From NCBI GenBank assembly GCA_004963905.1, contig SUGL01000001.1, positions 484,978-548,977 on the forward strand: 64,000 nt of DNA, read 5' to 3'. Below, one piece after another: positions 1 through 64,000 of this stretch. Position 1 is the first letter of the stretch, and each line of letters opens with the position of its first letter. A model generated the notes under the pieces. That model worked only from the letters and a program-made list of their open reading frames with translations. It had not been told where the DNA came from and ran no database searches. The translations under genes and the position numbers were made by a program. Origin of the DNA: Mesorhizobium sp. GTDB lineage: Bacteria; Pseudomonadota; Alphaproteobacteria; Rhizobiales; Rhizobiaceae.

Positions 1-1
1 G

Positions 2-193
2 AGGACCTATGGCGGAGATGACCCCGACGGCTACAAGCGAAGGCTCCTGGGGCACTATCCGCAGGCGGAAAGAGCACGGTTCATCGCCGTGGAAGAGATC
101 GCCTCCTTCATCCACTATCTTTGCCAGCCCGGCGCGGCCCCGATCACCGGGGCCGCGCTCTCGATCGATTTCGGCATCAGTGCGGGATACTGA
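2..193 (+). CDS. SDR family oxidoreductase, C-terminal fragment (starts before the window)
   Basis: The frame is open from the window edge to a TGA at 191-193. About 63 residues are visible. They end in a segment reading PITGAALSIDFGISAGY, which is the usual C-terminal cofactor and oligomer-contact region of FabG-type short-chain dehydrogenases (pattern TGxxLxIDGG, here IDFG). The gene lies 36 bp upstream of a complete SDR on the same strand, so the two are probably co-transcribed. The catalytic region lies outside the window, so the substrate cannot be inferred. Confidence 0.75.
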   Translation, partial: RTYGGDDPDGYKRRLLGHYPQAERARFIAVEEIASFIHYLCQPGAAPITGAALSIDFGISAGY

Positions 194-229
194 ATTGCGG
201 CGGCGTCGGCTTGATCGCCTGGAGGGTCC

Positions 230-991
230 ATGACCGTGTTTCGCAAATCCCGCAGGGCGCTGGTGACCGGTGCGGGCGCGGCCGACGGCATCGGCGTCGC
301 GGTCGCGCGTGCGCTTGGCGAAGCCGGGCTTTCGGTCGCCATTACTGCCTCGTCGCAGCGTGTCGAGCAGCGCGCCGAAGTGCTGCGGGCGCAGGGGCTC
401 GACGTCCGCGCCGTGGTGGCCGACCTGACGCGCGCGGCGGATGTCGAGCGGCTATTCTCGGAGGTCGGCGAGGTCGATATCCTCGTCAACAATGCCGGGA
501 TGGGGACGGTCGCCCAGCCGGCGCTGCAGCGCCGCTTTCTCGATCTCAGCGAGAGCGACTGGGATCGCGGCATCGATGTCAGCCTGAAGACAGCATTTCT
601 TGCCACGCGCGCGTTTCTGGCCGGCATGGTTCAGCGCGGCCATGGACGCGTGGTGAATATGGCTTCGGTCACCGGACCCTACGTCTCCAATGAAGGAGAG
701 GCCGCCTACTCCGCCGCCAAGGCCGGCATGGTCGGGCTGACGCATGCGCTTGCACTCGAGGTCGGCCGCAGCGGCGTCACGGTGAATGCCGTGGCGCCGG
801 GCTGGATCGCGACTGGCGCCTCGACGCCGGAAGAACTCGTCGCCGCGCAAAACACGCCGCTTGGACGCGCCGGCACGCCGCAAGAAGTCGCCGCCGCCGT
901 CCTCTTCCTGGCATCCGACGGCGCCAGCTATATCAACGGCGCCGTTCTTGTCGTGGACGGCGGCAACATTCTGCAGGAGCGCAAGGGCTGA
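230..991 (+). CDS. SDR family NAD(P)-dependent oxidoreductase
   Basis: This is a full-length classical short-chain dehydrogenase of 253 residues. It has the glycine-rich nucleotide motif TGAGAADGIG near residues 14-23, the NNAG motif, and a YSAAK active site with the catalytic serine upstream in the VNMASVTG segment. The C-terminus GAVLVVDGGN is FabG-like. The glycine motif is one or two residues longer than the standard TGxxxGIG. It follows another SDR in the same direction and converges on the ectoine-side oxidoreductase gene 34 bp away. The substrate is unknown; a sugar or hydroxyacid dehydrogenase is a reasonable guess given the neighbourhood. A decayed copy of a similar C-terminus lies near 30287-30350. 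Confidence 0.88.
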   Translation: MTVFRKSRRALVTGAGAADGIGVAVARALGEAGLSVAITASSQRVEQRAEVLRAQGLDVRAVVADLTRAADVERLFSEVGEVDILVNNAGMGTVAQPALQRRFLDLSESDWDRGIDVSLKTAFLATRAFLAGMVQRGHGRVVNMASVTGPYVSNEGEAAYSAAKAGMVGLTHALALEVGRSGVTVNAVAPGWIATGASTPEELVAAQNTPLGRAGTPQEVAAAVLFLASDGASYINGAVLVVDGGNILQERKG

Positions 992-1025
992 TCGCGAAGG
1001 TCGAGCCCTTGGCCGCCGCCAACTG

Positions 1026-2129
1026 TCATTTGTTCGCGGCCGCCACCGTGTCCGGCACCACCACCAGCTTGCCGACGAAGTCCTTGGCCATGAAGTCGGT
1101 CTGGGCGCGGTGGAAATCCGACAGCTTGTAGACGCCGCCGACCAGTGGCTTGATCTTCTTTTCCTCGATGTAGCGCACGATGCGGCGGAAGTCCGCGCGT
1201 GTCCCCTGGCTCGAGCCATGCAGCTGCAGCTGCTTCAGATACATGGTGCGGAGGTCGAGCTGCACCACCGGACCGGCGATGGCGCCGGCCGTGGTGTAGC
1301 GGCCCTCGGGCCGCAGGATGCGCAAGAGGTCGTTGAAGATGGCGCCGCCGACAAGATCGGCAACCACGTCGATGGGCTTGCCGCCCGTCGCCTCGGCGAC
1401 GGCGGCCGGCAGGTCGGCCACACCGCGCGTGATCACCTTCTCGGCGCCGATGTCGAGCACGGCCTGCTCCTTGCCCTTGCCGACGACGGCATAGGGAATG
1501 GCGCCGCGCGCCCGCGCCAGCTGCACGATGCCGGAGCCGACACCGCCCGAGGCACCGGTGACCAGCACCCGCTCGCCGGCCTTCAGCGCCGCGCGTTCCA
1601 GCATCTGCTCGCCGGTGAGATAGGCGCAGCAGAAGGTGGCGAGCTCGACATCGCTGAGCTCGGTATCGACGACATGCGCGTTCTCGGCCGGCAGGGCCTG
1701 GTATTCGGCATATCCGCCGTCGCGGCCGTGCCCCATATAGTCGATGTCCGCGAGCGAATCGTCGTCGCGGTTGTAGATGGAGAAGTCGACCATCACGCGC
1801 TCGCCGATACGGCTGGCAGGCACTCCGTCGCCGACGGCAACGATGGTGCCCACCGTGTCGGTGCCCTGGATGCGGGGGAAAACAAGCGTGTTGCCCTGCC
1901 GGCGCCAGGTCGACACCGCTCCGGCGTCTTCCTCCGTGCCATAGGCGCCCTGGCGCACCCATACATCGGTGTTGTTCATGCCGCAGGCGCTGACCTTGAC
2001 CAGCACTTCGCCGGCGGCCGGCGAGGGCACCTTCACATCGGTGCGGTAGACGAGCTTTTCCAGCCCGCCATGGCCGGTGAGCTGCACGGCGGCCATCGTT
2101 GCTGGGACGGTTCTGGTCATGGCATTCAT
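1026..2129 (-). CDS. MDR-family (quinone-oxidoreductase-like) NAD(P)H dehydrogenase at the end of the ectoine operon
   Basis: This 367-residue protein has a GroES-like N-terminal half (LVKVSACGMNNTDVW) and a Rossmann half with the quinone-oxidoreductase motif VLVTGASGGVGSG. It has no cysteine cluster for a structural zinc. It therefore fits the zinc-independent quinone reductase/MDR branch, although the NNTD segment occurs where zinc enzymes place a ligand. The ATG at 2127-2129 lies 8 bp after the doeD stop, with a GAGAAG ribosome-binding site, so it is co-transcribed with doeD. It is not one of the standard ectoine-catabolism genes. A role in handling an aldehyde or reducing equivalents from the pathway is inference. 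The frame stays open upstream into doeD, but that part is an out-of-frame shadow. Confidence 0.85.
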   Translation of the reverse strand: MNAMTRTVPATMAAVQLTGHGGLEKLVYRTDVKVPSPAAGEVLVKVSACGMNNTDVWVRQGAYGTEEDAGAVSTWRRQGNTLVFPRIQGTDTVGTIVAVGDGVPASRIGERVMVDFSIYNRDDDSLADIDYMGHGRDGGYAEYQALPAENAHVVDTELSDVELATFCCAYLTGEQMLERAALKAGERVLVTGASGGVGSGIVQLARARGAIPYAVVGKGKEQAVLDIGAEKVITRGVADLPAAVAEATGGKPIDVVADLVGGAIFNDLLRILRPEGRYTTAGAIAGPVVQLDLRTMYLKQLQLHGSSQGTRADFRRIVRYIEEKKIKPLVGGVYKLSDFHRAQTDFMAKDFVGKLVVVPDTVAAANK

Positions 2130-2137
2130 GTCGCTTC

Positions 2138-3517
2138 TCAGAGATTTGCGAAGACGCCGTTCACCGCGTTGGCGGTCTTGGCGACGATGGTGTCTGCCTC
2201 CTCGCGCGTCAGGCAGAGCGGCGGCGCGAAGCCGAGGATGTCGCCCTGCGGCATGGCGCGGCCGATGACGCCGCTTGCGGCAAGTGCGGTGGCGATCTGC
2301 GGCCCCACCTTGAGCGCCGGATCGAAGAAGACGCGATCGTCGCGATCCTTGACGAACTCGACCGCCGCCAGCATGCCGTCGCCGCGCACTTCGCCGACAT
2401 TTTTGTGGCCGCCGACGGCCTTGGCGAGCTCGGAGCGAAAGTAAGCGCCGGTCTCGCCGGCGTTCTTCACCAGGTCCATTTCGTCGATCAGCTCGAGATT
2501 GGCGACGCCCGCGGCAACGCAAATCGGGTGCGCCGAATAGGTCCAGCCATGGCCGAGCGAGCCCAGCTTGTCGGAACCCTTGACCAGCACCTGCCAGACC
2601 TTGTCGGAGACGATGACGCCGGAAAGCGGCGCATAGGCCGAGGTCAGCCCCTTGGCGATGGTGATCAGGTCCGGCTTGATGCCGTAATGATCGGAGCCGA
2701 ACATTGTGCCGAGACGACCGAAACCGGTCACCACCTCGTCGGCAATCAAGAGCACGTCGTACTTGTTCAGCACGGCCTGGATCTTCTGCCAGTAGCCGGC
2801 CGGCGGCGGCACGATGCCGCCGGTGCCGAGGATCGGCTCGCCGATGAAGGCGGCGACGGTGTCGGGGCCTTCGGCGAGGATCATCTCTTCGAGCTTGTCG
2901 GCGCAATATTGCGAGAACTGTTCCTCGCTCATCGAGCGGTCGGCGCGGCGGAAGTAGTAGGGCGCCTCGGTGTGCATGATCGGCGCGCGCGGCAGGTCGA
3001 AGGCGTTGTGGAACAGCTCGAGCCCGGTCAGCGAGCCCGTCATGACGCCGGAGCCGTGATAGCCGCGCCAGCGCGAGATGATCTTCTTCTTCTCCGACCG
3101 ACCGAGAACGTTGTTGTAGTACCAGATCAGCTTGATGTTGGTCTCGTTGGCGTCGGAGCCGGAGAGGCCGAAATAGACCCTCGACATGCCCTTCGGCGCG
3201 CGGTCGATGATCATCTTGGACAGCCGGATAGAGGCCTCGGTGCCGTGGCCGACATAGGCGTGGTAGTAGGCGAGGTTCTTCGCCTGCTCTGCGATGGCAT
3301 CGGCGATCTTCTGGCGGCCATAGCCGACGTTGACGCAATAGAGGCCGGCGAAGGCATCGATGCTCTTCTTGCCGGTGTTGTCCCAGACGGTGACGCCTTC
3401 GCCGCCGGCCATGATGCGGGCCGGCGACTCACCCCGCGCGTGCGTGCCCATATGCGTCGAGGGATGGAAGAAGTGGTCGCGATCCCAGGCCGAAAGTTCG
3501 TTGGATTGTTCGAGCAT
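2138..3517 (-). CDS. doeD: L-2,4-diaminobutyrate transaminase (class III aminotransferase) of ectoine catabolism
   Basis: This is a PLP-dependent class III (omega) aminotransferase of 459 residues. It has the DEVVTGFGR motif with Asp260 to hold the pyridine nitrogen, and the Schiff-base Lys289 in TIAKGLTS. In ectoine degradation DoeD converts L-2,4-diaminobutyrate to L-aspartate semialdehyde. It lies 36 bp downstream of the aldehyde dehydrogenase that would take that product, in the leftward operon of an otherwise complete ectoine locus. From memory the sequence is very close to a crystallised Mesorhizobium loti omega-transaminase with broad amine/pyruvate activity, so in vitro promiscuity is likely. 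The physiological call rests mainly on context. Confidence 0.85.
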   Translation of the reverse strand: MLEQSNELSAWDRDHFFHPSTHMGTHARGESPARIMAGGEGVTVWDNTGKKSIDAFAGLYCVNVGYGRQKIADAIAEQAKNLAYYHAYVGHGTEASIRLSKMIIDRAPKGMSRVYFGLSGSDANETNIKLIWYYNNVLGRSEKKKIISRWRGYHGSGVMTGSLTGLELFHNAFDLPRAPIMHTEAPYYFRRADRSMSEEQFSQYCADKLEEMILAEGPDTVAAFIGEPILGTGGIVPPPAGYWQKIQAVLNKYDVLLIADEVVTGFGRLGTMFGSDHYGIKPDLITIAKGLTSAYAPLSGVIVSDKVWQVLVKGSDKLGSLGHGWTYSAHPICVAAGVANLELIDEMDLVKNAGETGAYFRSELAKAVGGHKNVGEVRGDGMLAAVEFVKDRDDRVFFDPALKVGPQIATALAASGVIGRAMPQGDILGFAPPLCLTREEADTIVAKTANAVNGVFANL

Positions 3518-3553
3518 CTTTTTTCTCCTTGCAGGGAATTCTTCCGGCGTGCG

Positions 3554-5047
3554 CTAGGCGACGTCCAGACAAACGTATTTCAGATCGGTGAAGGCTTCGA
3601 GGCCATGGCGTGAGCCCTCGCGGCCAATGCCGGATTGCTTGACGCCGCCGAACGGGATCGGCGCGCCGGTGATCTTGACCCGGTTGATCGCGACCATGCC
3701 GTAGTCCAGCGCGCGGCCCATACGCGCCTGCCGCGCGCCGTTCTCGGTCACGACATAGGCGACGAGGCCATATTCGGTGGCATTGGCGCGGGCAACGACT
3801 TCCGCTTCGTCGTCGAAGGGCGTCACGGCGGCGACCGGGCCGAAGGTTTCCTCATGCATGATCAGCGCTTCGTCCGGCACGTCGACGAGCAGCGTCGGCT
3901 GGTAGAACAGCGATCCGGCCGCGTGACGCTTGCCGCCGGTGAGGCAGCGCGCGCCGCGGGCGAGAGCGTCGGCCACCTGCTCCTCCACCTTCTTGACGGC
4001 GCGCTCATGCATCAGCGGTCCGATGTCGGCGTCGCCGGAGAGCCCGTTGCCGGTGTGCAGCCGCTCGATGCGGCGTGCGAAGGCTGCGCAGAACCGGTCG
4101 TGGATCTGGCGCTGCACGTAGATGCGGTTGGCGGCAAGGCAATCCTGGCCGGAGGTGGCGAATTTGGCGTCGAGCGCGATCGCCACCGCCTTCTCGATAT
4201 CGGCATCGTCGAAGACGATCAGCGGCGCATGGCCGCCGAGCTCCATGACCAGCCGCTTCATCGTCGGCGCGCTCTGCGCGGCAATCAACCGGCCGACTTC
4301 GGTCGATCCGGTGAAGCTCATGGCGCGCACGCGGGCATCGGCGCACATCGTTCCGACGATCGTTCGTGCGTCACCCGTGACGACGTTGAAGACGCCGGCC
4401 GGCAGTCCGGCGCGCTCGCCAAGCTCGGCCAAAGCCAAGGCCGACAGCGGCGTTTCCGACGACGGATGCGCCACCACGGTGCAGCCGGCGGCGAGCGCCG
4501 CAGCGGCCTTGCGGGTGAGCATGGCGGATGGAAAATTCCACGGGGTCACGACGCCGACGACGCCGAGCGGCTCGCGGCGCACGGTCATCTCGGCATTGGG
4601 CAGGTGACTGGTGACGCTTTCGGCGTTGAGGCGTTTCGCTTCCTCGGCATACCACTCGACGAAGGAGGCGGCATAGTCGATCTCGCCGAGCGATTCCTTG
4701 AGCGGCTTGCCCTGTTCCAGCGTCATCAGCAGCGCCAGGTCGTCCTTGGCAGCAATGATCAGATCGAACCATTTTCGCAAAATCCTGGAGCGCTCCTGCG
4801 GCAAGGCAGAGCGCCAGGCGGGGAGGACGCGCGCTGCGGCGTCGATTGCCTCTGTCGTCTGCCCGGCATCGAGCGCCGCGACGAAGGCCACGGTGGCGCC
4901 GGTGGCCGGGTCGGTGACTTCGAAGCTGGCGGCCGAATGGCCGGCCGTCCAGTGACCGCCGACATAGCCGAGATCGCGCAATAGCCGGCGATCGGCAAGA
5001 CGGTCGAGTGCTTCGTGGCGGTGCGGGCGTGCAAAATGCGCGGACAT
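3554..5047 (-). CDS. doeC: NAD(P)-dependent aldehyde dehydrogenase of ectoine catabolism (aspartate-semialdehyde dehydrogenase role)
   Basis: This is an ALDH-superfamily protein of 497 residues, related to succinate-semialdehyde dehydrogenases. Visible motifs are TPWNFP (about 168-173), FTGSTEVG (245-252), MELGGHAP with the general-base Glu269, and SGQDC with the catalytic Cys303. In ectoine catabolism DoeC oxidises aspartate semialdehyde to aspartate. It precedes doeD in the leftward operon and faces the doeX regulator. Oddly, the cofactor-binding lysine usually found in the KPSE/KPA motif is His194 here (AHPSSETP), which may affect NAD versus NADP use. A generic succinate-semialdehyde dehydrogenase is the alternative name for the same family. 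Confidence 0.85.
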   Translation of the reverse strand: MSAHFARPHRHEALDRLADRRLLRDLGYVGGHWTAGHSAASFEVTDPATGATVAFVAALDAGQTTEAIDAAARVLPAWRSALPQERSRILRKWFDLIIAAKDDLALLMTLEQGKPLKESLGEIDYAASFVEWYAEEAKRLNAESVTSHLPNAEMTVRREPLGVVGVVTPWNFPSAMLTRKAAAALAAGCTVVAHPSSETPLSALALAELGERAGLPAGVFNVVTGDARTIVGTMCADARVRAMSFTGSTEVGRLIAAQSAPTMKRLVMELGGHAPLIVFDDADIEKAVAIALDAKFATSGQDCLAANRIYVQRQIHDRFCAAFARRIERLHTGNGLSGDADIGPLMHERAVKKVEEQVADALARGARCLTGGKRHAAGSLFYQPTLLVDVPDEALIMHEETFGPVAAVTPFDDEAEVVARANATEYGLVAYVVTENGARQARMGRALDYGMVAINRVKITGAPIPFGGVKQSGIGREGSRHGLEAFTDLKYVCLDVA

Positions 5048-5130
5048 TGATCAGGTCTCCCGGTGCCGAGGCGATGCGGAGAGACTAGCCGTACGAGTGA
5101 GACAGAGAGGCTGTTTCGGCAGCCGCCTGT

Positions 5131-5175
5131 AGAGAGATTGTCTCTATTTCCCCCAGGGATGGAGACGATCTCTCT
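5131..5175. promoter_or_regulatory. paired GAGA-TCTC palindromes upstream of doeC
   Basis: Two short dyads lie 85-110 bp upstream of the doeC start. One is AGAGA-TTG-TCTCT at 5133-5145. The other is GAGA-CGATC-TCTC at 5162-5174. More GAGA-type words occur just downstream. The arrangement suits a dimeric or multimeric regulator such as DoeX or EnuR. That is inferred from position only. Confidence 0.4.
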
Positions 5176-5245
5176 AACCTAAGAACCTAAGCTTGCAGTT
5201 GGCCTCTGCCGCCAGCGTTGAAAATTGGCCGAGGGTCCTCAGCCT

Positions 5246-5427
5246 CGTCATCCTTGGGCGGAGCAGGAGCGAAGCTCCGTCGCGAAGACCCAAGGATCCA
5301 TGCCGTTACCTTGATCGAAGGGTGCAGCAGCGCAGAATTCTGCACCGCTGCAACGCCTTGGCGTCACGGCATGGATCCTCGGGTCTTCGCCGCGTCGCTA
5401 CGCTCCTTGCTCCGCCCGTGGATGACG
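5246..5427. repeat. large imperfect inverted repeat (rhizobial intergenic palindrome)
   Basis: The left arm (5246-5305) and right arm (5367-5427) are close to reverse complements. Both carry the CCAAGGATCCATGCCG-type and GGAGCAAGGAGCG-type words. The central part has a second small dyad around GAATTC (5335-5340). The arms do not resemble transposase genes. The shape and size match mosaic intergenic repeats common in Rhizobiales genomes. Confidence 0.7.
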
Positions 5428-5434
5428 ACGGCGT

Positions 5435-5923
5435 TCATCGCCCCGGCAGCAGATCGGCCACGGGCAACACGGTGTCTTCCTTCACCGTCTTGGTGACGAT
5501 GTAGGTGAAGTAACGGTCGATGCCGATCTCGCGTTCCAGCAGGCTATCCACCAGCCGCTGATAGGCATCGATGTCGCGCGCCATCACTTTCAGCACATAA
5601 TCGACGCCGCCGCCGACCGACCAGCAGGCGACGATCTCCGGAATGTCGCGGATGACCCGCTCGAAGCGGTCGAAATCGGCCTGGCGGTGGCTGGCCAATG
5701 TCACTTCCATCAGCACGGTCGCCACCGGCGCGATGACGCGCATGGCGATAGCAGCGTGGTAGCCGGAAACGATGCCGGCCTTCTCCAGCTTGCGCAGACG
5801 CATCCAGCAAGGGGTCGGCGACAGGCCGACCTTCTCGGCCAGCGCCAGCTTGGTGATGCGCCCGTCGCGCTGGATGGCGTCCAGGATCTTGAGGTCGATC
5901 GGGTCGAGTTTCGCTGCCGCCAT
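5435..5923 (-). CDS. doeX: Lrp/AsnC-family transcriptional regulator of ectoine catabolism
   Basis: This is a 162-residue Lrp/AsnC protein. The N-terminal winged helix runs from LDPIDLKILDAIQRDG through LSPTPCWMRLRKLEKAGI. It is followed by a RAM-type ligand and oligomerisation domain ending near TKTVKEDTVLP. I chose the ATG at 5921-5923 because a GGAG ribosome-binding site lies 6-7 bp upstream and the family normally begins just before the DxxDxxIL motif. An upstream start at 5983 is possible. It is divergent from enuR, matching the asnC/doeX gene found beside ectoine-degradation genes elsewhere. It probably responds to a pathway intermediate; the ligand is not shown by the sequence. Confidence 0.85.
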   Translation of the reverse strand: MAAAKLDPIDLKILDAIQRDGRITKLALAEKVGLSPTPCWMRLRKLEKAGIVSGYHAAIAMRVIAPVATVLMEVTLASHRQADFDRFERVIRDIPEIVACWSVGGGVDYVLKVMARDIDAYQRLVDSLLEREIGIDRYFTYIVTKTVKEDTVLPVADLLPGR

Positions 5924-6002
5924 GCCGGCTCCGTTTTTGCTCGGGACACCATGACGATGCATTATTTCGATTGTCAATTGCACTGATTTCGATCTCTAAT
6001 AA

Positions 6003-6011
6003 GTCATGACA
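6003..6011. promoter_or_regulatory. TCATGACA element overlapping the enuR start codon
   Basis: The word TCATGACA (reverse complement TGTCATGA) covers the enuR ATG at 6006. The same word occurs as TGTCATGA at 7441-7449 in front of ehuA. This suggests a shared operator giving autoregulation of enuR and control of the uptake operon. The 5924-6005 interval also contains TTGTCAATTG, a further partial dyad. Confidence 0.4.
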
Positions 6012-7391
6012 TTATGGCAGCCAGATCCAGCGCTCATTCGACGACCGGCCTATCTCTCGCTGGCCGACCAATTCGCCCGCGCGATCCATGACGGGCGGCT
6101 CGCCAACGGCGCGCGGCTGCCGACGCACCGCCGCCTTGCGGACGACTTGAAACTTTCGGTGCAGACCGTCAGCCGCGCCTATGAGGAACTGATCCGCCGC
6201 GGCCTGATCTCCGGCGAGGTCGGGCGCGGCAGCTTCGTGCAGACGCAGCGCCGCGAGCCGGAGCCGCCCTACCTCCCTGAGCGGCTGGGCGAGGTCATCG
6301 ATCTCTCCATCCTGAAGCCGGTCTGCGAGCCGATGCATCTGGAGAAGCTGAAGCAGGCGCTCTCCTGGCTGGCCGAAAACCTGCCGTCGAGCTCCGCACT
6401 GTCGTTCCGGCCGAACATGGTGTTCCCGCGCCACCGCGCCGTGGCGGTCGAGTGGCTGAAGCTCTGCGGCCTGGAAGCCTCGCCGCAGAATATCTGCCTC
6501 ACCAATGGCGCAACGGCCGGCATGACAGTGGCGCTGATGAGCGTCGCGCCGCCCGGCTCGACGGTTGCCACCGAGGCGATCGGCCACCACACGCTGGTGC
6601 CGCTTGCCCGCTATCTCGGCTTCAATCTCGAGGGTCTGCCGATCGACGGCAACGGCCTGATCCCGGAAGCGTTGGACGAAGCCTGCCGGCTCTCGGACAT
6701 CCGTGCCGTCTTCGTCCAGCCCTCGGTGATCAACCCGACGGCTACCTTGATGGACGCCACTCGACGCGAGCAGATCGCGGCGGTCGCACGCAAGCACGAC
6801 ATCGCCATCATCGAGAACGACGTGCTTGGGCCTCTCGTCGAAGGTCGGCCGCCGGCCGTCGCCGCCTTCGCTCCAGAGCGAACCCTCTACGTCACCTCCT
6901 TTACCAAGATCGTCGTGCCGGGCCTGCGCATCGGCTATCTTGCGGTGCCGGACCGCTACGTCGCGGCCGTCGCCAACCGCCATCTCGTCTCGAACTGGAT
7001 GGCCACTCCGATGGTGGCGGAGATCGCGACGCGCTGGGTGAACGACGGCACCGCGATTGAGCTGGTCAACTGGCAGCGCGGCGCGCTGAGACGCCGGCAG
7101 GAGATCGCCGCCGAGGTGCTCACGGGGATCGACTATCGCGTCCATCGCGACGGGCTGCATCTCTGGCTCGAATTGCCGGGCGACCGCGCCGAGGAGAGTT
7201 TCGTCGCGCAGGCGCGCCTGCGCGGCGTGGCGATCGCGCCGGGCACTTCTTTCCGCATCGCCGACACGCCCTGGCATCCGGCCGTGCGTATCTCGCTCGG
7301 ATCGACCACCGAAGGGGAACTGCGCGCCGGCTTGAGCGTTGTCGCCAAGCTCCTGCTTGGCGATCCGGAGCATCTCCTGCTCGCCATTTGA
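6006..7391 (+). CDS. enuR: MocR-type (GntR plus aminotransferase-like) regulator of ectoine use
   Basis: This 461-residue protein joins an N-terminal GntR winged helix (about residues 12-80, with the LSVQTVSRAYEEL recognition region) to a fold-type I aminotransferase-like domain. That is the MocR architecture. The PLP-anchoring lysine is Lys301 in TSFTKIVVPG, close to the position known for EnuR of Ruegeria pomeroyi (Lys302, recalled). EnuR is a repressor relieved when diaminobutyrate or its acetyl derivative reacts with bound PLP. The gene sits between doeX and the ehuABCD-eut operon, as in other ectoine loci. A TCATGACA element covers its start codon. Confidence 0.88.
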   Translation: MTLWQPDPALIRRPAYLSLADQFARAIHDGRLANGARLPTHRRLADDLKLSVQTVSRAYEELIRRGLISGEVGRGSFVQTQRREPEPPYLPERLGEVIDLSILKPVCEPMHLEKLKQALSWLAENLPSSSALSFRPNMVFPRHRAVAVEWLKLCGLEASPQNICLTNGATAGMTVALMSVAPPGSTVATEAIGHHTLVPLARYLGFNLEGLPIDGNGLIPEALDEACRLSDIRAVFVQPSVINPTATLMDATRREQIAAVARKHDIAIIENDVLGPLVEGRPPAVAAFAPERTLYVTSFTKIVVPGLRIGYLAVPDRYVAAVANRHLVSNWMATPMVAEIATRWVNDGTAIELVNWQRGALRRRQEIAAEVLTGIDYRVHRDGLHLWLELPGDRAEESFVAQARLRGVAIAPGTSFRIADTPWHPAVRISLGSTTEGELRAGLSVVAKLLLGDPEHLLLAI

Positions 7392-7439
7392 TGCACAACA
7401 GAAGCGCAGATTGCCCTGAAATTGTGCCGTGCCCGAAAT

Positions 7440-7473
7440 ATTGTCATGATATTATTTTCCTAATTGACATGAT
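7440..7473 (+). promoter_or_regulatory. direct repeat ATTGwCATGAT upstream of ehuA
   Basis: ATTGTCATGAT (7440-7450) and ATTGACATGAT (7463-7473) differ at one base and start 23 bp apart, about two helical turns. They lie 55-88 bp upstream of the ehuA start in an AT-rich gap. Their core TGTCATGA also covers the enuR start. This is a candidate EnuR (or DoeX) operator pair. Confidence 0.5.
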
Positions 7474-7527
7474 TTGGCGCGTTTCGCATCGTTAAGGGCA
7501 CAGGCTGCTCCAGAACGGGGAAAAATA

Positions 7528-8313
7528 TTGCCCGCGCCCATCATCAAGGTCGATGCGATTTCGAAGAGCTTCGGCACCTTCAAGGTGCTGGACGGCCTGT
7601 CGATGCAGGTCATGCCGGGCGAGAAGCTGGCGCTGATCGGCCCGTCCGGATCCGGCAAGACGACGATCCTGCGCATCCTGATGACGCTGGAGAAGATCGA
7701 CGGCGGCCACATTCAGATCGACGGCGAGCAGCTCTATCACATGGAGCGCAACGGCCAGCTGCTGCCGGCCGACGAGCGGCACCTGGCCAAGATGCGCCAG
7801 AAGATCGGCATGGTCTTCCAGCTCTTCAACCTGTTCCCGCACAAATGCGTCATGGACAACGTCACGCTGGCGCCGATGCTGACCAAGGGTGTCGCGCGCG
7901 CCGCCGCCGAAAAGCGGGCGATGGAGCTGCTCGACATGGTGGGGCTGGCCGACAAGGCCAAGGCGATGCCGGCGCAGCTTTCCGGCGGCCAGAAGCAGCG
8001 CGTCGCGATCGCCCGGGCGCTGGCGCTGTCGCCCAAGATCATGCTGTTCGACGAGGTCACCTCGGCGCTCGATCCCGAACTGGTCGAGGAGGTGCTCAAC
8101 GTCATGCGCAAGCTCGCCGCCGAGACTGACATGACGATGCTGCTCGTCACCCACGAGATGGGCTTTGCCCACGACTTCGCCGACAGGGTGCTGTTCTTCG
8201 ACCGCGGCAGGATCGTCGAGGAAGGCAAGCCCGATGAGATTTTCCGCCATCCCAAGCAGGAACGCACGCAGGGTTTCCTGAAGAAGATCATCGCGGCCGG
8301 ACATCGCGTCTGA
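7528..8313 (+). CDS. ehuA: ectoine/hydroxyectoine ABC transporter ATP-binding protein
   Basis: This is a 261-residue polar-amino-acid-type ABC ATPase. It has Walker A GPSGSGKT (about residues 38-45), Q-loop in [11 protein letters not shown], signature [15 protein letters not shown], Walker [13 protein letters not shown] and the H-loop THEMGF. The Walker B follow-on is DEVTSALD rather than DEPTSALD. I chose the TTG at 7528 because GGGGAA lies just upstream; the frame is also open to another TTG at 7474, which would overlap the candidate operators. It is the first gene of a transport and catabolic operon with ehuB, ehuC and ehuD, and would power import of ectoines from the inner face of the membrane. 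Confidence 0.9.
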
Positions 8314-8419
8314 CCGCAATGCAAACGGGCGACGAAGTCGTCCCGGGCAACGAGCCGCCCTCGGAGTCCAAACGCCCAAGTGGGCAAACCAAGAAGATAG
8401 AAACAAGGAGTTGGGAACG

Positions 8420-9271
8420 ATGAAGAAACTTGGCATTCTGGCTGGCGTCGCCGGCCTCGCAGTGGCCGCGGTGTTGGTCGCCTCCGGTGCGCGTTCGGCC
8501 GACGACGCCAAGCTGGAGCAGCTCAAGCAGCAAGGCTTCGCCCGCGTCGCCATCGCCAATGAGCCGCCCTATACGGCGGTCGCCGCCGACGGCAAGGTCT
8601 CGGGCGCGGCGCCGGATGTGGCGCGCGAGATCTTCAAGCGCCTCGGCGTCAACGACATCGTCGCCTCCATCTCCGAATACGGCGCCATGATCCCCGGCCT
8701 GCAGGCCGGCCGCTTCGACGTCGTCACCGCCGGCCTGTTCATGAAGCCGGAGCGCTGCGCGGCGGTCGCCTATTCCGAGCCGGTGCTGTGCGATGCCGAG
8801 GCGATGCTGGTGAAGAAGGGCAACCCGAAGGGCTTCAAGAGCTATGAGGACATCGCCAAGGACAGCTCCGCCACCGTCGGCGCGCCCGGCGGCGGCACCG
8901 AGGAGAAGCTGGCGCTCAATGCCGGCGTGCCACGCGATCGCGTCATCGTCGTGCCGGACGGCCAGAGCGGCCTGAAGATGGTGCAGGACGGCCGCATCGA
9001 CGCCTATTCACTGCCCGTTCTGTCGATCAACGACCTGGTCAAGAAGGCCAATGATCCGAACCTCGAAGTGATCGCGCCGGTGCAGGGCGCACCCGTCTAT
9101 TGCGACGGCGCCGCCTTCAAGAAGGGCGACGAGGCGCTGCGCGATGCCTATGACGTCGAACTCGCCAAGATGAAGAAGTCCGGCGAGTTCGCCAAGATCA
9201 TCGAACCCTACGGCTTCTCCGCCAAGGCGGCGATGTCGACGACGCGCGAGAAGCTCTGCGCGGCGAAGTAG
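8420..9271 (+). CDS. ehuB: ectoine/hydroxyectoine periplasmic binding protein
   Basis: This is a 283-residue family-3 solute-binding protein. A signal peptide covers about residues 1-27 (KK, hydrophobic core, GARSA before the mature DDAKLEQ). The bilobal domain has the family pattern NEPPYTAVAADGKVSGAAPDVARE near the mature N-terminus. An AAGGAG ribosome-binding site at 8405-8410 fits the ATG at 8420 better than the in-frame TTG at 8411. EhuB of Sinorhizobium meliloti binds ectoine and hydroxyectoine through aromatic residues. Binding-pocket identity here is inferred from gene context and was not checked residue by residue. Confidence 0.9.
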   Translation: MKKLGILAGVAGLAVAAVLVASGARSADDAKLEQLKQQGFARVAIANEPPYTAVAADGKVSGAAPDVAREIFKRLGVNDIVASISEYGAMIPGLQAGRFDVVTAGLFMKPERCAAVAYSEPVLCDAEAMLVKKGNPKGFKSYEDIAKDSSATVGAPGGGTEEKLALNAGVPRDRVIVVPDGQSGLKMVQDGRIDAYSLPVLSINDLVKKANDPNLEVIAPVQGAPVYCDGAAFKKGDEALRDAYDVELAKMKKSGEFAKIIEPYGFSAKAAMSTTREKLCAAK

Positions 9272-9283
9272 GTACTGCTTCTT

Positions 9284-9409
9284 CCTTCTCCCCGTTCACG
9301 GGGAGAAGGTGTCACGAAGTGACGGATGAGGGGCGGCGCCGTACTTTCGTAAGTTTGCGCTGCCCCTCATCTGCCTACCAGCATCTTCTCCCCGTAAACG
9401 GGGAGAAGA
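9284..9409. repeat. nested palindromic repeat between ehuB and ehuC
   Basis: Two near-identical hairpin units built on CTTCTCCCCGT-ACGGGGAGAAG (9284-9309 and 9384-9408) flank a third dyad (GATGAGGGGC / GCCCCTCATC, about 9326-9371). The whole block folds as a nested palindrome. It sits after the binding-protein gene, where a processing or attenuation hairpin would leave ehuB mRNA in excess over the permeases. It resembles REP-like intergenic repeats of Mesorhizobium-type genomes. Confidence 0.75.
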
Positions 9410-9435
9410 CAGCTAACCGCAAACGTTGGAACCCA

Positions 9436-10095
9436 ATGACCCAGTGGTCCGGCTATCTCGGCCTGATATTGCAAGGAGCGCTCGTCACCATCGAGCTGAC
9501 GCTGATGGGATCGGTGCTGGCGCTCGTCATGGCCTTCCTCGCCGGCATGGGCCGCGTGTCGCGCTTCTTCATTATTCGGGCGTTGGCCACGACCTATATC
9601 GAGTTCTTCCGCGGCACGTCGATCTTCGTGCAGCTGTTCTGGGCCTATTTCGTGCTGCCCTTCGCCGGCCTGTCGCTGACGCCGCTCCAGGCCGGCGTGC
9701 TGGCGCTGGGGCTCAATGTCGGCGCCTATGCCGCCGAGGTCGTGCGCGGCGCCATACTGTCGATCGGCCGCGAGCAGTACGAGGCCTGCACGGCGCTCAA
9801 CCTCGGCCGCTGGCAAGGCATGCGCCACGTCATCCTGCCGCAGGCGCTGCTGGTCATGCTGCCGACCTTCGGCAACAACGCGATCGAGCTGCTCAAGGCG
9901 ACCTCGGTCGTGTCGCTGATCTCGCTCGCCGATCTTACCTTCCAGGCGCAGGTGGTGCGCTCGCAGACCGGCAGCACGCTGATGCCCTTCGTTTCCGTGC
10001 TCGTCATCTATTTCGCGCTCGCGCTGATCATTTCCTGGGGCGTGCGTTCGCTGGAGCGCCGCATGGCGCGCGGCCTCGACGGAGTGCGTGTCTGA
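9436..10095 (+). CDS. ehuC: ectoine/hydroxyectoine ABC transporter permease
   Basis: This is a 219-residue polar-amino-acid ABC permease of the HisM/GlnP type, with several hydrophobic spans. The cytoplasmic EAA loop is at EQYEACTALNLGRWQGMRHVILPQ (conserved EA...G, ILPQA). The ATG at 9436 follows a GTTGGA ribosome-binding site; the longer open frame upstream runs through the palindromic repeat and is not coding. It pairs with ehuD as the second permease. Confidence 0.9.
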   Translation: MTQWSGYLGLILQGALVTIELTLMGSVLALVMAFLAGMGRVSRFFIIRALATTYIEFFRGTSIFVQLFWAYFVLPFAGLSLTPLQAGVLALGLNVGAYAAEVVRGAILSIGREQYEACTALNLGRWQGMRHVILPQALLVMLPTFGNNAIELLKATSVVSLISLADLTFQAQVVRSQTGSTLMPFVSVLVIYFALALIISWGVRSLERRMARGLDGVRV

Positions 10096-10111
10096 TGGAG
10101 TGGGCCAAGTA

Positions 10112-10771
10112 ATGGAATGGGATTGGGACTTCGTCCGGCAGATCATGCCGACCCTGATCCAGGGCGTGAAGATCACGATCCTGGCGACGGTGCTCGGGTC
10201 GGTCCTGGCCGCGATCGTCGGCCTGGCAATAGCGCTGGCGCGGCGCTCGCCGAACCGGGCGGTGTCGCGCAGCGTCGGCTGGTTCGCCGAATTCATCCGC
10301 GGCACGCCGCTCCTGGTGCAGCTCTACTTCATCTTCTACGTGCTGCCCGATTTCGGCATCCTGTTGCCGCCTCTGGTGGCCGGCGTCATCGGGCTTGGCC
10401 TGCACTACGGCACCTATACGGCAGAGGTTTATCGCGCCGGCATCGACAATGTGCCGCGCGGCCAGTGGGAGGCCGCCAAGGCCTGCAACCTGAGCGGCCA
10501 CCACACCTGGACGCATGTCATCCTACCGCAGGCGATCCCGCCGATGATCCCGGCGCTCGCCAATTATTTCATCGCCATGTTCAAGGAGACGCCGCTGCTT
10601 TCGGCGATCACCGTGCTGGAGCTGATGAACCAGGCCAAGAGCGTGGCCAACAGCTACTATCGCTACATCGAGCCGATGACGCTGGTCGGCGCCTTCTTCC
10701 TCGTCATCAGCCTCTGCTCCGTCGTATTCTTGCGCTGGCTGGAGCACCGCTACGGCAGGATCGAAAGATGA
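10112..10771 (+). CDS. ehuD: ectoine/hydroxyectoine ABC transporter permease
   Basis: This is a 219-residue permease of the same family as ehuC. It has multiple membrane spans, an FIRGTPLLVQLYF segment and an EAA loop GQWEAAKACNLSGHHTWTHVILPQ. The ATG at 10112 is preferred. A GTG at 10088 overlapping the ehuC stop is also possible and would add eight residues. A GGAG lies 12 bp upstream. The stop overlaps the eutA start (ATGA), indicating translational coupling of transport to catabolism. Confidence 0.88.
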   Translation: MEWDWDFVRQIMPTLIQGVKITILATVLGSVLAAIVGLAIALARRSPNRAVSRSVGWFAEFIRGTPLLVQLYFIFYVLPDFGILLPPLVAGVIGLGLHYGTYTAEVYRAGIDNVPRGQWEAAKACNLSGHHTWTHVILPQAIPPMIPALANYFIAMFKETPLLSAITVLELMNQAKSVANSYYRYIEPMTLVGAFFLVISLCSVVFLRWLEHRYGRIER

Positions 10772-11553
10772 AAGTCATGAAACCGTTGCCCGAAATCCGG
10801 CTGGCGTCGAGCCGGCCAGCCCTCGATGCGCGCCCGCTGGAAAAACGTGTCGGTCTGATCGCTCTAGCCACCGACCACACCAGCGAGGTCGACTTCCGCC
10901 GCATGGTGGCGAGCGAGCGGATCGGCGTCTATGTCGCGCGTATTCCCTATGCCAATCCGACGACGCCGGAGAATTTGCGCAAGATGCAGCCGCAGCTTTC
11001 GGCCGGCGCTGCGCTGATCCTGCCGGACGAGCCGCTCGACGCTATCTGTTACTCCTGTACCTCGGCCTCCGTGGTGATCGGCGACGCGGAGATCGAAGCC
11101 GCGATCCAGGCGGCCAAACCGAACGTTCCCGTGGTCACGCCACCGATGGCGGGCGTGCGCGGCCTGAACGCTTTCGGGGTGAAGCGGATCAGCATTCTCA
11201 CGCCTTACACCGTCGAGACCAGCCGGCCGATGGCGACCTACTTCGCCGCGCACGGCTTCGATATCGAGAACTTCACCTGCCTCGGCTTCGAGGACGACCG
11301 CGAAATGGCGCGGATCAAGCCTGCCTCCCTCGTCGAGTTGGCGCGCAAGGCCATGCATGCCCAGGCCGACGCGCTGTTCGTCTCGTGCACGGCATTGCGC
11401 GCGGCGCTTGCCGTTCCGGGCATGGAAGAGGCGATCGGGCGCCCGGTCGTCACCAGCAACCAGGCCAGCGCCTGGAATTGCCTGCGGCTCTGCGGTGACG
11501 ACACACCGCGGCCGGAGTTCGGCCGGCTGATGACAAAGTCGCTTGGACAGTAA
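10768..11553 (+). CDS. eutA: Asp/Glu racemase-superfamily protein of ectoine utilisation
   Basis: This 261-residue protein is of the aspartate/glutamate racemase, maleate isomerase and arylmalonate decarboxylase superfamily. Its two catalytic-type cysteines are Cys97 (CYSCTSAS) and Cys207 (FVSCTAL). It starts at the ATGA overlap with ehuD. EutA is conserved in many ectoine loci and is generally proposed, with EutB and EutC, to help convert 5-hydroxyectoine to ectoine; its actual reaction is not established. The neighbours fix the assignment more firmly than the sequence does. Confidence 0.85.
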   Translation: MKVMKPLPEIRLASSRPALDARPLEKRVGLIALATDHTSEVDFRRMVASERIGVYVARIPYANPTTPENLRKMQPQLSAGAALILPDEPLDAICYSCTSASVVIGDAEIEAAIQAAKPNVPVVTPPMAGVRGLNAFGVKRISILTPYTVETSRPMATYFAAHGFDIENFTCLGFEDDREMARIKPASLVELARKAMHAQADALFVSCTALRAALAVPGMEEAIGRPVVTSNQASAWNCLRLCGDDTPRPEFGRLMTKSLGQ

Positions 11554-11575
11554 AAATTATGTCCTGCGTACAAGA

Positions 11576-11734
11576 GCGACCCCCTCTGGCCTGCCGGCCA
11601 TCTCCCCCTCAAGGGGGGAGATTAGCTGCTGCTACGCTTTCGCCAATCATCGACATCGCAGGAAGAGAGACGGTGCCGAAGCTGCGGATCTCCCCCCTTG
11701 AGGGGGAGATGGCCGGCAGGCCAGAGGGGGTCGC
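11576..11734. repeat. perfect 47-bp inverted repeat abutting the eutB start
   Basis: The left arm (11576-11622) and right arm (11688-11734) are exact reverse complements over 47 bp by inspection, with a 65-bp spacer. Each arm contains a smaller hairpin (ATCTCCCCCT / GGGGGGAGAT) and a GGCC-rich dyad. The right arm ends 3 bp before the eutB ATG. Its AGAGGGGG is the only ribosome-binding-site-like sequence for eutB. Arms this well matched suggest recent insertion or ongoing gene conversion. Confidence 0.85.
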
Positions 11735-11737
11735 CCG

Positions 11738-12730
11738 ATGACGCGCGCCGTCGCCCTCGCGGACATCCGTACCGCCCGCGAGCGTATCGCCAACAAGGTC
11801 GAGCGTACGCCGGTCGTGCTGTCGCAAGGCCTCTCCGATCGCGCGGGCCATCCCGTCCACCTCAAGCTGGAGCATCACCAGACCACCGGCGCGTTCAAAT
11901 TGCGCGGCGCGTCCAACGCCATCGCCGCGCTGGGCCCCGAGCAAAGATCGCGCGGCGTCGTCGCGGCGTCGACTGGCAATCACGGCCGCGCGCTGGCGCA
12001 TGCGGCCAAGCTCGAAGGCATGCGCGCGGTGATCTGCATGTCGAAGCTGGTGCCCGAGAACAAGCTCGATGCCATCCGCCGCCTCGGTGCGGATATCCGC
12101 ATCGTCGGCAACAGCCAGGACGATGCACAGCAGGAGGTCGACAGGTTGGTCGCGGAGGAGGGGCTCGTCATGCTGCCGCCCTTCGACCATCCGGATATCA
12201 TCGCCGGGCAAGGCACGCTGGGGCTGGAGATCATGGAGCAGGTTCCGGACGCAGCAAGCGTGCTGGTGCCGCTCTCCGGCGGTGGATTGGCGGCGGGCGT
12301 CGCCGCGGCCGTCAAGGGTGTGAGCCCGAGCACCAAAGTCATCGGCATCTCGATGGCGCGCGGCGCCGCAATGAAGGCGAGCCTCGATGCCGGCCGTCCC
12401 GTGCAAGTAGAGGAACTGGCGACGCTCGCGGATTCGCTCGGCGGCGGCATCGGCCTCGACAACCGCCTGACCTTTGCCATGTGCCGCGACCTGCTCGACG
12501 ACGTCATCCTGCTCTCTGAGGAGGAGATCGCCGCCGGCATCCGCCATGCCTATGAGGAAGAGCGCGAGATCATCGAAGGCGCAGGCGCCGTCGGTATCGG
12601 CGCGCTGCTAGCCGGAAAGGTGAAGGCGAAAGGCCCGATCGTCCTCATCCTGTCCGGCCGCAATATCGACATGAGCCTGCATCGCCGCATCGTCTGCGGC
12701 GACCCTGCACTGGAGGAGAGCGCCGCATGA
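11738..12730 (+). CDS. eutB: threonine-dehydratase-like PLP enzyme of ectoine utilisation
   Basis: This is a 330-residue fold-type II PLP enzyme. The Schiff-base Lys54 is in TTGAFKLRGAS, the substrate loop is STGNHGRAL, and the phosphate-binding loop is PLSGGGLAAG. It resembles serine/threonine ammonia-lyases but sits in the eutABC block. Its proposed role is 5-hydroxyectoine conversion, and the reaction is unproven. The start ATG lies just after the palindromic repeat, whose AGAGGGGG serves as the apparent ribosome-binding site. The stop overlaps the eutC start by 4 bp. Confidence 0.87.
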   Translation: MTRAVALADIRTARERIANKVERTPVVLSQGLSDRAGHPVHLKLEHHQTTGAFKLRGASNAIAALGPEQRSRGVVAASTGNHGRALAHAAKLEGMRAVICMSKLVPENKLDAIRRLGADIRIVGNSQDDAQQEVDRLVAEEGLVMLPPFDHPDIIAGQGTLGLEIMEQVPDAASVLVPLSGGGLAAGVAAAVKGVSPSTKVIGISMARGAAMKASLDAGRPVQVEELATLADSLGGGIGLDNRLTFAMCRDLLDDVILLSEEEIAAGIRHAYEEEREIIEGAGAVGIGALLAGKVKAKGPIVLILSGRNIDMSLHRRIVCGDPALEESAA

Positions 12731-13719
12731 GCCGCATGACCATCCTCACCGAAGCGGAACTGCGCAAGATCGTGACGCCCGATCTCGACGCCGTCGCCTG
12801 CGTCGAGAATGCCTTCCGCGCTCTTGCCACGAAGCAAGTGGTGATGCCGCCGATCTTGAGGCTCGACATTCACGAGCACCGCGGCGAGGTCGACGTGAAG
12901 TCCGCCTATGTGCCCGGCATAGACGGCTTCGCCGTCAAGATAAGCTCCGGCTTCTTCGACAATCCGAAGCTCGGCCTGCCAAGCGGCGGCGGCATGATGG
13001 TGCTGCTTTCAGCAAAGACCGGCGTAGTCGAGGCGCTGCTGCTCGACAACGGCTATCTGACCGATGTCCGCACGGCGGCCGCCGGCGCTGTCGCGGCCAA
13101 GCATCTGTCGCGCGAAGATTCCAGCGTAGCCGCGATCTTCGGCGCCGGCTTGCAGGCCGGCCTGCAATTGGAAGCCTTACGCCTCGTCAGGCCGATCGAG
13201 GAAGCGCGCATCTGGGCGCGCGACGCCGCCAAGGCCGAGGCCACCGCCGCCCGCCTGCGCGAGAAGCTGGGCATCATGGTGCGCGCCGAGCCGGACGCGG
13301 CGAAGGCGGCGGCCGATGCGGACATCATCGTCACCACCACGCCTTCGACAGAACCGCTGATCAAGGCCGGGTTCGTCTCGGCCGGCCAGCACATCACCGC
13401 CATGGGTTCCGACGCCGAGCAAAAGAACGAGATCGCGCCGGCGATCCTTCGCCTGGCCGATCTCTATGTCGCCGACAGTGCGAAACAGACGCGGCGTCTC
13501 GGCGAACTCCACCACGCCATCGAGGCCGGCGTGATGGCCGCCGACGCCGAAGTCACCGAACTCGGCCAGATCATCGCCGGGAAGAAGCACGGCCGGCGCT
13601 CGGCCGACGACATCACCATCGCCGACCTCACCGGCACCGGCGTGCAGGACACCGCGATCGCCACTTTGGCCCGCGACCGCGCGCGGGCGGCGAAGGCCGG
13701 AACCATTTTCGAAAGCTGA
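12727..13719 (+). CDS. eutC: ornithine-cyclodeaminase-family protein of ectoine utilisation
   Basis: This is a 330-residue protein of the ornithine cyclodeaminase/mu-crystallin family. It has the substrate and cofactor segments DVRTAAAGAVAAKHL and IFGAGLQAGLQLEAL (Rossmann GAGxQ motif), and an IVTTTPSTEPL loop. It is coupled to eutB by an ATGA overlap. EutC homologues accompany EutA and EutB in hydroxyectoine-using bacteria; the exact reaction is unknown. An NAD(P)-dependent imine reductase or cyclodeaminase is possible by family. Confidence 0.87.
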   Translation: MSRMTILTEAELRKIVTPDLDAVACVENAFRALATKQVVMPPILRLDIHEHRGEVDVKSAYVPGIDGFAVKISSGFFDNPKLGLPSGGGMMVLLSAKTGVVEALLLDNGYLTDVRTAAAGAVAAKHLSREDSSVAAIFGAGLQAGLQLEALRLVRPIEEARIWARDAAKAEATAARLREKLGIMVRAEPDAAKAAADADIIVTTTPSTEPLIKAGFVSAGQHITAMGSDAEQKNEIAPAILRLADLYVADSAKQTRRLGELHHAIEAGVMAADAEVTELGQIIAGKKHGRRSADDITIADLTGTGVQDTAIATLARDRARAAKAGTIFES

Positions 13720-13728
13720 TGCTGGCCA

Positions 13729-13780
13729 GAGCGTGATCCGGAAAAGTGGGAACCGGTTTTCCGAAAAGATCAAGCTCAAA
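13729..13780. repeat. short palindromic repeat between eutC and doeA
   Basis: A dyad CGGAAAA / TTTTCCG (13739-13763) is set in a longer block that resembles a very common Rhizobiales intergenic repeat (GATCCGGAAAAGTGGGAACC type). A related unit occurs at 52938-52990, which shares the TCCGAAAA and CACTTTTCGG-like words. The promoter or linker role is unknown. Confidence 0.6.
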
Positions 13781-13811
13781 CTGAATAGGCCCAAAAACGA
13801 GGACCAACAAA

Positions 13812-14990
13812 ATGCAGCCAAACCTGAAATTCTCGCGAAGCGAATTTGCCGATCGCCTCGCCAAGACACGGAAAGCCATGCAGGCCAAGGGGGTCGATCT
13901 CCTGATCGTCAGCGATCCCTCCAACATGGCCTGGCTGACCGGCTATGACGGCTGGTCCTTCTATGTGCATCAGGCGGTCATCGTGCCGCCTTCGGGCGAG
14001 CCGGTCTGGTATGGCCGCGGCCAGGACGCCAACGGCGCCAGGCGCACCGCTTATCTCGCGCATGACAACATCATCGGCTACGCCGACCACTATGTGCAGT
14101 CGACCGAGCGGCACCCGATGGACTACCTCGCCAGCGTGCTGGCGGAGCGCCGCTGGGACAAGCTCACCATCGGCGTCGAGATGGACAATTATTGGTTCTC
14201 CGCCGCCGCCTTCGCCTCGCTGCAGAAGCACCTGCCCAACGCCCGGTTCGTCGACGCCACCGCGCTGGTCAACTGGCAGCGCGCGGTGAAGAGCCCGACC
14301 GAGATCGACTACATGCGCAAGGCCGCGCGCATCGTAGAGGCCATGCACCAGCGTATCGTCGACAAGATCGAGGTCGGCATGCGCAAATGCGATCTGGTCG
14401 CCGAGATCTACGATGCCGGCACGCGCGGCGTCGAAGGCATCGGCGGCGACTATCCGGCGATCGTGCCGCTCTTGCCGTCGGGCGCCGACGCTTCGGCGCC
14501 GCATCTCACCTGGGACGACAAGCCGATGAAGGCGGGCGAGGGCACCTTCTTCGAGATCGCCGGCTGCTACAATCGCTACCACTGCCCGCTGTCGCGCACC
14601 GTCTTCCTCGGCAAACCGACGCAGGCCTTCCTCGACGCCGAGAAGGCGACGCTGGAAGGCATGGAGGCAGGCCTTGCCGCGGCGAAGCCGGGCAACGCCT
14701 GCGAGGACATCGCCAACGCCTTCTTCGCAGTGCTGAAGAAGTACGGCATCGTCAAGGACAACCGCACCGGCTACCCGATCGGCATCTCCTATCCGCCGGA
14801 TTGGGGCGAGCGTACGATGAGCCTGCGCCCCGGCGACCGCACAGAGCTCAGGCCTGGCATGACCTTCCATTTCATGACGGGTCTGTGGCTGGAGACGATG
14901 GGACTGGAGATCACCGAGTCGATCCTGATCACCGAGACCGGCGTCGAATGCCTGGCCAACGTGCCGCGCAAGCTGTTCGTAAAGGATTGA
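13812..14990 (+). CDS. doeA: ectoine hydrolase (M24-family)
   Basis: This is a 392-residue protein of the creatinase/Xaa-Pro aminopeptidase (M24) fold, with a creatinase N-terminal domain (LLIVSDPSNMAWLTGYDGWSF) and a pita-bread C-terminal domain. DoeA (EutD) hydrolyses the ectoine ring to N-acetyl-diaminobutyrate. It lies 4 bp upstream of doeB, the next enzyme in the pathway, and 92 bp downstream of eutC across a palindromic repeat. An aminopeptidase role is unlikely given this locus. Confidence 0.9.
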   Translation: MQPNLKFSRSEFADRLAKTRKAMQAKGVDLLIVSDPSNMAWLTGYDGWSFYVHQAVIVPPSGEPVWYGRGQDANGARRTAYLAHDNIIGYADHYVQSTERHPMDYLASVLAERRWDKLTIGVEMDNYWFSAAAFASLQKHLPNARFVDATALVNWQRAVKSPTEIDYMRKAARIVEAMHQRIVDKIEVGMRKCDLVAEIYDAGTRGVEGIGGDYPAIVPLLPSGADASAPHLTWDDKPMKAGEGTFFEIAGCYNRYHCPLSRTVFLGKPTQAFLDAEKATLEGMEAGLAAAKPGNACEDIANAFFAVLKKYGIVKDNRTGYPIGISYPPDWGERTMSLRPGDRTELRPGMTFHFMTGLWLETMGLEITESILITETGVECLANVPRKLFVKD

Positions 14991-14994
14991 GGCA

Positions 14995-15996
14995 ATGTCA
15001 GCTCTGCGTCCATCTCCGATCACGCCGACCGTCGACTTCGAGCGCGACGGCGTGCAGCACGGCTTCCTGCGCCTGCCTTACAGCCGCGACGATTCCGCCT
15101 GGGGTTCGGTGATGATCCCAACCTGCGTGATCCGCAACGGCAAGGGGCCGGCGGCACTGCTAACCGGCGGCAATCACGGCGACGAATATGAGGGGCCGCT
15201 GGCGCTCTACGAGCTCGCCCGCACCCTCGACCCGAAGAACGTCACCGGCACGGTCATCATCGTGCCGGCGATGAATTATCCGGCGTTCCGCGCCGGCACG
15301 CGCACCTCGCCGATCGACAAGGGCAACATGAACCGCAGCTTCCCCGGCCGGCCCGACGGCACGGTGACGGAGAAGATCGCCGACTATTTCCAGCGCGAAT
15401 TGCTGCCGCGGGCGGACGTCGTGCTCGACTTCCATTCCGGCGGAAGGACGCTCGATTTCGTGCCGTTCTGCGCCGCGCACACGCTGCCGGACAAGGCGCA
15501 GGAAAAGAAAGCCTTCGCCGCGGTCGAGGCCTTTTCGGCGTCGTTCTCGATGCGGATGACCGAGATCGACACGGTCGGCATGTATGACACGGCCGCCGAG
15601 GAGATGGGCAAGGTCTTCGTCACCACCGAGCTCGGCGGCGGCGGCACGTCACGGGCCGAGACGGTGCGGATAGCCCGGCGCGGCGTGCTCAACGTGCTTC
15701 GCCATGCCGGCATCGTCAATGGTGCGGTCGAGAAGGACAGAACCCGCTGGCTCGACATGCCCTCGGGCGATTGCTTCGCCTTCGCCGAAGACGACGGCAT
15801 GATCGAGACCATGGTCGACCTCGGCGGGAAGGTGGATGAGGGCCAGGTCGTGGCACGCATCCATTCGACCGGCCGCACCGGTATGGCGCCACAGGAGATC
15901 ACGGCAAAAATGTCGGGCCTGTTGGCCGCGCGTCATTTCCCGGGCCTGGTCAAGGCCGGCGATTGTGTCTCGGTGCTCGCCGTCGAGGTCGACTGA
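14995..15996 (+). CDS. doeB: N-alpha-acetyl-L-2,4-diaminobutyrate deacetylase
   Basis: This is a 333-residue zinc carboxypeptidase-like protein of the succinylglutamate desuccinylase/aspartoacylase family. It has the zinc-ligand motif GGNHGDEYEG (His and Glu) and a further ligand segment DFHSGGR. DoeB (EutE) removes the acetyl group from N-alpha-acetyl-diaminobutyrate, yielding the DoeD substrate. It is the last gene of the rightward ectoine operon, 4 bp after doeA, and is followed by a strong hairpin. Confidence 0.9.
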   Translation: MSALRPSPITPTVDFERDGVQHGFLRLPYSRDDSAWGSVMIPTCVIRNGKGPAALLTGGNHGDEYEGPLALYELARTLDPKNVTGTVIIVPAMNYPAFRAGTRTSPIDKGNMNRSFPGRPDGTVTEKIADYFQRELLPRADVVLDFHSGGRTLDFVPFCAAHTLPDKAQEKKAFAAVEAFSASFSMRMTEIDTVGMYDTAAEEMGKVFVTTELGGGGTSRAETVRIARRGVLNVLRHAGIVNGAVEKDRTRWLDMPSGDCFAFAEDDGMIETMVDLGGKVDEGQVVARIHSTGRTGMAPQEITAKMSGLLAARHFPGLVKAGDCVSVLAVEVD

Positions 15997-16032
15997 TCGC
16001 GGTGTCATCTGTCATGCAGAGCGTTTGAGAAA

Positions 16033-16072
16033 GCGAGCCGTGCACAGGCCCAATTGCCTGCGTACGGCTCGC
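16033..16072. terminator. hairpin between convergent doeB and fuconate-dehydratase genes
   Basis: GCGAGCCG (16033-16040) pairs with CGGCTCGC (16065-16072), and the stem extends inward through TGCACAGG/CCTGCGTA with mismatches. It has no clear T-tract on either side. The position between two converging operons suggests a bidirectional terminator. Confidence 0.55.
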
Positions 16073-16074
16073 AT

Positions 16075-17352
16075 TCAACCGTTGAATTTATAGGCGGCAA
16101 TGGAATCCGGTTTCATCTCGATAGAGAAACCGGGCGCCTGGGGCGGCATGTAGGCCGCGTTCTCGATGACGCAGGGATCGAGGAAATGCTCGTGCAGGTG
16201 ATCGACATATTCGATCACCCGGTCCTGCTTCGTGCCTGACACAGCGACGTAGTCGATCATCGACAGATGCTGGACATATTCGCACAAGCCCACCCCGCCG
16301 GCATGCGGCCAGACCGGCAGACCGAACTTGGCGGCGATCAGAAGCACCGCCAGCACCTCGTTGAGCCCGCCCATACGGCAGGAATCGATCTGCACGACGT
16401 CGATGGCGCCGCCGGCGATGAACTGCTTGAACATGATGCGGTTCTGGCACATCTCGCCGGTCGCGACCTTGATCGGCGCCACGGCCTTGCGGATCTTGGC
16501 GTGGCCGGCGACGTCGTCGGGGCTGGTCGGCTCCTCGATGAAGAAGGGCTTGGCGAAGGCCAGATCGCGCAGCCAGTCGATCGCCTGGCCGACCTCCCAA
16601 ACCTGGTTCGCGTCGATCATCAGGTAGCGGTCCGGACCGATCACCTCGCGGGCGATCCTGAGGCGGCGGATGTCGTCGGCGCGGTCGCGGCCGACTTTCA
16701 GCTTGATGTGATCAAAACCCTGGTCGACCGCTTCCTGGCAGAGCCGCCGCAGCTTGTCGTCCGGATAGCCGAGCCAGCCGGCCGATGTGGTGTAGCAGGC
16801 ATAGCCTTCGCGCTCGAGCGTGGCGATGCGCTCGGCCTTGCCGGCCTCGGCCTTCTTCAAAATCTCCAGCGCCTCGGTCGGCGTGATCGCGTCGGTGAGA
16901 TAGCGGAAGTCGACGATGCGGACGATCTCTTCCGGGCTCATCTCGGCGACCAGGCGCCAGACCGGCTTGCCGGCTTCCTTCGCCCACAGGTCCCAGACCG
17001 CATTGACCACCGCGCCGACGGCGAGATGCATGGCGCCCTTGTCTGGGCCGATCCAGCGCAACTGGCTGTCGCCGGTCACATGATGCCAGAAACGGCCGGG
17101 ATCCTCTCTGACCCAGTCGAGGTCGAGCCCGACGACGAGATGGCGCAGCGCCTCGATCGCCGCGCAGCAGATCTCGTTGCCGCGGCCGATGGTGAAGGTG
17201 AGGCCATGGCCCTTCAGCGAGGGCACGTCGGTGTCGAGGATGACGTAGGCCGCGGAATAATCCGGGTCGGGGTTCATCGCGTCCGACCCGTCGAGGCTTT
17301 GCGACGTCGGAAAGCGCAGGTCGAAGACGCGAAGATCGGTAATGCGGGTCAT
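16075..17352 (-). CDS. L-fuconate dehydratase (enolase superfamily)
   Basis: This is a 425-residue enolase-superfamily dehydratase. The active-site set is complete: Lys217-x-Lys219 (HIKLKVG), metal ligands Asp247 (MIDANQ), Glu274 (FIEEPT) and Glu300 (TGEM), and His350 (PHAGG). Spacing and numbering match characterised L-fuconate dehydratase closely (Lys220, Asp248, Glu274, Glu301, His351, recalled). It would convert L-fuconate to 2-keto-3-deoxy-L-fuconate. It is the last gene of a ten-gene leftward operon and follows an SDR suited to the next step. The ATG at 17350-17352 is chosen; the frame is open further upstream only as a shadow of that SDR gene. Confidence 0.88.
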   Translation of the reverse strand: MTRITDLRVFDLRFPTSQSLDGSDAMNPDPDYSAAYVILDTDVPSLKGHGLTFTIGRGNEICCAAIEALRHLVVGLDLDWVREDPGRFWHHVTGDSQLRWIGPDKGAMHLAVGAVVNAVWDLWAKEAGKPVWRLVAEMSPEEIVRIVDFRYLTDAITPTEALEILKKAEAGKAERIATLEREGYACYTTSAGWLGYPDDKLRRLCQEAVDQGFDHIKLKVGRDRADDIRRLRIAREVIGPDRYLMIDANQVWEVGQAIDWLRDLAFAKPFFIEEPTSPDDVAGHAKIRKAVAPIKVATGEMCQNRIMFKQFIAGGAIDVVQIDSCRMGGLNEVLAVLLIAAKFGLPVWPHAGGVGLCEYVQHLSMIDYVAVSGTKQDRVIEYVDHLHEHFLDPCVIENAAYMPPQAPGFSIEMKPDSIAAYKFNG

Positions 17353-17365
17353 GCTCACTGCCTCA

Positions 17366-18097
17366 TCAGATCGACCAGCCGCCGTCGATATTATAGGCCT
17401 GTCCGGTCGTATAGGTGGCGCCGGCGAGATAGACGGCAAGATCGGCAATCTCCTCAGCCGTGCCCAGCCTGCCCATCGGTTGGCGGGCGATGAAGGCCGC
17501 GCGAGCCGCTTCGTAATCGCCCTGCGCGCGCATGCGGCTTTCGAGCGACGGGCTCTCCACCGTGCCGGGGCAGATTGCGTTGCAACGGATACCTTTGGCG
17601 ACATAGTCGGCGGCGATCGATTTGGTCAGGCCGATCACGGCCGCCTTGGTCACGCCATAGGCGAAGCGGTTGGGCACGCCTTTCGGCGCGCCGGCGACCG
17701 AGGACATGTTGATGATCGCGCCGTCGCTACGCTCCAGCATGCCGGGCAGCACGGCGCGGATGGTGCGGATCATGGCGCGCACATTGAGATTGAAGGCGAA
17801 GTCGAGGTCCTCGTCCTTCATGTCGAGGATCGAGCCGGAATGGACGAAGCCGGCGCAGTTGAACAGCACGTCGACACGGCCGATCTCGGCGAAAGCCGTT
17901 TTGACAGCTTCGTCGTTCAGCACGTCGAGCTTGCGGGTGAAGATCCCTTTATGGCCGTTGAGCTCGGCGAGTGCAGCTTCGTTGATGTCGGTGGCGTGGA
18001 CAGTGGCGCCGGCGGCAGCGAAGGCGAGCGTGCTTGCCCGACCGATGCCCTGCGCCGCCGCGGTAACGACAACGATTTTCCCCGTAAGATCAGCCAT
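17366..18097 (-). CDS. SDR oxidoreductase, probable 2-keto-3-deoxy-L-fuconate dehydrogenase
   Basis: This is a 243-residue classical SDR with TAAAQGIG near the N-terminus, the FNCAGFVHSGSILD segment and a YGVTK active site. The FNCAGFVH-type segment is shared with the DHRS6-like branch, which includes bacterial 2-keto-3-deoxy-L-fuconate dehydrogenases. It lies 13 bp upstream of the fuconate dehydratase gene, so it would oxidise that enzyme's product to the 2,4-diketo sugar acid. A 3-hydroxybutyrate dehydrogenase role is the alternative within this branch, made less likely by context. Confidence 0.82.
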   Translation of the reverse strand: MADLTGKIVVVTAAAQGIGRASTLAFAAAGATVHATDINEAALAELNGHKGIFTRKLDVLNDEAVKTAFAEIGRVDVLFNCAGFVHSGSILDMKDEDLDFAFNLNVRAMIRTIRAVLPGMLERSDGAIINMSSVAGAPKGVPNRFAYGVTKAAVIGLTKSIAADYVAKGIRCNAICPGTVESPSLESRMRAQGDYEAARAAFIARQPMGRLGTAEEIADLAVYLAGATYTTGQAYNIDGGWSI

Positions 18098-18115
18098 GTT
18101 GTTTGTCTCCGTCTT

Positions 18116-18568
18116 TCAGCCGAGTCGGGAGCGACGCTCGACGATATAGATGTGATCGGCGGCGAGTACGACTTCGTCGCGCTGGTTGATGACCTCGACG
18201 CGCTCGATGACGCGCCCTGAGTCCGGCCGTTTCGGATCGTCTTCTTTTGCTGCGATCGTCGTGCGCGTGCGGATCGTGTCGCCGATGAACACCGGCTTGA
18301 TGAAGCGCAGCCTGTCATAACCATAGGAGAAGGCGACCGGGTTGATCACGTTCGCCGTCAGGCCGACGCCGACCGAGAAGACGAGCGTGCCATGCGCGAT
18401 GCGCTGGCCGAAGGGCGTCGTCTTCATGAACTCGGCGTCCATGTGGTGCGGAAAGAAATCGCCGGTGTGACCGGCATGGACGACGAAGTCCGTCTCCGTG
18501 ATGGTGCGGCCGCTGGTCAGCCGCGACGAGCCGATCTCGTAGTCCTCGAAGTAGATGACCTGTTCCAT
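18116..18568 (-). CDS. MaoC-family hot-dog (acyl-CoA) hydratase
   Basis: This is a 150-residue single hot-dog domain. It has the MaoC dehydratase signature [19 protein letters not shown] (Asp/His hydratase pair) and the conserved [19 protein letters not shown] strand. It is related to the MaoC protein at 29576-30127, which shares the [19 protein letters not shown] stretch. MaoC enzymes add water to trans-2-enoyl-CoAs, so its place in a free-sugar-acid operon is unexpected. It points to a CoA-thioester branch or to a non-CoA substrate. Confidence 0.82.
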
Positions 18569-18576
18569 CTCTTGCC

Positions 18577-19650
18577 CTACGGTTTTGCGGCGAGCGGCGT
18601 CGCCGGCGCGGCGCTCGATTTATAGGCGGCCTCGACCAGCGCCATCGTGTTCCAGGCGTCCTCGACGGAACTGATCAGCTCGGCGTCTTCGCCAGACGCG
18701 AAGCGCTGGATATTGCCCATGCGCCCGACAAAGGCGTCGGGGAACCATTCGCCAATGAGCGGCACGCTGACCCAGTCGGAGCCACCTTTGGGATAGATCT
18801 CGAGCACGTCGGGCTCGCCGCGCGGATAGTCGAGATTGAGGCCGAGCTTGACATAGGCGGCGCCCTCGGTGCCGCAGATGCGGAACTCGCAGGCCTGATG
18901 CCGGCGGCCGAACTTGTGGTCGTGGTTGATCGAAAGCGCGCAGCGCACCGTGTCGCCATAGTCGAGGATGGCGCTGGTGCGGGTCTGCGCGACTTTGTGA
19001 TTGGGGTGGCCGAGGGTTTTCGCGTGAACCCCCTTGGGGTCGCCCAAGAGCTGCCGGATCAGGTCGAGATAGTGGATCGAATGCATGGCGATCTCGACGC
19101 GCGGCGCCTTGAGCAGAAATTCCCAGAGCTGCCACGGCGTCGCGAGCGCCAGCCAGGCGTCGAAGTCCACGACCTCGCCGAGCCAGCCCTTGGCGATCGC
19201 GTCCTTCAGCGCCAGCATCATCGGCGCGAAGCGGAGCTGGAAATTCACGGCAGCCTTGAGCTTCTTGGCGCGGCAGATTTCGAGGATCTCGGTCGCCTCG
19301 CCGAGATAGTTGCCCATCGGCTTCTGGATCAATGCGACCGCATCGTCGGGCAGAGCCTTCAGGACCTCGGCGTGCCGGCCGGGCGGCGTTGCGAGATCGA
19401 AGATCGCGTCCTTGACGGCGGCCGCCTCGTCCACCGAGCGGAACGCCGTCACGCCCCACTGCTCAGCCAGTTTTCCGGCCTTGGCATGGTCGGGATCGTA
19501 GAGGCCGGCAACCGGAAAGCCGGCCTTGCGATAGGCCGGAAAATGCGCGTCGCCGACGATCGAGCCGGCGCCGAAGGTGACGATTGGGCGCGGCTTCGCA
19601 GGCGCCGGCCAGGACTGCGCCAGCGATGCGGGATCGAAAGCGTCAGTCAT
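18577..19650 (-). CDS. Gfo/Idh/MocA-family oxidoreductase
   Basis: This is about 357 residues with an N-terminal Rossmann domain ([21 protein letters not shown]). The EKP cofactor motif is replaced by QKPMG at the family's usual place, and the C-terminal alpha/beta domain carries [14 protein letters not shown]. Members oxidise sugars or inositols with NAD(P). The ATG at 19648-19650 overlaps the mutarotase stop; a start at 19665 is also possible. The Lys of the EKP motif is kept (QKP), so activity is plausible. This could supply the sugar dehydrogenase step that the L-fucose set otherwise lacks, which is inference. Confidence 0.83.
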
Positions 19651-19972
19651 GGTGGAAGACTTCATCCATCATCGCCCACCATTCGCCTTCCTGCCTAGTC
19701 GGCAACGGTTCCTGGCAAGGCATGCAGACCGCCCACCATTCCTGGGTCTTGGGGTCCGCGGCCATCTTGGCCATGTCGGCGGCGTAGTCGGTGCCGTGAT
19801 ATTCGTAATAGGAGAACAGCAGGTTCTCCGGCCGCTTGAGGTAGATCGAGTAGTTCCTGATGTTGCAGGCCGAGATCGTCTTGAGCACCTCCGGCCACAC
19901 GGCGGCGTGCAGGCGCACATATTCCTCGACCTTCTCCGGCTTCAGGCCGAGCACCATGCCCATTCGCTGCAT
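19643..19972 (-). CDS. L-rhamnose/L-fucose mutarotase family protein
   Basis: This 109-residue protein belongs to the RhaM/FucM (DUF718) family. It has His22 in RLHAAVWPEV, matching the catalytic His22 of RhaM, and the SIYLKRPENLLFSYYEYHG core. It interconverts alpha and beta anomers of 6-deoxy sugars, consistent with an L-fucose or L-rhamnose locus. It is tightly coupled, 1 bp after the upstream enolase-superfamily gene and overlapping the Gfo/Idh gene. Confidence 0.88.
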   Translation of the reverse strand: MQRMGMVLGLKPEKVEEYVRLHAAVWPEVLKTISACNIRNYSIYLKRPENLLFSYYEYHGTDYAADMAKMAADPKTQEWWAVCMPCQEPLPTRQEGEWWAMMDEVFHHD

Positions 19973-19973
19973 C

Positions 19974-21095
19974 TCAGTTCCTCCGTTCGGTGATTGTGAC
20001 GCTGAATTCGGCGATGCTGCGCGCCTTGAGCGCATCGAAATCCCAGTCGATGCCGAGGCCCGGCTCGCTCGGCGCCAGCGCATGGCCGTTCTCGATCACC
20101 ATCTTCTTGCCCGTCAACTCGTCCAGCTGCGGAATGTACTCGACATATTTGCCGTTCGGCACCGCGCAGGCCAGGCTGACATGCAGTTCCATCAGGAAAT
20201 GCGGACAGATGGGCATGTCGAAGGCTTCCGCCATATGCGCCACCTTCAGCCAGGGCGTGATGCCACCGATGCGGCCGACATCGGCCTGCACGATGTTGCA
20301 GCCGCCCCTCTGCATATATTCGCGGAAATGACGGATCGAATAAAGCGACTCGCCGACCGCCACCGGCGTAGCGGTCGAATTCGACAGCCGCACATGGCCG
20401 TCGATGTCGTCGGCCGGCAGCGGCTCCTCGATCCAGGCGAGATCGAGATCGCGCAGCCGCTCGGCGCGGCGGATGGCCTCGTCGACGGAAAACCCCTGGT
20501 TGCAGTCGGTCATGATCTCGTAGCCGTCGCCGACAGCCTTTCGCACGGCCGAAAGCCGGGCGAAGTCCTCCGAGCCGTGCGGCTTGCCGATCTTGACTTT
20601 GGAGCCGGTGAAGCCTTTCGCCTTGGCGGCTACCGCATCCTCGACGAGCGCTTCCGTCTCGATGTGCAACCAGCCGCCTTCGGTGGTGTAGAGCGGGCAG
20701 CGGTCCTTGGCGCCGCCGGCAAGTTTCCAGAGCGGCAGCTTCTGCTTCCGCGCCCGCAGATCCCAGAGCGCGGTGTCGATCGCGGCGAGTGCGATTGCCG
20801 TGATGGCGCCGATCGTCGTGGCATGGGTCGCGAATTCGAGATCGTGCCAGATGGCCTCGATCCGGTCGGCGTCCTCACCGATCAGACGCGGCGCCAGGTG
20901 ATCGGCCAGAAGCCGCATCACCGAAGAGCCGCCGGTGCCGATCGTGTAGGAATAGCCCACGCCGACTGCGCCGTCGGCGTCGGTGATGGTGACGATCGGC
21001 GTCTCCTGGCTGACGAAACTCTGGATGGCGTCGGTGCGCTTCACCTTCGGCACCAGATCGACCATTGCAAGCTCGACTTTCTCGATCTTCGCCAT
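19974..21095 (-). CDS. mandelate-racemase-subgroup enolase superfamily enzyme
   Basis: This is 373 residues. The full mandelate racemase catalytic set is visible: Lys166-x-Lys168 (SKVKIG), metal ligands Asp197 (MTDCNQ), Glu223 (WIEEP) and Glu249 (VGES), and the Asp272/His299 dyad (PHF). Each is offset by two from mandelate racemase numbering as recalled. Members are mostly sugar-acid dehydratases or epimerases. It is a second enolase-superfamily enzyme in the same operon as the fuconate dehydratase, so it probably handles a different acid or stereoisomer. The substrate cannot be read from the sequence. Confidence 0.85.
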   Translation of the reverse strand: MAKIEKVELAMVDLVPKVKRTDAIQSFVSQETPIVTITDADGAVGVGYSYTIGTGGSSVMRLLADHLAPRLIGEDADRIEAIWHDLEFATHATTIGAITAIALAAIDTALWDLRARKQKLPLWKLAGGAKDRCPLYTTEGGWLHIETEALVEDAVAAKAKGFTGSKVKIGKPHGSEDFARLSAVRKAVGDGYEIMTDCNQGFSVDEAIRRAERLRDLDLAWIEEPLPADDIDGHVRLSNSTATPVAVGESLYSIRHFREYMQRGGCNIVQADVGRIGGITPWLKVAHMAEAFDMPICPHFLMELHVSLACAVPNGKYVEYIPQLDELTGKKMVIENGHALAPSEPGLGIDWDFDALKARSIAEFSVTITERRN

Positions 21096-21097
21096 CG

Positions 21098-22195
<1,098 letters not shown>

Positions 22196-22199
22196 CGGA

Positions 22200-23066
22200 T
22201 CAACCTTTCACCGCGCCGGAGGTCAGGCCGCCGACGAGGTGCTTTTGCACGATGAAGGTGAGGATAAGCGCCGGAATGATCATCACCACGGCCAGCGCGC
22301 ACATGCCGCGCCAGTCGATGGTGAATTCGGCGGTGTAGTCGAGCAGCCCGACGGGCAGCGTCTTGGAATTGATCGAGCGCGTCAGCTGCGAGGCCAGCGC
22401 AAACTCGTTCCAGGAGGTGAGGAAAGCGAAGATGCCGGCGGACGCGATGCCTGGGCCGGCGAGCGGGAACTCGACCTGCCAGAAGGCCTGCCAGCGCGTG
22501 CAGCCGTCGATCTGCGCCGCCTCGGCAAGATCCTTCGGCACCTGGCGGAAGAAGCCGTCGATCAGCCAGATGGTGAAAGGCACGTTGAGCGCGACATAGG
22601 CCAGGATCAGGCCGAAATGCGTGTCGATGATGTCGAGACGCGCATAGACGAAGAACAGCGGCAGGGAGAGCGCGATGCCGGGCACGGTGCGCGTCAGCAT
22701 CAGGCCGAGGAACATCGCCGACTTGCCGCGGAAGCGGTAGCGCGCGAAGGCGTAGCCGCCGGCCATGCCGATGGCGATGGCAATCACGGTCGACGTCACC
22801 GAAATGATCAGCGAATTGCGGAAATAGTCGAGGACGGGAATGCCGCCCTTGCCGACGCCGCTGAACATGGCGATGTAGGCGTCGAGCGAGACCTGTTGCG
22901 GAATCCAGACCGGCGGCTTGGCCAGGATCTCGACCGTCGGCCGCAGCGACGACAGCACGATCCAGATGCCGGGCAGGCAGATGAAAAGCATGGCGAGGAA
23001 CAGGCCGACGCGATGTGCGACGACGCCAGCGCGGCGTTTGAGGCGGGCGGATGCGTTGGCGTCCAT
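22200..23066 (-). CDS. sugar ABC transporter permease (CUT1, MalG type)
   Basis: This is a 288-residue inner-membrane permease with about six hydrophobic spans, a CUT1 N-terminus (IWIVLSSLRPTVEIL) and the EAA loop LAEAAQIDGCTRWQAFWQVEFPLAGPGI. The ATG at 23064-23066 overlaps the end region of the other permease gene with a 2-bp gap. A much longer open frame upstream is a shadow of that gene. Confidence 0.9.
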   Translation of the reverse strand: MDANASARLKRRAGVVAHRVGLFLAMLFICLPGIWIVLSSLRPTVEILAKPPVWIPQQVSLDAYIAMFSGVGKGGIPVLDYFRNSLIISVTSTVIAIAIGMAGGYAFARYRFRGKSAMFLGLMLTRTVPGIALSLPLFFVYARLDIIDTHFGLILAYVALNVPFTIWLIDGFFRQVPKDLAEAAQIDGCTRWQAFWQVEFPLAGPGIASAGIFAFLTSWNEFALASQLTRSINSKTLPVGLLDYTAEFTIDWRGMCALAVVMIIPALILTFIVQKHLVGGLTSGAVKG

Positions 23067-23068
23067 TC

Positions 23069-23965
23069 TCACCACTCCGCGCCGATCTGGGTGCGCGCCG
23101 CCGCGAGCTTCCTGAAGAAATAGACGGTGAAGACGATCGACAGCAGGATCGAGAAATAGGCCATGGCATTGGCGACGCCCATGCGCGCGTCGCTGTAGGC
23201 GGTGCGTGCGACCAGCGTCCACAACAGTTCCGTGCGGCCGGCCGGGCCGCCGTCGGTCATGATCTTGACGATGTCGTAGGCGCGCGCGACGTCGAGCGAG
23301 CGGATGGTCATGGCGATATAGGCGAAGGGCATGATGAAGGGCCAGGTCACATAGCGAAAGGTCTGCCACGGCGTGCAGCCGTCGACGCGCGCCGCCTCGA
23401 CCGGCTCCTTCGGCATGGCGAGCAGGCCGGCCAGGATCAGGATCGCGAAGATCGAGGTCGACGACCAGATCTCGGCGATGGAGATGGCGATGAAGGCGAG
23501 ATGGCCTTCGATCAGCCAAGGGATCGCGTCCTGCGTGATGCCCAGCGACTGCAGCGCGTTGTTCACCAGCCCGATATTGTCGTTGAACATGAACTTGAAC
23601 TGGAAGCCGACAAGGATCGGCGAGAACATCATCGGGAACATCATTATGGTGCGCAGCAGCCGCTGGCCGCGGCTCGCCTTCTCGACCAGCAGCGCCAGGC
23701 CGAGCCCCAGCAGCATCTCGAGATTGAGCGCAATGGTGAGCAGAAGCACGGTGCGGCCGAAGGCCCACCAGAAATTCGCGTCGGACAGAATGTTGCGATA
23801 GTTGCGCAGGCCGATGAAGGTGAAGAAGGTTTCCGGCCGCGTCAGCCTGAACGGCGTGAAGCTGGAATAAAACGACAGGCAGAGCGGCACGACCACCACG
23901 GCCGCAAGCACGAGCACGGCCGGCAGCAGAAGAAGGGTTGGCGCGGAGAGCCGCTTGGCCGTCAT
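23069..23965 (-). CDS. sugar ABC transporter permease (CUT1, MalF type)
   Basis: This is a 298-residue permease with an N-terminal span (LLLLPAVLVLAAVVVVPLCLSFYSSF) and the EAA loop VEAARVDGCTPWQTFRYVTWPFIMP. The ATG at 23963-23965 is preferred over a TTG four codons upstream. It pairs with the MalG-type permease and follows the binding protein after a 106-bp gap that contains a strong hairpin. Confidence 0.9.
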   Translation of the reverse strand: MTAKRLSAPTLLLLPAVLVLAAVVVVPLCLSFYSSFTPFRLTRPETFFTFIGLRNYRNILSDANFWWAFGRTVLLLTIALNLEMLLGLGLALLVEKASRGQRLLRTIMMFPMMFSPILVGFQFKFMFNDNIGLVNNALQSLGITQDAIPWLIEGHLAFIAISIAEIWSSTSIFAILILAGLLAMPKEPVEAARVDGCTPWQTFRYVTWPFIMPFAYIAMTIRSLDVARAYDIVKIMTDGGPAGRTELLWTLVARTAYSDARMGVANAMAYFSILLSIVFTVYFFRKLAAARTQIGAEW

Positions 23966-24028
23966 GCAATGTTCCAAAGAAGTTTGGGCGGCCGGCGATC
24001 GTTTCGCGGGGGAGCCGCATCAGTCAAA

Positions 24029-24057
24029 GCGGCGCCGGTCACGAGGACCGGCGCCGC
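24029..24057. promoter_or_regulatory. intercistronic hairpin between binding protein and permease
   Basis: GCGGCGCCGGTC (24029-24040) and GACCGGCGCCGC (24046-24057) are perfect complements around a 5-base loop, with no U-tract. It lies just after the binding-protein stop in the leftward operon. Such hairpins stabilise the upstream mRNA and lower permease expression in other binding-protein operons. Confidence 0.7.
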
Positions 24058-24071
24058 AGGGAGGATAGTCC

Positions 24072-25385
24072 CTAGAGCTTGCCGGCGTCCTCGAGGATCT
24101 GCGTCGCCTTGGCGGCCGCGTCGTCGAGCGCCTGCTTGGAGGTCTTGTCGCCGAGGATGGCGGCCTGCAGCTCCGGATAGACGGCGTTGGAGATCTCGAT
24201 CCACTCCGGCGTCTGCGGCACCGGGAAGGCGTTCTTGGCGGCTTCCTGGAAGGCCTGCAGCACCTCGGTCTTGTAAGGATCGGACTTCGCCTGCTCGAGG
24301 TCCCATTCCCAGACCTTGGTGCGGGTGGGCAGCGGGCCGGCGGCTGCCTCCAGCTTCTGGCTGTCTTCATTGGTCAGCCACCAGACGAGCGAGGCGGCGG
24401 CTTCCTTGTTGGCGCAGTTCTCGGTCACCGAGAAGCCGTGCGCGCCGGACCAGCCCGAGCGCTTGCCGGACGAGCCCTTCGGCTGGACCTTGACGCCGAC
24501 ATTGCCGGCGACCTTCGACGATTTCGGGTCGTTGAAGAAGCCGGCCCAGCCCGGCCAGTCGAGGTTGATCGCCACGGTGCCGGACGCAAAACCCTGGCCG
24601 AGATCATCCCACAGATAGTTGGTCGTGCCGGCCGGCACCGCCTTGGCCTTGTAGAGGTTGACGAACCAGTCGAGCGCCTTGACGCCGGCCTCGGAATTGA
24701 AGGCCGGCTTGCCGTCCTTGTCGAGATATTCGCCGCCGTCGGCAATCACCATCTCGTAGAAGCGGCCGTTGATCGCCTCTTCCTTGCCGGCATATTGCGT
24801 GCCGTAGAAATCGGGCGGACTGGCAAAGAATTCCGCCTGCTGGGCCATCTCGTCGAAGGTGTCCGGCGGGGCGAGATCCTCGCCGTATTTCTCCTTATAG
24901 GCCTTCTTCTTGGCTTCGTCCTGATAGAGGCTCTTCTGGTAGTAGAGCGCCGAGACGTCGAACTGCGCGCGCGGCAGCATCACCAGCTTGCCGTCGAGCG
25001 TCCCCGCCGCGATGTTGGCTGGGACGAAGGCGTCGATCTCCTCCTTAGGCAAGAGCTTGGCGAGATCGGTGTAGATGCCCGGATATTGCGGCGCGAACGA
25101 GGTGTGGTTGGAACCGACGCACCAGGTGATCGAATTGGAGGCGATGTCCGACTTGATCTCCTTGTCGAGATCGAAGTGGTTCTTCTTGGAGATGACGTTG
25201 ACCTTGGCGCCGGTCGCCTTCTCCCACTCGCCGATGCGCTCGTAGAGCTTTTCGTATTGCTGGCCGCCGATCAGCTTGGCGTCGATGGTGACGCCGGGAA
25301 ACTTGCCCGGCAGGTCGGCCGCGAAGGCCGCGCCCGATGCCATGAGCAATGCGCCGGCGGCGACGCCGGAAAGCAGTCTGTTCAT
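24072..25385 (-). CDS. sugar ABC transporter extracellular binding protein (CUT1)
   Basis: This is a 437-residue family-1 solute-binding protein. It has a clear Sec signal (MNRLLSGVAAGALLMASGAAFA, cleavage after AFA). The mature part carries a typical NLDWPGWAGFF core and a WWLTNEDSQKL segment near the C-terminus. It is the first gene of the leftward ten-gene operon and faces the IclR gene across 157 bp. Together with the enzymes, L-fucose, another 6-deoxy sugar, or an oligosaccharide or glycoside of one is the probable ligand; this is inference. Confidence 0.9.
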   Translation of the reverse strand: MNRLLSGVAAGALLMASGAAFAADLPGKFPGVTIDAKLIGGQQYEKLYERIGEWEKATGAKVNVISKKNHFDLDKEIKSDIASNSITWCVGSNHTSFAPQYPGIYTDLAKLLPKEEIDAFVPANIAAGTLDGKLVMLPRAQFDVSALYYQKSLYQDEAKKKAYKEKYGEDLAPPDTFDEMAQQAEFFASPPDFYGTQYAGKEEAINGRFYEMVIADGGEYLDKDGKPAFNSEAGVKALDWFVNLYKAKAVPAGTTNYLWDDLGQGFASGTVAINLDWPGWAGFFNDPKSSKVAGNVGVKVQPKGSSGKRSGWSGAHGFSVTENCANKEAAASLVWWLTNEDSQKLEAAAGPLPTRTKVWEWDLEQAKSDPYKTEVLQAFQEAAKNAFPVPQTPEWIEISNAVYPELQAAILGDKTSKQALDDAAAKATQILEDAGKL

Positions 25386-25542
25386 GAATTCCTCCCTGGA
25401 CGGCCGGTGGCCGTCATGACCTGAAGCTCAACCGCTTCATTCATATGCAAACAAAATATTCATAAGTCGTCAAGCCGAAACTTCTTCCCAATGAAGGCGC
25501 TCTTGCGTATATGAAGATGAAAATTCACCAGAGGGGCATCCG
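25386..25542. promoter_or_regulatory. divergent promoter region with repeated ATTCATA words
   Basis: This 157-bp AT-rich interval lies between the binding-protein gene and the IclR gene. ATTCATA occurs at 25439-25445 and 25458-25464, 19 bp apart, and the first runs into CATATG. TATATGAAGATG lies close to the IclR start. A related CATATG/TTCACATATGAG arrangement occurs at 30226-30238 in front of the MaoC-CaiB operon, which suggests one IclR regulon. Confidence 0.5.
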
Positions 25543-26328
25543 GTGCAGGACGACGAGGAAGACCGCTATCGCGCGCCGGCTCTGGACAAGGGGCTGGACA
25601 TCCTGGAGCTGCTCGCCAGCGTCGACGGCGGCCTGACGCAGGCCGAGATCGCCAAGCGGCTCGACCGCAGCCCGAACGAGTTCTACCGGATGCTCGACCG
25701 GCTGGTGAAACGCGGCTATGTCACACGCCCCGACGGTGACCGCTATTCGCTGACGCTGAAGCTCTTCGGCCTCGGCCAGCTGCATGCGCCGGTGCGCAGG
25801 CTGGTCTCCTACGCCACCTCGATCATGCGCGAACTGGCCGAAACCGCATGGCAGGCGAACCAGCTCGTGGTGTTCGATCGCGGCAGCGCCGTGGTCATCG
25901 CGCAGCAGGAAGCGCCGCGATACTGGGGAATCTCGATCCGCGTCGGCTCGCATATCAGCCTGTTCGACACCGGGTCGGGACATGTGCTGCTAGCCTTCCG
26001 CTCGCCGGAAGAACGCGAGATGATGATCGCCGAGCATTTGCGCAGCAACGAGGAGATGAAGTTGTCGCCCGACTTCTTCGCCCGCCTCGACCAGGTGCGC
26101 GACCGTGGCTATGAGATGATGGCTTCGCTGCAGACGGCCGGCGTCTACAATCTGTCGGCGCCGGTGCTCGGTCCCGACGGACGCGGCATCGCCGCGCTCA
26201 CCATACCCTACATTACCCTGGTCAATGCGCCGGCCGCGCCCGATATCACCAGGACCATCACGCTGCTCCAGGCGGCGGCCGCTCGTCTGTCGCAACTTGC
26301 CGGATCGGATGTGAGACCCAAGGAGTAA
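25543..26328 (+). CDS. IclR-family transcriptional regulator
   Basis: This is a 261-residue IclR protein. The N-terminal winged helix (LDILELLASVDGGLTQAEIAKRL...YRMLDRLVKRGYV) is followed by a GAF-like effector domain from about residue 85. The GTG start at 25543 has an AGAGGGG ribosome-binding site just upstream. It is divergent from the sugar operon and followed by the lactonase-like gene, so it probably controls both. Its family sibling at 50878-51726 sits in the second sugar-acid locus. Confidence 0.9.
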   Translation: MQDDEEDRYRAPALDKGLDILELLASVDGGLTQAEIAKRLDRSPNEFYRMLDRLVKRGYVTRPDGDRYSLTLKLFGLGQLHAPVRRLVSYATSIMRELAETAWQANQLVVFDRGSAVVIAQQEAPRYWGISIRVGSHISLFDTGSGHVLLAFRSPEEREMMIAEHLRSNEEMKLSPDFFARLDQVRDRGYEMMASLQTAGVYNLSAPVLGPDGRGIAALTIPYITLVNAPAAPDITRTITLLQAAAARLSQLAGSDVRPKE

Positions 26329-26403
26329 TTCTTATTTGAATGATGAATTCTCCCGTGAGATGATCTTTGGGTGGCATGCACAAGCGCGACAAGGGAGGAA
26401 GCC

Positions 26404-27240
26404 ATGATCGTCGACACGCACCTGCATCTCATCGACAAGGCGGCGCTGCGCTATCCGTGGCTGACCGGTGTGCCGGCGCTCGACCGCGACTTCTCCCACG
26501 ATGAATACGCGACCGAAGCGCGCCGCGCCGGCATAGAACTGGCGCTGCATATGGAGGTCGACGTCGACCCGGCCGATATCGAGGCGGAGACCGCCCATGT
26601 CGAAGGATTGTCGAAGAAGCCGGGCAGCCTGGTGCGGGGCGCGATCGTCTCGTGCCGGCCGGAAGAGCCAGGCTTCGCCGCCTGGCTGGACAAGGTGAAG
26701 GCCGATCCTTTCGTAAAGGGTTTTCGCCGCGTGCTGCATGTCGTGCCCGACGATGTCTCCGAAGGCGCCCTGTTCCGAGAGAACATCAAACGCATCGCCG
26801 GCAGTGGGCTGACTTTCGATCTCTGCGTGCTGCCACGGCAGATGAGCCAAGCGATCGCGCTGGTCGATCTGGCGCCGGACGTGCAGTTCGTCCTCGATCA
26901 TTGCGGTGTGCCCGACATCAAGGGCAAGGACGAACACCCATGGCGCGAGCAGATCGCCGCGATCGCGCGGCGCCCCAATGTCGTCGGCAAGATCTCCGGC
27001 GTCGTCGCCTATGCCGATCCCGCGACCTGGACCGCCGAGACGCTGCGACCCTATGTCGAGCACACGATCGAAAGCTTCGGCTGGGATCGCGTCGTGTGGG
27101 GCAGCGACTGGCCGGTCTGCACACTGGGCGGTGGACTGCTCGGCTGGGTGGCGGCGACGCATGCGCTCATCTCCGGTGCGAGCAAGACCGAGCGCGCGAA
27201 GCTGCTCGCCGGCAACGCGAAGAAGCTCTGGCGGCTGTAA
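26404..27240 (+). CDS. amidohydrolase-2 family lactonase, probable L-fuconolactonase
   Basis: This is a 278-residue TIM-barrel hydrolase (COG3618 type). It has the HxH-like metal motif DTHLHLID at the N-terminus, LDHCGVPD near residue 165, and GSDWPVC near residue 240. GGGAGG lies 5 bp before the ATG at 26404; an in-frame start at 26371 is less likely. In the L-fucose route this family opens L-fucono-1,5-lactone to L-fuconate, feeding the dehydratase at 16075-17352. It is downstream of the IclR gene. Other aldonolactones or 2-pyrone-like substrates are possible. Confidence 0.83.
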   Translation: MIVDTHLHLIDKAALRYPWLTGVPALDRDFSHDEYATEARRAGIELALHMEVDVDPADIEAETAHVEGLSKKPGSLVRGAIVSCRPEEPGFAAWLDKVKADPFVKGFRRVLHVVPDDVSEGALFRENIKRIAGSGLTFDLCVLPRQMSQAIALVDLAPDVQFVLDHCGVPDIKGKDEHPWREQIAAIARRPNVVGKISGVVAYADPATWTAETLRPYVEHTIESFGWDRVVWGSDWPVCTLGGGLLGWVAATHALISGASKTERAKLLAGNAKKLWRL

Positions 27241-27273
27241 GCTCGACACCGCTGCGCGGTTGAGCGATGTGCA

Positions 27274-28422
27274 TCAACCGGCGGCGACGGCCGGCGCGAA
27301 ACTCTCGCGGAACAGGCGGTTGACGTCGGCGACGACGCGGCTTGCGTCCTGCCGGCCGGCAAGACCCGCGTTGAGGCAGTCGGATGCCGCCTGCTGGAAC
27401 GCCATGTAGCCGTCATGGCGGGGGCGCACCCAGGCGCCTTCCAGCGTCGCCCGCGTGGCGCGATAGAAGTCGCCGGTCGCGGCGTTGACGGCCGCATCCT
27501 CCCAGGCGGCGGCATGGCCCGGCTGGCCGCCGGCGGCGGCATAGGGTCCGCGCTGCACATCGCCGCTGGCGATCCAGTAGGCGAAGTCGATCGCTTGCCG
27601 GCCGGCAGCGGAGAAGGCCGAGACGGCAATGCCGGTGCCGCCGAGCGCGGAGCCGACCGGGCCGTTGCTGCCCACGGACGGCATGTCGCAGAAGAAAAGC
27701 CGGTTCGGGCGGAAGCCGGCGGTCGCGTAAGGCACATAGCCATAGATCAGCGGCGCGCAGGCGATGCGCGAGCCGGCCTCGGCCATCTTCTCGAACACCG
27801 CGATCGGGTCCATCGTCAGGCATTCGGGGCCGACGAGCGCCGCGATCTCGCGCAGCATCTCGATGACGGTTTCGCCGGTCTCGGGATCGACCAGATCGCC
27901 CGGGCCTTCGACGGTACATGGCCGGCCGAGATCGGCCGCAAGCGTGAAGAAGCACATCAGCGAGTGCGGCGGCCTGAGCGGCAGGAGCACGCGGCCCTGT
28001 TCGGCAAGCTCCAGCACTTCGGTCCAGATCGTCGGCGCGGCCGCGATCAGATCGGGCCGCCAGGCCTGGACCTGGGTCGCGGCATCGATCGGAAACGCCC
28101 ATTGCCGTCCCTGCCAGGTATAGCTCCGATAGGATCGACCAACGCTGCCCGCCGCAAGAGCTTCGCGTTCCGCCTCGCGGCCCGGCACGTCGAGCGGCGC
28201 CAGGCATTTTTCGGCGGTGATCTGGCCGACATGCGGATGATCGATGACGATCAGGTCATAGGCGCGGGCGAGTTCTTCCACCGGGAAGGATTCGAAATCC
28301 TGCAGCGAGCGTTTCTCCCATTCGATCGAAACGCCGGTCTTTTCCTGCCACAGCCTGGAACAGGCGACCATCGGATCGTAGCCGCGCGGATGGTTCCAGG
28401 TCATGCCCTTGAGCGCGGTCAC
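27274..28422 (-). CDS. binding-protein-like protein without a signal peptide
   Basis: This is 382 residues with a family-1 solute-binding-protein layout: a TWNHPRGYDPM N-terminus, YDLIVIDHPHVGQIT, FPIDAATQVQAWRPDLI, and a C-terminal AAGGQPGHAAAWEDAAVN segment. It has no export signal: the GTG start is followed at once by the first beta strand (TALKGMTWNH). GAGGAG lies 8 bp upstream and the start overlaps the CoA-transferase stop (GTGA), so this start is well supported. It has a relative at 49736-50878, also leaderless. It is likely cytosolic or exported by an unknown route; its function is not known. It is last in the MaoC-CaiB operon. Confidence 0.8.
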   Translation of the reverse strand: MTALKGMTWNHPRGYDPMVACSRLWQEKTGVSIEWEKRSLQDFESFPVEELARAYDLIVIDHPHVGQITAEKCLAPLDVPGREAEREALAAGSVGRSYRSYTWQGRQWAFPIDAATQVQAWRPDLIAAAPTIWTEVLELAEQGRVLLPLRPPHSLMCFFTLAADLGRPCTVEGPGDLVDPETGETVIEMLREIAALVGPECLTMDPIAVFEKMAEAGSRIACAPLIYGYVPYATAGFRPNRLFFCDMPSVGSNGPVGSALGGTGIAVSAFSAAGRQAIDFAYWIASGDVQRGPYAAAGGQPGHAAAWEDAAVNAATGDFYRATRATLEGAWVRPRHDGYMAFQQAASDCLNAGLAGRQDASRVVADVNRLFRESFAPAVAAG

Positions 28423-29573
28423 AGGCCGAACTCCTCGCGGATTCTTGCGCTGTGCTCTCCGACGCGCGGCGCGGCCTGCTCGACCTTGGCGCGCACGCCG
28501 TCGATCCTCAGCGGCGACCGGGTGGTGTGGATCGTCACGCCGTCCTCGCGTGTCACCGTCTGCAGGAGGTCGAGCGCCGCAAAACCGTCGCTCTCCAGCA
28601 CCTCCTTCCAGTTCAGCACCCTGGCGCACCAGATGTCGGCGGGCTCGAGGATGGCCAGCCACTCGTCGACCGATTTCTGCGCGATGCGCTGGGCGATGAT
28701 CGCCTTGATCTCGTCGCGGGCGGTGAACCACGTCGACGGCTGGTCGCGGTAGGGCGCCAACGCCTCGATCTCGAGCAGGTCGGCCAGTTTCGGGATCGGC
28801 GTCATGGCGATCGCCAGGAAGCCGTCCTTGGCCGGATAGACGCCGTAGGGTGCCGCCAGATAGGCATGGGCGCTGCGGAAGGACGAGCGGCGCGGCAGGC
28901 GCCGGCCATCGTTGAGGTGGGTCGTCAGGACCTCGAACTGGAAGTCGATCAGCGCCTCGAACAGGCTGGTCTCGACGTGGCCGCCTTGGCCGGTGATGCC
29001 GCGCCGGACAAGCGCTGCAAGGATGCCCTGCGCGCCGGCCGCGCCCGCCAGCATGTCGGCGATCGCCAGGCCGAACGGCACCGGCCCCTGATCCTCGTCG
29101 CCGTTCAGCCACATCACGCCGGAGCGCGCCTGGGCGAGCAGGTCCTGGCCCGGACGCTTCACCCATGGGCCTTCCTCGCCATAGCCGCTGATCGAGGCAT
29201 AGACCAGGCGCGGGTTGAGCGAGCGCACATGCTCGTAGTCGAGGCCGAGCCGTTCGATGACGCCGGGGCGAAAATTTTGGATCAGCACGTCGGCTTTCGC
29301 GAGCAGCCCGCGCAGCGCTTTCAAGTCGTCCTCGTTCTTCAGATCGACGGCGAAGCTTTCCTTGGCCCGGTTGATGGCATGGAAGATGGTGGAATCGCCG
29401 CCAATCTCGGTGTCGCTGAGATAGAGCCGCCGCGACAGGTCGCCGCCATCGGGCCGCTCGATCTTGATGACGCGGGCGCCGAGGTCGAGCAGCCTCAGCG
29501 AGCAGTAAGGTCCCGACAGGAACTGGCTCATGTCGACGACGACAAGGCCGGACAGCGGCAGGTCGGCGGCCAT
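28419..29573 (-). CDS. CaiB/BaiF family (class III) CoA-transferase
   Basis: This 384-residue class III CoA-transferase has the family N-terminus (GLVVVDMSQFLSGPYCSLRLLDLGARVIKIERPDGGD) and a FRPGVIERLGL segment. The catalytic aspartate lies in KRPGQDLLAQA. It would move CoA between acyl donors such as succinyl-CoA and a free carboxylic acid. The ATG at 29571-29573 has GGAG at good spacing; a GTG at 29579 overlapping the MaoC stop is also possible. It is translated between a MaoC hydratase and a leaderless binding-protein-like protein. The acid it activates is unknown. Confidence 0.87.
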   Translation of the reverse strand: MAADLPLSGLVVVDMSQFLSGPYCSLRLLDLGARVIKIERPDGGDLSRRLYLSDTEIGGDSTIFHAINRAKESFAVDLKNEDDLKALRGLLAKADVLIQNFRPGVIERLGLDYEHVRSLNPRLVYASISGYGEEGPWVKRPGQDLLAQARSGVMWLNGDEDQGPVPFGLAIADMLAGAAGAQGILAALVRRGITGQGGHVETSLFEALIDFQFEVLTTHLNDGRRLPRRSSFRSAHAYLAAPYGVYPAKDGFLAIAMTPIPKLADLLEIEALAPYRDQPSTWFTARDEIKAIIAQRIAQKSVDEWLAILEPADIWCARVLNWKEVLESDGFAALDLLQTVTREDGVTIHTTRSPLRIDGVRAKVEQAAPRVGEHSARIREEFGL

Positions 29574-29575
29574 CG

Positions 29576-30127
29576 TCACTTCTCCGTCTTGCCGGCGAAG
29601 TCGGCCGGATTCTTGTACTTCACGGTCTGCAGGTGCTCGCAGTAGAGCACCAGCTCGCCTTCGCCCTTGAACACCTCGTAGCTGGCGCGGATCAGCCCCA
29701 TGTCATGGTAGCGGGGCTTCTTTTCCATGTTGGTGCGGATCGAATAGATCGTGTCGCCGATGAAGACCGGCTTGATGAAGCGGAGCTTGTCGTAGCCGTA
29801 GGAAAAGGCGTTGACGCAATTGGTGGCGACAAGGCCGAGCCCGGCGGAGAACACGAACGCGCCGGCGACCAGGCGTCTGCTGAAAATGCCTTCGCGCTCG
29901 GCGAACATCTGGTCCTGCACGTAAGGGTGGATGTCGAGCACCAGAGTGTTGAAGAGATGGCTGTCGCCTTCGGCCATGGTGCGGCGGAGCGAGCGGATCT
30001 TCTGGCCGACCGGCCAATCCTCATAAAACCAGTTTTCGGCGTTCCACACCGGCAGCTCGGCGTGATCGGCCGGCATGTCGGAAGGGTGTGTCGAAGCGAC
30101 GCCGACGGTGGGCGGGAAGCTGGTCAT
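29576..30127 (-). CDS. MaoC-family acyl-CoA hydratase
   Basis: This is 183 residues from the ATG at 30125-30127. A GTG at 30232 would add 35 residues, but these look unstructured and lie within the promoter zone. It is a hot-dog domain with the MaoC core [13 protein letters not shown], an active-site segment [21 protein letters not shown] and [19 protein letters not shown]. It resembles the MaoC gene at 18116-18568. The catalytic Asp-His order in the hydratase motif differs from that paralogue. It is first in the MaoC-CaiB-binding-protein operon. Confidence 0.82.
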
Positions 30128-30620
30128 ATCCTGTTCGTCCGCTGCCGGAGAATAGGCCGCGCCGTCCGGGCTAGGCCGGAGCCAAACGCGATCGATCCTC
30201 CCCAAATCTTCTCTTGTGAAGGTTATATTCACATATGAGATTTCGGTACAAGCGGGGTTGGGCAGAAATTTTACCCGCCCGGCCGAACCGTCGACGCCGC
30301 CGTACTGGTCGTGGAAGCGGTAACATCCCGCAGGAACGCAAGGTTGATAGCGAAGGCTAAGCCCGGGCGACCAGGAAAACGCGTAGCGGCTTTCCGCCCG
30401 GAATCACGCAGAAATAAATGGTTATTAGGCAGCTCTACAACGTCAAATGCCCTTATCGGTTGTAGAATTTGGAAGATCAGTTGTGGCGGGAGAGCGCCGC
30501 AGGGTGCCGTGAGATATGGCCAATAAAATTGGCTTCGATAGCAGCGTAATTCGTTAGTAATCGATCATCAGGATAATACGGGTCTCGACCATATTTTGTG
30601 CCTTTGTTCTTGAGTCGACT
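30128..30620. other. 493-bp gap between the CoA operon and the exopolysaccharide island
   Basis: No intact gene was found; the 71-codon open frame at 30311-30526 has no homologue I recognise. The part next to MaoC (30190-30240) is AT-rich with a CATATG-type site and probably holds its promoter. A decayed SDR 3' fragment lies at about 30287-30350. The rest is lower in GC than the flanks. Confidence 0.5.
30287..30350 (+). pseudogene. decayed SDR 3' fragment
   Basis: The stretch reads like the end of an SDR gene ([15 protein letters not shown]) once a base missing near 30317 is allowed for. It aligns at the nucleotide level with the C-terminus of the gene at 230-991 (GAVLVVDGGNILQERKG). No upstream part of an SDR is visible. 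This looks like a remnant of a deleted or displaced gene at the edge of the exopolysaccharide island. Confidence 0.5.
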
Positions 30621-31505
30621 ATGGCTGTTCTCGCTGCGTTTCCTCCCGGTGTCGGCTGCCGACCCTTCGATGAGGAGGATTGGGAAGGCGTCGCGGATTG
30701 CCTGCGCAGGGGCTTTCCGGAACGCAGCCGCGGCTATTGGATCGAGGCGCTGACCCGCCTATCGCGGCGGCCCGCGGTGGCCGATTTCCCGCGATATGGT
30801 TTCGTCCTCGAGAAGTCGGGCAAAATCGTCGGCGCCGTGCTTACGCTCTATGTCCGGCACAGGGGCGTGGACGGCGACGAAATCCGCTGCAATCTCTCGA
30901 GCTGGTCGGTGGATGCGGAGTTCCGCCCCTATGCCAGCCGGATGATCGCGACGGTCATCGCGCGCAAGGACGTTGTCTACACCAACATTTCCCCGTCACC
31001 CGGAACATTGAAGCTCAACAAGGCATTCGGCTTTCGCCTGTTTTCCGGCGGACAGGTCGCCTTCCTTCCCGTCCTGAATGCGATGCCGCGCCCGGACCGC
31101 GTGCTGGAAGCCGGTTCGGACCTTGCCGAGATGGCGCAGCTCACCGACAATGAAAGATACATACTCTTGGAGCATGCGGCGCTGGGCTGCCTGTCGCTGA
31201 TCTGCATTTGCGACGGCTTGGCGCTGCCGCTCGTGCTGAAGCCGCGGCGCATATTGCACGGTCTCATTCCGTGCTGTCAGATCGTCTACTGCCGCTCCCA
31301 CGCGGATCTGGTCCGCTGCGCCGGGGCCGTGGGGCGCTTTCTCCTGCAGCGCGGCAAGCTGCTTTGCCTCGTCGATGCCATGGGCCCGGTTCCCGGTCTC
31401 TCCGGCAGGTATTTTCCGAAGAAGGGCCTGAAGTATTTCAAAGGCCCGAAATCGCCCTCGCCAGGAGACCTGACGTTCACCGAGATGGTGCTGTTCGGCT
31501 CCTGA
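30621..31505 (+). CDS. GNAT-like acyltransferase of an exopolysaccharide locus
   Basis: This 294-residue protein has a GNAT-type layout (GFVLEKSGKIVGAVLTLY strand pair, RPYASRMIATVI helix, FGFRLFSGGQVAFLPVL) in the N-terminal half. The C-terminal half is uncharacterised. The start has only a weak ribosome-binding site. It is isolated on the plus strand, converging on the polymerase gene 28 bp away. A role in decorating an exopolysaccharide is inferred from position. Confidence 0.65.
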   Translation: MAVLAAFPPGVGCRPFDEEDWEGVADCLRRGFPERSRGYWIEALTRLSRRPAVADFPRYGFVLEKSGKIVGAVLTLYVRHRGVDGDEIRCNLSSWSVDAEFRPYASRMIATVIARKDVVYTNISPSPGTLKLNKAFGFRLFSGGQVAFLPVLNAMPRPDRVLEAGSDLAEMAQLTDNERYILLEHAALGCLSLICICDGLALPLVLKPRRILHGLIPCCQIVYCRSHADLVRCAGAVGRFLLQRGKLLCLVDAMGPVPGLSGRYFPKKGLKYFKGPKSPSPGDLTFTEMVLFGS

Positions 31506-31533
31506 ACATGGCGAAGCCGGCCGATCCTTGAAA

Positions 31534-33051
31534 TCAGTCCAGTGCGCCGGTCCTTGCCGCCGCGGTTATGCGCCAGCGTGTTCCGAGCGAGATACCCACC
31601 AGCAACAGGCAGAAGGCGAGGGCGAGAGGGGAGTAGAACGCTTCCTCCTGCAGCACGGCGTTGGCCGAGATGGTGGCGATGCCGACAAAGCCGAACAGGA
31701 AATCCGGGTCGCCGGTTTCGACGAGCTGCCGGCGCAGCGCCACCAACAGCGCTGCCAGGAAGCCGAAGAAGACGAGGCTGCCTACGCCCATCTGGTAAAG
31801 CATGACGCCGACCGCGCTCTCGACCGGCACGGAGGCGGCGCCTTCGGCCTGAGCGGTTTGCCAGTTGAGATTGATGCTCGTGCTCGACAGGTTGCCGCCG
31901 AGCCCCAATCCTTGTCCCAGCGGGTCGGCCAGGAAGTCGCGCATGCCTGCGATCAGGCCGAGGACGTGATAGTCGCCATGCGTCGCGCCGTAGCCGATCG
32001 CCGCCGTCGTCCAGACCATGGCCAGCGCTATCACCGCCATGAGCGCCAGGCCGGTGCGCGAGGGCTTGTAGATCAGCCGCGCGGCAATCGCGACGAAGAG
32101 CATGAACGTCGCTCCCTTGGAGCCGATGACGAGCAGCAGTGGCAAGGCTGCGACAGGCAGCAACCACCGTCCTCTGAACAGGAGCCAGGCCGAAATGGTG
32201 CTCAAGGCGTAAGCATAGCTGATCGGATGGAAGTTCGGGCCGCCGATGCGAAACACGCTCGGCAGGATGTCGTTGAACAGCGGCGTGTTGAAGAAGGTCG
32301 TGGTCATCACGTCCTCTATGCCACGATAAACGAAACCCGTTTCCTTCAGCGCTTGCTCCCACACTCCCGTCTCGACCTGCCGCGATATGCTGCGCTCGAC
32401 GTAAAGGTCGCCATGGAAGAGGCCGAGGAAATCCATCGTGAAGATCAGTTCGGCGTAGCCATAGATGATCGCGCCCGCGCCGAGCCAGAGCATGCTCTTG
32501 CGCAGATCTACGGGATAAAGGCTGGCGGCGAGGACCGCGACGTGAAAGCAGGCGAGCGGTGTGATCGTGTTGCGGAAATAGACGACCGCGTCCTTGGGGC
32601 CGCCATGCACGACGCCGAGGGCGAAATAGAAACAGACCGTTCCGCACAGCACCATGCTGAGCAGCAGCCATGGGCGCAACTCGGTCAGCGCGCGGACGCG
32701 GTGCTGAAACGAGGCGGCCAGGAAGATGCCGAACGCGGTCATCAGGATGATGAAGTTCGTGCCGCGCAGCGCGTCGAACGTGTCGTTGTCGGGAATGTAC
32801 GGGGTGAACCAGGCGACCACGAGGTTTTGATAGAGGAAGGCGCAGATGATCAGCACCGGAACGCCCGAAGGCATCGCGTTCGCAATGATCAGCGTCAACA
32901 CGAAGGTCGCGGCAACCCCGAACGGGGTCCAGACCGCAAAGGAGGAGACGGCGAGCGCAACGACAAGCAGGGCCGTGCCGACATGCAGCAGGGCTTCGGG
33001 CGTGTCGCGGCCCGGCAGTCCGACAGGCGAATAGGCCTGCGTCGTGCTCAT
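31534..33051 (-). CDS. O-antigen ligase/polymerase-like membrane protein
   Basis: This is a 505-residue multi-spanning membrane protein with around ten or more hydrophobic spans. A large extracytoplasmic loop around residues 210-260 contains polar and charged segments, which fits Wzy polymerases or WaaL ligases. It lies in a block with Wzz-, Wzx- and glycosyltransferase-type genes. It would polymerise repeat units or ligate glycan at the periplasmic face. Wzy versus WaaL cannot be told from the sequence alone. Confidence 0.78.
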   Translation of the reverse strand: MSTTQAYSPVGLPGRDTPEALLHVGTALLVVALAVSSFAVWTPFGVAATFVLTLIIANAMPSGVPVLIICAFLYQNLVVAWFTPYIPDNDTFDALRGTNFIILMTAFGIFLAASFQHRVRALTELRPWLLLSMVLCGTVCFYFALGVVHGGPKDAVVYFRNTITPLACFHVAVLAASLYPVDLRKSMLWLGAGAIIYGYAELIFTMDFLGLFHGDLYVERSISRQVETGVWEQALKETGFVYRGIEDVMTTTFFNTPLFNDILPSVFRIGGPNFHPISYAYALSTISAWLLFRGRWLLPVAALPLLLVIGSKGATFMLFVAIAARLIYKPSRTGLALMAVIALAMVWTTAAIGYGATHGDYHVLGLIAGMRDFLADPLGQGLGLGGNLSSTSINLNWQTAQAEGAASVPVESAVGVMLYQMGVGSLVFFGFLAALLVALRRQLVETGDPDFLFGFVGIATISANAVLQEEAFYSPLALAFCLLLVGISLGTRWRITAAARTGALD

Positions 33052-33116
33052 CGGCGGCCCGCTCCGGTCGTTGCTCGCCCCAGCAAGCGTTTATGGCGTC
33101 TGTCGTCCACGTCCCG

Positions 33117-34226
33117 TTAACCTCCAAGGAGCGCGGAAATCATCGAGCCGTCGAAGCCTTCGACGCTCCGCCGGCTCTCGATGAAGCCGAAACCCTGATC
33201 GAGCTCCCAATACGTCCATGCGACCTGGTTCGTTTCCGCAGCCTTGCGCACGGCGCGCACCCAGGAGGCGCGGCTTTCGGCATCCACGCAGAAATTGAGC
33301 ACGCCGAATTCGTTCAGCATCACCGGGCAGTCATGGATCGCGGACCAACGCGCCAGATCGGCAAAATCGGAGGCGATCCGCGCTTCTGTCCAAGGCGCCG
33401 ACAGTTCGTCCTCGACGAGGTTGGCGGCCTCCTCGTCGCCGGCCGCGCGCAGTTTGGAAAGCAGCTGGCTCACCGCCGCCGTTTCCTTGGCCGCGGGAAA
33501 GGGCAGGTCCGCGATGCGGGCGAGCGGCGAGGTATCCCAGTTTTCGCACTGATGGGTGAATGCCATCGGAGCGTAATAGTGAACCGCGGCAATCTGATTG
33601 TCGTCGGCAAGCGGCGGCGTGTCGACGATTTCCCAAATGCCCTGAAACCGTGCCGGTCCCCAGACCAGCGTGTGGAGCGGACACTTCGCTCGCAGCGTTG
33701 CAGCGATCTGTTCGCGCAGCGCAAGCCAATTGGTCCGTTCCATCGGCGGCTCGTTCAGCAGCTCCGGATAGACCGATTCTGCCGGCAGGTCGGCAACGAC
33801 GGTACGCAGGGCCGTCCAGGCCCGAAGCACCTGCCCGCCCGCAGCTTCGGGATCGTTTCGGAAAGCCGCCACCAGCTCGCCCGAGGGATGCATGTCGAGG
33901 AGGACCGAAAAGCCCAACCCGACAAGATCCCGGATCCCGTTCTGGATGCGGCGAAGCGCTGCCGGATGGCCGCCGGAGACGAGGTCGCCGTTCACCGGCA
34001 GCCGAATGGTTTCGAAGCCGGCCTGGCGCAGCTTTTCAAGCGTGGCCGTGGCGGGAGCAGGTCCACCGTCGCGGTCGAGCCATCCTGGAAGGTTGAAGCC
34101 GCGCGACGGGACGCGGACGCCGCCCGTCGCCAGCGCTGCGGCCCGCGGCAGAGGGAAGGTGGCGAGCAGGACTCCGGCGGCAAGTGCCAGCGCATGTCGC
34201 CGTGACATCTTGGACGGCGATGTCAT
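33117..34226 (-). CDS. glycoside hydrolase family 5 protein with a twin-arginine-like signal
   Basis: This is 369 residues with a probable signal peptide (MSRRHALALAAGVLLATFPLP); the SRRHAL string resembles a Tat motif. It is a TIM barrel with the GH5 acid/base in LLNEPP (Glu159), HYY near 216-218 and the nucleophile in LNEFG (Glu306). The ATG at 34226 has GGAGG upstream; an internal ATG at 34208 is the alternative. Endoglycosidases in polysaccharide loci trim or control chain length of the exported glycan. The bond cleaved is unknown. Confidence 0.8.
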   Translation of the reverse strand: MTSPSKMSRRHALALAAGVLLATFPLPRAAALATGGVRVPSRGFNLPGWLDRDGGPAPATATLEKLRQAGFETIRLPVNGDLVSGGHPAALRRIQNGIRDLVGLGFSVLLDMHPSGELVAAFRNDPEAAGGQVLRAWTALRTVVADLPAESVYPELLNEPPMERTNWLALREQIAATLRAKCPLHTLVWGPARFQGIWEIVDTPPLADDNQIAAVHYYAPMAFTHQCENWDTSPLARIADLPFPAAKETAAVSQLLSKLRAAGDEEAANLVEDELSAPWTEARIASDFADLARWSAIHDCPVMLNEFGVLNFCVDAESRASWVRAVRKAAETNQVAWTYWELDQGFGFIESRRSVEGFDGSMISALLGG

Positions 34227-34246
34227 CGATGCACCGCCTCCACTGC

Positions 34247-36406
34247 CTATCCCCGGGCGGCGGCGCTGCGGCGCTGTTCGCCTACCGCTCGCGGACCGTC
34301 TGTCGCCTCGGCCGGCCGTGCGCCGTCCGGCGCGACGACAAGAGTGGCGCTGCGGCCGATCTGGCCGGCGCCGAATTTTTGCGCAAGCAGCCTGGCGGCT
34401 TCCGAAGGCTGCTCGGACGGGCCGAGCGCAAGAAGCGCAAGGTCGGCTTTGGCGAAGAGTTCCGGAATCCAGCCGTTCTCATTGAACGAAGGGGCGATCA
34501 CGAGCACGAAATCGAACGCGCTCCCGGCTTCCGCCAGAATGCCGCGGAAGGTGTTGCGATCCGGCACGCCAGCACCCTTCTCCATCACGGAGCTGCAGAC
34601 GACCGTCCGCAGGCCGGTCGCGCCGTCGATGAACAATCCGGCTCCGTCTGTCGTCGAGCTGGACAGATGATCGCCGATTTCCACCATCAGCACATTCTGG
34701 TCGGCCCGTTGCATGCCGATGCCCAGCATCGCGCCCGCGATCCTTGCTTCGAAACTGCTGCGGATCGAGGACACGAGGATGACAAAGGGTTTGCCATGGT
34801 CGTTCAAGTGCAGGACCATCTGCCGCATGATCTTCAGGACGTCGAGCGACAGCGTTTCGTTTCCGGTCTGGAACAGCTGCTTCCTGATCGCCTTGATGTT
34901 GGAATAGGCGGTGCCGCCGGCGACGCCGGGCAGACGGTATTCGCCGAAATTGGCCGGCATCGGCAATGGCCGGGGGCTGGCGGGCACGTTGTCCTTGCGG
35001 TCCACGACCGGCTCCGGCGCGGCATGCTTCGGCGCCTGCGGATCCTCTTCCGGCTGCGGGATCGGACCAAGCGCCAGCGCGAGGCCGCATCCGGCGAGAA
35101 GCCCCAGCACGGCGCTCACCAGGAGAAGCAGGACCGGCTTCGGCCATGTCGGCTGGACTGGCGGCGAGGCCACGCCGATCTTGCGCGCCTCGGACGTCTG
35201 CACGCCCTGCATCTGGGACGTTTCCTGGGCGCGCTTGAGATAGTCGTCGAGCACGGCGCGCGCGGCTTGCGCCTTGGATTCCAGTTGCCGCAGCTGCACC
35301 TGCGCGATGTTCGAGTCCGTGGACTGCTGACGCAGGGCTTCGAGCTTGTCCTGCAGCTTGCCGACATTCTGCACGGCAAGATCGTAGCTGGCCTTCAACT
35401 GCTGCCTTATCCGATCGGCCTCGGCCGCCATCAGTCGCTGCAACCGCTCCAGTTCGGATTGAAGCCGTCCGATCGTCGGGTGACGCGGCCCGTACATGGT
35501 TTGCAGGCTGGCAAGCTCGGTGGCGCGCTGGTTGTAGTCGTCGCGCAACTTGCTGGCGGAGGTGGAGGTGAGAATGTCCGCGAGCTTGGCGAGTCCGGCC
35601 GGTGAATTGCCCGCCGCCAGCGCCTGGTTGTAGCGGTCCTTGGCCCGATCGGCGTCGCCCTGGGCGGCTATCAGCTGCGCCGTGAGCTGATCGAGCTGCG
35701 ACTGCAGCGTGCCGCCATCCGTCGAATTCACGATGTTGTGTTTCGCCTTGAAATCCTCGACCGCGCGCTCCGCGTCGCTGACATCCTTCTGCAGGCCCGA
35801 GATCCTGTCCGTCAGCAGCGTGTTCACGTCGCTGTTGGCGGTCTCGCGTTCTCCCACGAGGCCTGCCCGGTACTGGTCGACGATGGCATTGGCGATGCGC
35901 GCTGCCTTTTCCGGCGACGGCGAGGTGAAGCTGACATTGATGACGTAGGTAAGTCCTTCGCGCTCCACTGATACCTTGCTCTGGAAGCGTTTGAAGGCGG
36001 CATCCGGCGTAGGGGTCGCGCCGGCTCCGAACAGCGACAGCAGACGCGACGTCATACCGGCGCCGGCGAATTCCGGATCGCTGTCGAGCTTCTGGCTTTT
36101 GAAGACCGCGCCCAGCAGGTCAGGCGACTGGATGACGAAGACCTGGCTGGCGATGGCGGCGCTGTCGGACCCGATCCCCGGAAGCACGTTGTTGAAATTG
36201 GTCGCGCGCGTGTCGCGGGGGTCGATCAGTATCGAGGCCGTCGCGGTATAGCTCGGTTTCGTCACCGCAAGATAGGAAAGCGCGAGCAGCAATGCCGCGC
36301 CGGCGATGGCAAGCACCATCAAGCGGCGCGCCCAAAGAATGGCCCACACGGCACCTATGTCGAACAGCGGCGGAAGAGTGCGCTCGTCGATCCTGGCTGG
36401 CTTCAT
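34247..36406 (-). CDS. Wzz/ExoP-type polysaccharide co-polymerase with degenerate kinase-like domain
   Basis: This is 719 residues. The N-terminal Wzz domain has a first span near residues 30-50, a long coiled-coil region (about 190-420) and a proline-rich second span (PTWPKPVLLLLVSAVLGLLAG). A C-terminal BY-kinase-like region follows. In it, Walker A is replaced by VSSIRSSFEARIAGA (no GKS/T), Walker A' is VLMVEIGDHL, Walker B is VLVIAPSF, and there is no C-terminal tyrosine cluster. GAGGAAC lies 6 bp before the ATG at 36404-36406. It probably sets polymer length without kinase activity. It diverges from the flippase gene. Confidence 0.85.
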   Translation of the reverse strand: MKPARIDERTLPPLFDIGAVWAILWARRLMVLAIAGAALLLALSYLAVTKPSYTATASILIDPRDTRATNFNNVLPGIGSDSAAIASQVFVIQSPDLLGAVFKSQKLDSDPEFAGAGMTSRLLSLFGAGATPTPDAAFKRFQSKVSVEREGLTYVINVSFTSPSPEKAARIANAIVDQYRAGLVGERETANSDVNTLLTDRISGLQKDVSDAERAVEDFKAKHNIVNSTDGGTLQSQLDQLTAQLIAAQGDADRAKDRYNQALAAGNSPAGLAKLADILTSTSASKLRDDYNQRATELASLQTMYGPRHPTIGRLQSELERLQRLMAAEADRIRQQLKASYDLAVQNVGKLQDKLEALRQQSTDSNIAQVQLRQLESKAQAARAVLDDYLKRAQETSQMQGVQTSEARKIGVASPPVQPTWPKPVLLLLVSAVLGLLAGCGLALALGPIPQPEEDPQAPKHAAPEPVVDRKDNVPASPRPLPMPANFGEYRLPGVAGGTAYSNIKAIRKQLFQTGNETLSLDVLKIMRQMVLHLNDHGKPFVILVSSIRSSFEARIAGAMLGIGMQRADQNVLMVEIGDHLSSSTTDGAGLFIDGATGLRTVVCSSVMEKGAGVPDRNTFRGILAEAGSAFDFVLVIAPSFNENGWIPELFAKADLALLALGPSEQPSEAARLLAQKFGAGQIGRSATLVVAPDGARPAEATDGPRAVGEQRRSAAARG

Positions 36407-36646
36407 CAATGTTCCTCGTGCGGAGCCGCGACCTAACGACCTCACTCGTCTCCACATTATTAAGGATTATCGTTAGCCATCCGTTAAGCGTGGCGGCGTG
36501 ACGATGAGCTCGGCGTGGGCGATGCCGGTAACCATGCGAAGCGTTCGCGCTGGCGCGGTTGCGGCATTTTGCTTATGCAGGATCGGGTTTTGAGCGTCGT
36601 CGTAGGTGCGGGGTAGGCCCATCGCCGATCGTCTCAGGAGGCGACG
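36407..36646. promoter_or_regulatory. divergent promoter region of the polysaccharide genes
   Basis: This 240-bp gap lies between the co-polymerase and flippase genes. An AT-rich part (36455-36480, with ATTATTAAGGATTATCGTTA) is a likely promoter zone. CCGTTAAGC and CGTTAGCC words form a weak dyad. No small gene was recognised. Confidence 0.4.
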
Positions 36647-38059
36647 TTGAAGGACAATACAGGGAACCGCGAGGCCGCCCAGGGGGCAGCGGCCAGCCCG
36701 GCGACCGACATGCGCATGTCGATCACAGCCCTCGCCAAGAGCGGCGCCGTGGCCGGCATCATCAAGCTTGCCAGCGCGGGCCTGTCCTTCCTCATGTTCG
36801 TGGCCGTAGCGATGGTGACGGACGAACGGGAGTTCGGCCTTTACAGCGCGACCTATGCCGGCGCGAGCCTGGTTTCCTTCTTCGCTTCGGTGGGTCAGCA
36901 GAGCACCGTGCTCAGGTTCTGGCCCCAATATGCCGGACTGGGCGATCTCGCCTCGGCCCACGGGCTGATGGCCCGCGCCATTCTCGTGGCGCTGGCCGGA
37001 CTTGTCGGCACCAGCCTGCTCATCATCGTGGTGGGTTTTCTGCCTTTCGTCGGCAGGGGAACGCCGGAATGGCTCCCGCTATGCGTGGCGGCCGCGGTGC
37101 TGTCCTTCTCGCTCGGCTGGTCGGAATTCACCTCCGGCGCTTTCCGGGCCAAGAACGCGCTGATATCGGGCCTGTTGCCGCGGGACGTCATCTGGCGCGC
37201 GGCGACGATCGCGGCCGTTCTGGTGCTGCATTTCATGCATGTGAGGATGGATGCCGTCGCCGCGACGTATCTGACGGCGCTGCTGCTCATCCTCTCGGTC
37301 GTCCCGCAAACAATCATCCTGGTGCGCGACACGATGCGGGCCGATCGCGGTGGTCTCACCGAAGGGCAGAAGCAGGAATTCAAGACCGTGACGCTCGGCC
37401 TGTGGGGCGTCACCTCGCTGCCACCCGCGCTCGGCCAGGTCAGCACACTGCTCGTGGCGATGATCCTGGGGCCCGAAGCAGCAGGCGCGATCTTCGTGGC
37501 GGACCGGACCACCCGTTTCGTCACCCTTGCGCTCAACGGCATCAACCAGGCGCTGGCGCCGCAGATATCGGCCGCCTTCTACAGCGGCGACAGGGCTCAC
37601 GTGCAGCGCATCACCAGCCTCGCCGCGCTTGGCGGCTCGGCCATTGCGCTGTGCGTGCTGGCATCCTTCTGGATATTCGGCTACCTCATCCTGTCCATCT
37701 TCAATCCGGCCTATGCGACGCCGACCATGAGGGCGACGCTCGTCATCTTCGGGATAGGGGCGACGTTCGGCACCGCCTGCGGTCCAATCGAAATCCTGCT
37801 GCAACTGACCGGTCTCCAGCACGCGCTGTTCAAGGTGCTTGTCGTCGTCAACATCGCCGGGCTTTGCGTGACGGCGGTGGCAACCTATTACCTCGGACCC
37901 GTGGGCGCCGCGCTCAGCATTGCCGGAACCGTGATCGCCTGGACGGCCTTCGGAGTCTCGATCGCCCGGCGCAGAATCGGTATCAATCCATCGGTGCTTG
38001 GCTTGTCATTCGACAGGATCGGTCTCGGGCCCCACCTGCTCCCGAGAGAACGCACGTGA
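36647..38059 (+). CDS. Wzx-type polysaccharide flippase
   Basis: This is a 470-residue MATE/PST-type exporter with about twelve to fourteen hydrophobic spans, starting with SGAVAGIIKLASAGLSFLMF. The TTG start at 36647 is supported by AGGAGG at ideal spacing. It would flip lipid-linked repeat units to the periplasm. Its stop overlaps the downstream glycosyltransferase start (GTGA). Confidence 0.85.
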   Translation: MKDNTGNREAAQGAAASPATDMRMSITALAKSGAVAGIIKLASAGLSFLMFVAVAMVTDEREFGLYSATYAGASLVSFFASVGQQSTVLRFWPQYAGLGDLASAHGLMARAILVALAGLVGTSLLIIVVGFLPFVGRGTPEWLPLCVAAAVLSFSLGWSEFTSGAFRAKNALISGLLPRDVIWRAATIAAVLVLHFMHVRMDAVAATYLTALLLILSVVPQTIILVRDTMRADRGGLTEGQKQEFKTVTLGLWGVTSLPPALGQVSTLLVAMILGPEAAGAIFVADRTTRFVTLALNGINQALAPQISAAFYSGDRAHVQRITSLAALGGSAIALCVLASFWIFGYLILSIFNPAYATPTMRATLVIFGIGATFGTACGPIEILLQLTGLQHALFKVLVVVNIAGLCVTAVATYYLGPVGAALSIAGTVIAWTAFGVSIARRRIGINPSVLGLSFDRIGLGPHLLPRERT

Positions 38060-39150
38060 AGATCGTCCAGGTGCAGACCCAAGCGGAGGCGGCGGGGGCG
38101 CAACGCATCTCCGACATGGTGGGCGAAGGATTGCGGGCGCGCGGACACGAGGTGCGCACCGTCTTCATGTATCGGAAGACCGATGCCTATGACCGCGATC
38201 CCAACGCGGATTTCATCCTCAAGGAACGGCCGCGAGGATTGCCAGGGCAGATCCGGGCAAGCATCGGCCTGGCGCGATATCTGCGCGCGGCACGCCCCGA
38301 CGCGGTCATCACCTACCAGCACTATGGCAACATCTTCGGCACGATCGGCGCCCGGCTGGCCGGTGTCAGGCACATCGTCGCAAACCAGAGCGGCGCCCCG
38401 CACAGCAAGGGCGTCATGGGGCTTCTCTCGCAGATCGACAAGCTGATGGGCATGGTCGGCCTCTACCAGGCGAATGTCGTCAATTCCGGCTGGACGGAAG
38501 CGCAGTTCGATCGCTATCCGCAATCCTATCGGCGGCGTATGCGCCGCATCGATCATGGCGTTCCCGTACCGGGCGAGGAATTCGACAAGGCAGCGGCGCG
38601 TGCCGCCTTCGGCCTGCCGCAGAACGTATGGCTGGCCGTGTCGTCCGGCCGGCTGACGCGCATGAAGAACCAGATCGCGCTTGTCGGGGCGCTCGACCAA
38701 CTGCCTGACGTCCATCTCGCGCTTGCCGGCGCGGGGCCGGAGCGCGAGGCGCTCGTCGCCTTTGCCGAAAGCCACGGCGTAGCGAACCGCCTGCATCTCG
38801 TCGGCGAGGTTCCTCCGGCGCGCATCTTCGAATTCCTCGCGGCCGGCGACGCCTACGCGTTCGCCTCGATGACCGAGACCTTCGGCCTAGCCTGCGTCGA
38901 AGCGGCGATCTGCGGCCTGCCGATCGTTGCGAGCAACCTCGACGTCATGCGCGAGGTGCTGACCGCCGAGGACGGCTCACCCGCCGCGCTGTTCGTCGAG
39001 GCCGACGCCGCCGGCATGGCCAAGGGGCTTGCCGATCTGTTCGCGCGGCCGGAATTCAAGGCCAGGCTTTCGGCGGCGGGGCGACGGCTCCGCGACAAAT
39101 ATTCGCCGGCCAGGATGTGCGCGGGCTACGAGGCGCTACTGCTTGCCTGA
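38056..39150 (+). CDS. GT4-family glycosyltransferase
   Basis: This is a 364-residue GT-B glycosyltransferase with a KIVQVQTQAEAAGAQR N-terminal domain and a C-terminal nucleotide-sugar domain (SSGRLTRMKNQ, ETFGLACVEAAICGLPIVAS with the EX7E motif). The GTG start overlaps the flippase stop. Its last 15 bp overlap the oppositely oriented gene that ends at 39136. The sugar donor is unknown. Confidence 0.87.
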   Translation: MKIVQVQTQAEAAGAQRISDMVGEGLRARGHEVRTVFMYRKTDAYDRDPNADFILKERPRGLPGQIRASIGLARYLRAARPDAVITYQHYGNIFGTIGARLAGVRHIVANQSGAPHSKGVMGLLSQIDKLMGMVGLYQANVVNSGWTEAQFDRYPQSYRRRMRRIDHGVPVPGEEFDKAAARAAFGLPQNVWLAVSSGRLTRMKNQIALVGALDQLPDVHLALAGAGPEREALVAFAESHGVANRLHLVGEVPPARIFEFLAAGDAYAFASMTETFGLACVEAAICGLPIVASNLDVMREVLTAEDGSPAALFVEADAAGMAKGLADLFARPEFKARLSAAGRRLRDKYSPARMCAGYEALLLA

Positions 39151-40611
39151 CCGCTTCCGCACCGCGGCGATCCCGTCGATCACCTCCAGGCGGCCCGCGC
39201 GATTGAGCGTGTGGATCTTCGGATAGGGCCAGTCGCCGGCCGCATCGATCGGCCGCGGCGCCGAAAGCCGCACCGTCTGCTGGTCGAGTTGCAGCAGCTC
39301 GGACAGGCCAAGCCCGCCGCCGTAGCCGAGCGTCCCGTCCTGGACCGGAAGAAGCATACGACCGTCACGGTTGCGAATGAAGGCTCCGCCGGGGCGGGCC
39401 ATGCGATGGTCGATCAGAATCGGGTTCGCTGGATGCGGCCGCCAGGGGCCGGCGAGCGCCGGGGCGGAAAAAACCACCAGCATGTCGGAGGTGCTTCCGT
39501 GGCCGTCCCGGTCCGTGGCGAACAGCCAGAGCATGCCTTCATGCTCAAGCAAGGTGGCATCGGAAATCTCGCCCTCGACCAGCACGGTCTCGGCAATCCA
39601 ATCGTCCGGGAAGCCCGAGGCGCGGTAGAGCGTGAGCCTGCCGCTGGCGCTCGCCTCGGGCAGCATCCAGACCGCGCCGTCGCGCTCGAACACCTGCGGG
39701 TAGGAGAGGTGGTGGGCTTCCTCCAGCACGACCCGAGGCGGGCCCGCGACACCGTTCGCATCGAACGGAACAACCGAGATGACTGCCTTGCCGGTCGCGT
39801 GCGGATAATCCTCGACGAAGACGAAAGGCTGGTCCTGCCACCAGAAGGGGAACGGGTCGGCATAGAAATGGTCGCCCAGGTCCGGCAGCACCGACCAGCC
39901 GGTCCCGAGCCTGCCGGTATCGGCGACGCCCGGCGCATCGGTGAAGCGATAGCCGACGCGCCAATGCGCGTGCCGGAAGCGTGCGCGCCGAAGCGCTTCC
40001 CGGCCGAGCCGCGGCAGCGCTGCTCCGAGATAGGCGGACGTGAATCGGCCTCGCTCACCACGATCATGGCTCTCGGCGATCGGCTCCCGCAGCAGCCGGC
40101 CGGCAGCGAACGCGCGGGCGACCGACTGAACCAGGGTGACGGCCCGGGCGAACACGTCGTCGGTGCCGAGCGCGGTGGACTCACGCTTGTCGACCATCGG
40201 CCGCGCCTGACCCACCACCGTCTTCCTGTCGAGCACGGCCTCGATCACCGGCAGCCTGCCGGCCGCGACGGCAATTGCGGCCGAGAGATCGGCGCTCGAT
40301 CCGTCGAAGCGGAGGCCGATGGTCGGAACATTCGATGGGGCCACGTCGCCGGCAAGGTCGAGCCTCAGCGCGGCAGGGCGATTGCCGGGCCGTGCCCGGA
40401 TTGCCTGCACCGCGGAGCCGAGAAGGGGGCCAGGCCGGCGGAAAAGACGTTGCTCGAACTGGAAGGCGGCTTTTGCCGCGGCCGGCCAGCCTGCCGGCCC
40501 GGGCTGATGCGCTACCGCGACATCGTGGCCGTCCGCCTCCAGCCGCTCAATGGCGACCTGCTGCCAATGGCGGGGCGCCGATTGCGGAACGATGACTTCG
40601 ATCGCCAGCAT
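39136..40611 (-). CDS. glucosamine inositolphosphorylceramide transferase-like protein
   Basis: This is 491 residues. The N-terminal half is formyl-transferase-like or unclassified. The C-terminal half is a five-bladed beta-propeller-like region (HFYADPFPFWWQDQPFVFVEDY, HHLSYPQVFERDGAVWMLPE, PHPANPILID) typical of plant-like GIPC transferase-1 domain proteins of bacterial polysaccharide loci. The exact reaction is unknown. Its start has little ribosome-binding site. It converges on and overlaps the GT4 gene by 15 bp. Confidence 0.7.
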   Translation of the reverse strand: MLAIEVIVPQSAPRHWQQVAIERLEADGHDVAVAHQPGPAGWPAAAKAAFQFEQRLFRRPGPLLGSAVQAIRARPGNRPAALRLDLAGDVAPSNVPTIGLRFDGSSADLSAAIAVAAGRLPVIEAVLDRKTVVGQARPMVDKRESTALGTDDVFARAVTLVQSVARAFAAGRLLREPIAESHDRGERGRFTSAYLGAALPRLGREALRRARFRHAHWRVGYRFTDAPGVADTGRLGTGWSVLPDLGDHFYADPFPFWWQDQPFVFVEDYPHATGKAVISVVPFDANGVAGPPRVVLEEAHHLSYPQVFERDGAVWMLPEASASGRLTLYRASGFPDDWIAETVLVEGEISDATLLEHEGMLWLFATDRDGHGSTSDMLVVFSAPALAGPWRPHPANPILIDHRMARPGGAFIRNRDGRMLLPVQDGTLGYGGGLGLSELLQLDQQTVRLSAPRPIDAAGDWPYPKIHTLNRAGRLEVIDGIAAVRKRSGKQ

Positions 40612-40914
40612 GTCTTGCCGTCCGCGTCTATTTTCTATTCGAGTTTTCGTAGTTCCGACAATGAGGAGCGAAAGACTAGCCCTAAATGCTTACATCAGCG
40701 TTACACGCAAAATCCGACTTCGACTTCGACGTTCACCGCGAAGATTCTCGACTTGCGATCCCGAACCGGCCGAGTGGGCGGAGCGCCCGGCCGCTTTTGC
40801 AACGCAACATTAGCATTTTACGCATATACCAAGATTCCAACTATCCCGGTGATCGATCTTGACCTGAAGGCCAAGACGTCGTCGATAGGCCGCTGTCCCG
40901 CCGGTTCGGATCAC
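40612..40914. other. 303-bp region before the CelD-like acyltransferase gene
   Basis: This region separates divergent genes and holds both promoters. A hairpin with T-tract lies at 40767-40798. The bases from 40800 are AT-rich and could hold the -10 region for the rightward gene. If the GTG at 40849 is used, the coding region begins inside it. Confidence 0.4.
40767..40798 (+). terminator. GC-rich hairpin with CTTTT tail in a 5' leader
   Basis: GGGCG-GAG-CGCCC (40776-40788) is flanked by CGGCC/GGCCG, with a four-base bulge on the left, and is followed by CTTTT. It resembles an intrinsic terminator on the plus strand. It does not follow any plus-strand gene; the preceding gene is on the other strand. 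It therefore lies between a leftward promoter and the CelD-like gene, and could act as attenuator. Confidence 0.4.
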
Positions 40915-42072
40915 ATGTTTGAAGTCACTGCCGAGGATGCGTTCGATTTCCGTTCGACGGAATACGCCGAGCTCTTCGCCAGCTCGGCGGCGACCGCCTT
41001 TCAGCACCCCATATGGCTCGCGCAACTGTATGAGAGGCTCGTACGACAAGGCGCCGCCACGCCGCTGATCATCGTCGTACGTCTGCGCGCAAGCGGAAAG
41101 CTCGCGATGGTCCTGCCTCTGGTGAGGCGCCGCTACACGCTGCTGAAGGTCGTGGAATTCGCGGATATGCGGGTTTCCGACTATGTCTCGCCCATCGCCG
41201 ATGAAGAGACTTTCTCCCGCATCCTCGCCGACAGCCGCACGGTCGCCGCCATCCGCAAGCATCTGCGGCCATACGATCTCTTGCGCATCGGCAAGCTGGC
41301 GGACCGCTCACTGGCGATGGAGCGCCTGTTCGGCATCGACAAGCGCGACAGCATGGGCATGAGCGCCTATACCAGCAAGCTGGAGCCGACATTCGCCGGC
41401 TGGCGCGAGCATCGGCTGGACCAGTCCTACCGCAAGGAGCTCGACAAGAAATCCAGGCAGCTCAACCGCATGGGGGAGGCGCGCTTCGAACGCGTGGACG
41501 ACCCGGCCGCCATCCGCACGACATTCGATGCCCTCAAGCTCTATCGCGGCAAGCGCTTCGACGGGAGCGATGGCCCCGTCGACCTTTTGCAAACGTCCTC
41601 CTATTTCGATTTCTATCTGGCCGTCGCCAATGAAGGATGCGGCGGCTTTGCCCGCACCTACGCTTTCTGGATGAACGGCCGGCCGATCGCCGGTGCGCTC
41701 GGGCTCGAGCATCGCGACTCCCTCCTGGTCATTCTCGGCGGCTTCGACGAGGCAGGCTACAGGAAGCAGTCGATCGGCAGCCTGATGTTCGAGCAGATCG
41801 CCCGCGACTGCATCGAGCGCGGCGATCACTATCTCGATTTCACCATCGGCGACGAGCCCTACAAGCGCATCTTCGGCGGCCGGCCTTCACCGATGTGGCA
41901 AGTCTACCATGCGGGGAGTCCGCTCGGCTATGCGGCGCATCTGACGGTGGAGAAGTTGCCGGCAGCCAAGGCGCTGGCACGGCATATTCTGGAGGCCGCG
42001 CATGTCAAGAAGGCCAAGCCTTCCGCCATCATCGTGCCGCCCGCCTCCGATAAGGCTGCTGAATCTTCCTGA
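40915..42072 (+). CDS. GNAT-family acyltransferase, CelD/BcsL-like
   Basis: This 385-residue protein is of the acetyltransferase type often called cellulose-biosynthesis CelD. It has FQHPIWLAQLYERL near the N-terminus, a charged helix (RKELDKKSRQLNRMGEARF), SSYFDFYLAVANEG, FDEAGYRKQSIGSLMFEQIARDCIERG and DFTIGDEPYKRIFGG. The start is uncertain: the ATG at 40915 is used, a GTG at 40849 would add 22 residues. It probably acylates glycan intermediates in the cytoplasm. There is no cellulose synthase gene in the window. Confidence 0.75.
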   Translation: MFEVTAEDAFDFRSTEYAELFASSAATAFQHPIWLAQLYERLVRQGAATPLIIVVRLRASGKLAMVLPLVRRRYTLLKVVEFADMRVSDYVSPIADEETFSRILADSRTVAAIRKHLRPYDLLRIGKLADRSLAMERLFGIDKRDSMGMSAYTSKLEPTFAGWREHRLDQSYRKELDKKSRQLNRMGEARFERVDDPAAIRTTFDALKLYRGKRFDGSDGPVDLLQTSSYFDFYLAVANEGCGGFARTYAFWMNGRPIAGALGLEHRDSLLVILGGFDEAGYRKQSIGSLMFEQIARDCIERGDHYLDFTIGDEPYKRIFGGRPSPMWQVYHAGSPLGYAAHLTVEKLPAAKALARHILEAAHVKKAKPSAIIVPPASDKAAESS

Positions 42073-42104
42073 TTGAAAACGCGTTGGATCCCTGTGTCGG
42101 GGAA

Positions 42105-42251
42105 CTAAGGCGTGTTGATATTCAGGTGATGCCGGCCTGCAATGCCGGTTTCCTGCGCTTCCGGTGCTCACGTACTTCAAGTACGCTCCGCTCCGGTTCT
42201 CAGAAACCGACATTTTCGGCTCGGCCTGACCTGAATCTCAACACGCCTTAG
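42105..42251. repeat. 147-bp palindromic intergenic repeat
   Basis: The outer arms (42105-42127 and 42229-42251, AAGGCGTGTTGA / TCAACACGCCTT type) are near-perfect complements. The interior has a centre AGTACTT-type dyad (ACTTCAAGTAC) and CCGGCC-rich arms. It is a non-coding rhizobial palindrome. Confidence 0.75.
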
Positions 42252-42302
42252 AGCGGTTCAGCGTTTCACGGAATCGCCGAACCGCTCTAAGTATTTGTTT
42301 TT
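42250..42302 (+). terminator. AGAGCGGTTC hairpin with T-rich tail
   Basis: AGAGCGGTTC (42250-42259) pairs with GAACCGCTCT (42279-42288), with further AGCG/CGC(C) pairing. The tail is T-rich (TATTTGTTTTT, 42292-42302). It may end transcription from the CelD-like gene at 42072. The palindrome also belongs to a recurrent repeat family. Confidence 0.55.
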
Positions 42303-42350
42303 ACGCAATTCCGGACGGAAAACCGTTACACACTTTTCCTGGAATTGCTC
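42303..42350. repeat. GCAATTCC palindromic repeat before the flavoprotein gene end
   Basis: GCAATTCC (42305-42312) and GGAATTGC (42341-42348) are exact complements around an AC-rich centre with ACGGAAAACCGTTA. It is contiguous with the hairpin upstream and likely part of a composite intergenic repeat. It may contribute to termination of the leftward flavoprotein gene. Confidence 0.6.
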
Positions 42351-42359
42351 TGGCCCCGA

Positions 42360-43586
42360 TCAGTTGACGGCTTCGATCCGCGGCTGCTTGAGACCGCGCA
42401 GCCTGGCGGCAAAGCTCGGGCTGAATTTGTCGATCTCATGCAGGATGCGGCGGCGGCTGAAGTGGACCTGCCGGCGCGCGCGCCAGCGCAGGTCGGTGTC
42501 GATGGTCAGGCTGCGGCGGAAATTCGCCAGTTCGAGTGCCCGTTCATCCATCTGCCGTTTCATGGGATCGTCGTAGAAAGTGGCGATCTTTGCCGCCGCC
42601 ATGCCGGGCGAAGCCATCCACTGCGGCACGTGCACCATGCACAAGCGTTCGACGTCGGTGAGCAGCCGGCTGACGCCCGTTCCGGCCGCCGGACAGGATG
42701 TCTGATAAGCGTCTCCGATCAGGACGACGCCATCGCGCCTGCAATTCTCGGCGACGGTGATGTCGGTGAGCCAGCTCGAGACACGGTCGATGACCTCGAA
42801 ATCGCCGAATGTCTTGAGGAGCCCGGGAAGCGTTTCGACGAGCGTCTCGCGAGGGCGGTCGCGCAGCGCCTTGACCCAAGGGTCGGTATGCTCCCGGAAA
42901 ACAAAGAGATTGGCGCGAGTGACGTCGCCGGCCGGGAAAAAGTTCAGGTAGTCGATCCCGTCCGACACCCGCTCGCCGTAATAGGTCAATGCCGGATGCT
43001 CGAAGGCACGTGCGCCCGCCGGCCGCACATTGAAGCCGAAAGTCAGTGATTGCCGCTGGTGGACGAACCGCCGCTCGATACCCACGTCGCGTCGCAGGAT
43101 ATCTCCCATGCCGGTGGCGAGCACGAGGAGGCGAGCCGTCACATCCGGTTGGCCGACGATCGATACACGCTGCCGCTCCGGACCCGCTTCCACCGCGCTC
43201 ACCCGGCCGGCGACGAAGCGTACGGTCTTGGGCAGTTCGGCCCGCATCGCCGCGACGAGGTCGTCGTAGAAAATGCCGTAGTGAGGGGCGTGCGTGCGAT
43301 CGAGCACACGCCCCTTGCGCACGTTGACGATCTCGTCGAATGCCGCGGCCGCCGCCGAAAGACTGTCGAGGAGACCGATCCGGCGCAGCTTGTCGATCTG
43401 GTCGCCGGCGATCTTCTCGACGCGAAACTCGCGCGGAAAAACAGGGTGGCGGTCGATCAGCGTGACATGGTAGCCCGACCGCCCGAGCAGGGTCGCGGCA
43501 AGCGTTCCGGAGAGTCCGCCGCCGACGATGGCGATCTCCGTATCGGTTTCCGCCGGCAGCGGACGAAGCGAATGTTCGGCGGTCAT
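42360..43586 (-). CDS. FAD-dependent oxidoreductase (group A monooxygenase/halogenase-like)
   Basis: This is 408 residues with the Rossmann FAD motif IAIVGGGLSGTLAATLLGRSGY and the GDAY motif in VVLIGDAYQTSCPAAGTGV. It is therefore a group A flavoprotein. I see no halogenase WxWxIP motif. The ATG overlaps the glycosyltransferase stop (ATGA). It lies in a polysaccharide island, where flavoproteins of this type are unusual. A modification of a sugar or lipid carrier is possible but not shown. Confidence 0.78.
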   Translation of the reverse strand: MTAEHSLRPLPAETDTEIAIVGGGLSGTLAATLLGRSGYHVTLIDRHPVFPREFRVEKIAGDQIDKLRRIGLLDSLSAAAAAFDEIVNVRKGRVLDRTHAPHYGIFYDDLVAAMRAELPKTVRFVAGRVSAVEAGPERQRVSIVGQPDVTARLLVLATGMGDILRRDVGIERRFVHQRQSLTFGFNVRPAGARAFEHPALTYYGERVSDGIDYLNFFPAGDVTRANLFVFREHTDPWVKALRDRPRETLVETLPGLLKTFGDFEVIDRVSSWLTDITVAENCRRDGVVLIGDAYQTSCPAAGTGVSRLLTDVERLCMVHVPQWMASPGMAAAKIATFYDDPMKRQMDERALELANFRRSLTIDTDLRWRARRQVHFSRRRILHEIDKFSPSFAARLRGLKQPRIEAVN

Positions 43587-44572
43587 TGCGAATACCTCAA
43601 CAGGGCATAGAGAGCGCGGGGATTGGTGGTGAAATAGCGCCAGAAGAGCCGGCGCGGCTCCATCAGCATGCGCCAGAACCATTCGAAGCCGGCCTTCTGC
43701 ACCCAAAGCGGCGCGCGCCGGACCTTGCCGGCGATATGATCGAAGAGCCCCCCCGACGTCTTGATCACGCCGACGTTCGAAAGCCGCGACGCAAAATCGC
43801 GGACAAAAATCTGCTCGCGCGGAACGCCGAGGCCCAGCCACAATATGTCCGGTGCGAGCGCGTTGATCTCATCGAGCTTTTTCTCGAGCGCCTGGCCGGA
43901 AAGATAGCCGTGGCTGTGGCCGACGATGCGCAGGCGCGGGTAGCTGGCCTTGATCGCGGCCACAGCCTTGGCGTTCCCGGACTCGGTCGACCCGAGCAGG
44001 TAGAAGGTCGCGGCCTCGTTCTCGGCGAGCCTTGCCACGTCATGGAACAGATCGGTGGTGGCCACCCGTTCCGGCAGCGGCGTGCTGCACAAAAGGCGCG
44101 AGGCGAGAACGAGCGGCTGGCCGTCGGCGAAGATCTGGTCGGCTTCGCGGAAGAGGGCGGCAATCTCCGACTTCGCGCGCGCCTGGGCGATGACCTCGCC
44201 ATTGGCGGATGTGAAATAATACGGACGGCTGCCGTGGCGGTGCTGCCGCGCCGCCGCGATCATCAGACGGGCGGCGCCTTGCCGGTCGATCACCGTGACG
44301 GGAAGTCCGCCGAGCTGCACCGTCGGCAATGCAAGCGCGTCCTGCGGGGAAGGCGCTGCCTCCAGCTTCGCCACGGCGGTCACGCTTGGGTACCCGGTCG
44401 AAGTCTGATGCAACCGGGGAAAATGAGAGGTCTCATGGTTAGCGGGCGTCACATATTGGCTGGGGTGGAGCGGATCCGATCCGCTGGTGGTAACGCAGTC
44501 TTGTTCAAAATCTCTTTTTGAACTTTCTAAAACTTTTCGCATAGGAGAAGTCGCCCCATTCTCCGATATCAA
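43583..44572 (-). CDS. WecG/TagA/CpsF-family glycosyltransferase
   Basis: This 329-residue protein belongs to GT26. It has LGGLPVTVIDRQGAARLM, TSANGEVIAQAR, FADGQPLVLASRL, TFYLLGSTESGNAKAV, LGLGVPREQIFV and a C-terminal EWFWRMLMEPRRLFWRY. It typically adds the second sugar to the lipid carrier. The first 75 residues are long and unstructured. A TTG start at 44572 has AAGGGGG upstream; the ATG at 44542 is the alternative. The upstream region is AT-rich and likely regulatory. Confidence 0.85.
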   Translation of the reverse strand: MISENGATSPMRKVLESSKRDFEQDCVTTSGSDPLHPSQYVTPANHETSHFPRLHQTSTGYPSVTAVAKLEAAPSPQDALALPTVQLGGLPVTVIDRQGAARLMIAAARQHRHGSRPYYFTSANGEVIAQARAKSEIAALFREADQIFADGQPLVLASRLLCSTPLPERVATTDLFHDVARLAENEAATFYLLGSTESGNAKAVAAIKASYPRLRIVGHSHGYLSGQALEKKLDEINALAPDILWLGLGVPREQIFVRDFASRLSNVGVIKTSGGLFDHIAGKVRRAPLWVQKAGFEWFWRMLMEPRRLFWRYFTTNPRALYALLRYSQ

Positions 44573-44889
44573 ACTACCCCCTTCATCGTCATCATAAGTA
44601 AAAAAATCAAAACGTTAAGCGAATTGTTAATAGTTAGTTAATATGTAAAATTTGAATTGAAATTCAAATTAATTTTGTTCTTTCGATCGCAACTGCGACT
44701 TGTTTTTTGTCGATTTGAAGTTGCATTCTTTGCGGGCGTTTTGCGGTGCGATTGCTGCTGATCGCAGCCACATCGGGCGCCAACTCACATCCTGGATAGT
44801 GGCGGGTTGTTGATTGCAGCCGGGGTCCGGGACGTGGCGGTTCTACCGGCCCCCATCGGCCGTACGGCAGCGGCGCCCACGGCTGTCTG
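44573..44889. other. 317-bp AT-rich intergenic region
   Basis: From 44575 to about 44740 this is markedly AT-rich compared with the rest of the window, including long T and A runs. A perfect AATTTGAATT-GA-AATTCAAATT palindrome lies at 44649-44670. It is the 5' leader and promoter region of the leftward glycosyltransferase operon. No gene is evident. Confidence 0.6.
44649..44670. promoter_or_regulatory. 22-bp AATTTGAATT palindrome
   Basis: This is a perfect 10-bp inverted repeat with a two-base spacer. It sits 77-98 bp upstream of the polysaccharide glycosyltransferase start, in AT-rich DNA. It could be an operator or a binding site for a nucleoid or AT-rich-DNA-binding protein. Confidence 0.45.
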
Positions 44890-45591
44890 TCACATGATGC
44901 CGAAAGTCTTGTAAGCGTCGACCGCGCTCATCCCTTCGCGGATCGCCTTGGCGACGAGTTTTTCTCCGCGGACTTTCTCAAGGGCCAGCCGCACCACCTC
45001 TTCCTCGGCCTGCCGCGGAATGACGAGGATGCCTTCCTTGTCGCCGAAAAGCAGCGTTCCCGGCTCTATGCGCACGCCACCGATCTCGAGCCCGCAGCGA
45101 TAGTCCATGACCTTGCCGCGCACGCCCTGATCCTGCGCGTAGTAGCCGGTGCAGAAGCAGGGAAAGCCCAGCGCCTTGATGCCATCCGTATCGCGGGCGA
45201 AGCCGTCGACCAGCGCGCCGCGCGCACCGAGGATTTTCGCGCGCGTCGACATGAGTTCGCCCCACAGCGCGTAGCGGGGCGAGGCGCCGCTGGCGACATA
45301 GATCTCACCGGGCTTCAGATCGTCGAGCGCTTCGAACATCAACCCGAAGGGCTTGGTCATCAACCGGTTCCGTGTCGCCTCGCCGGATGGAAAAATGTCG
45401 GCTTCGAGCACTGGCATGGCCCGTCCAAGCAATCGCGTCTTCTCGTCGACAGGCTTGAACACGGGCGGCAGGAATTGGTGCTGCAGCCCCAGCGTGTCCA
45501 TCACGTCGCCGACCACCGCGACGAAAAGTTCCGCTTCGAACAGGCGATACATCTCGGCATCGTCGGCATAGAGGCGCGTCGATCTCGTCAT
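44890..45591 (-). CDS. RraA-family protein (4-hydroxy-4-methyl-2-oxoglutarate aldolase-like)
   Basis: This 233-residue protein is of the RraA/HMG-aldolase fold. It has GARGALVDGFARDTDGI (with the metal-binding Arg-Asp pair) and GTLLFGDKEGILVIPRQ. Members include pyruvate-forming aldolases and the RNase E inhibitor RraA; length and motif fit the aldolase-like branch. It is coupled by an ATGA overlap to the UxuA-like gene. An aldol cleavage of a 2-keto acid from the sugar-acid locus is plausible. Confidence 0.8.
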   Translation of the reverse strand: MTRSTRLYADDAEMYRLFEAELFVAVVGDVMDTLGLQHQFLPPVFKPVDEKTRLLGRAMPVLEADIFPSGEATRNRLMTKPFGLMFEALDDLKPGEIYVASGASPRYALWGELMSTRAKILGARGALVDGFARDTDGIKALGFPCFCTGYYAQDQGVRGKVMDYRCGLEIGGVRIEPGTLLFGDKEGILVIPRQAEEEVVRLALEKVRGEKLVAKAIREGMSAVDAYKTFGIM

Positions 45592-46712
45592 CGGGCTTGC
45601 ATCCGGATGCTGGTGGATTGAGCGGTACGGGAAGGGCCCAGTGCCGCGGCGTTCTGCACCAGCGCGCGCATATAGCCGAGCGCGAAGGCCTTTCCCGCGT
45701 GCCAGGGCGCGTCGCAGGACATTTCCGGCGTATGGTCGGGGATGATGACGCCGCCATAGTTTTCATCGCGCAGAATGCGGACGATCTCGGCCATGTCGAT
45801 GTCGCCGTCGTCGACGAAGGTTTCGTGATAGTTCGGCACCTTGCCGCGGACGTTGCGGAAATGGATGTAGCCGATCCGCTTTCGCCGGGCGAAGCGCCGG
45901 ACATGTCCGTAAATCTCGTCGGTGCCCGGCATCTCCTGCAACGAGCCGAGGCAGAGTTCCAATCCGTTGGAAGACGAATCGACGATGTCCATCAGCCGGT
46001 CGTATTTCTGCGGCCGGTTGACGAGCCGCGCGGTACCGCGCAGCGTCTCGGCCGGCGGATCGTCGGGATGTGCCGCGAGCACGACGCCGGCTTCCTCGGC
46101 CACCGGAACCAGTTCCCGCAGGAAGGCGCCGAGCCGCTGCCAGAGTTCGTCGCTGCTCACCGTCACCGGGCTGGCGTCCGGACGGCCGGGGCGGTAGCGC
46201 ATGTTCCAGACGACGCCGTCGGGCAGCGGCAGATCGGGATCGATGGCCGCAAGGTCGAGCCCCACCGACATCGCTTCGCCGCGCGCGAACGGTCCGCGCG
46301 ACCAGCCCCAGACACCGGCAATGGAGAAGTTGTAGCCGATGCAGGGGATGCCGGCGCGCCCGGCATCGCGGACCAGACGCTTCAACCCCTCGATCTGCTT
46401 CGCTCGATCGGGGCCGTCGAGCAAAACATCGGACCAGAAGCGCGGCGAGAAATTCTCGATCGCGGCGATTTCCAGCCCGTTGTCGCGCACGGTCTTCACC
46501 AGGCCGGCGAAGTCCTCATAGCTCCAGAGCTCGTCGGTGGAGCAGTCGCCCCAGCCTTCCTTCTCGCTGCCGGCGGACAGCGAAGGATCGCGCCCGCGAA
46601 AATAGTTGGTGAGATGAGCAACGACATGCGTGGCGCCCGCCTGACGGGCGAAGCGGAAATTGTTCGGCGTCAGCGATTCCCGGTAAAGGCCAAGACCGAT
46701 CTTCATGGTCAT
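45588..46712 (-). CDS. UxuA-like TIM-barrel protein (diverged mannonate-dehydratase family)
   Basis: This is a 374-residue TIM barrel of the mannonate dehydratase UxuA family, with GYNFSIAGVWGW, LAAHPDDPPAETL and SSSNGLELCLGSLQEMPG. It is the leftward counterpart of the canonical UxuA at 48431-49615 but diverged in the substrate part. The N-terminus KIGLGLYRESLTPNNFRFARQAGATHVVAHL is family-typical. The ATG at 46712 overlaps the SDR stop. Enzymatic activity on mannonate cannot be assumed; another aldonate or altronate is possible. Confidence 0.78.
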   Translation of the reverse strand: MTMKIGLGLYRESLTPNNFRFARQAGATHVVAHLTNYFRGRDPSLSAGSEKEGWGDCSTDELWSYEDFAGLVKTVRDNGLEIAAIENFSPRFWSDVLLDGPDRAKQIEGLKRLVRDAGRAGIPCIGYNFSIAGVWGWSRGPFARGEAMSVGLDLAAIDPDLPLPDGVVWNMRYRPGRPDASPVTVSSDELWQRLGAFLRELVPVAEEAGVVLAAHPDDPPAETLRGTARLVNRPQKYDRLMDIVDSSSNGLELCLGSLQEMPGTDEIYGHVRRFARRKRIGYIHFRNVRGKVPNYHETFVDDGDIDMAEIVRILRDENYGGVIIPDHTPEMSCDAPWHAGKAFALGYMRALVQNAAALGPSRTAQSTSIRMQAR

Positions 46713-47494
46713 TTCACGCCGATGCCGGCGGTCAGGCCGCCGTCTATCTTGTAGTCCGCGCCGGTGCAGAAGCCAGCTTTAGACGAGCACAGAAAGGCGA
46801 TGAGTTCCGCCACTTCCTCCGGCTCGCCGATACGGCCAAGCGGATGCGCAGCGCCGAAGCGCCGGTAGGCCTCCTCGACGTCGGCATCAGTGCCGTTTTC
46901 GCCGCGCGCGGCCTTCTCGAGAATCGGCGTGCGGATCGAGCCCGGACTGACCGAATTGACCCGGATGCCGGCCGCCGCGTAGTCGAGCGCTAGCGAACGC
47001 GTCAGCGTGTGGATGGCGCCCTTGGTCGTGGCATAGGCGGCGACGTTCTGCTGGCAGGCGAAACCCTGCACCGAGGCGACGTTGACGATGGCGCCGCCAC
47101 CCCGGCGGATCATTTGCGGGATGCCGAAATGGGCGGTCAGATAGATCGAACCGACATTGACAGTCATCGCCTTGTTCCAGGTTTCCCAGTCGGTCGTCGT
47201 CGCCGTTCCGTAGGGATGGACGGCGGCCGAATTGACGATCACGTCGAGGCCGCCGAAGCGCGCGACGCCGGCCGCGACGGCGTCGCGGACCTCTTCCTCC
47301 ACGGAGACGTCGGTGTCCACGACCAGCGCGCCGGCTTCGGACCTTTCCAGTTCCGCCCGCATTGCCGCATTTGCCGCGCGGTCGATGCCGCAGGCGACGA
47401 TCGCAGCGCCGCCCGCGGCAAGGCGCCTGGCGGTCGCAAGGCCGATACCGGTCGTCCCGGTCACCAGGGCGACCTTGCCGTCGAAATCCTTCAT
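46709..47494 (-). CDS. SDR family oxidoreductase
   Basis: This is a 261-residue classical SDR with TGTTGIG near the N-terminus, VNSAAVHPYG in place of NNAG, and a YATTK active site. The C-terminus has the FabG-like DYKIDGGL. An AAGGAG site precedes the ATG at 47492-47494. It sits between the GntR gene and the UxuA-like gene, so a uronate or keto-aldonate reductase (fructuronate-reductase role) is plausible. Confidence 0.83.
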   Translation of the reverse strand: MKDFDGKVALVTGTTGIGLATARRLAAGGAAIVACGIDRAANAAMRAELERSEAGALVVDTDVSVEEEVRDAVAAGVARFGGLDVIVNSAAVHPYGTATTTDWETWNKAMTVNVGSIYLTAHFGIPQMIRRGGGAIVNVASVQGFACQQNVAAYATTKGAIHTLTRSLALDYAAAGIRVNSVSPGSIRTPILEKAARGENGTDADVEEAYRRFGAAHPLGRIGEPEEVAELIAFLCSSKAGFCTGADYKIDGGLTAGIGVK

Positions 47495-47511
47495 TGCGGA
47501 AACTCCTTCAG

Positions 47512-48243
47512 TCACGTGGCGGAAGCCGGCTCTTCCGGCAGGAATCGCAGGGCGAAATCGAGATGGCGGCTCATCAGGTAGGCGTAGGCCAGCCTGTCGC
47601 GGGCGCGCAGCGCGGCGACGATCTCGCCATGCGCGGCGCGGGTGTCGGCCAGCACCGGACGCATTTCCTTGCCGATGGTCATGATCCGCAGGATCACCGG
47701 GGAAAGGAAGGAATACATGTCCGTCAGCATGCGATTGTCGGCCAGCGCGACCAGCGCCATGTGGAAATTGAAATCGTTCTCGGCGGCTTCCTCGATCGAG
47801 CGGCTCTCGACGATCCGGGCATTGATCCCGTCGAGCGCCTCGATCTGCTCGCTCGTGGCATTGAGCACGATGTGGTCGCCGATGCCGACTTCGATGATGC
47901 GCCTGAAACCCTGGATGTCGGCAAAGGACGAGCGCGAGACATCCATATGCGCGGCGAAGAAATTCTGGATGGCGATGCTCTGGCCGTCGGCCAGGACGGC
48001 GCCGACGCGTGGTTTCGGTTCGATCAGCCCATAGGTCCGAATGGTGCGCAACGCCTCGCGCACCGTGTTGCGGCTGGCGCCGGTGATCTCGCTGAGCTCG
48101 CGTTCGGTCGGCAGCACGTCGCCGACGTTCAGCTGCCGCGCCCGGATAAGGTCGAGGATCCGCCCTGCCGCGGCGTCGACCGCAGAGCTGCCGCCGGCGC
48201 GGCGGCGGGCGGCATTGTCACGCACGGCCTGGGGGTTTTCCAA
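47512..48243 (-). CDS. FadR-subfamily GntR transcriptional regulator
   Basis: This is 243 residues from a TTG start at 48243 with AGGAGGAG upstream. It has the GntR winged helix (RQLNVGDVLPTERELSEITGASRNTVREALRTIRTYGLI) and a FadR/FCD effector domain with metal-binding-type His and Asp residues (ENDFNFHMALV). Earlier in-frame starts would overlap a perfect operator-like palindrome at 48260-48272 and are rejected. It is divergent from UxuA and probably controls both operons. Confidence 0.88.
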   Translation of the reverse strand: MENPQAVRDNAARRRAGGSSAVDAAAGRILDLIRARQLNVGDVLPTERELSEITGASRNTVREALRTIRTYGLIEPKPRVGAVLADGQSIAIQNFFAAHMDVSRSSFADIQGFRRIIEVGIGDHIVLNATSEQIEALDGINARIVESRSIEEAAENDFNFHMALVALADNRMLTDMYSFLSPVILRIMTIGKEMRPVLADTRAAHGEIVAALRARDRLAYAYLMSRHLDFALRFLPEEPASAT

Positions 48244-48259
48244 TGATCTCCTCCTAAAT

Positions 48260-48272
48260 TGTTGGACCAACA
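48260..48272. promoter_or_regulatory. GntR operator-like palindrome TGTTGGACCAACA
   Basis: This perfect 13-bp palindrome lies 17 bp upstream of the GntR start. Its form TGTTGG-A-CCAACA fits FadR-type operators. A second, imperfect copy lies at 48385-48397. Confidence 0.7.
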
Positions 48273-48384
48273 TATCGCAAGATTTGGGGAAAACAACCAG
48301 CTTTGGCCCTGCATTGGTGAATTTTGCAGGCATATTGCCGGCCAGCGGCCTCCGCAAACGATGATATTTTTAGTTTGACTCCTA

Positions 48385-48397
48385 TCGTGGTCCAACA
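48385..48397. promoter_or_regulatory. second GntR operator-like site (10 of 13 match)
   Basis: TCGTGGTCCAACA matches the perfect site at 10 of 13 positions and keeps the CCAACA half. It lies 34-46 bp upstream of UxuA. The two sites are 125 bp apart (centre to centre), allowing control of both divergent operons or looping. Confidence 0.6.
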
Positions 48398-48430
48398 ATA
48401 AGTTGCCGCTCTCTCGAAAAGGAAACGGCG

Positions 48431-49615
48431 ATGGAACAATGCTGGCGTTGGTACGGCCCGGACGATCCGGTGACACTCGATCATGTCAAGCAGGCGGGCG
48501 CGACCGGCGTCGTCTCGGCCCTGCACGACATCTATGACGGTCGCGCCTGGCCGCTTGAAAACATCCTGGAGCGCAAGCGGATCATTGAGGCGGCGGGGCT
48601 GACCTGGTCTGTCGTCGAGAGCATCCCCGTCCACAATTCGATCAAGATCGGCTCGCCGGAACGGCTCCGCTATGTCGGCTGGTACAAGGACACGATCCGC
48701 GCACTGGCGAAGGCCGGCATCGCGACGATCTGCTACAATTTCATGCCCGTGGTCGACTGGACCCGCACGGATCTGGCGTACCGGCTTCCGACGACCGGTT
48801 ATGCGTTGCGCTTCGACGCCATCGATTTCGCGGCTTACGACCTGTTCGTGCTGAAGCGCCGGAATGCCGAGGCCGGCTACACGTCCGCCCGCATCGCCGC
48901 AGCGCAAGCGCGGCTGAAGGAACTCGGCGAGGAGAAGATCGACAGGATCGAGCGCAACCTCATCGCCGGCCTGCCCGCCACCGAGCGCAGCTACGACCGC
49001 GACAGTTTTCGCGAGGCGCTGGCCGAATACGATTCTATCGGGCCGAAGGAATTGCGCGACAACCTCGCCTGGTTCCTGCGCGAGATCATTCCGGTCGCCG
49101 AACAGGAACGGGTGCGCATGTGCATCCATCCCGACGACCCGCCCTTCTCGCTCTACGGCCTGCCGCGCATCGTCTCGACGGCCGAGGACGCGCGCTTCAT
49201 CCTCAATGCCGTCGACAGTCCGGCCAACGGTCTCACCTTCTGCACCGGCTCCTACGGTACGCGCGCCGACAACGACATCGTCGCCATGGTCAAGGAATTC
49301 GCCGACCGCATCCATTTCGTCCATCTGCGCAACATCACCATCGAGGATGACGGCTCCTTCTACGAGGCCGAGCATCTCGAGGGCGGCACCGACATGGCGC
49401 ATGTCATCCTCGCCCTGATGCAGGAGGAGGCGCGGCGTCGGAAGGAGGGCCGCGCGGATTGGCGCATTCCGATGCGGCCGGATCACGGGCATCTGCTCGC
49501 CGACGACATCGGCAAGACCAGGATCAATCCCGGCTACTCGCTGATCGGCCGGCTGAAGGGTCTCGCCGAACTGCGCGGCATCATGCGGGCCGTCGAACGG
49601 TTTGGCCTGGCTTGA
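48431..49615 (+). CDS. uxuA: mannonate dehydratase
   Basis: This is 394 residues, the same length as E. coli UxuA. It has the family segments [25 protein letters not shown] (metal-binding His), [10 protein letters not shown] and HFVHLRNI. It would dehydrate D-mannonate to 2-keto-3-deoxygluconate in hexuronate breakdown. It is the first gene of the long rightward operon and is controlled by the GntR-type sites upstream. No kdgK or uxuB-like gene lies in the window. Confidence 0.9.
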
Positions 49616-49666
49616 GGCTGGGCCGGGGGAGGAATGCGCGATTTGCGTATGTAAAAACTATTTGCT

Positions 49667-49682
49667 CAGGTAAAAATACCTG
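49667..49682. promoter_or_regulatory. CAGGTA-AAAA-TACCTG palindrome
   Basis: This perfect 6-bp inverted repeat with a four-base AT centre lies 54-69 bp upstream of the leaderless binding-protein-like gene. The adjacent GTATGTAAAAAC is AT-rich. It is a candidate operator, perhaps for the IclR protein encoded downstream. Confidence 0.5.
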
Positions 49683-49735
49683 CTACTGGTTTGCGGGCCG
49701 GGCGCAAGTCCGGTTCCAGGGAGGAATTGCCGGAT

Positions 49736-50878
49736 ATGACAAGACTGCGCGGGCTTGCGTGGGATCATCGACGTTGCTGGGGTCCGCTCGACGCCAGCGT
49801 CGGGCCGTATTGCGCCGCCAATCCCGGCCTGGAAATCGAATGGGACCGCCGCAGCCTCTATGAATTCGGCGAGGGCGCGCTCGGCCCGGTGCTCGGCGCG
49901 TATGATCTGATCGTGTTCGACCATCCCTTCATCGGCGACATCGCGCAGGACGAGCTGATGGTGCCGTTCGACGACTATCTGTCGGCGGAGCAAATTCGCT
50001 TCTTCGAGCAGGATTCGGTCGGTCCGTCCTGGCGGTCCTACGAGAAGGACGGACGGCAATGGGCATTGCCGATCGACGCCGCTTGCCACGTCGCCTCATA
50101 TCGTCCGGACCTCCTGGAGCGCTACGGGCCGGTGCCCAATACGCATGAAGAAGTCGTCGCGCTCGGCCGGCTCGCGCACAAGGACGGCAAATGGCTCGGC
50201 CTGCCCTTCGTGCCGACCGATGCCATGTGCATGCTCCTGACGCTCACGCACCCGCGGGAGAACGGCGAGCAATTCATCGCGACGGACACGATCGAGCGGG
50301 CAATCGCGCAACTGCGCGAACTGGCGGCGCTGTCGCATCCCAATTCGTCCAGATGGAACCCGATCCGCTGCTACGACCACATGGTCGCGCATGACGACGT
50401 GGTCTATGTGCCTTTCGCCTTCGGCTATGTGAATTACGCCTCGAAGACCGACCGGCCGTATCTGCGCTTTGCCGACGTGCCGACCGCGCGATCGGCCGGC
50501 GCCTTGCTCGGCGGCGCCGGCATCGGCGTCAGCGCCCAGTCGAAACACAAGCAGGAAGCGATCGACTACGCGCTGTTCCTGTGCTCGCCCGAATATCAGC
50601 GCGGCGACTATGTGAGATCGGGCGGCCAGCCGGGATCGCTGGCGGCCTGGAAGGATGCGAAGGTCAACGGCCTGTCAGGCGATTTCTTCAATTCCACGCT
50701 GCGCACGATCAGCTCGTCCTATTTGCGTCCGACGCATCCGGGCTTCATCGCCTTCTTCCGCGAATGCGCGCCGCGTGCGGCCGCCGCCATCGCCGGCGAC
50801 ATCGCGCCGGCCGAACTGGCCGAGCACGTGAACCGCCTCTACCGCCAAACCAGGCAACCGGAACGGAGCGTCGCGTGA
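49736..50878 (+). CDS. binding-protein-like protein without a signal peptide
   Basis: This is 380 residues, the same architecture as 27274-28422. It shares the N-terminal TWNH/AWDH strand, YDLIVFDHPFIGDIA, RQWALPIDAACHVASYRPDLL and SGGQPGSLAAWKDAKVN. GGAGG lies upstream of the ATG at 49736, which excludes a cryptic signal peptide by start choice. No hydrophobic segment is present at the N-terminus. It overlaps the IclR start (TGATG) and lies ahead of a ribose-type ABC system with its own signal-bearing binding protein, so it is not obviously a transport component. Confidence 0.82.
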   Translation: MTRLRGLAWDHRRCWGPLDASVGPYCAANPGLEIEWDRRSLYEFGEGALGPVLGAYDLIVFDHPFIGDIAQDELMVPFDDYLSAEQIRFFEQDSVGPSWRSYEKDGRQWALPIDAACHVASYRPDLLERYGPVPNTHEEVVALGRLAHKDGKWLGLPFVPTDAMCMLLTLTHPRENGEQFIATDTIERAIAQLRELAALSHPNSSRWNPIRCYDHMVAHDDVVYVPFAFGYVNYASKTDRPYLRFADVPTARSAGALLGGAGIGVSAQSKHKQEAIDYALFLCSPEYQRGDYVRSGGQPGSLAAWKDAKVNGLSGDFFNSTLRTISSSYLRPTHPGFIAFFRECAPRAAAAIAGDIAPAELAEHVNRLYRQTRQPERSVA

Positions 50879-51726
50879 TGGCAGCCGGCATTGCCGAAAC
50901 GATCGAGGAAGGCGAAAGCGGCCGCAACGGATATCGCGTGCCGGCGGTGGAGAAGGCGCTCGACGTGCTGGAGTTCATGGCCTCCAGCGCCGAAGCGCTG
51001 ACCCAGACTGAGATCGCGACCGGCCTCGGGCGATCCATCCACGAAATCTACCGCATTCTGCTTCTCTTGGAGAAGCGGGGCTACATCTTCCGCACGCAAT
51101 CGGATCGCTTCCGGCTGTCACTGAAGCTGTTCGAGCTGGCGCATATGCATCCGCCGGTGAACCGGCTGGTCGAATGCGCGTTGCCGGTGATGCGCGAACT
51201 GACCGCCAATGCCGATCAAAGCTGCCACTTGGTGGTGCGCGAGGGACAGAACGCGCTGGTGGTGCTGCAGATCGATTCGCCGCTGCCGATGCGCTACTCG
51301 GTTGCATTGGGATCGCACTTCCCGATCCTCGAGACCAGTTCCGGCGCGGTGCTGCTTGCCCATTCAAGCCGGGCAGAGCGCGACCGCATCGTCGAGCGCA
51401 TCGTGGCCGCCGGCGAAGGCCAGGGAACGCGGGAAGAAATCGAGGCGCGGCTGAACGAAGTGGCCAGGCTCGGCTACGAGATGCGTGCTTCGCTGGCCGT
51501 CGAAGCCTGCACCAACATCTCCATGCCGGTACGCGATCACACCGGCGCCGTCATCGCCGCGCTCACGGTGCCGCTGTTGCCGCAGAAGGCGGCGCGCTTC
51601 GACCGCGAAACCGTCTTCGAACGTGCCCGCGCCGCAGCCGAGAAGATATCGGCCGCACTCGGCTGGGGCGAATCCACCTCGTTACGTGCCGACCCGGAAC
51701 GGCGGGACTACCCGTTCAGCGACTGA
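50878..51726 (+). CDS. IclR-family transcriptional regulator
   Basis: This is a 282-residue IclR protein. It has a winged helix (ALDVLEFMASSAEALTQTEIATGLGRSIHEIYRILLLLEKRGYIF) and an effector domain. It is embedded in the catabolic operon directly after the leaderless binding-protein-like gene (TGATG overlap), unlike most IclR genes, which are divergent. It is paralogous to 25543-26328. It may sense an intermediate, possibly through the neighbouring protein. Confidence 0.88.
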   Translation: MAAGIAETIEEGESGRNGYRVPAVEKALDVLEFMASSAEALTQTEIATGLGRSIHEIYRILLLLEKRGYIFRTQSDRFRLSLKLFELAHMHPPVNRLVECALPVMRELTANADQSCHLVVREGQNALVVLQIDSPLPMRYSVALGSHFPILETSSGAVLLAHSSRAERDRIVERIVAAGEGQGTREEIEARLNEVARLGYEMRASLAVEACTNISMPVRDHTGAVIAALTVPLLPQKAARFDRETVFERARAAAEKISAALGWGESTSLRADPERRDYPFSD

Positions 51727-51752
51727 CAAAAGCAAAAACCTGGGAGAAGGAA

Positions 51753-52784
51753 ATGCACTGGTCCAAGTCAATTCTGTTTGCATCCGCGGCCATACTGGCC
51801 CTGGGCGCCGCCGCGGCGCATGCCGAGAACATGCCCAAGCGCATCGGCTACGTCACCAACTACGCCACCCATGAGTGGTACCAGAACGTCATCAAGGGCA
51901 TGAAGGCGCGCGCCAAGGATCTCGGCATCGAGTTCGAGGTGCAGGACGCCAATCTCGACATCGCCAAGGAAGTGTCGGCCGCGGAAGACTTCATGGCCAA
52001 GGGCGTCGACGTGCTGATCATCACGCCCGTCAACGAAGAGGGCGTGGTGCCGCTGCTGCGCCAGGCGAAGTCCAACAACATCCCGGTCGTGCTCGAGGGC
52101 AATCCGGTCAAGGGCATGACCACGATGGTCGCCATCTGCGACTACGACACCGGCTACATGTCCGGCGTCGAGGCGGGCAAATACGCCAAGGAGAAGCTCG
52201 GCGGCGTCGCCAAGGTGATGAATGTCGGCTTGCCGCTGCTTTCCGCCACGGTGCTGCGCTCGCATGGCTTCATGGACGGCCTGAAGACCATCATCCCCGA
52301 TGCGGTCATGGTCCATGACCTCGACGGCGGCGGCAATCCGGACCGCGCGCTCGAAGTTTCCTCGGCGGCGCTGGCCAAGAATTCCGACATCAACATCATC
52401 TACGGCATCAACGATTCCTCATCGCTGGGCGGCCTGCAGGCCTGGAAAGCGGCCGGCAAGTCACAGGACGGCCTGCTGACGGTCGGCACCGGCGGCGAAG
52501 GGCTCGCCTTCATCAACGCCATGCAGAACGAGCCGTCCTACCGCATCGAGGCCGCGATGTTCCCGGAGAAGGAAGGGTTCACCGCCATCGATGCCGCGGT
52601 CAAGCTCTTCAACAGCGAGGAAGTGCCCGAGCACATCGTCAGCCCGACCGCGCCGATGACCGGCGAGGACTGGAAGAAGTTCTATGACTACGACGGCACC
52701 ACCCGCACCATCAAATGGGACGCCGTCAATGCGCTGCAGCCGCCGGCAAAGTGCATGAAGACCTCAGCCGACCTGAAGAAATAG
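51753..52784 (+). CDS. ribose-type ABC transporter binding protein
   Basis: This is a 343-residue family-2 (RbsB-like) binding protein with a Sec signal (KSILFASAAILALGAAAAHA, cleavage after AHA). Its Rossmann-like bilobal domain has IGYVTNYATHEWYQN and the hinge segments DVLIITPVNEEGVVP and YGINDSSSLGG. AGAAGG lies upstream. It is the first transporter gene of the operon and is separated from the permease by hairpins and a palindromic repeat. Confidence 0.9.
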   Translation: MHWSKSILFASAAILALGAAAAHAENMPKRIGYVTNYATHEWYQNVIKGMKARAKDLGIEFEVQDANLDIAKEVSAAEDFMAKGVDVLIITPVNEEGVVPLLRQAKSNNIPVVLEGNPVKGMTTMVAICDYDTGYMSGVEAGKYAKEKLGGVAKVMNVGLPLLSATVLRSHGFMDGLKTIIPDAVMVHDLDGGGNPDRALEVSSAALAKNSDINIIYGINDSSSLGGLQAWKAAGKSQDGLLTVGTGGEGLAFINAMQNEPSYRIEAAMFPEKEGFTAIDAAVKLFNSEEVPEHIVSPTAPMTGEDWKKFYDYDGTTRTIKWDAVNALQPPAKCMKTSADLKK

Positions 52785-52796
52785 GCTGATCGACAC

Positions 52797-52823
52797 GGCC
52801 CTTCCCGTGAGGCGGGAAGGGCC
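52797..52823 (+). promoter_or_regulatory. strong hairpin after the binding-protein gene
   Basis: GGCCCTTCCCG (52797-52807) pairs exactly with CGGGAAGGGCC (52813-52823) around TGAGG. There is no T-tract. A second dyad (CAGGCGCCG / CGGCGCCTG, 52831-52870) follows. These would protect the upstream mRNA and lower expression of the permease genes. Confidence 0.7.
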
Positions 52824-52874
52824 GCCCGGCCAGGCGCCGTTGGCGGCAAAGACACCGGCACCGGCGCCTGACCT

Positions 52875-52990
52875 TAGAGCCGGATGATTTCAGGTCTGTT
52901 CGACCTGAAATCTGAATCCGTCTCTAAATTCAGGAGATAGAGCATGATGTCGTCCGAAAACCGCTTCACACTTTTCGGCATCATGCTCTA
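52875..52990. repeat. two adjacent palindromic repeats before the permease gene
   Basis: The first (52875-52926) pairs TAGAGCCGGAT... with ...ATCCGTCTCTA and contains a TTTCAGGTC/GACCTGAAA core. The second (52938-52990) pairs TAGAGCATGATG with CATCATGCTCTA and contains the TCCGAAAA ... TTTTCGG core. They belong to the same general palindromic families seen at 13729-13780 and 42250-42350. Confidence 0.75.
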
Positions 52991-53009
52991 GCGACGGGAA
53001 TAGATTGAG

Positions 53010-53993
53010 ATGAGCGAGCTTACACACGCCCCCGCGCAAAGACGTTCGATCGGCGGCCAGCTTCTGGGCGGCAGCCAGCTCGTGCTCGGTGTCATCCTGG
53101 CGGTGCTGTGCATCGCCATCTCGATCGCTGCGCCGCAGTTCTATTCGGAGGCCAACATCATCGCCATCCTGCGCCAATGCGCGCTGGTGCTGATCGTCGC
53201 CTCGGGCATGACCATGCTCATCATCACGGCGGAGGTCGACCTGTCGGTCGGAGCATCGCTCGCCTTCGTCGGCTGCATCGGCATGGCGGTGCTCAATTCC
53301 ACACACAGCCTTGCGCTCGGCATGCTGGCGGCTCTTGCTTTTGCCGGCGGCGTCGGCTTGTTCAACGGGCTGGTCGTCACCAGGCTGCGGGTGAACTCGC
53401 TGATCGCCACCATCGGCACGATGATGATGCTGCAGGGCGGCGTCTATCTGTTCACACGCGAGGCGGTGCAAAACCACAATCAGCTGGCGAGCTTTACCGA
53501 TCTCGGCGCCGGCTATGTCGGCGCGGTGCCGGTTCCCGTCATCCTGGCGGCACTGATCTTCGCGGTCGCCTATGTGACGCTGCGCTTCACCACGCTCGGC
53601 CGTTATCTCTACGCGGTGGGGGCCAATGAAAGGGCGGTGCGCCTGTCCGGCCTGCGCTCGGAATGGCTCAAGCTGTTCGCCTTCGTGGTCACCGGCCTTT
53701 GTGTCGGCGTCGCCGGCATGATCCTGTCGTCGCTGATGAATGCCGGCCAGCCGACCGCCGGCCGCGGCTTCGAACTGACGGTCATCGCCGCCGTCATCCT
53801 CGGCGGCACCAGCCTGCTCGGCGGCCGCGGCTCGCTGTTCGGCACCTTACTCGGCGTGCTGGTGCTGAAGGTGATCGACAACGGCATCATCATTCTCGGC
53901 TGGAACCAGGACCTGCAGATGGTGGTGCCTGGCGTCGTCATCATCCTGGCGACTTATCTCGACATCATCCGGAACAAAGCCAATGTCCGTTGA
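53010..53993 (+). CDS. ribose-type ABC transporter permease (RbsC family)
   Basis: This is a 327-residue permease with about eight to ten spans. It has the RbsC signatures ALVLIVASGMTMLIITAEVDLSVGASLAFVG and GRYLYAVGANERAVRLSGL. It overlaps the ATPase start by 11 bp. Confidence 0.9.
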   Translation: MSELTHAPAQRRSIGGQLLGGSQLVLGVILAVLCIAISIAAPQFYSEANIIAILRQCALVLIVASGMTMLIITAEVDLSVGASLAFVGCIGMAVLNSTHSLALGMLAALAFAGGVGLFNGLVVTRLRVNSLIATIGTMMMLQGGVYLFTREAVQNHNQLASFTDLGAGYVGAVPVPVILAALIFAVAYVTLRFTTLGRYLYAVGANERAVRLSGLRSEWLKLFAFVVTGLCVGVAGMILSSLMNAGQPTAGRGFELTVIAAVILGGTSLLGGRGSLFGTLLGVLVLKVIDNGIIILGWNQDLQMVVPGVVIILATYLDIIRNKANVR

Positions 53994-55515
53994 TTTCCTG
54001 CATCCCGGCGAAGGCACGGCCATCGACACGAATGTGCCGGCGCTGGAACTGCGCGGCATCGGCAAGCGCTTCCCGGGTGTCGTGGCGCTGGACAATGTCG
54101 ACTTCACCCTGGAACCCGGCAAGATCCACGCCTTGATGGGCGAAAACGGCGCCGGCAAGTCGACGCTGATCAAGATCATGGCTGGCGTCTACGGCAAGGA
54201 CGCCGGCACCATCCGCATGCGCGGACGTGAGGTCGACATCAAGTCGCCGCGCGACAGCCTGAAAGAAGGCATCAAGGTCGTGTTCCAGGAGATCGCCTTG
54301 ATCTCCGAGTTCACCGTCGCCGAAAACATCTTCCTCGAAGGCTATCCGACCGGCAAAGCCGGCTCGATCGACTGGAAGAAGATCCGTACCGATTCAGCAG
54401 CACTGTTCAACCGCATTGGCTTCAATGTCGATCCGGCGGCGCGGACCGGATCGCTGCCCGTCAGCCAGCAGCAGATGGTCGAGATCGCCCGCGCGCTTGC
54501 CCACGAGGCGCGCGTCGTGGTGATGGACGAACCGACGTCCTCGCTGACGCCGAACGAAGTCTCGCTGCTGTTCACCGTCATCCGCCGTCTGGCGGCCCTC
54601 GGCATCGCGGTGGTCTATGTCAGCCACAAGCTCGACGAAGTGTTCGAGATCGCCGACACGGTGACCGTGCTGCGCGACGGACGCCACATCTCGACCAGAA
54701 AGATCGGCGAGCACAGCAACGACACGCTGATCCAGGACATGATCGGCCGGCGCATCGACAATCTGTTCCCCCGCAAGCGCGGCGCGGCGGGCAGCAAGGT
54801 GGCGCTGTCGGTGGAAAATCTCAGCACGGCGAAGAAGCTGGACGACGTGTCCTTCGAGGCGCGTGCCGGCGAGGTGCTCGGCTTCTTCGGATTGATGGGG
54901 GCGGGCCGCACCGAGCTCGCCAAGGCGATCGTCGGCTACGATCCGATCACTTCGGGCACGATCACGGTCGACGGCCAGCGCCTTGCGCCGCACGACACGC
55001 GCACCGGCGTCAAGCTCGGCATCGGCCTGCTCACCGAGGATCGCAAGAGCGAAGGACTGATGAGCGAGCTGCCCGTCTACCAGAATGCCAGCCTCGCCTC
55101 GCTCGGCGCGTTCGCCCGCATGGGCTTCGTCGACAAGGCGAAGGAGCACAGAGCGGTGCAGGACTATGTCGACCGTTTCCGCATCAAGACACCCAGCCTG
55201 TTCCAACAGGTGAAGAACCTGTCGGGCGGCAACCAGCAGAAGGTGCTGATCTCGCGCTGGCTGATGCGGGGTCTGAAAGTCATCGTCGTTGACGAACCGA
55301 CACGCGGCATCGACGTCGGCGCCAAATCGGAAATCTTCGCGCTGATAGACCGGCTTGCCGGCGAGGGTTTGGCGGTCGTCATGATGACGTCGGAGATGCC
55401 CGAACTGCTCGGTCTTGCCGACCGCATCGCGGTGATGTGCGAGGGCCGCCTGACCGCGATCATGCCGCGCGAGGAAGCCACGCAGGAGAAGATCCTCAAT
55501 GCGGCGATCGGGTGA
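53983..55515 (+). CDS. ribose-type ABC transporter ATPase (RbsA family, duplicated)
   Basis: This is a 510-residue two-domain ATPase. In the N half, Walker A is GENGAGKST and Walker B is VVVMDEPTSSLT; the signature segment there is TGSLPVSQQQMVEIARAL. In the C half, Walker A is degenerate (GFFGLMGAGRTELAKAI), the signature is LSGGNQQKVLISRWL and Walker B is VIVVDEPTRGIDVGAK. This is standard for RbsA proteins. It works with two RbsC-type permeases. Confidence 0.92.
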   Translation: MSVDFLHPGEGTAIDTNVPALELRGIGKRFPGVVALDNVDFTLEPGKIHALMGENGAGKSTLIKIMAGVYGKDAGTIRMRGREVDIKSPRDSLKEGIKVVFQEIALISEFTVAENIFLEGYPTGKAGSIDWKKIRTDSAALFNRIGFNVDPAARTGSLPVSQQQMVEIARALAHEARVVVMDEPTSSLTPNEVSLLFTVIRRLAALGIAVVYVSHKLDEVFEIADTVTVLRDGRHISTRKIGEHSNDTLIQDMIGRRIDNLFPRKRGAAGSKVALSVENLSTAKKLDDVSFEARAGEVLGFFGLMGAGRTELAKAIVGYDPITSGTITVDGQRLAPHDTRTGVKLGIGLLTEDRKSEGLMSELPVYQNASLASLGAFARMGFVDKAKEHRAVQDYVDRFRIKTPSLFQQVKNLSGGNQQKVLISRWLMRGLKVIVVDEPTRGIDVGAKSEIFALIDRLAGEGLAVVMMTSEMPELLGLADRIAVMCEGRLTAIMPREEATQEKILNAAIG

Positions 55516-55572
55516 GGTCATGACGCTTCGCGGCGGCATTCCTTGCGTTCAGTCCTTCGAAGGGAGCAAGCG

Positions 55573-56568
55573 ATGAGCCTTACAAGCACGGCTTCCGCAA
55601 AAGCCGAGCCGTCCATGCTGGGGCGGCTCTTTGCCAGGCAGGAACTGGCGCTGCTGGTGTGCCTGGTCCTGGTGCTGGTGTTCTTTTCCGCCACGGTCGA
55701 GAATTTCCTCTCCGTGCGCAACATGACCAACGTGCTCGGGCAGGCCTCGCTCGCGCTCACCGCCGGCATCGGCTGCGCCATCGTCTTCATTTCCGGCGAG
55801 GTCGACATTTCGATCGGTTCGCTACTGGCGACCATCGCCTTGCCGCTGATCATCATCATGAACGACACCAACTCGCTGCTGCTCGGCGTCGGCGGCGCGC
55901 TGCTGTTCGGGCTGATCATCGGTGTGGTGAACGGCTATCTCACCGCCTATGCCGGCATCAACTCGCTGATCGTGACGCTCGGCACCATGTTCATCATGCG
56001 CGGCGGCGTCTATCTCTACACCGGCCAGCGCGCGATCCCCGACGATGCCGCCCTCGACAGCTTCATCGCGCTCTCGGACGGCCGCCTGTTCAACATCATC
56101 CCCTATTCGGCGGTCATCGCCATCGTGCTCCTCGCCGCATTCGGCTACATGATGCAGCACCGGCCGTTCGGGCGGCAGATCTATGCGGTCGGCGGCAACC
56201 AGGAAGTGGCGCGGCTGGCGGGCTACGACGTGCGGCGCGTCAAGTTCGTCTGCTTCATCATCAGCGCGCTGCTGGCGACGGTTGCCGGCATCATCCTGGC
56301 GGCGCGCGTCGGCTCGGCGCAGCATACGGCCGGACTGAACTTCGAATTCCAGGTCGTCGCCGCGACGGTGCTCGGCGGGGTGAGCCTCGCCGGCGGCATC
56401 GGCAGCCTGACCGGCATGGCGCTCGGCGTCCTGATCCTGCAGTTCCTGTCCAACGGCCTGCGCGGGCTCGGGCTGCCGACCGAATGGCAGCTGGTCATCA
56501 CCGGCATGATCATCATCGCCGCGGTCGCCTTCGACGAAGCGAAACGCCGGCGCGCGAACGGAGGCTGA
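55573..56568 (+). CDS. ribose-type ABC transporter permease (RbsC family)
   Basis: This is a 331-residue permease with the signature ALTAGIGCAIVFISGEVDISIGSLLATIAL and GRQIYAVGGNQEVARLAGY. AAGGGAG precedes the ATG at 55573; an in-frame upstream start at 55543 is less likely. It is a second, non-identical permease, giving a probable heterodimeric channel. Confidence 0.9.
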   Translation: MSLTSTASAKAEPSMLGRLFARQELALLVCLVLVLVFFSATVENFLSVRNMTNVLGQASLALTAGIGCAIVFISGEVDISIGSLLATIALPLIIIMNDTNSLLLGVGGALLFGLIIGVVNGYLTAYAGINSLIVTLGTMFIMRGGVYLYTGQRAIPDDAALDSFIALSDGRLFNIIPYSAVIAIVLLAAFGYMMQHRPFGRQIYAVGGNQEVARLAGYDVRRVKFVCFIISALLATVAGIILAARVGSAQHTAGLNFEFQVVAATVLGGVSLAGGIGSLTGMALGVLILQFLSNGLRGLGLPTEWQLVITGMIIIAAVAFDEAKRRRANGG

Positions 56569-56569
56569 C

Positions 56570-57355
56570 ATGGCTCGTCTTGAAGGAAAAACCGCTGTCA
56601 TCACCGGCGCCGCCGACGGCATCGGCCACGCGATCGCCGAGGCGATGGCGCGGGAAGGGGCGCATGTCTTTCTCAGTGACATCGCCGACAAGGCAGGCGA
56701 GGATTTCGCGGCGGCACTGCGCGCCGCCGGCCACCTGGCCGATTATGTCCGTTGCGACGTTTCGCAGGAAGCCGACATCGCCGGCCTCATCGATGCGGCC
56801 GTCAGGAAGACCGGGCGCCTCGACGTCCTGGTCAACAACGCCGCCATCGCCATCGGCGGCATGCCGGTGCACGAGATGACCGACGAGCAATGGCACCGGC
56901 TGATCGCGGTCAACCTGACCAGCGTCTTCCGCGGCTGCAAATACGCGCTGCCGCACATGATCGCGCAGAAGTCGGGCTCGATCATCAACATGGCTTCCGC
57001 GCAAGGCCATATCGGCCTCGACGGTTGGACCGCCTATGCCGGCGCCAAGGGAGCGGTGATGGCGATGACGCGCCAGATGGCGGTCGAGTTCGGTCCGATG
57101 AACGTCCGCGTCAACTCGATCTCGCCGGGCACCATCAACACGCCGATGAACGACAGGCTGATCAAGGAGATCGGCGGCAATCTCGCCAAGGCCTGGGTCA
57201 AGATGCATCCGCTCGGCCGCATCGGCGAGCCTTCCGAAGTGGCCGAGGCCGCCGTCTATCTCGCCTCGGATGCGGCCGGCTTCACCACCGGCACCGACCT
57301 GCGCGTCGATGGCGGGCTGACCGCCGCGCCGCGCTACGTCCCCGAACTGCTTTGA
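56570..57355 (+). CDS. SDR family oxidoreductase
   Basis: This 261-residue SDR has TGAADGIG near residue 12, NNAAIAIGG for NNAG, and a YAGAK active site. The C-terminal LRVDGGL is FabG-like. It lies 1 bp after a permease and 19 bp before the CaiB gene. It is probably an alcohol/ketone dehydrogenase of the sugar-acid pathway. Confidence 0.87.
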   Translation: MARLEGKTAVITGAADGIGHAIAEAMAREGAHVFLSDIADKAGEDFAAALRAAGHLADYVRCDVSQEADIAGLIDAAVRKTGRLDVLVNNAAIAIGGMPVHEMTDEQWHRLIAVNLTSVFRGCKYALPHMIAQKSGSIINMASAQGHIGLDGWTAYAGAKGAVMAMTRQMAVEFGPMNVRVNSISPGTINTPMNDRLIKEIGGNLAKAWVKMHPLGRIGEPSEVAEAAVYLASDAAGFTTGTDLRVDGGLTAAPRYVPELL

Positions 57356-57374
57356 ACAAGAAACGAGACATGAA

Positions 57375-58580
57375 ATGAACAAGGCCCTCGAAGGCGTCCG
57401 CATCCTCGATTTCAGCCATCTGCTGCAGGGACCGTTCGCCACGCAGCTGCTCGGCGACATGGGCGCCGATGTCATCAAGATCGAGCGGGCCGGCGCCGGC
57501 GACATGTTCCGCGGCATGACCTTCTTCGCCAAATGGGTCGGCGGCTCCGAGAGCCCGAACTTCCTCGCCTGGAACCGCAACAAGCGCTCGATCGCGCTCA
57601 ACCTGAAAAGCCGCAAGGTGCATGCCGTCATCATGGAGATGGCCCGGACCGCCGACGTGGTGGTGCAGAATTTCCGTCCCGGCGTGCTGGCCAAGCTCGG
57701 CTACGGCTACGAGGATTTCAAGGCCGTCAATCCGCGCATCATCTACTGCTCGGGTTCGGGCTATGGCGAGGAAGGCCCTTACGTCGAGCGCCCCGGCCAG
57801 GACATGCTTATCCAGGGGCTGGCCGGGCTGATCGCCAACACTGGCCGCGGCGACCAGGCTCCGGTTCCGGCCGGCGCCGGTCTCGCCGACCAGATCGGCG
57901 CCATGAACATGGTATACGGCATATTGTCGGCGCTCTACTATCGCGAGAAGACCGGCAAGGGCCAGAAGATCGAGGTCAATCTGCTGGCCGGGCTGCTCGC
58001 GCATCTCAACCAGGAATATGTTGCCGTGCTCAATCTCGGCGAGGATTTCGTGCGGCCGAATTCCGGCATCGGCCACCCCGGCATGCAGGCGCCGTTCGGC
58101 ATCTACGAGACGAGCGACGGCGGCTACGTGTCGATCGCCATGAGCCCGTTCAAGACGCTTTACGAGGTGCTGGGGGCGCCGCAGCTCGCCGTCTATGACG
58201 ACCTGAAGACGCTGTTCGACAAACGCGACGAGGTCTTCGAGAAGGTCAATGCCGAGACGAAGAAATTCGCCACGCAGGATCTTTTGGCGCGGCTTCTGGA
58301 GGCCGACATCTGGTGCGCCGAGGTAAAGGACATCCGCCGCGCGGCGGAAGACCCGCAGGTCACGCATATGGGCATGATCACCAGCTACGACCATCCGCGC
58401 GGCGGCAAGGTGCGGGTGGTGGCGCCCGCCGTCAAGATGAGCGAGACGCCCGCGACCATCGAACGGCCGGCGCCATTGGTCGGCCAGCATGGGCGCGAGA
58501 TCCTCGCCGAGTTCGGCCTGTCGAAGGACGAGATCGCCGCACTCGAGGCGTCCGGCGACATGACCGTGGACGCGGCCTGA
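57375..58580 (+). CDS. CaiB/BaiF family (class III) CoA-transferase
   Basis: This is a 401-residue class III CoA-transferase: GVRILDFSHLLQGPFATQLLGDMGADVIKIERAGAGD, QNFRPGVLAKLGYGYEDF, and the catalytic aspartate in RPGQDMLIQGLAG. It is related to the transferase at 28419-29573. It precedes enoyl-CoA hydratase by 2 bp. Together they suggest that an acid is activated to CoA, hydrated and later released. Confidence 0.88.
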   Translation: MNKALEGVRILDFSHLLQGPFATQLLGDMGADVIKIERAGAGDMFRGMTFFAKWVGGSESPNFLAWNRNKRSIALNLKSRKVHAVIMEMARTADVVVQNFRPGVLAKLGYGYEDFKAVNPRIIYCSGSGYGEEGPYVERPGQDMLIQGLAGLIANTGRGDQAPVPAGAGLADQIGAMNMVYGILSALYYREKTGKGQKIEVNLLAGLLAHLNQEYVAVLNLGEDFVRPNSGIGHPGMQAPFGIYETSDGGYVSIAMSPFKTLYEVLGAPQLAVYDDLKTLFDKRDEVFEKVNAETKKFATQDLLARLLEADIWCAEVKDIRRAAEDPQVTHMGMITSYDHPRGGKVRVVAPAVKMSETPATIERPAPLVGQHGREILAEFGLSKDEIAALEASGDMTVDAA

Positions 58581-58582
58581 CG

Positions 58583-59365
58583 ATGGGCGCCTACCGGACA
58601 CTCACGGTCGAAATCTCGCGCCGCGTCGCTGTCGTCACCTTCCGGCGCGCCGACCAACTCAACGCCATGAATCGGCTGATGCAAGGCGAGATCACCGATG
58701 CCTTCGAGGCGCTGTCCGCCGATGCGGACGTCGGCGCGATCGTGGTGACCGGCGAGGGGCGCGGCTTCATGGCCGGCGCCGACATCAAGGAATATGCCGC
58801 GCAGACAGGGCCGGAGTTCGACAGCTTCCAGGCTGCCGGCATGCGCATGTACGCGGCGATCGAGAACAACCGCAAACCGGTGATCGCCGCGGTCAACGGC
58901 TTCGCCTTGGGCGGCGGCATGGAGCTCGTGCTGTGCTGCGACATCGTGATCGCCAACCAGTTCGCCAAACTCGGCCTGCCGGAGATCAAGCTCGGGCTGA
59001 TCCCCGGCGGCGGCGGCACGCAACGCAGCGTCGCCAAGCTCGGCCGCAACCGCGCCAATCTTCTGCTGATGACGGGTGCGATCGTGCCGGCTTCCGAATT
59101 CGTCGGTGCCGGCCTGGTCAACGAGATCGTCGATGTCGACGCCCTGATGCCGCGCGCGCTGGAATTGGCCAAGATGATCGCCGCCGAGCCTGCCGCCGCG
59201 ATCGAAGGCCTGAAGGCCCTGACGGCGCATGCGGTGTCGGGCGAACTAGCCGATGGCCTCGCCATGGAGCGCGACATACTGGGCGGTCTCTATCGCAGCG
59301 AGATCGGCCAGCGGCGCGTCAAGGAGTTCGCCGAGAGAAGTGTTGCGAAGAAGGCCAGCCCATGA
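58583..59365 (+). CDS. enoyl-CoA hydratase/isomerase family protein (crotonase)
   Basis: This is a 260-residue crotonase with the oxyanion hole segment GRGFMAGADIKEYA and both catalytic-type glutamates (GGGMEL and LPEI) in place. It is consistent with hydratase activity on an unsaturated acyl-CoA. The stop overlaps the next gene (ATGA). Confidence 0.88.
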   Translation: MGAYRTLTVEISRRVAVVTFRRADQLNAMNRLMQGEITDAFEALSADADVGAIVVTGEGRGFMAGADIKEYAAQTGPEFDSFQAAGMRMYAAIENNRKPVIAAVNGFALGGGMELVLCCDIVIANQFAKLGLPEIKLGLIPGGGGTQRSVAKLGRNRANLLLMTGAIVPASEFVGAGLVNEIVDVDALMPRALELAKMIAAEPAAAIEGLKALTAHAVSGELADGLAMERDILGGLYRSEIGQRRVKEFAERSVAKKASP

Positions 59366-60375
59366 AGGGTGACGGTTATCGCGGCCTCGGCTGGGCGCAT
59401 GGCGCGCTGACCGTCCAGCGCCTCGGCGCGATGCTGGCGCCGGTGACGTTCGTGCTCGCCGACGGGCGTCAGGTTTCGCCTATGCATATTGCTCCCTGGT
59501 CGAACGAACGGCAACCGGAGGCGCTGCCGGGCATTCTGCGCAGGCTGCGCGGCGAGTGGCCCTGCGTGCCTTTCGGCTATTCGGCGCCTGCCGAGGGGTG
59601 GCCCGAGGCCTGGACGCGTGTCATGGAACCTCCGGCGCCGGACGAAGAAATCCATGGCCACAGCTGCAATCATGAGTGGACATGGCGCGACAGCGAGCCC
59701 GGGTCATTGTCGCTATCGCTTTCCTACCCCAAGGGGAGTCCGGTCGAACGCGCCGAACGAACGGTGAGGCCTGATCCGTCGGCGCCGGCCATCGACATTG
59801 AGTTCCGGGTATTCGTCCGCCGTGCGTGCCGCCTGCCGATCGGCCTGCATCCGGTGTTCCGGCTGCCGTTCGAGACGGGCGCCGCCACGCTGGAGCTTGG
59901 CGGCTTCGACGAAGGCCGCACCTATCCGCACGATGTCGAACCCGGCGCGGCGCTGTTTGCCAGGAACAAGACCTTCTTCGAGCTGATAGCGGTGCCGGCG
60001 CGCGCCGGGGGAACGATCGACGCCTCCCGTTTGCCCTTGGCCGCCGACACGGAAGAGTTGCTGCAGATCGAAGGCGTCGACGGTATCGCCGCGCTCGCCA
60101 ACCATGAGGATGGCTACCGGGTTCAGCTATCCTGGCAAAAGGAGCATTTCCCAAGCCTTCTGCTCTGGTACTCCAATCGCGGCCGCAAGGCAGCGCCCTG
60201 GAACGGACGTCACGTCGCCATCGGCATCGAGCCGATCTGCTCGCCCTTCGGGCTCGGCCCCGCGACCGCGCTTGCCGACAATCCCATCGCGCAATCCGGC
60301 ATCGCGACGGCGCTGGAGTTCTCGCCCGAAAAGCCGTTCGTGACCCGCTACCGCATCGAGGCATCCGCGCTGTGA
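59362..60375 (+). CDS. aldose-epimerase-fold protein
   Basis: This 337-residue protein has the galactose mutarotase-like beta-sandwich: PMHIAPWSNERQ near the N-terminus, GHSCNHEWTW, and LPIGLHPVFRLP with a conserved His. The canonical epimerase catalytic His/Glu pair is only partly clear. It is coupled to the hydratase and the CoA-transferase-like gene by 4-bp overlaps. A sugar-acid-CoA or sugar mutarotase is possible. Confidence 0.7.
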   Translation: MKGDGYRGLGWAHGALTVQRLGAMLAPVTFVLADGRQVSPMHIAPWSNERQPEALPGILRRLRGEWPCVPFGYSAPAEGWPEAWTRVMEPPAPDEEIHGHSCNHEWTWRDSEPGSLSLSLSYPKGSPVERAERTVRPDPSAPAIDIEFRVFVRRACRLPIGLHPVFRLPFETGAATLELGGFDEGRTYPHDVEPGAALFARNKTFFELIAVPARAGGTIDASRLPLAADTEELLQIEGVDGIAALANHEDGYRVQLSWQKEHFPSLLLWYSNRGRKAAPWNGRHVAIGIEPICSPFGLGPATALADNPIAQSGIATALEFSPEKPFVTRYRIEASAL

Positions 60376-62159
60376 CGGATTTCAGGTCGATCTCCCTGGT
60401 AAAGTCGAACCGGCCGCAATTCACCGATATGGAGGGGCTGGCGGCGATGGTCGGCCAGGGCGATACGTTCGGCGTCGGCGGCCATCATTTCGCCCGGCTG
60501 CCGGTCGCTTTGCTGCGCGCGATCGCCGGGTCCGGCATCAAAGGCCTGCGCTACGTCTCATGGGCTGGCGGGTTGCCGCTCGAGCTGCTGCTCGAAATGG
60601 ATGCGGTGGCGGAAATCGACCTCTGCTTTTCCAGCCTCGACATCTTCGGGCTGCCGCCGAGGTTCCGTGCGGTCGCCGAGAGCGGTGCAATCCCCGTTCG
60701 CGACTGGACGGCTCTGGCCATGATCCAGGCGCTGCGGGCGGCGCAGCAGAACCTGCCGTCGATGCCGTTCCAGCTTCCTCAAGGGTCCGACATGCTGGGG
60801 CGCATGCCGGATGCGATCGCCAGGCCCGATCCGGTTGGCGGGACCGATACCGGATTTGTCCCGCCGCTGAGGCTCGATACGTTCATCGTCCACGCACAGC
60901 GCGCCGACGAAAGCGGCAATGTTGAGATCATCGGGCCACGGGCGCTGGACTTCGCCATGGCGGGCGCTGCGCGGCAAGTGCTGGTCACGGTCGAGGAGAT
61001 CGTACCGGTCGGGGCGCTGCGGCAGGACGGCCGCCAGAGCATCCTCACCCGCAATCAGGTTTCGGCGATTGGTGTGGCGCCGGGCGGCGCCTACCCGGCC
61101 TCGTGCCTGCCATTCTACGTCACGGACTATCAGGCACTGTCGGAGGCATTCGCGGCCAAGGAGACTGCCTTGTCGGACAGACTCCGCCCGCCTTTAGGCG
61201 GCCCGCCGGAGCGGCTTCGAAAAGCGGCGAAAGTCAGCGCCGAGACAGTGCTGGCCATGCCGGCGCTCGCTCAGGGCAACAGACAAGCGTCCGTCGACGA
61301 GATCATTGCCGCGCGCATCGCCGCCGAACTCGACAATGAGAGCTTTGCCAGCGCCGGCGCGGTATCGCCGCTCGCCAACGTCGCCTATCGTCTGGCCAAG
61401 GCGACGCATGCTCCGGATATGATCGTCGCGACGATGAGCTGCGGTCATCTCGACATCGCGCCGAGCCCGATGGTGCTGTCGCTGATCGAAAGCCTCGATT
61501 GCGAGACGGCGGTGGCGCATGCCGGCGGCGACGACACCTACTCGACCTACTACCAGGCGGGCGCGGTGACGCATGAGATCGTCGGCGCGGCGCAGGTCGA
61601 CCGGCGCGGCCGCGTCAACACCATCGCGCTCAGCAAACCGAGCGGGGGTCTGCTGAGGCTGCCAGGGCAAGGCGGCATGGCCGACGTCGCCAACATGCAT
61701 CGCGACTACCTGCTCTACGTTCCCCGCCACTCGGTCCAGTCGCTGGTCGATGAGGTCGAGATCGCGAGCTCGGCCCGTGGGCTACTGACGCCCACTGAGC
61801 GCGACCCGATGGGCTATCGCACCGGCAAGGCGCTGGTCTTCACCGATCTCTGCGTCTTCCGGCTCGATCAGACGTCGCGGGAACTGATCGTCATCGAAAC
61901 CATGCCGGGCGTTACGCGCCGGCAGGTCCGCGACGCCACCGGATTTGCCGTGACCTTCGATGCCGATTGCCGCGAGGTGCCGATGCCGTCCGGCGACACG
62001 CTCGTCGCCTTGCGAAGCCGCGTCGACCCGCTTGGTCTACGCCGTCTCGAATTCGTCAGTGCGAAGGAGCGCGGCGCGCTGATCGCCGACATCCTTGCCG
62101 CCGACCGCGCCATGGTCGATCGCTGCATCGCCGCGCAGCGATCGCCTGCCGCAAGCTGA
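60372..62159 (+). CDS. fused alpha-beta class I CoA-transferase-like protein lacking the catalytic glutamate
   Basis: This 595-residue protein joins an alpha half (residues 1 to about 290; GVGGHHFARLPVALLRAI and LPPRFRAVAESGAIPV) and a beta half (about 305 to 595). In the beta half, the place of the acyl-accepting glutamate, usually in a (F)ESG motif, reads TMSCG (about 354-358). The GTG start overlaps the epimerase stop (GTGA). Class I CoA-transferase homologues without this glutamate exist as hydrolases (IpdAB type, recalled). So it may be a C-C or thioester hydrolase rather than a transferase. Confidence 0.78.
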   Translation: MTDFRSISLVKSNRPQFTDMEGLAAMVGQGDTFGVGGHHFARLPVALLRAIAGSGIKGLRYVSWAGGLPLELLLEMDAVAEIDLCFSSLDIFGLPPRFRAVAESGAIPVRDWTALAMIQALRAAQQNLPSMPFQLPQGSDMLGRMPDAIARPDPVGGTDTGFVPPLRLDTFIVHAQRADESGNVEIIGPRALDFAMAGAARQVLVTVEEIVPVGALRQDGRQSILTRNQVSAIGVAPGGAYPASCLPFYVTDYQALSEAFAAKETALSDRLRPPLGGPPERLRKAAKVSAETVLAMPALAQGNRQASVDEIIAARIAAELDNESFASAGAVSPLANVAYRLAKATHAPDMIVATMSCGHLDIAPSPMVLSLIESLDCETAVAHAGGDDTYSTYYQAGAVTHEIVGAAQVDRRGRVNTIALSKPSGGLLRLPGQGGMADVANMHRDYLLYVPRHSVQSLVDEVEIASSARGLLTPTERDPMGYRTGKALVFTDLCVFRLDQTSRELIVIETMPGVTRRQVRDATGFAVTFDADCREVPMPSGDTLVALRSRVDPLGLRRLEFVSAKERGALIADILAADRAMVDRCIAAQRSPAAS

Positions 62160-62169
62160 GGAGCGCTTC

Positions 62170-63006
62170 ATGGACAAACCGTTGCTCGACATGTCCGCCG
62201 CGCGCGTCTTCTTCGACGGCATCTTCAGCAATCCACGCGTCGCCCATCCGGAGGGTGTGGCCGTCCACCGCGATGGCTCGATCTGGTGCGGCACCGAAAC
62301 CGGCGATCTCCTGAGGTTCGCCGCCGATGGCAGTTCGGTCGAGCGCATGGGCGGCACGGACGGCTTTCTGCTCGGCATTGCCTTCGACAGCGCCGGCAAT
62401 TGTTTCGCCTGCGATCTCAGGCATGCCGCGATCTTCCGCTGGGACGCCGCGACGGGTCGAATGGAACGTTTCGCTGCCGCAGGCATCCGCGTGCCCAACT
62501 ATCCGGTTATCGATGAGGCGAGAGGCTGGCTCTTCGTGTCGGACAGTGTCGGCGAGGACAATCGCTCGGGCATCTTTCGCTACGACCTTGAGACGGGCGA
62601 GGGCGGTCTGTGGTGCCGGGAGGCCATGTCCTTCGCCAACGGCATGGCCATGGCGCCGGACGGCAACGGCCTCTACGTGGTGGAAAGCGACGCGCCCTGC
62701 ATCAGTCATGTGCCGATCCTCGCCGACGGCAGCGCAGGGGCTCGGCAGGTCGTCGTCAAAGACGTGCGCAATGTTCCGGACGGCGTCGCCTTCGCGCCTG
62801 ACGGCTCGCTGTTCATCTCATGCTACGAGCCAAGCCGGATCTATCGCTGGCGAGAGGACCGAGGCCTCGAAGTGCTGATCGAGGATCCGGCGGCGACCAC
62901 GCTGGCGCACCCCACCAACATCGCCTTCAAGGGCGACAAGCTCTACACCGCCAATCTCGGCCGCTGGCACATCACCGAGATCGATCTGGGCGGGATCCCA
63001 GGCTGA
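62170..63006 (+). CDS. SMP-30/gluconolactonase family protein
   Basis: This is a 278-residue six-bladed propeller with the N-terminal HPEGVAVHRDGSIWCGTETG metal-binding Glu region, LGIAFDSAGN, FANGMAMAPDGNGLYVVES and VPDGVAFAPDGSLFISCYEPSRIYRW. Members hydrolyse sugar lactones in the periplasm or cytosol. It has no signal peptide. GGAG precedes the ATG at 62170. It is the last operon gene before the insertion sequence. Confidence 0.87.
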   Translation: MDKPLLDMSAARVFFDGIFSNPRVAHPEGVAVHRDGSIWCGTETGDLLRFAADGSSVERMGGTDGFLLGIAFDSAGNCFACDLRHAAIFRWDAATGRMERFAAAGIRVPNYPVIDEARGWLFVSDSVGEDNRSGIFRYDLETGEGGLWCREAMSFANGMAMAPDGNGLYVVESDAPCISHVPILADGSAGARQVVVKDVRNVPDGVAFAPDGSLFISCYEPSRIYRWREDRGLEVLIEDPAATTLAHPTNIAFKGDKLYTANLGRWHITEIDLGGIPG

Positions 63007-63011
63007 GCAGC

Positions 63012-63130
63012 CTAGTTAACGTTGAAGCCAGCAATCTCTTTGAGATCGCGGAGAGAGTTTGGTGGCGGAGGTCCGTTCTGGCCAAGACCCACACCAAGAT
63101 AATCAAATTCGGTGGTTTGAGCGACCCGAG
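63012..63130 (-). pseudogene. possible truncated 3' gene end cut by the insertion sequence
   Basis: A minus-strand open frame ends at 63012 and reads LGVGLGQNGPPPPNSLRDLKEIAGF at its end; the frame is open upstream only until it enters the insertion sequence. Base composition is lower in GC than the flanks. I cannot name the family. It could be a remnant or a chance frame. Confidence 0.3.
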
Positions 63131-64000
63131 ACATAGGTGACGTTTTGTACCGGACACATGGGTAACACTTTTCGGTTTTTACCGGGAGGTGTTGATGCCG
63201 TGGAGAGAGTGTTCGGTGATGGAGGAACGTCTTCGCTTTGTGGCTCGCCTTCTGGAGGGAGAGGGCATGAGCCAAGTGTGCCGGGAGTTCGGAATATCGA
63301 GGAAGACCGGCTACAAGATCTTCAACCGCTACCAGGATGAAGGATTGGAGGCGCTCTGCGATCGCTCTCGGCGACCGGTGCGCTACGCCAACCAACTGCC
63401 CGACCAGATCGAGCGGCTGATCGTCGAGACCAAGCGAGAGAAGCCGCACTGGGGCGCCAGGAAGATCAAGGAAGTGCTGATCAGGAAGCTCGCCGGTGAT
63501 GTGCGCATTCCTGCCAAGAGCACGGTGCATGCCGTGCTCGACCGCCACGGCCTTGTGAGCCAGGCCCGCAAGAGGAACCGGGCGAACAAGGCCATGGGCA
63601 CGGCGCTGTCGCAAGCCGTCCAGCCCAATGACCTGTGGTGCGCCGACTTCAAGGGCGAGTTCAAGACCGGCGACGGCCGCTACTGTTACCCTCTGACGGT
63701 CACCGACCAGGCCTCGCGTTATCTTTTGCTGTGCGAAGCGCTTGAATCGACGAAGGAAGCTCCGGTCATCGAAGCTTTCGTCCGGCTCTTCAAGGAACGC
63801 GGCTTACCCGCCGCAATCAGAAGCGACAACGGCCTGCCGTTTGCCTCACCCAACGGGCTCTATAATCTGTCGCGACTGTCGGTTTGGTGGCTGCGGCTGG
63901 GCATCAGCCTCGAGCGCATCAGACCAGGCAAGCCGCAACAGAACGGCCGCCATGAGCGCATGCATCTGACACTGAAGAAAGAGGCCACGCGCCCGCCGGG
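63131..64000 (+). mobile_element. IS481-type insertion sequence, left part (cut by window end)
   Basis: The left end lies near 63131-63150, where ACATAGGTGACG and ACATGGGTAACA are repeated in tandem with a GTACCGGACAC word. The transposase starts 65 bp inside. The right end and target duplication are outside the window. Confidence 0.65.
63195..64000 (+). CDS. IS481-family transposase, N-terminal part
   Basis: At least 268 residues are visible and no stop occurs before the window edge. The N-terminal HTH (RFVARLLEGEGMSQVCREFGISRKTGYKIFNRY) and the DDE domain (DFKGEF; SDNGLPFA; PQQNGRHERMH) are intact. It starts at an ATG with GGAGG 6 bp upstream. It probably catalyses cut-and-paste or copy-out transposition; no frameshift is visible. 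Confidence 0.88.
   Translation, partial: MPWRECSVMEERLRFVARLLEGEGMSQVCREFGISRKTGYKIFNRYQDEGLEALCDRSRRPVRYANQLPDQIERLIVETKREKPHWGARKIKEVLIRKLAGDVRIPAKSTVHAVLDRHGLVSQARKRNRANKAMGTALSQAVQPNDLWCADFKGEFKTGDGRYCYPLTVTDQASRYLLLCEALESTKEAPVIEAFVRLFKERGLPAAIRSDNGLPFASPNGLYNLSRLSVWWLRLGISLERIRPGKPQQNGRHERMHLTLKKEATRPP

What the first reader, a model, noticed from the sequence alone, without database searches (positions are those of the whole stretch)
16075..63006. Repeated module: ABC importer, dehydratases, IclR, leaderless binding protein, CaiB and an acyl-CoA hydratase
Two loci flanking the polysaccharide island share the same parts list (IclR, leaderless binding protein, CaiB, MaoC or crotonase hydratase, SDRs, TIM-barrel or enolase-type dehydratases, lactonase). 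The common chemistry may be a CoA-dependent breakdown of sugar acids or of a related polyhydroxy acid. This is the most likely undescribed system in the window.
Basis: inference. Interest (0 to 1): 0.75.

Follow-up and report, generated by a model that had tools for sequence, protein, structure and literature searches.

The report
Cytosolic sugar-binding proteins paired with CaiB
Two sugar-acid breakdown gene clusters in a soil bacterium each carry a sugar-binding protein that has no export signal and travels with a CoA-transferase across distant bacteria, which suggests an undescribed way of breaking down sugar acids through CoA intermediates.

Summary
Both loci carry a leaderless, MalE-type binding protein (SBPc1), a CaiB CoA-transferase, IclR, SDRs, a lactonase-type gene, a sugar importer and an enoyl-CoA-hydratase-type gene. 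They are not duplicates: importers, dehydratases, lactonases and hydratases differ in family. SBPc1 (37% identical), CaiB (37%) and IclR (44%) repeat. SBPc1 is not an importer part: it has no room for a signal peptide in nine orthologs, and it occurs beside ABC, TRAP, MFS or RhaT transporters in three phyla. In 18 genomes all 23 SBPc1 genes have CaiB within 8 kb, against 1 of 83 control binding proteins. Linked CaiBs form one clade, not seen above the score used in genomes without SBPc1. A MaoC or crotonase is near in 37 of 38 CaiB-linked loci. Eight such clusters that also hold an FAH-type 2-keto-3-deoxy-acid dehydratase-like gene show no usual sugar-acid dehydratase. My best reading is CoA-dependent sugar-acid dehydration, working like carnitine CaiB-CaiD, with SBPc1 as the cytosolic binder of the sugar acid. 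The pairing is shown; the chemistry is inferred. Against it, both window loci also have ordinary dehydratases, and four divergent SBPc1 genes lack CaiB.

The parts
27274..28422 (-). SBPc1-A: leaderless MalE-type binding protein, 382 aa
   Evidence: PF13416 7e-11; Foldseek top hits mostly MalE-type SBPs, low-confidence model; 4-nt overlap with CaiB-A; no room for a signal peptide in 9 of 42 family members
28419..29573 (-). CaiB-A: class III CoA-transferase, catalytic Asp173 kept
   Evidence: PF02515 1.2e-102; alignments to solved structures; Asp position
29576..30127 (-). MaoC-A2: MaoC-like, 183 aa, Val in place of the motif His
   Evidence: PF01575 4.3e-11; motif D-I-H-P-Y-V
26404..27240 (+). 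amidohydrolase, fuconolactonase-like
   Evidence: PF04909 5e-55; NF052480 92.7 bits, below its cut-off of 400
25543..26328 (+). IclR regulator A
   Evidence: PF01614 9e-16, PF09339; 44% identical to IclR B
24072..25385 (-). leadered sugar SBP of the locus A importer
   Evidence: N-terminal hydrophobic leader in the sequence; no Pfam hit at 1e-5; its counterpart in Roseibium is annotated as sugar SBP
21098..23965 (-). ABC importer A: ATPase 21098-22195, permeases 22200-23066 and 23069-23965
   Evidence: PF00005 with MalK OB fold, PF00528 twice
19974..21095 (-). MR_MLE dehydratase-like, nearest talarate/galactarate type
   Evidence: PF13378 6e-68; NF047820 300.7 of 500 bits
19643..19972 (-). RhaM-type mutarotase
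   Evidence: PF05336 4e-36
18577..19650 (-). Gfo/Idh/MocA oxidoreductase
   Evidence: PF01408
18116..18568 (-). MaoC-A1: MaoC hydratase, 150 aa, D-x-x-P-x-H motif intact
   Evidence: PF01575 6e-24; motif GDFFPHH
17366..18097 (-). SDR dehydrogenase
   Evidence: PF13561 1e-53
16075..17352 (-). L-fuconate dehydratase
   Evidence: phmmer to 2hne/1yey L-fuconate dehydratase 1.2e-171
44890..45591 (-). RraA-like aldolase
   Evidence: PF03737 4e-28
45588..46712 (-). UxuA-like TIM barrel
   Evidence: PF03786 9e-49
46709..47494 (-). SDR
   Evidence: PF13561 1.4e-58
47512..48243 (-). GntR/FCD regulator
   Evidence: PF07729, PF00392
48431..49615 (+). UxuA, mannonate dehydratase family
   Evidence: PF03786 4e-125
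49736..50878 (+). SBPc1-B: leaderless binding protein, 380 aa
   Evidence: PF13416 9e-12; 37% identical to SBPc1-A
50878..51726 (+). IclR regulator B, 1-nt overlap with SBPc1-B
   Evidence: PF01614 4e-26
51753..56568 (+). RbsABC-type importer: leadered SBP 51753-52784, permease 53010-53993, ATPase 53983-55515, permease 55615-56568
   Evidence: PF13407, PF02653 twice, PF00005
56570..57355 (+). SDR
   Evidence: PF13561 3e-75
57375..58580 (+). CaiB-B: class III CoA-transferase, catalytic Asp172 kept
   Evidence: PF02515 1.7e-105; alignments to solved structures; Asp position
58583..59365 (+). crotonase, both catalytic Glu kept
   Evidence: PF00378 5e-54; Glu pair
59362..60375 (+). 337-aa protein, unassigned (I labelled it epimerase-like in my scripts; not borne out)
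   Evidence: no Pfam or NCBIfam hit; E 0.017 to an annotated aldose epimerase
60372..62159 (+). family I CoA-transferase, 595 aa
   Evidence: PF01144 1.3e-23
62170..63006 (+). SMP-30/gluconolactonase-type protein
   Evidence: PF08450 2.5e-18

Best explanation
SBPc1 + CaiB + (crotonase or MaoC) is a cytosolic, CoA-dependent route for dehydrating sugar acids. CaiB moves CoA from a product thioester onto an aldonate. Crotonase or MaoC then removes water across C2-C3, giving the enol of a 2-keto-3-deoxyaldonyl-CoA. CoA is passed to the next aldonate and the free 2-keto-3-deoxy acid enters the known FAH, SDR or aldehyde-dehydrogenase steps. SBPc1 is a former periplasmic binding protein kept in the cytosol to bind the sugar acid for CaiB. 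Shown: SBPc1 is leaderless, is a discrete family and is tied to one CaiB clade with the catalytic Asp; hydratase-type genes lie near, most with their catalytic residues; the usual dehydratase was not found in eight clusters with the long FAH gene. Inferred: every reaction, the ligand, and a physical SBPc1-CaiB contact.
For: Leaderless: an in-frame stop lies 18 codons or fewer before the conserved N-terminal Trp in 9 of 42 family members. Pairing: 23/23 against 1/83 control SBPs within 8 kb of CaiB. Reciprocal: 28 CaiB hits of 487 bits or more, all in the 18 SBPc1 genomes, 27 in SBPc1 loci. Linked CaiBs form one clade, SH-aLRT 96, with one unlinked member; catalytic Asp in 46/46. MaoC or crotonase within 12 kb in 37 of 38 CaiB-linked loci; crotonase Glu pair 18/18; MaoC D..P.H motif 19/25. 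Long-FAH clusters: MR_MLE, UxaA, UxuA or IlvD found in 0 of 8 with SBPc1 against 6 of 9 without, p 0.009. One such FAH matches a 2-keto-3-deoxy-D-arabinonate dehydratase, 8.5e-17. AMP-ligases sit beside SBPc1 in L087 and SBPc2 in L155, with CaiB near, recalling CaiC (recalled). Transporters vary: ABC, TRAP, MFS, RhaT.
Against: Window loci A and B both carry classical dehydratases (MR_MLE, UxuA), so the CoA branch is not the only dehydratase there. Four divergent SBPc1 genes (L141-L144) have no CaiB in the stretch seen and sit beside MR_MLE genes (L141 and L142 are cut by contig ends). One CaiB-crotonase cluster (L182) lacks SBPc1, though that genome has another. Three of the nine control FAH clusters also lack a dehydratase, and one (L215) has a CaiB gene at its edge beside IlvD. 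The 183-aa MaoC type (6 of 25) lacks the motif His and is the only MaoC or crotonase seen in L132, L151 and L152. No NCBIfam equivalog cut-off is reached by either CaiB. The structure model is weak (pLDDT 62.6).
Confidence: 0.42

Rival explanations
1. SBPc1 is an intracellular ligand sensor that works with IclR; CaiB is a bystander of the same pathway.
For: SBPc1-B overlaps iclR by 1 nt and IclR is adjacent in B-type loci L133-L135. The divergent L142 has IclR but no CaiB in the stretch seen.
Against: IclR is within 12 kb in only 22 of 42 loci, CaiB in 38 of 42. Other clusters carry LacI or GntR. SBPc1 shares a dedicated clade with CaiB; no such test was run for IclR.
Confidence: 0.15
2. CaiB and hydratase act later: they activate and process a hydroxy- or keto-acid made after C-C cleavage, such as lactate, glycolate or a deoxy acid, and SBPc1 binds that acid.
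For: Short FAH hydrolases and dehydrogenases of the L-fucose type occur in L088, L090, L123 and L126 beside a classical dehydratase, so the upstream steps are already covered there.
Against: The eight long-FAH clusters lack the upstream dehydratase and would be left without it. Crotonase or MaoC chemistry on lactate or glycolate is not expected (general knowledge).
Confidence: 0.22
3. SBPc1 is itself an enzyme (for example an epimerase or dehydratase), as other binding-protein folds have become enzymes (MqnA, HisG and others, recalled).
For: 36 invariant positions in 13 diverse members, many polar: R13, D56, D61, H62, D113, Y229, Q300, R333. L142-L144 keep SBPc1 without CaiB next to MR_MLE genes.
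Against: Conserved polar residues are equally expected for one shared ligand. No catalytic site has been shown. Cluster L182 has no SBPc1.
Confidence: 0.13
4. SBPc1 is an ordinary importer subunit with a missed start codon or non-classical export.
For: Pfam and annotation call it an extracellular solute-binding protein. Both window loci contain importers.
Against: In-frame stops leave no room for a leader in 9 of 42; each window importer has its own leadered SBP; SBPc1 occurs with TRAP, MFS and RhaT systems and in Bacteroidota.
Confidence: 0.04

Closest known systems
Carnitine dehydration system CaiB-CaiC-CaiD (recalled)
   Same: Class III CoA-transferase with catalytic Asp, crotonase with both catalytic Glu; in L087 and L155 also an AMP-forming ligase.
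   Different: Sugar-acid context; MaoC often takes the place of crotonase; an SBP-fold partner is present; CaiB-A and -B score 93 and 133 bits against a 413-bit cut-off for L-carnitine CoA-transferase.
[quoted passage not shown] sections 3 and 9 read, passages seen)
   Same: SDR, lactonase-type, FAH-type and aldehyde-dehydrogenase genes occur in the clusters; locus A has L-fuconate dehydratase.
   Different: In 8 long-FAH clusters none of the four dehydratase families I looked for was found; CaiB, SBPc1 and a hydratase stand there. The words CoA and binding protein do not occur in that paper's main text.
MalE-type solute-binding proteins (MBP, LpqY, SmoF)
   Same: Related by sequence and structure search.
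   Different: No leader, predicted cytosolic, linked to CaiB rather than to one importer.
Cytosolic enzymes with a binding-protein fold (MqnA, HisG, prephenate dehydratase; recalled)
   Same: Precedent for leaderless SBP folds with new roles.
   Different: To my knowledge those are not MalE-type and are not paired with a CoA-transferase (recalled).

Membership tests
ABC importer substrate-binding protein | Sequence/fold of a solute-binding protein | tested here: met
   PF13416 7e-11 and 9e-12; Foldseek 4.5e-11 (low-confidence model)
ABC importer substrate-binding protein | Signal peptide for export | tested here: not met
   Start codon directly before strand 1; upstream in-frame stop leaves 18 codons or fewer in 9 of 42 members
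ABC importer substrate-binding protein | Constant association with one ABC importer | tested here: not met
   ABC, TRAP, MFS or RhaT beside it
Class III CoA-transferase (CaiB/BaiF) | PF02515 full-length match | tested here: met
   1.2e-102 and 1.7e-105
Class III CoA-transferase (CaiB/BaiF) | Catalytic Asp (Asp169 of formyl-CoA transferase; numbering recalled) | tested here: met
   D in 46 of 46 linked CaiB, 20 of 20 unlinked, 4 of 4 known
Class III CoA-transferase (CaiB/BaiF) | CoA transfer activity and known substrate | not testable with these tools
   No equivalog cut-off reached: best 219.8 of 750 and 250.8 of 750 bits
Carnitine CaiB-CaiD system | L-carnitine CoA-transferase equivalog | tested here: not met
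   NF002914 92.8 and 132.5 against 413 bits
Carnitine CaiB-CaiD system | Crotonase partner with two catalytic Glu | tested here: met
   18 of 18 crotonases, window locus B among them; locus A has MaoC instead
Non-phosphorylative sugar-acid pathway | Acid-sugar dehydratase in the cluster | tested here: inconclusive
   Present in window loci A and B; not found in 8 of 8 long-FAH SBPc1 clusters
Non-phosphorylative L-fucose pathway (locus A) | L-fuconate dehydratase | tested here: met
   1.2e-171 to solved L-fuconate dehydratases
Non-phosphorylative L-fucose pathway (locus A) | FAH-type 2,4-diketo-3-deoxyfuconate hydrolase in the cluster | tested here: not met
   No FAA_hydrolase hit among the 15 locus A proteins scanned (10, 5); the rest of the genome was not searched for it

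The most novel reading that the evidence does not exclude
A new class of sugar-acid dehydratase: a three-protein, CoA-cycling system in which a cytosolic binding protein of MalE fold presents aldonates to a dedicated CaiB clade, and the choice of crotonase or MaoC follows the stereochemistry at C3 of the sugar acid. It would stand in for the known dehydratase families in whole pathways of Pseudomonadota, Actinomycetota and Bacteroidota. A second leaderless SBP type (SBPc2), with its own CaiB, would be a sister system reaching haloarchaea.
Probability: 0.32. Interest if true: 0.87.

Novelty: new variant of a known kind. Interest (0 to 1): 0.7.

Why it matters
If true, sugar acids are broken down through CoA thioesters, a chemistry for which the held literature gave no paper under six aldonyl-CoA terms. 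It would explain pathways whose dehydratase is missing, correct the annotation of a family now called extracellular binding proteins, and give a MalE-type binding protein a cytosolic partner role, the first that I know of (recalled). The pairing makes direct tests possible in ordinary laboratory rhizobia.

Tried and rejected
A missed signal peptide was considered and rejected: the SBPc1 start overlaps the caiB stop by 4 nt in the window and in L083, L088, L156 and L157, and nine family members have an in-frame stop too close upstream.

Loss of the CaiB catalytic residue was considered after reading a motif near residue 200, then rejected: the alignment to YfdW places the catalytic Asp (numbering recalled) at D173/D172, conserved in all 70 sequences.

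A duplication of the whole locus was rejected: SBPc1, CaiB and IclR are the shared close homologs; other functions are filled by different families.

The second SBP in Persicobacter (15% identical) was dropped from the SBPc1 alignment and named SBPc2. Hit G978 (E 1.6e-24, L145, beside MalFGK-type genes) was dropped from the 42-locus table as a likely ordinary SBP. The genome contigs set (80 of 80 with CaiB adjacent, 79 within 100 bp and one at 182 bp) is nearly all Mesorhizobium and other Rhizobiales orthologs, capped at 80 of 188, and was not used as independent evidence. My script label 'epimerase' for 59362-60375 was checked and dropped.

The mirror-tree correlation of SBPc1 and CaiB (r 0.66, permuted maximum 0.21) mostly reflects shared ancestry and is not used as proof of contact. 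The promoter scan of 25300-31600 found nothing above chance. Literature searches for the pair or the chemistry gave no description (for the function of 9kkt); subscription papers are mostly not held. PMC11378808 was seen in passages only: they concern an L-fucose transporter of Herbaspirillum and other examples.
Full report
WHAT IS THERE. The window belongs to a 7.06 Mb genome; the best relatives of the binding protein in the reference genomes are Mesorhizobium (92%). Locus A (16075-30127) holds an L-fuconate dehydratase (E 1e-171 to solved L-fuconate dehydratases), SDR, MaoC, Gfo, RhaM, a second MR_MLE protein, a MalFGK-type ABC importer with a leadered SBP, IclR, an amidohydrolase and, on the minus strand, MaoC, CaiB and a leaderless SBP whose start overlaps the CaiB stop by 4 nt. 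Locus B (44890-63006) holds RraA, two UxuA-type proteins, SDR, GntR, a leaderless SBP that overlaps IclR by 1 nt, an RbsABC-type importer, SDR, CaiB, crotonase, an unassigned 337-aa protein, a family I CoA-transferase and SMP-30.

WHAT REPEATS. The leaderless SBPs are 37% identical, the CaiBs 37% and the IclRs 44% over 216 residues. The importers, dehydratases, lactonases and hydratases are of different families. The search found two copies of this SBP in the genome, both here. The genome holds seven CaiB genes; the two here match the profile of SBP-linked CaiBs at E <= 1e-110 (four of 27 candidates scored in this genome). The repeated unit is SBPc1 + CaiB + IclR, set in two different sugar-acid clusters.

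A DISCRETE CYTOSOLIC FAMILY. I call the family SBPc1. Three queries (SBPc1-A; SBPc1-B and a Streptomyces member, 37% and 38% identical to A) gave the same totals, 145 records and 154 places, in 72,556 plasmids, so the family looks set apart from ordinary SBPs at that threshold; the record lists were not compared one by one. Sequence and fold searches place it with MalE-type proteins, although the model is weak (mean pLDDT 62.6). In 9 of 42 members an in-frame stop lies 18 codons or fewer before the conserved N-terminal tryptophan, which leaves no room for a signal peptide. It occurs with ABC, TRAP (21, 32), MFS (22, 28) and RhaT (20, 58) transporters, in Pseudomonadota, Actinomycetota (Streptomyces) and Bacteroidota (Persicobacter, Rufibacter). 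It is not part of one importer.

TIED TO ONE CaiB CLADE. In 398 Pseudomonadota genomes, 18 carry SBPc1, 23 copies in all. All 23 have CaiB within 8 kb, 19 within 2.2 kb, start to start; the other four are B-type loci with CaiB about 7.5 kb away. Among 100 relatives of the leadered SBP in the same genomes, 8 have CaiB within 8 kb; 17 of the 100 lie in the SBPc1 clusters and were set aside, and of the remaining 83 one has CaiB within 8 kb. These counts are not phylogenetically independent: seven of the 18 genomes are of the window's genus, itself included, and two more of its family. The reverse search, with a profile of 19 linked CaiBs in 398 genomes of the same draw, gave 28 hits of 487 bits or more, all in the 18 SBPc1 genomes and 27 of them in SBPc1 loci; the next hits, in G035 where one search found no SBPc1, have 429 and 412 bits. 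Both searches scored at most four candidates per genome. In a quick tree of 70 CaiB proteins, 46 found in SBPc1 or SBPc2 loci and one unlinked form a clade (SH-aLRT 96); 19 other unlinked and four known ones lie outside (I chose the 20 unlinked; several outside branches are long). The catalytic Asp is kept in all 70.

EXCEPTIONS. In the wider table of 42 SBPc1 loci (2 window, 17 plasmid, 23 genome stretches; related genomes included), 38 have CaiB within 12 kb, 37 on the same strand. The four without are divergent members (L141-L144) that sit beside MR_MLE genes, with SDR genes in the stretch; L141 and L142 are cut by contig ends. One CaiB-crotonase cluster has no SBPc1 (L182), though its genome has SBPc1 elsewhere. 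So SBPc1 is a sugar-acid-pathway protein first and a CaiB partner nearly always, and it may act in trans (inference).

HYDRATASE PARTNER. Of the 38 CaiB-linked loci, 37 have a MaoC or a crotonase within 12 kb (21 MaoC, 18 crotonase, 2 both; the S. meliloti locus L083 has neither in the range counted). These are unrelated folds that catalyse the same addition or removal of water on enoyl-CoA (general knowledge). Both crotonase glutamates are kept in 18 of 18 (L158 was not in that call), and the MaoC D-x-x-P-x-H motif in 19 of 25 (L155 read by eye). The 183-aa MaoC beside CaiB-A is one of the six without the histidine, and in L132, L151 and L152 that type is the only hydratase gene seen; the 150-aa MaoC at 18116-18568 keeps the motif. 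That one place in the cluster is filled by either fold points to a 3-hydroxyacyl-CoA dehydration, with the fold chosen perhaps by stereochemistry (inference).

THE MISSING DEHYDRATASE. Eight clusters (L089, L091, L121, L122, L130, L156, L157, L159) combine CaiB, SBPc1 and a hydratase with a long FAH-family protein (type checked). The example tested, from L156, matches solved 9kkt (9e-127, function not stated) and 2-keto-3-deoxy-D-arabinonate dehydratase (8.5e-17). Known non-phosphorylative pathways run aldose dehydrogenase, lactonase, acid-sugar dehydratase, then, in Route II, a KDP dehydratase (PMC6336799, sections 3 and 9). In 0 of these 8 clusters did I find an MR_MLE, UxaA, UxuA (within 12 kb) or IlvD gene (tblastn), against 6 of 9 FAH clusters without SBPc1, where IlvD was annotated in 2, an altronate dehydratase in 2 (one at the edge), an MR_MLE-type protein in 2 and none in 3 (stretches of about 7 kb each side; I picked the 9 for annotation and genus from 50 listed rows of 280 records). 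One of the nine also has a CaiB gene at its edge (L215). Fisher p is 0.009. Ensifer L221 shows SDR, aldose epimerase, ABC and FAH with MR_MLE, where L122 shows a similar set with CaiB-SBPc1-crotonase. PF00920 lies outside 20 kb of SBPc1 in 8 of 9 genomes checked; in G223 one lies about 8 kb away.

MECHANISM. The simplest reading is the carnitine logic: CaiB loads CoA on the aldonate from a product thioester, crotonase or MaoC removes the 3-hydroxyl, and the resulting 2-keto-3-deoxyacyl-CoA gives its CoA to the next aldonate. An AMP-ligase beside the genes in L087 and L155 could prime the cycle, as could the family I CoA-transferase of locus B (inference). SBPc1 would bind the sugar acid; its invariant residues include two arginines, R13 and R333, which suit a carboxylate (inference). 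In the window, loci A and B still have classical dehydratases, so the CoA branch there may serve a second sugar acid or a different step. This is the main weakness.

SBPc2. Croceibacterium, Persicobacter, Rufibacter and the haloarchaeon Halostagnicola carry a second leaderless SBP type in the same kind of cluster, with a CaiB of the same clade near. In the window genome the best relative is 28% identical.

NOVELTY. The families are known; I found no description of the pairing, the cytosolic binding protein or the proposed chemistry in the papers that I could search. I rate it a new variant of a known kind, with a real chance of being a new class of sugar-acid dehydratase.

Noticed in passing
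window 2138-15996: Ectoine/hydroxyectoine uptake and breakdown cluster: EhuR, EhuA, EhuB, EutB, EutC, DoeA and DoeB all exceed their NCBIfam cut-offs.
   Followed up: partly
window 30621-44383: Polysaccharide island: GH5 cellulase-type protein, Wzz chain-length protein, flippase-like protein, glycosyltransferases including WecG/TagA type, GNAT acetyltransferase, FAD enzyme; 30621 and 31534 have no Pfam hit at 1e-5.
   Followed up: no
L084 5423-6610; L085 15445-16677; L154 10112-11239; L155 10001-11236: Second leaderless SBP type (SBPc2) near CaiB and MaoC, including a haloarchaeon; five records at 37% identity or more among the 25 best rows shown of 1049, then a drop to 29%.
   Followed up: partly
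L141-L144: Divergent SBPc1 relatives next to MR_MLE genes without CaiB in the stretch seen; may show the ancestral role of the family.
   Followed up: partly
window 59362-60375: 337-aa protein of locus B with no Pfam or NCBIfam hit; relatives at about 80% in B-type loci L134 and L135.
   Followed up: no
L083: In S. meliloti pSymB the caiB-SBPc1 pair is split from the rest of the fucose-type cluster by an argH/ABC/PrpD block and sits beside traA.
   Followed up: no
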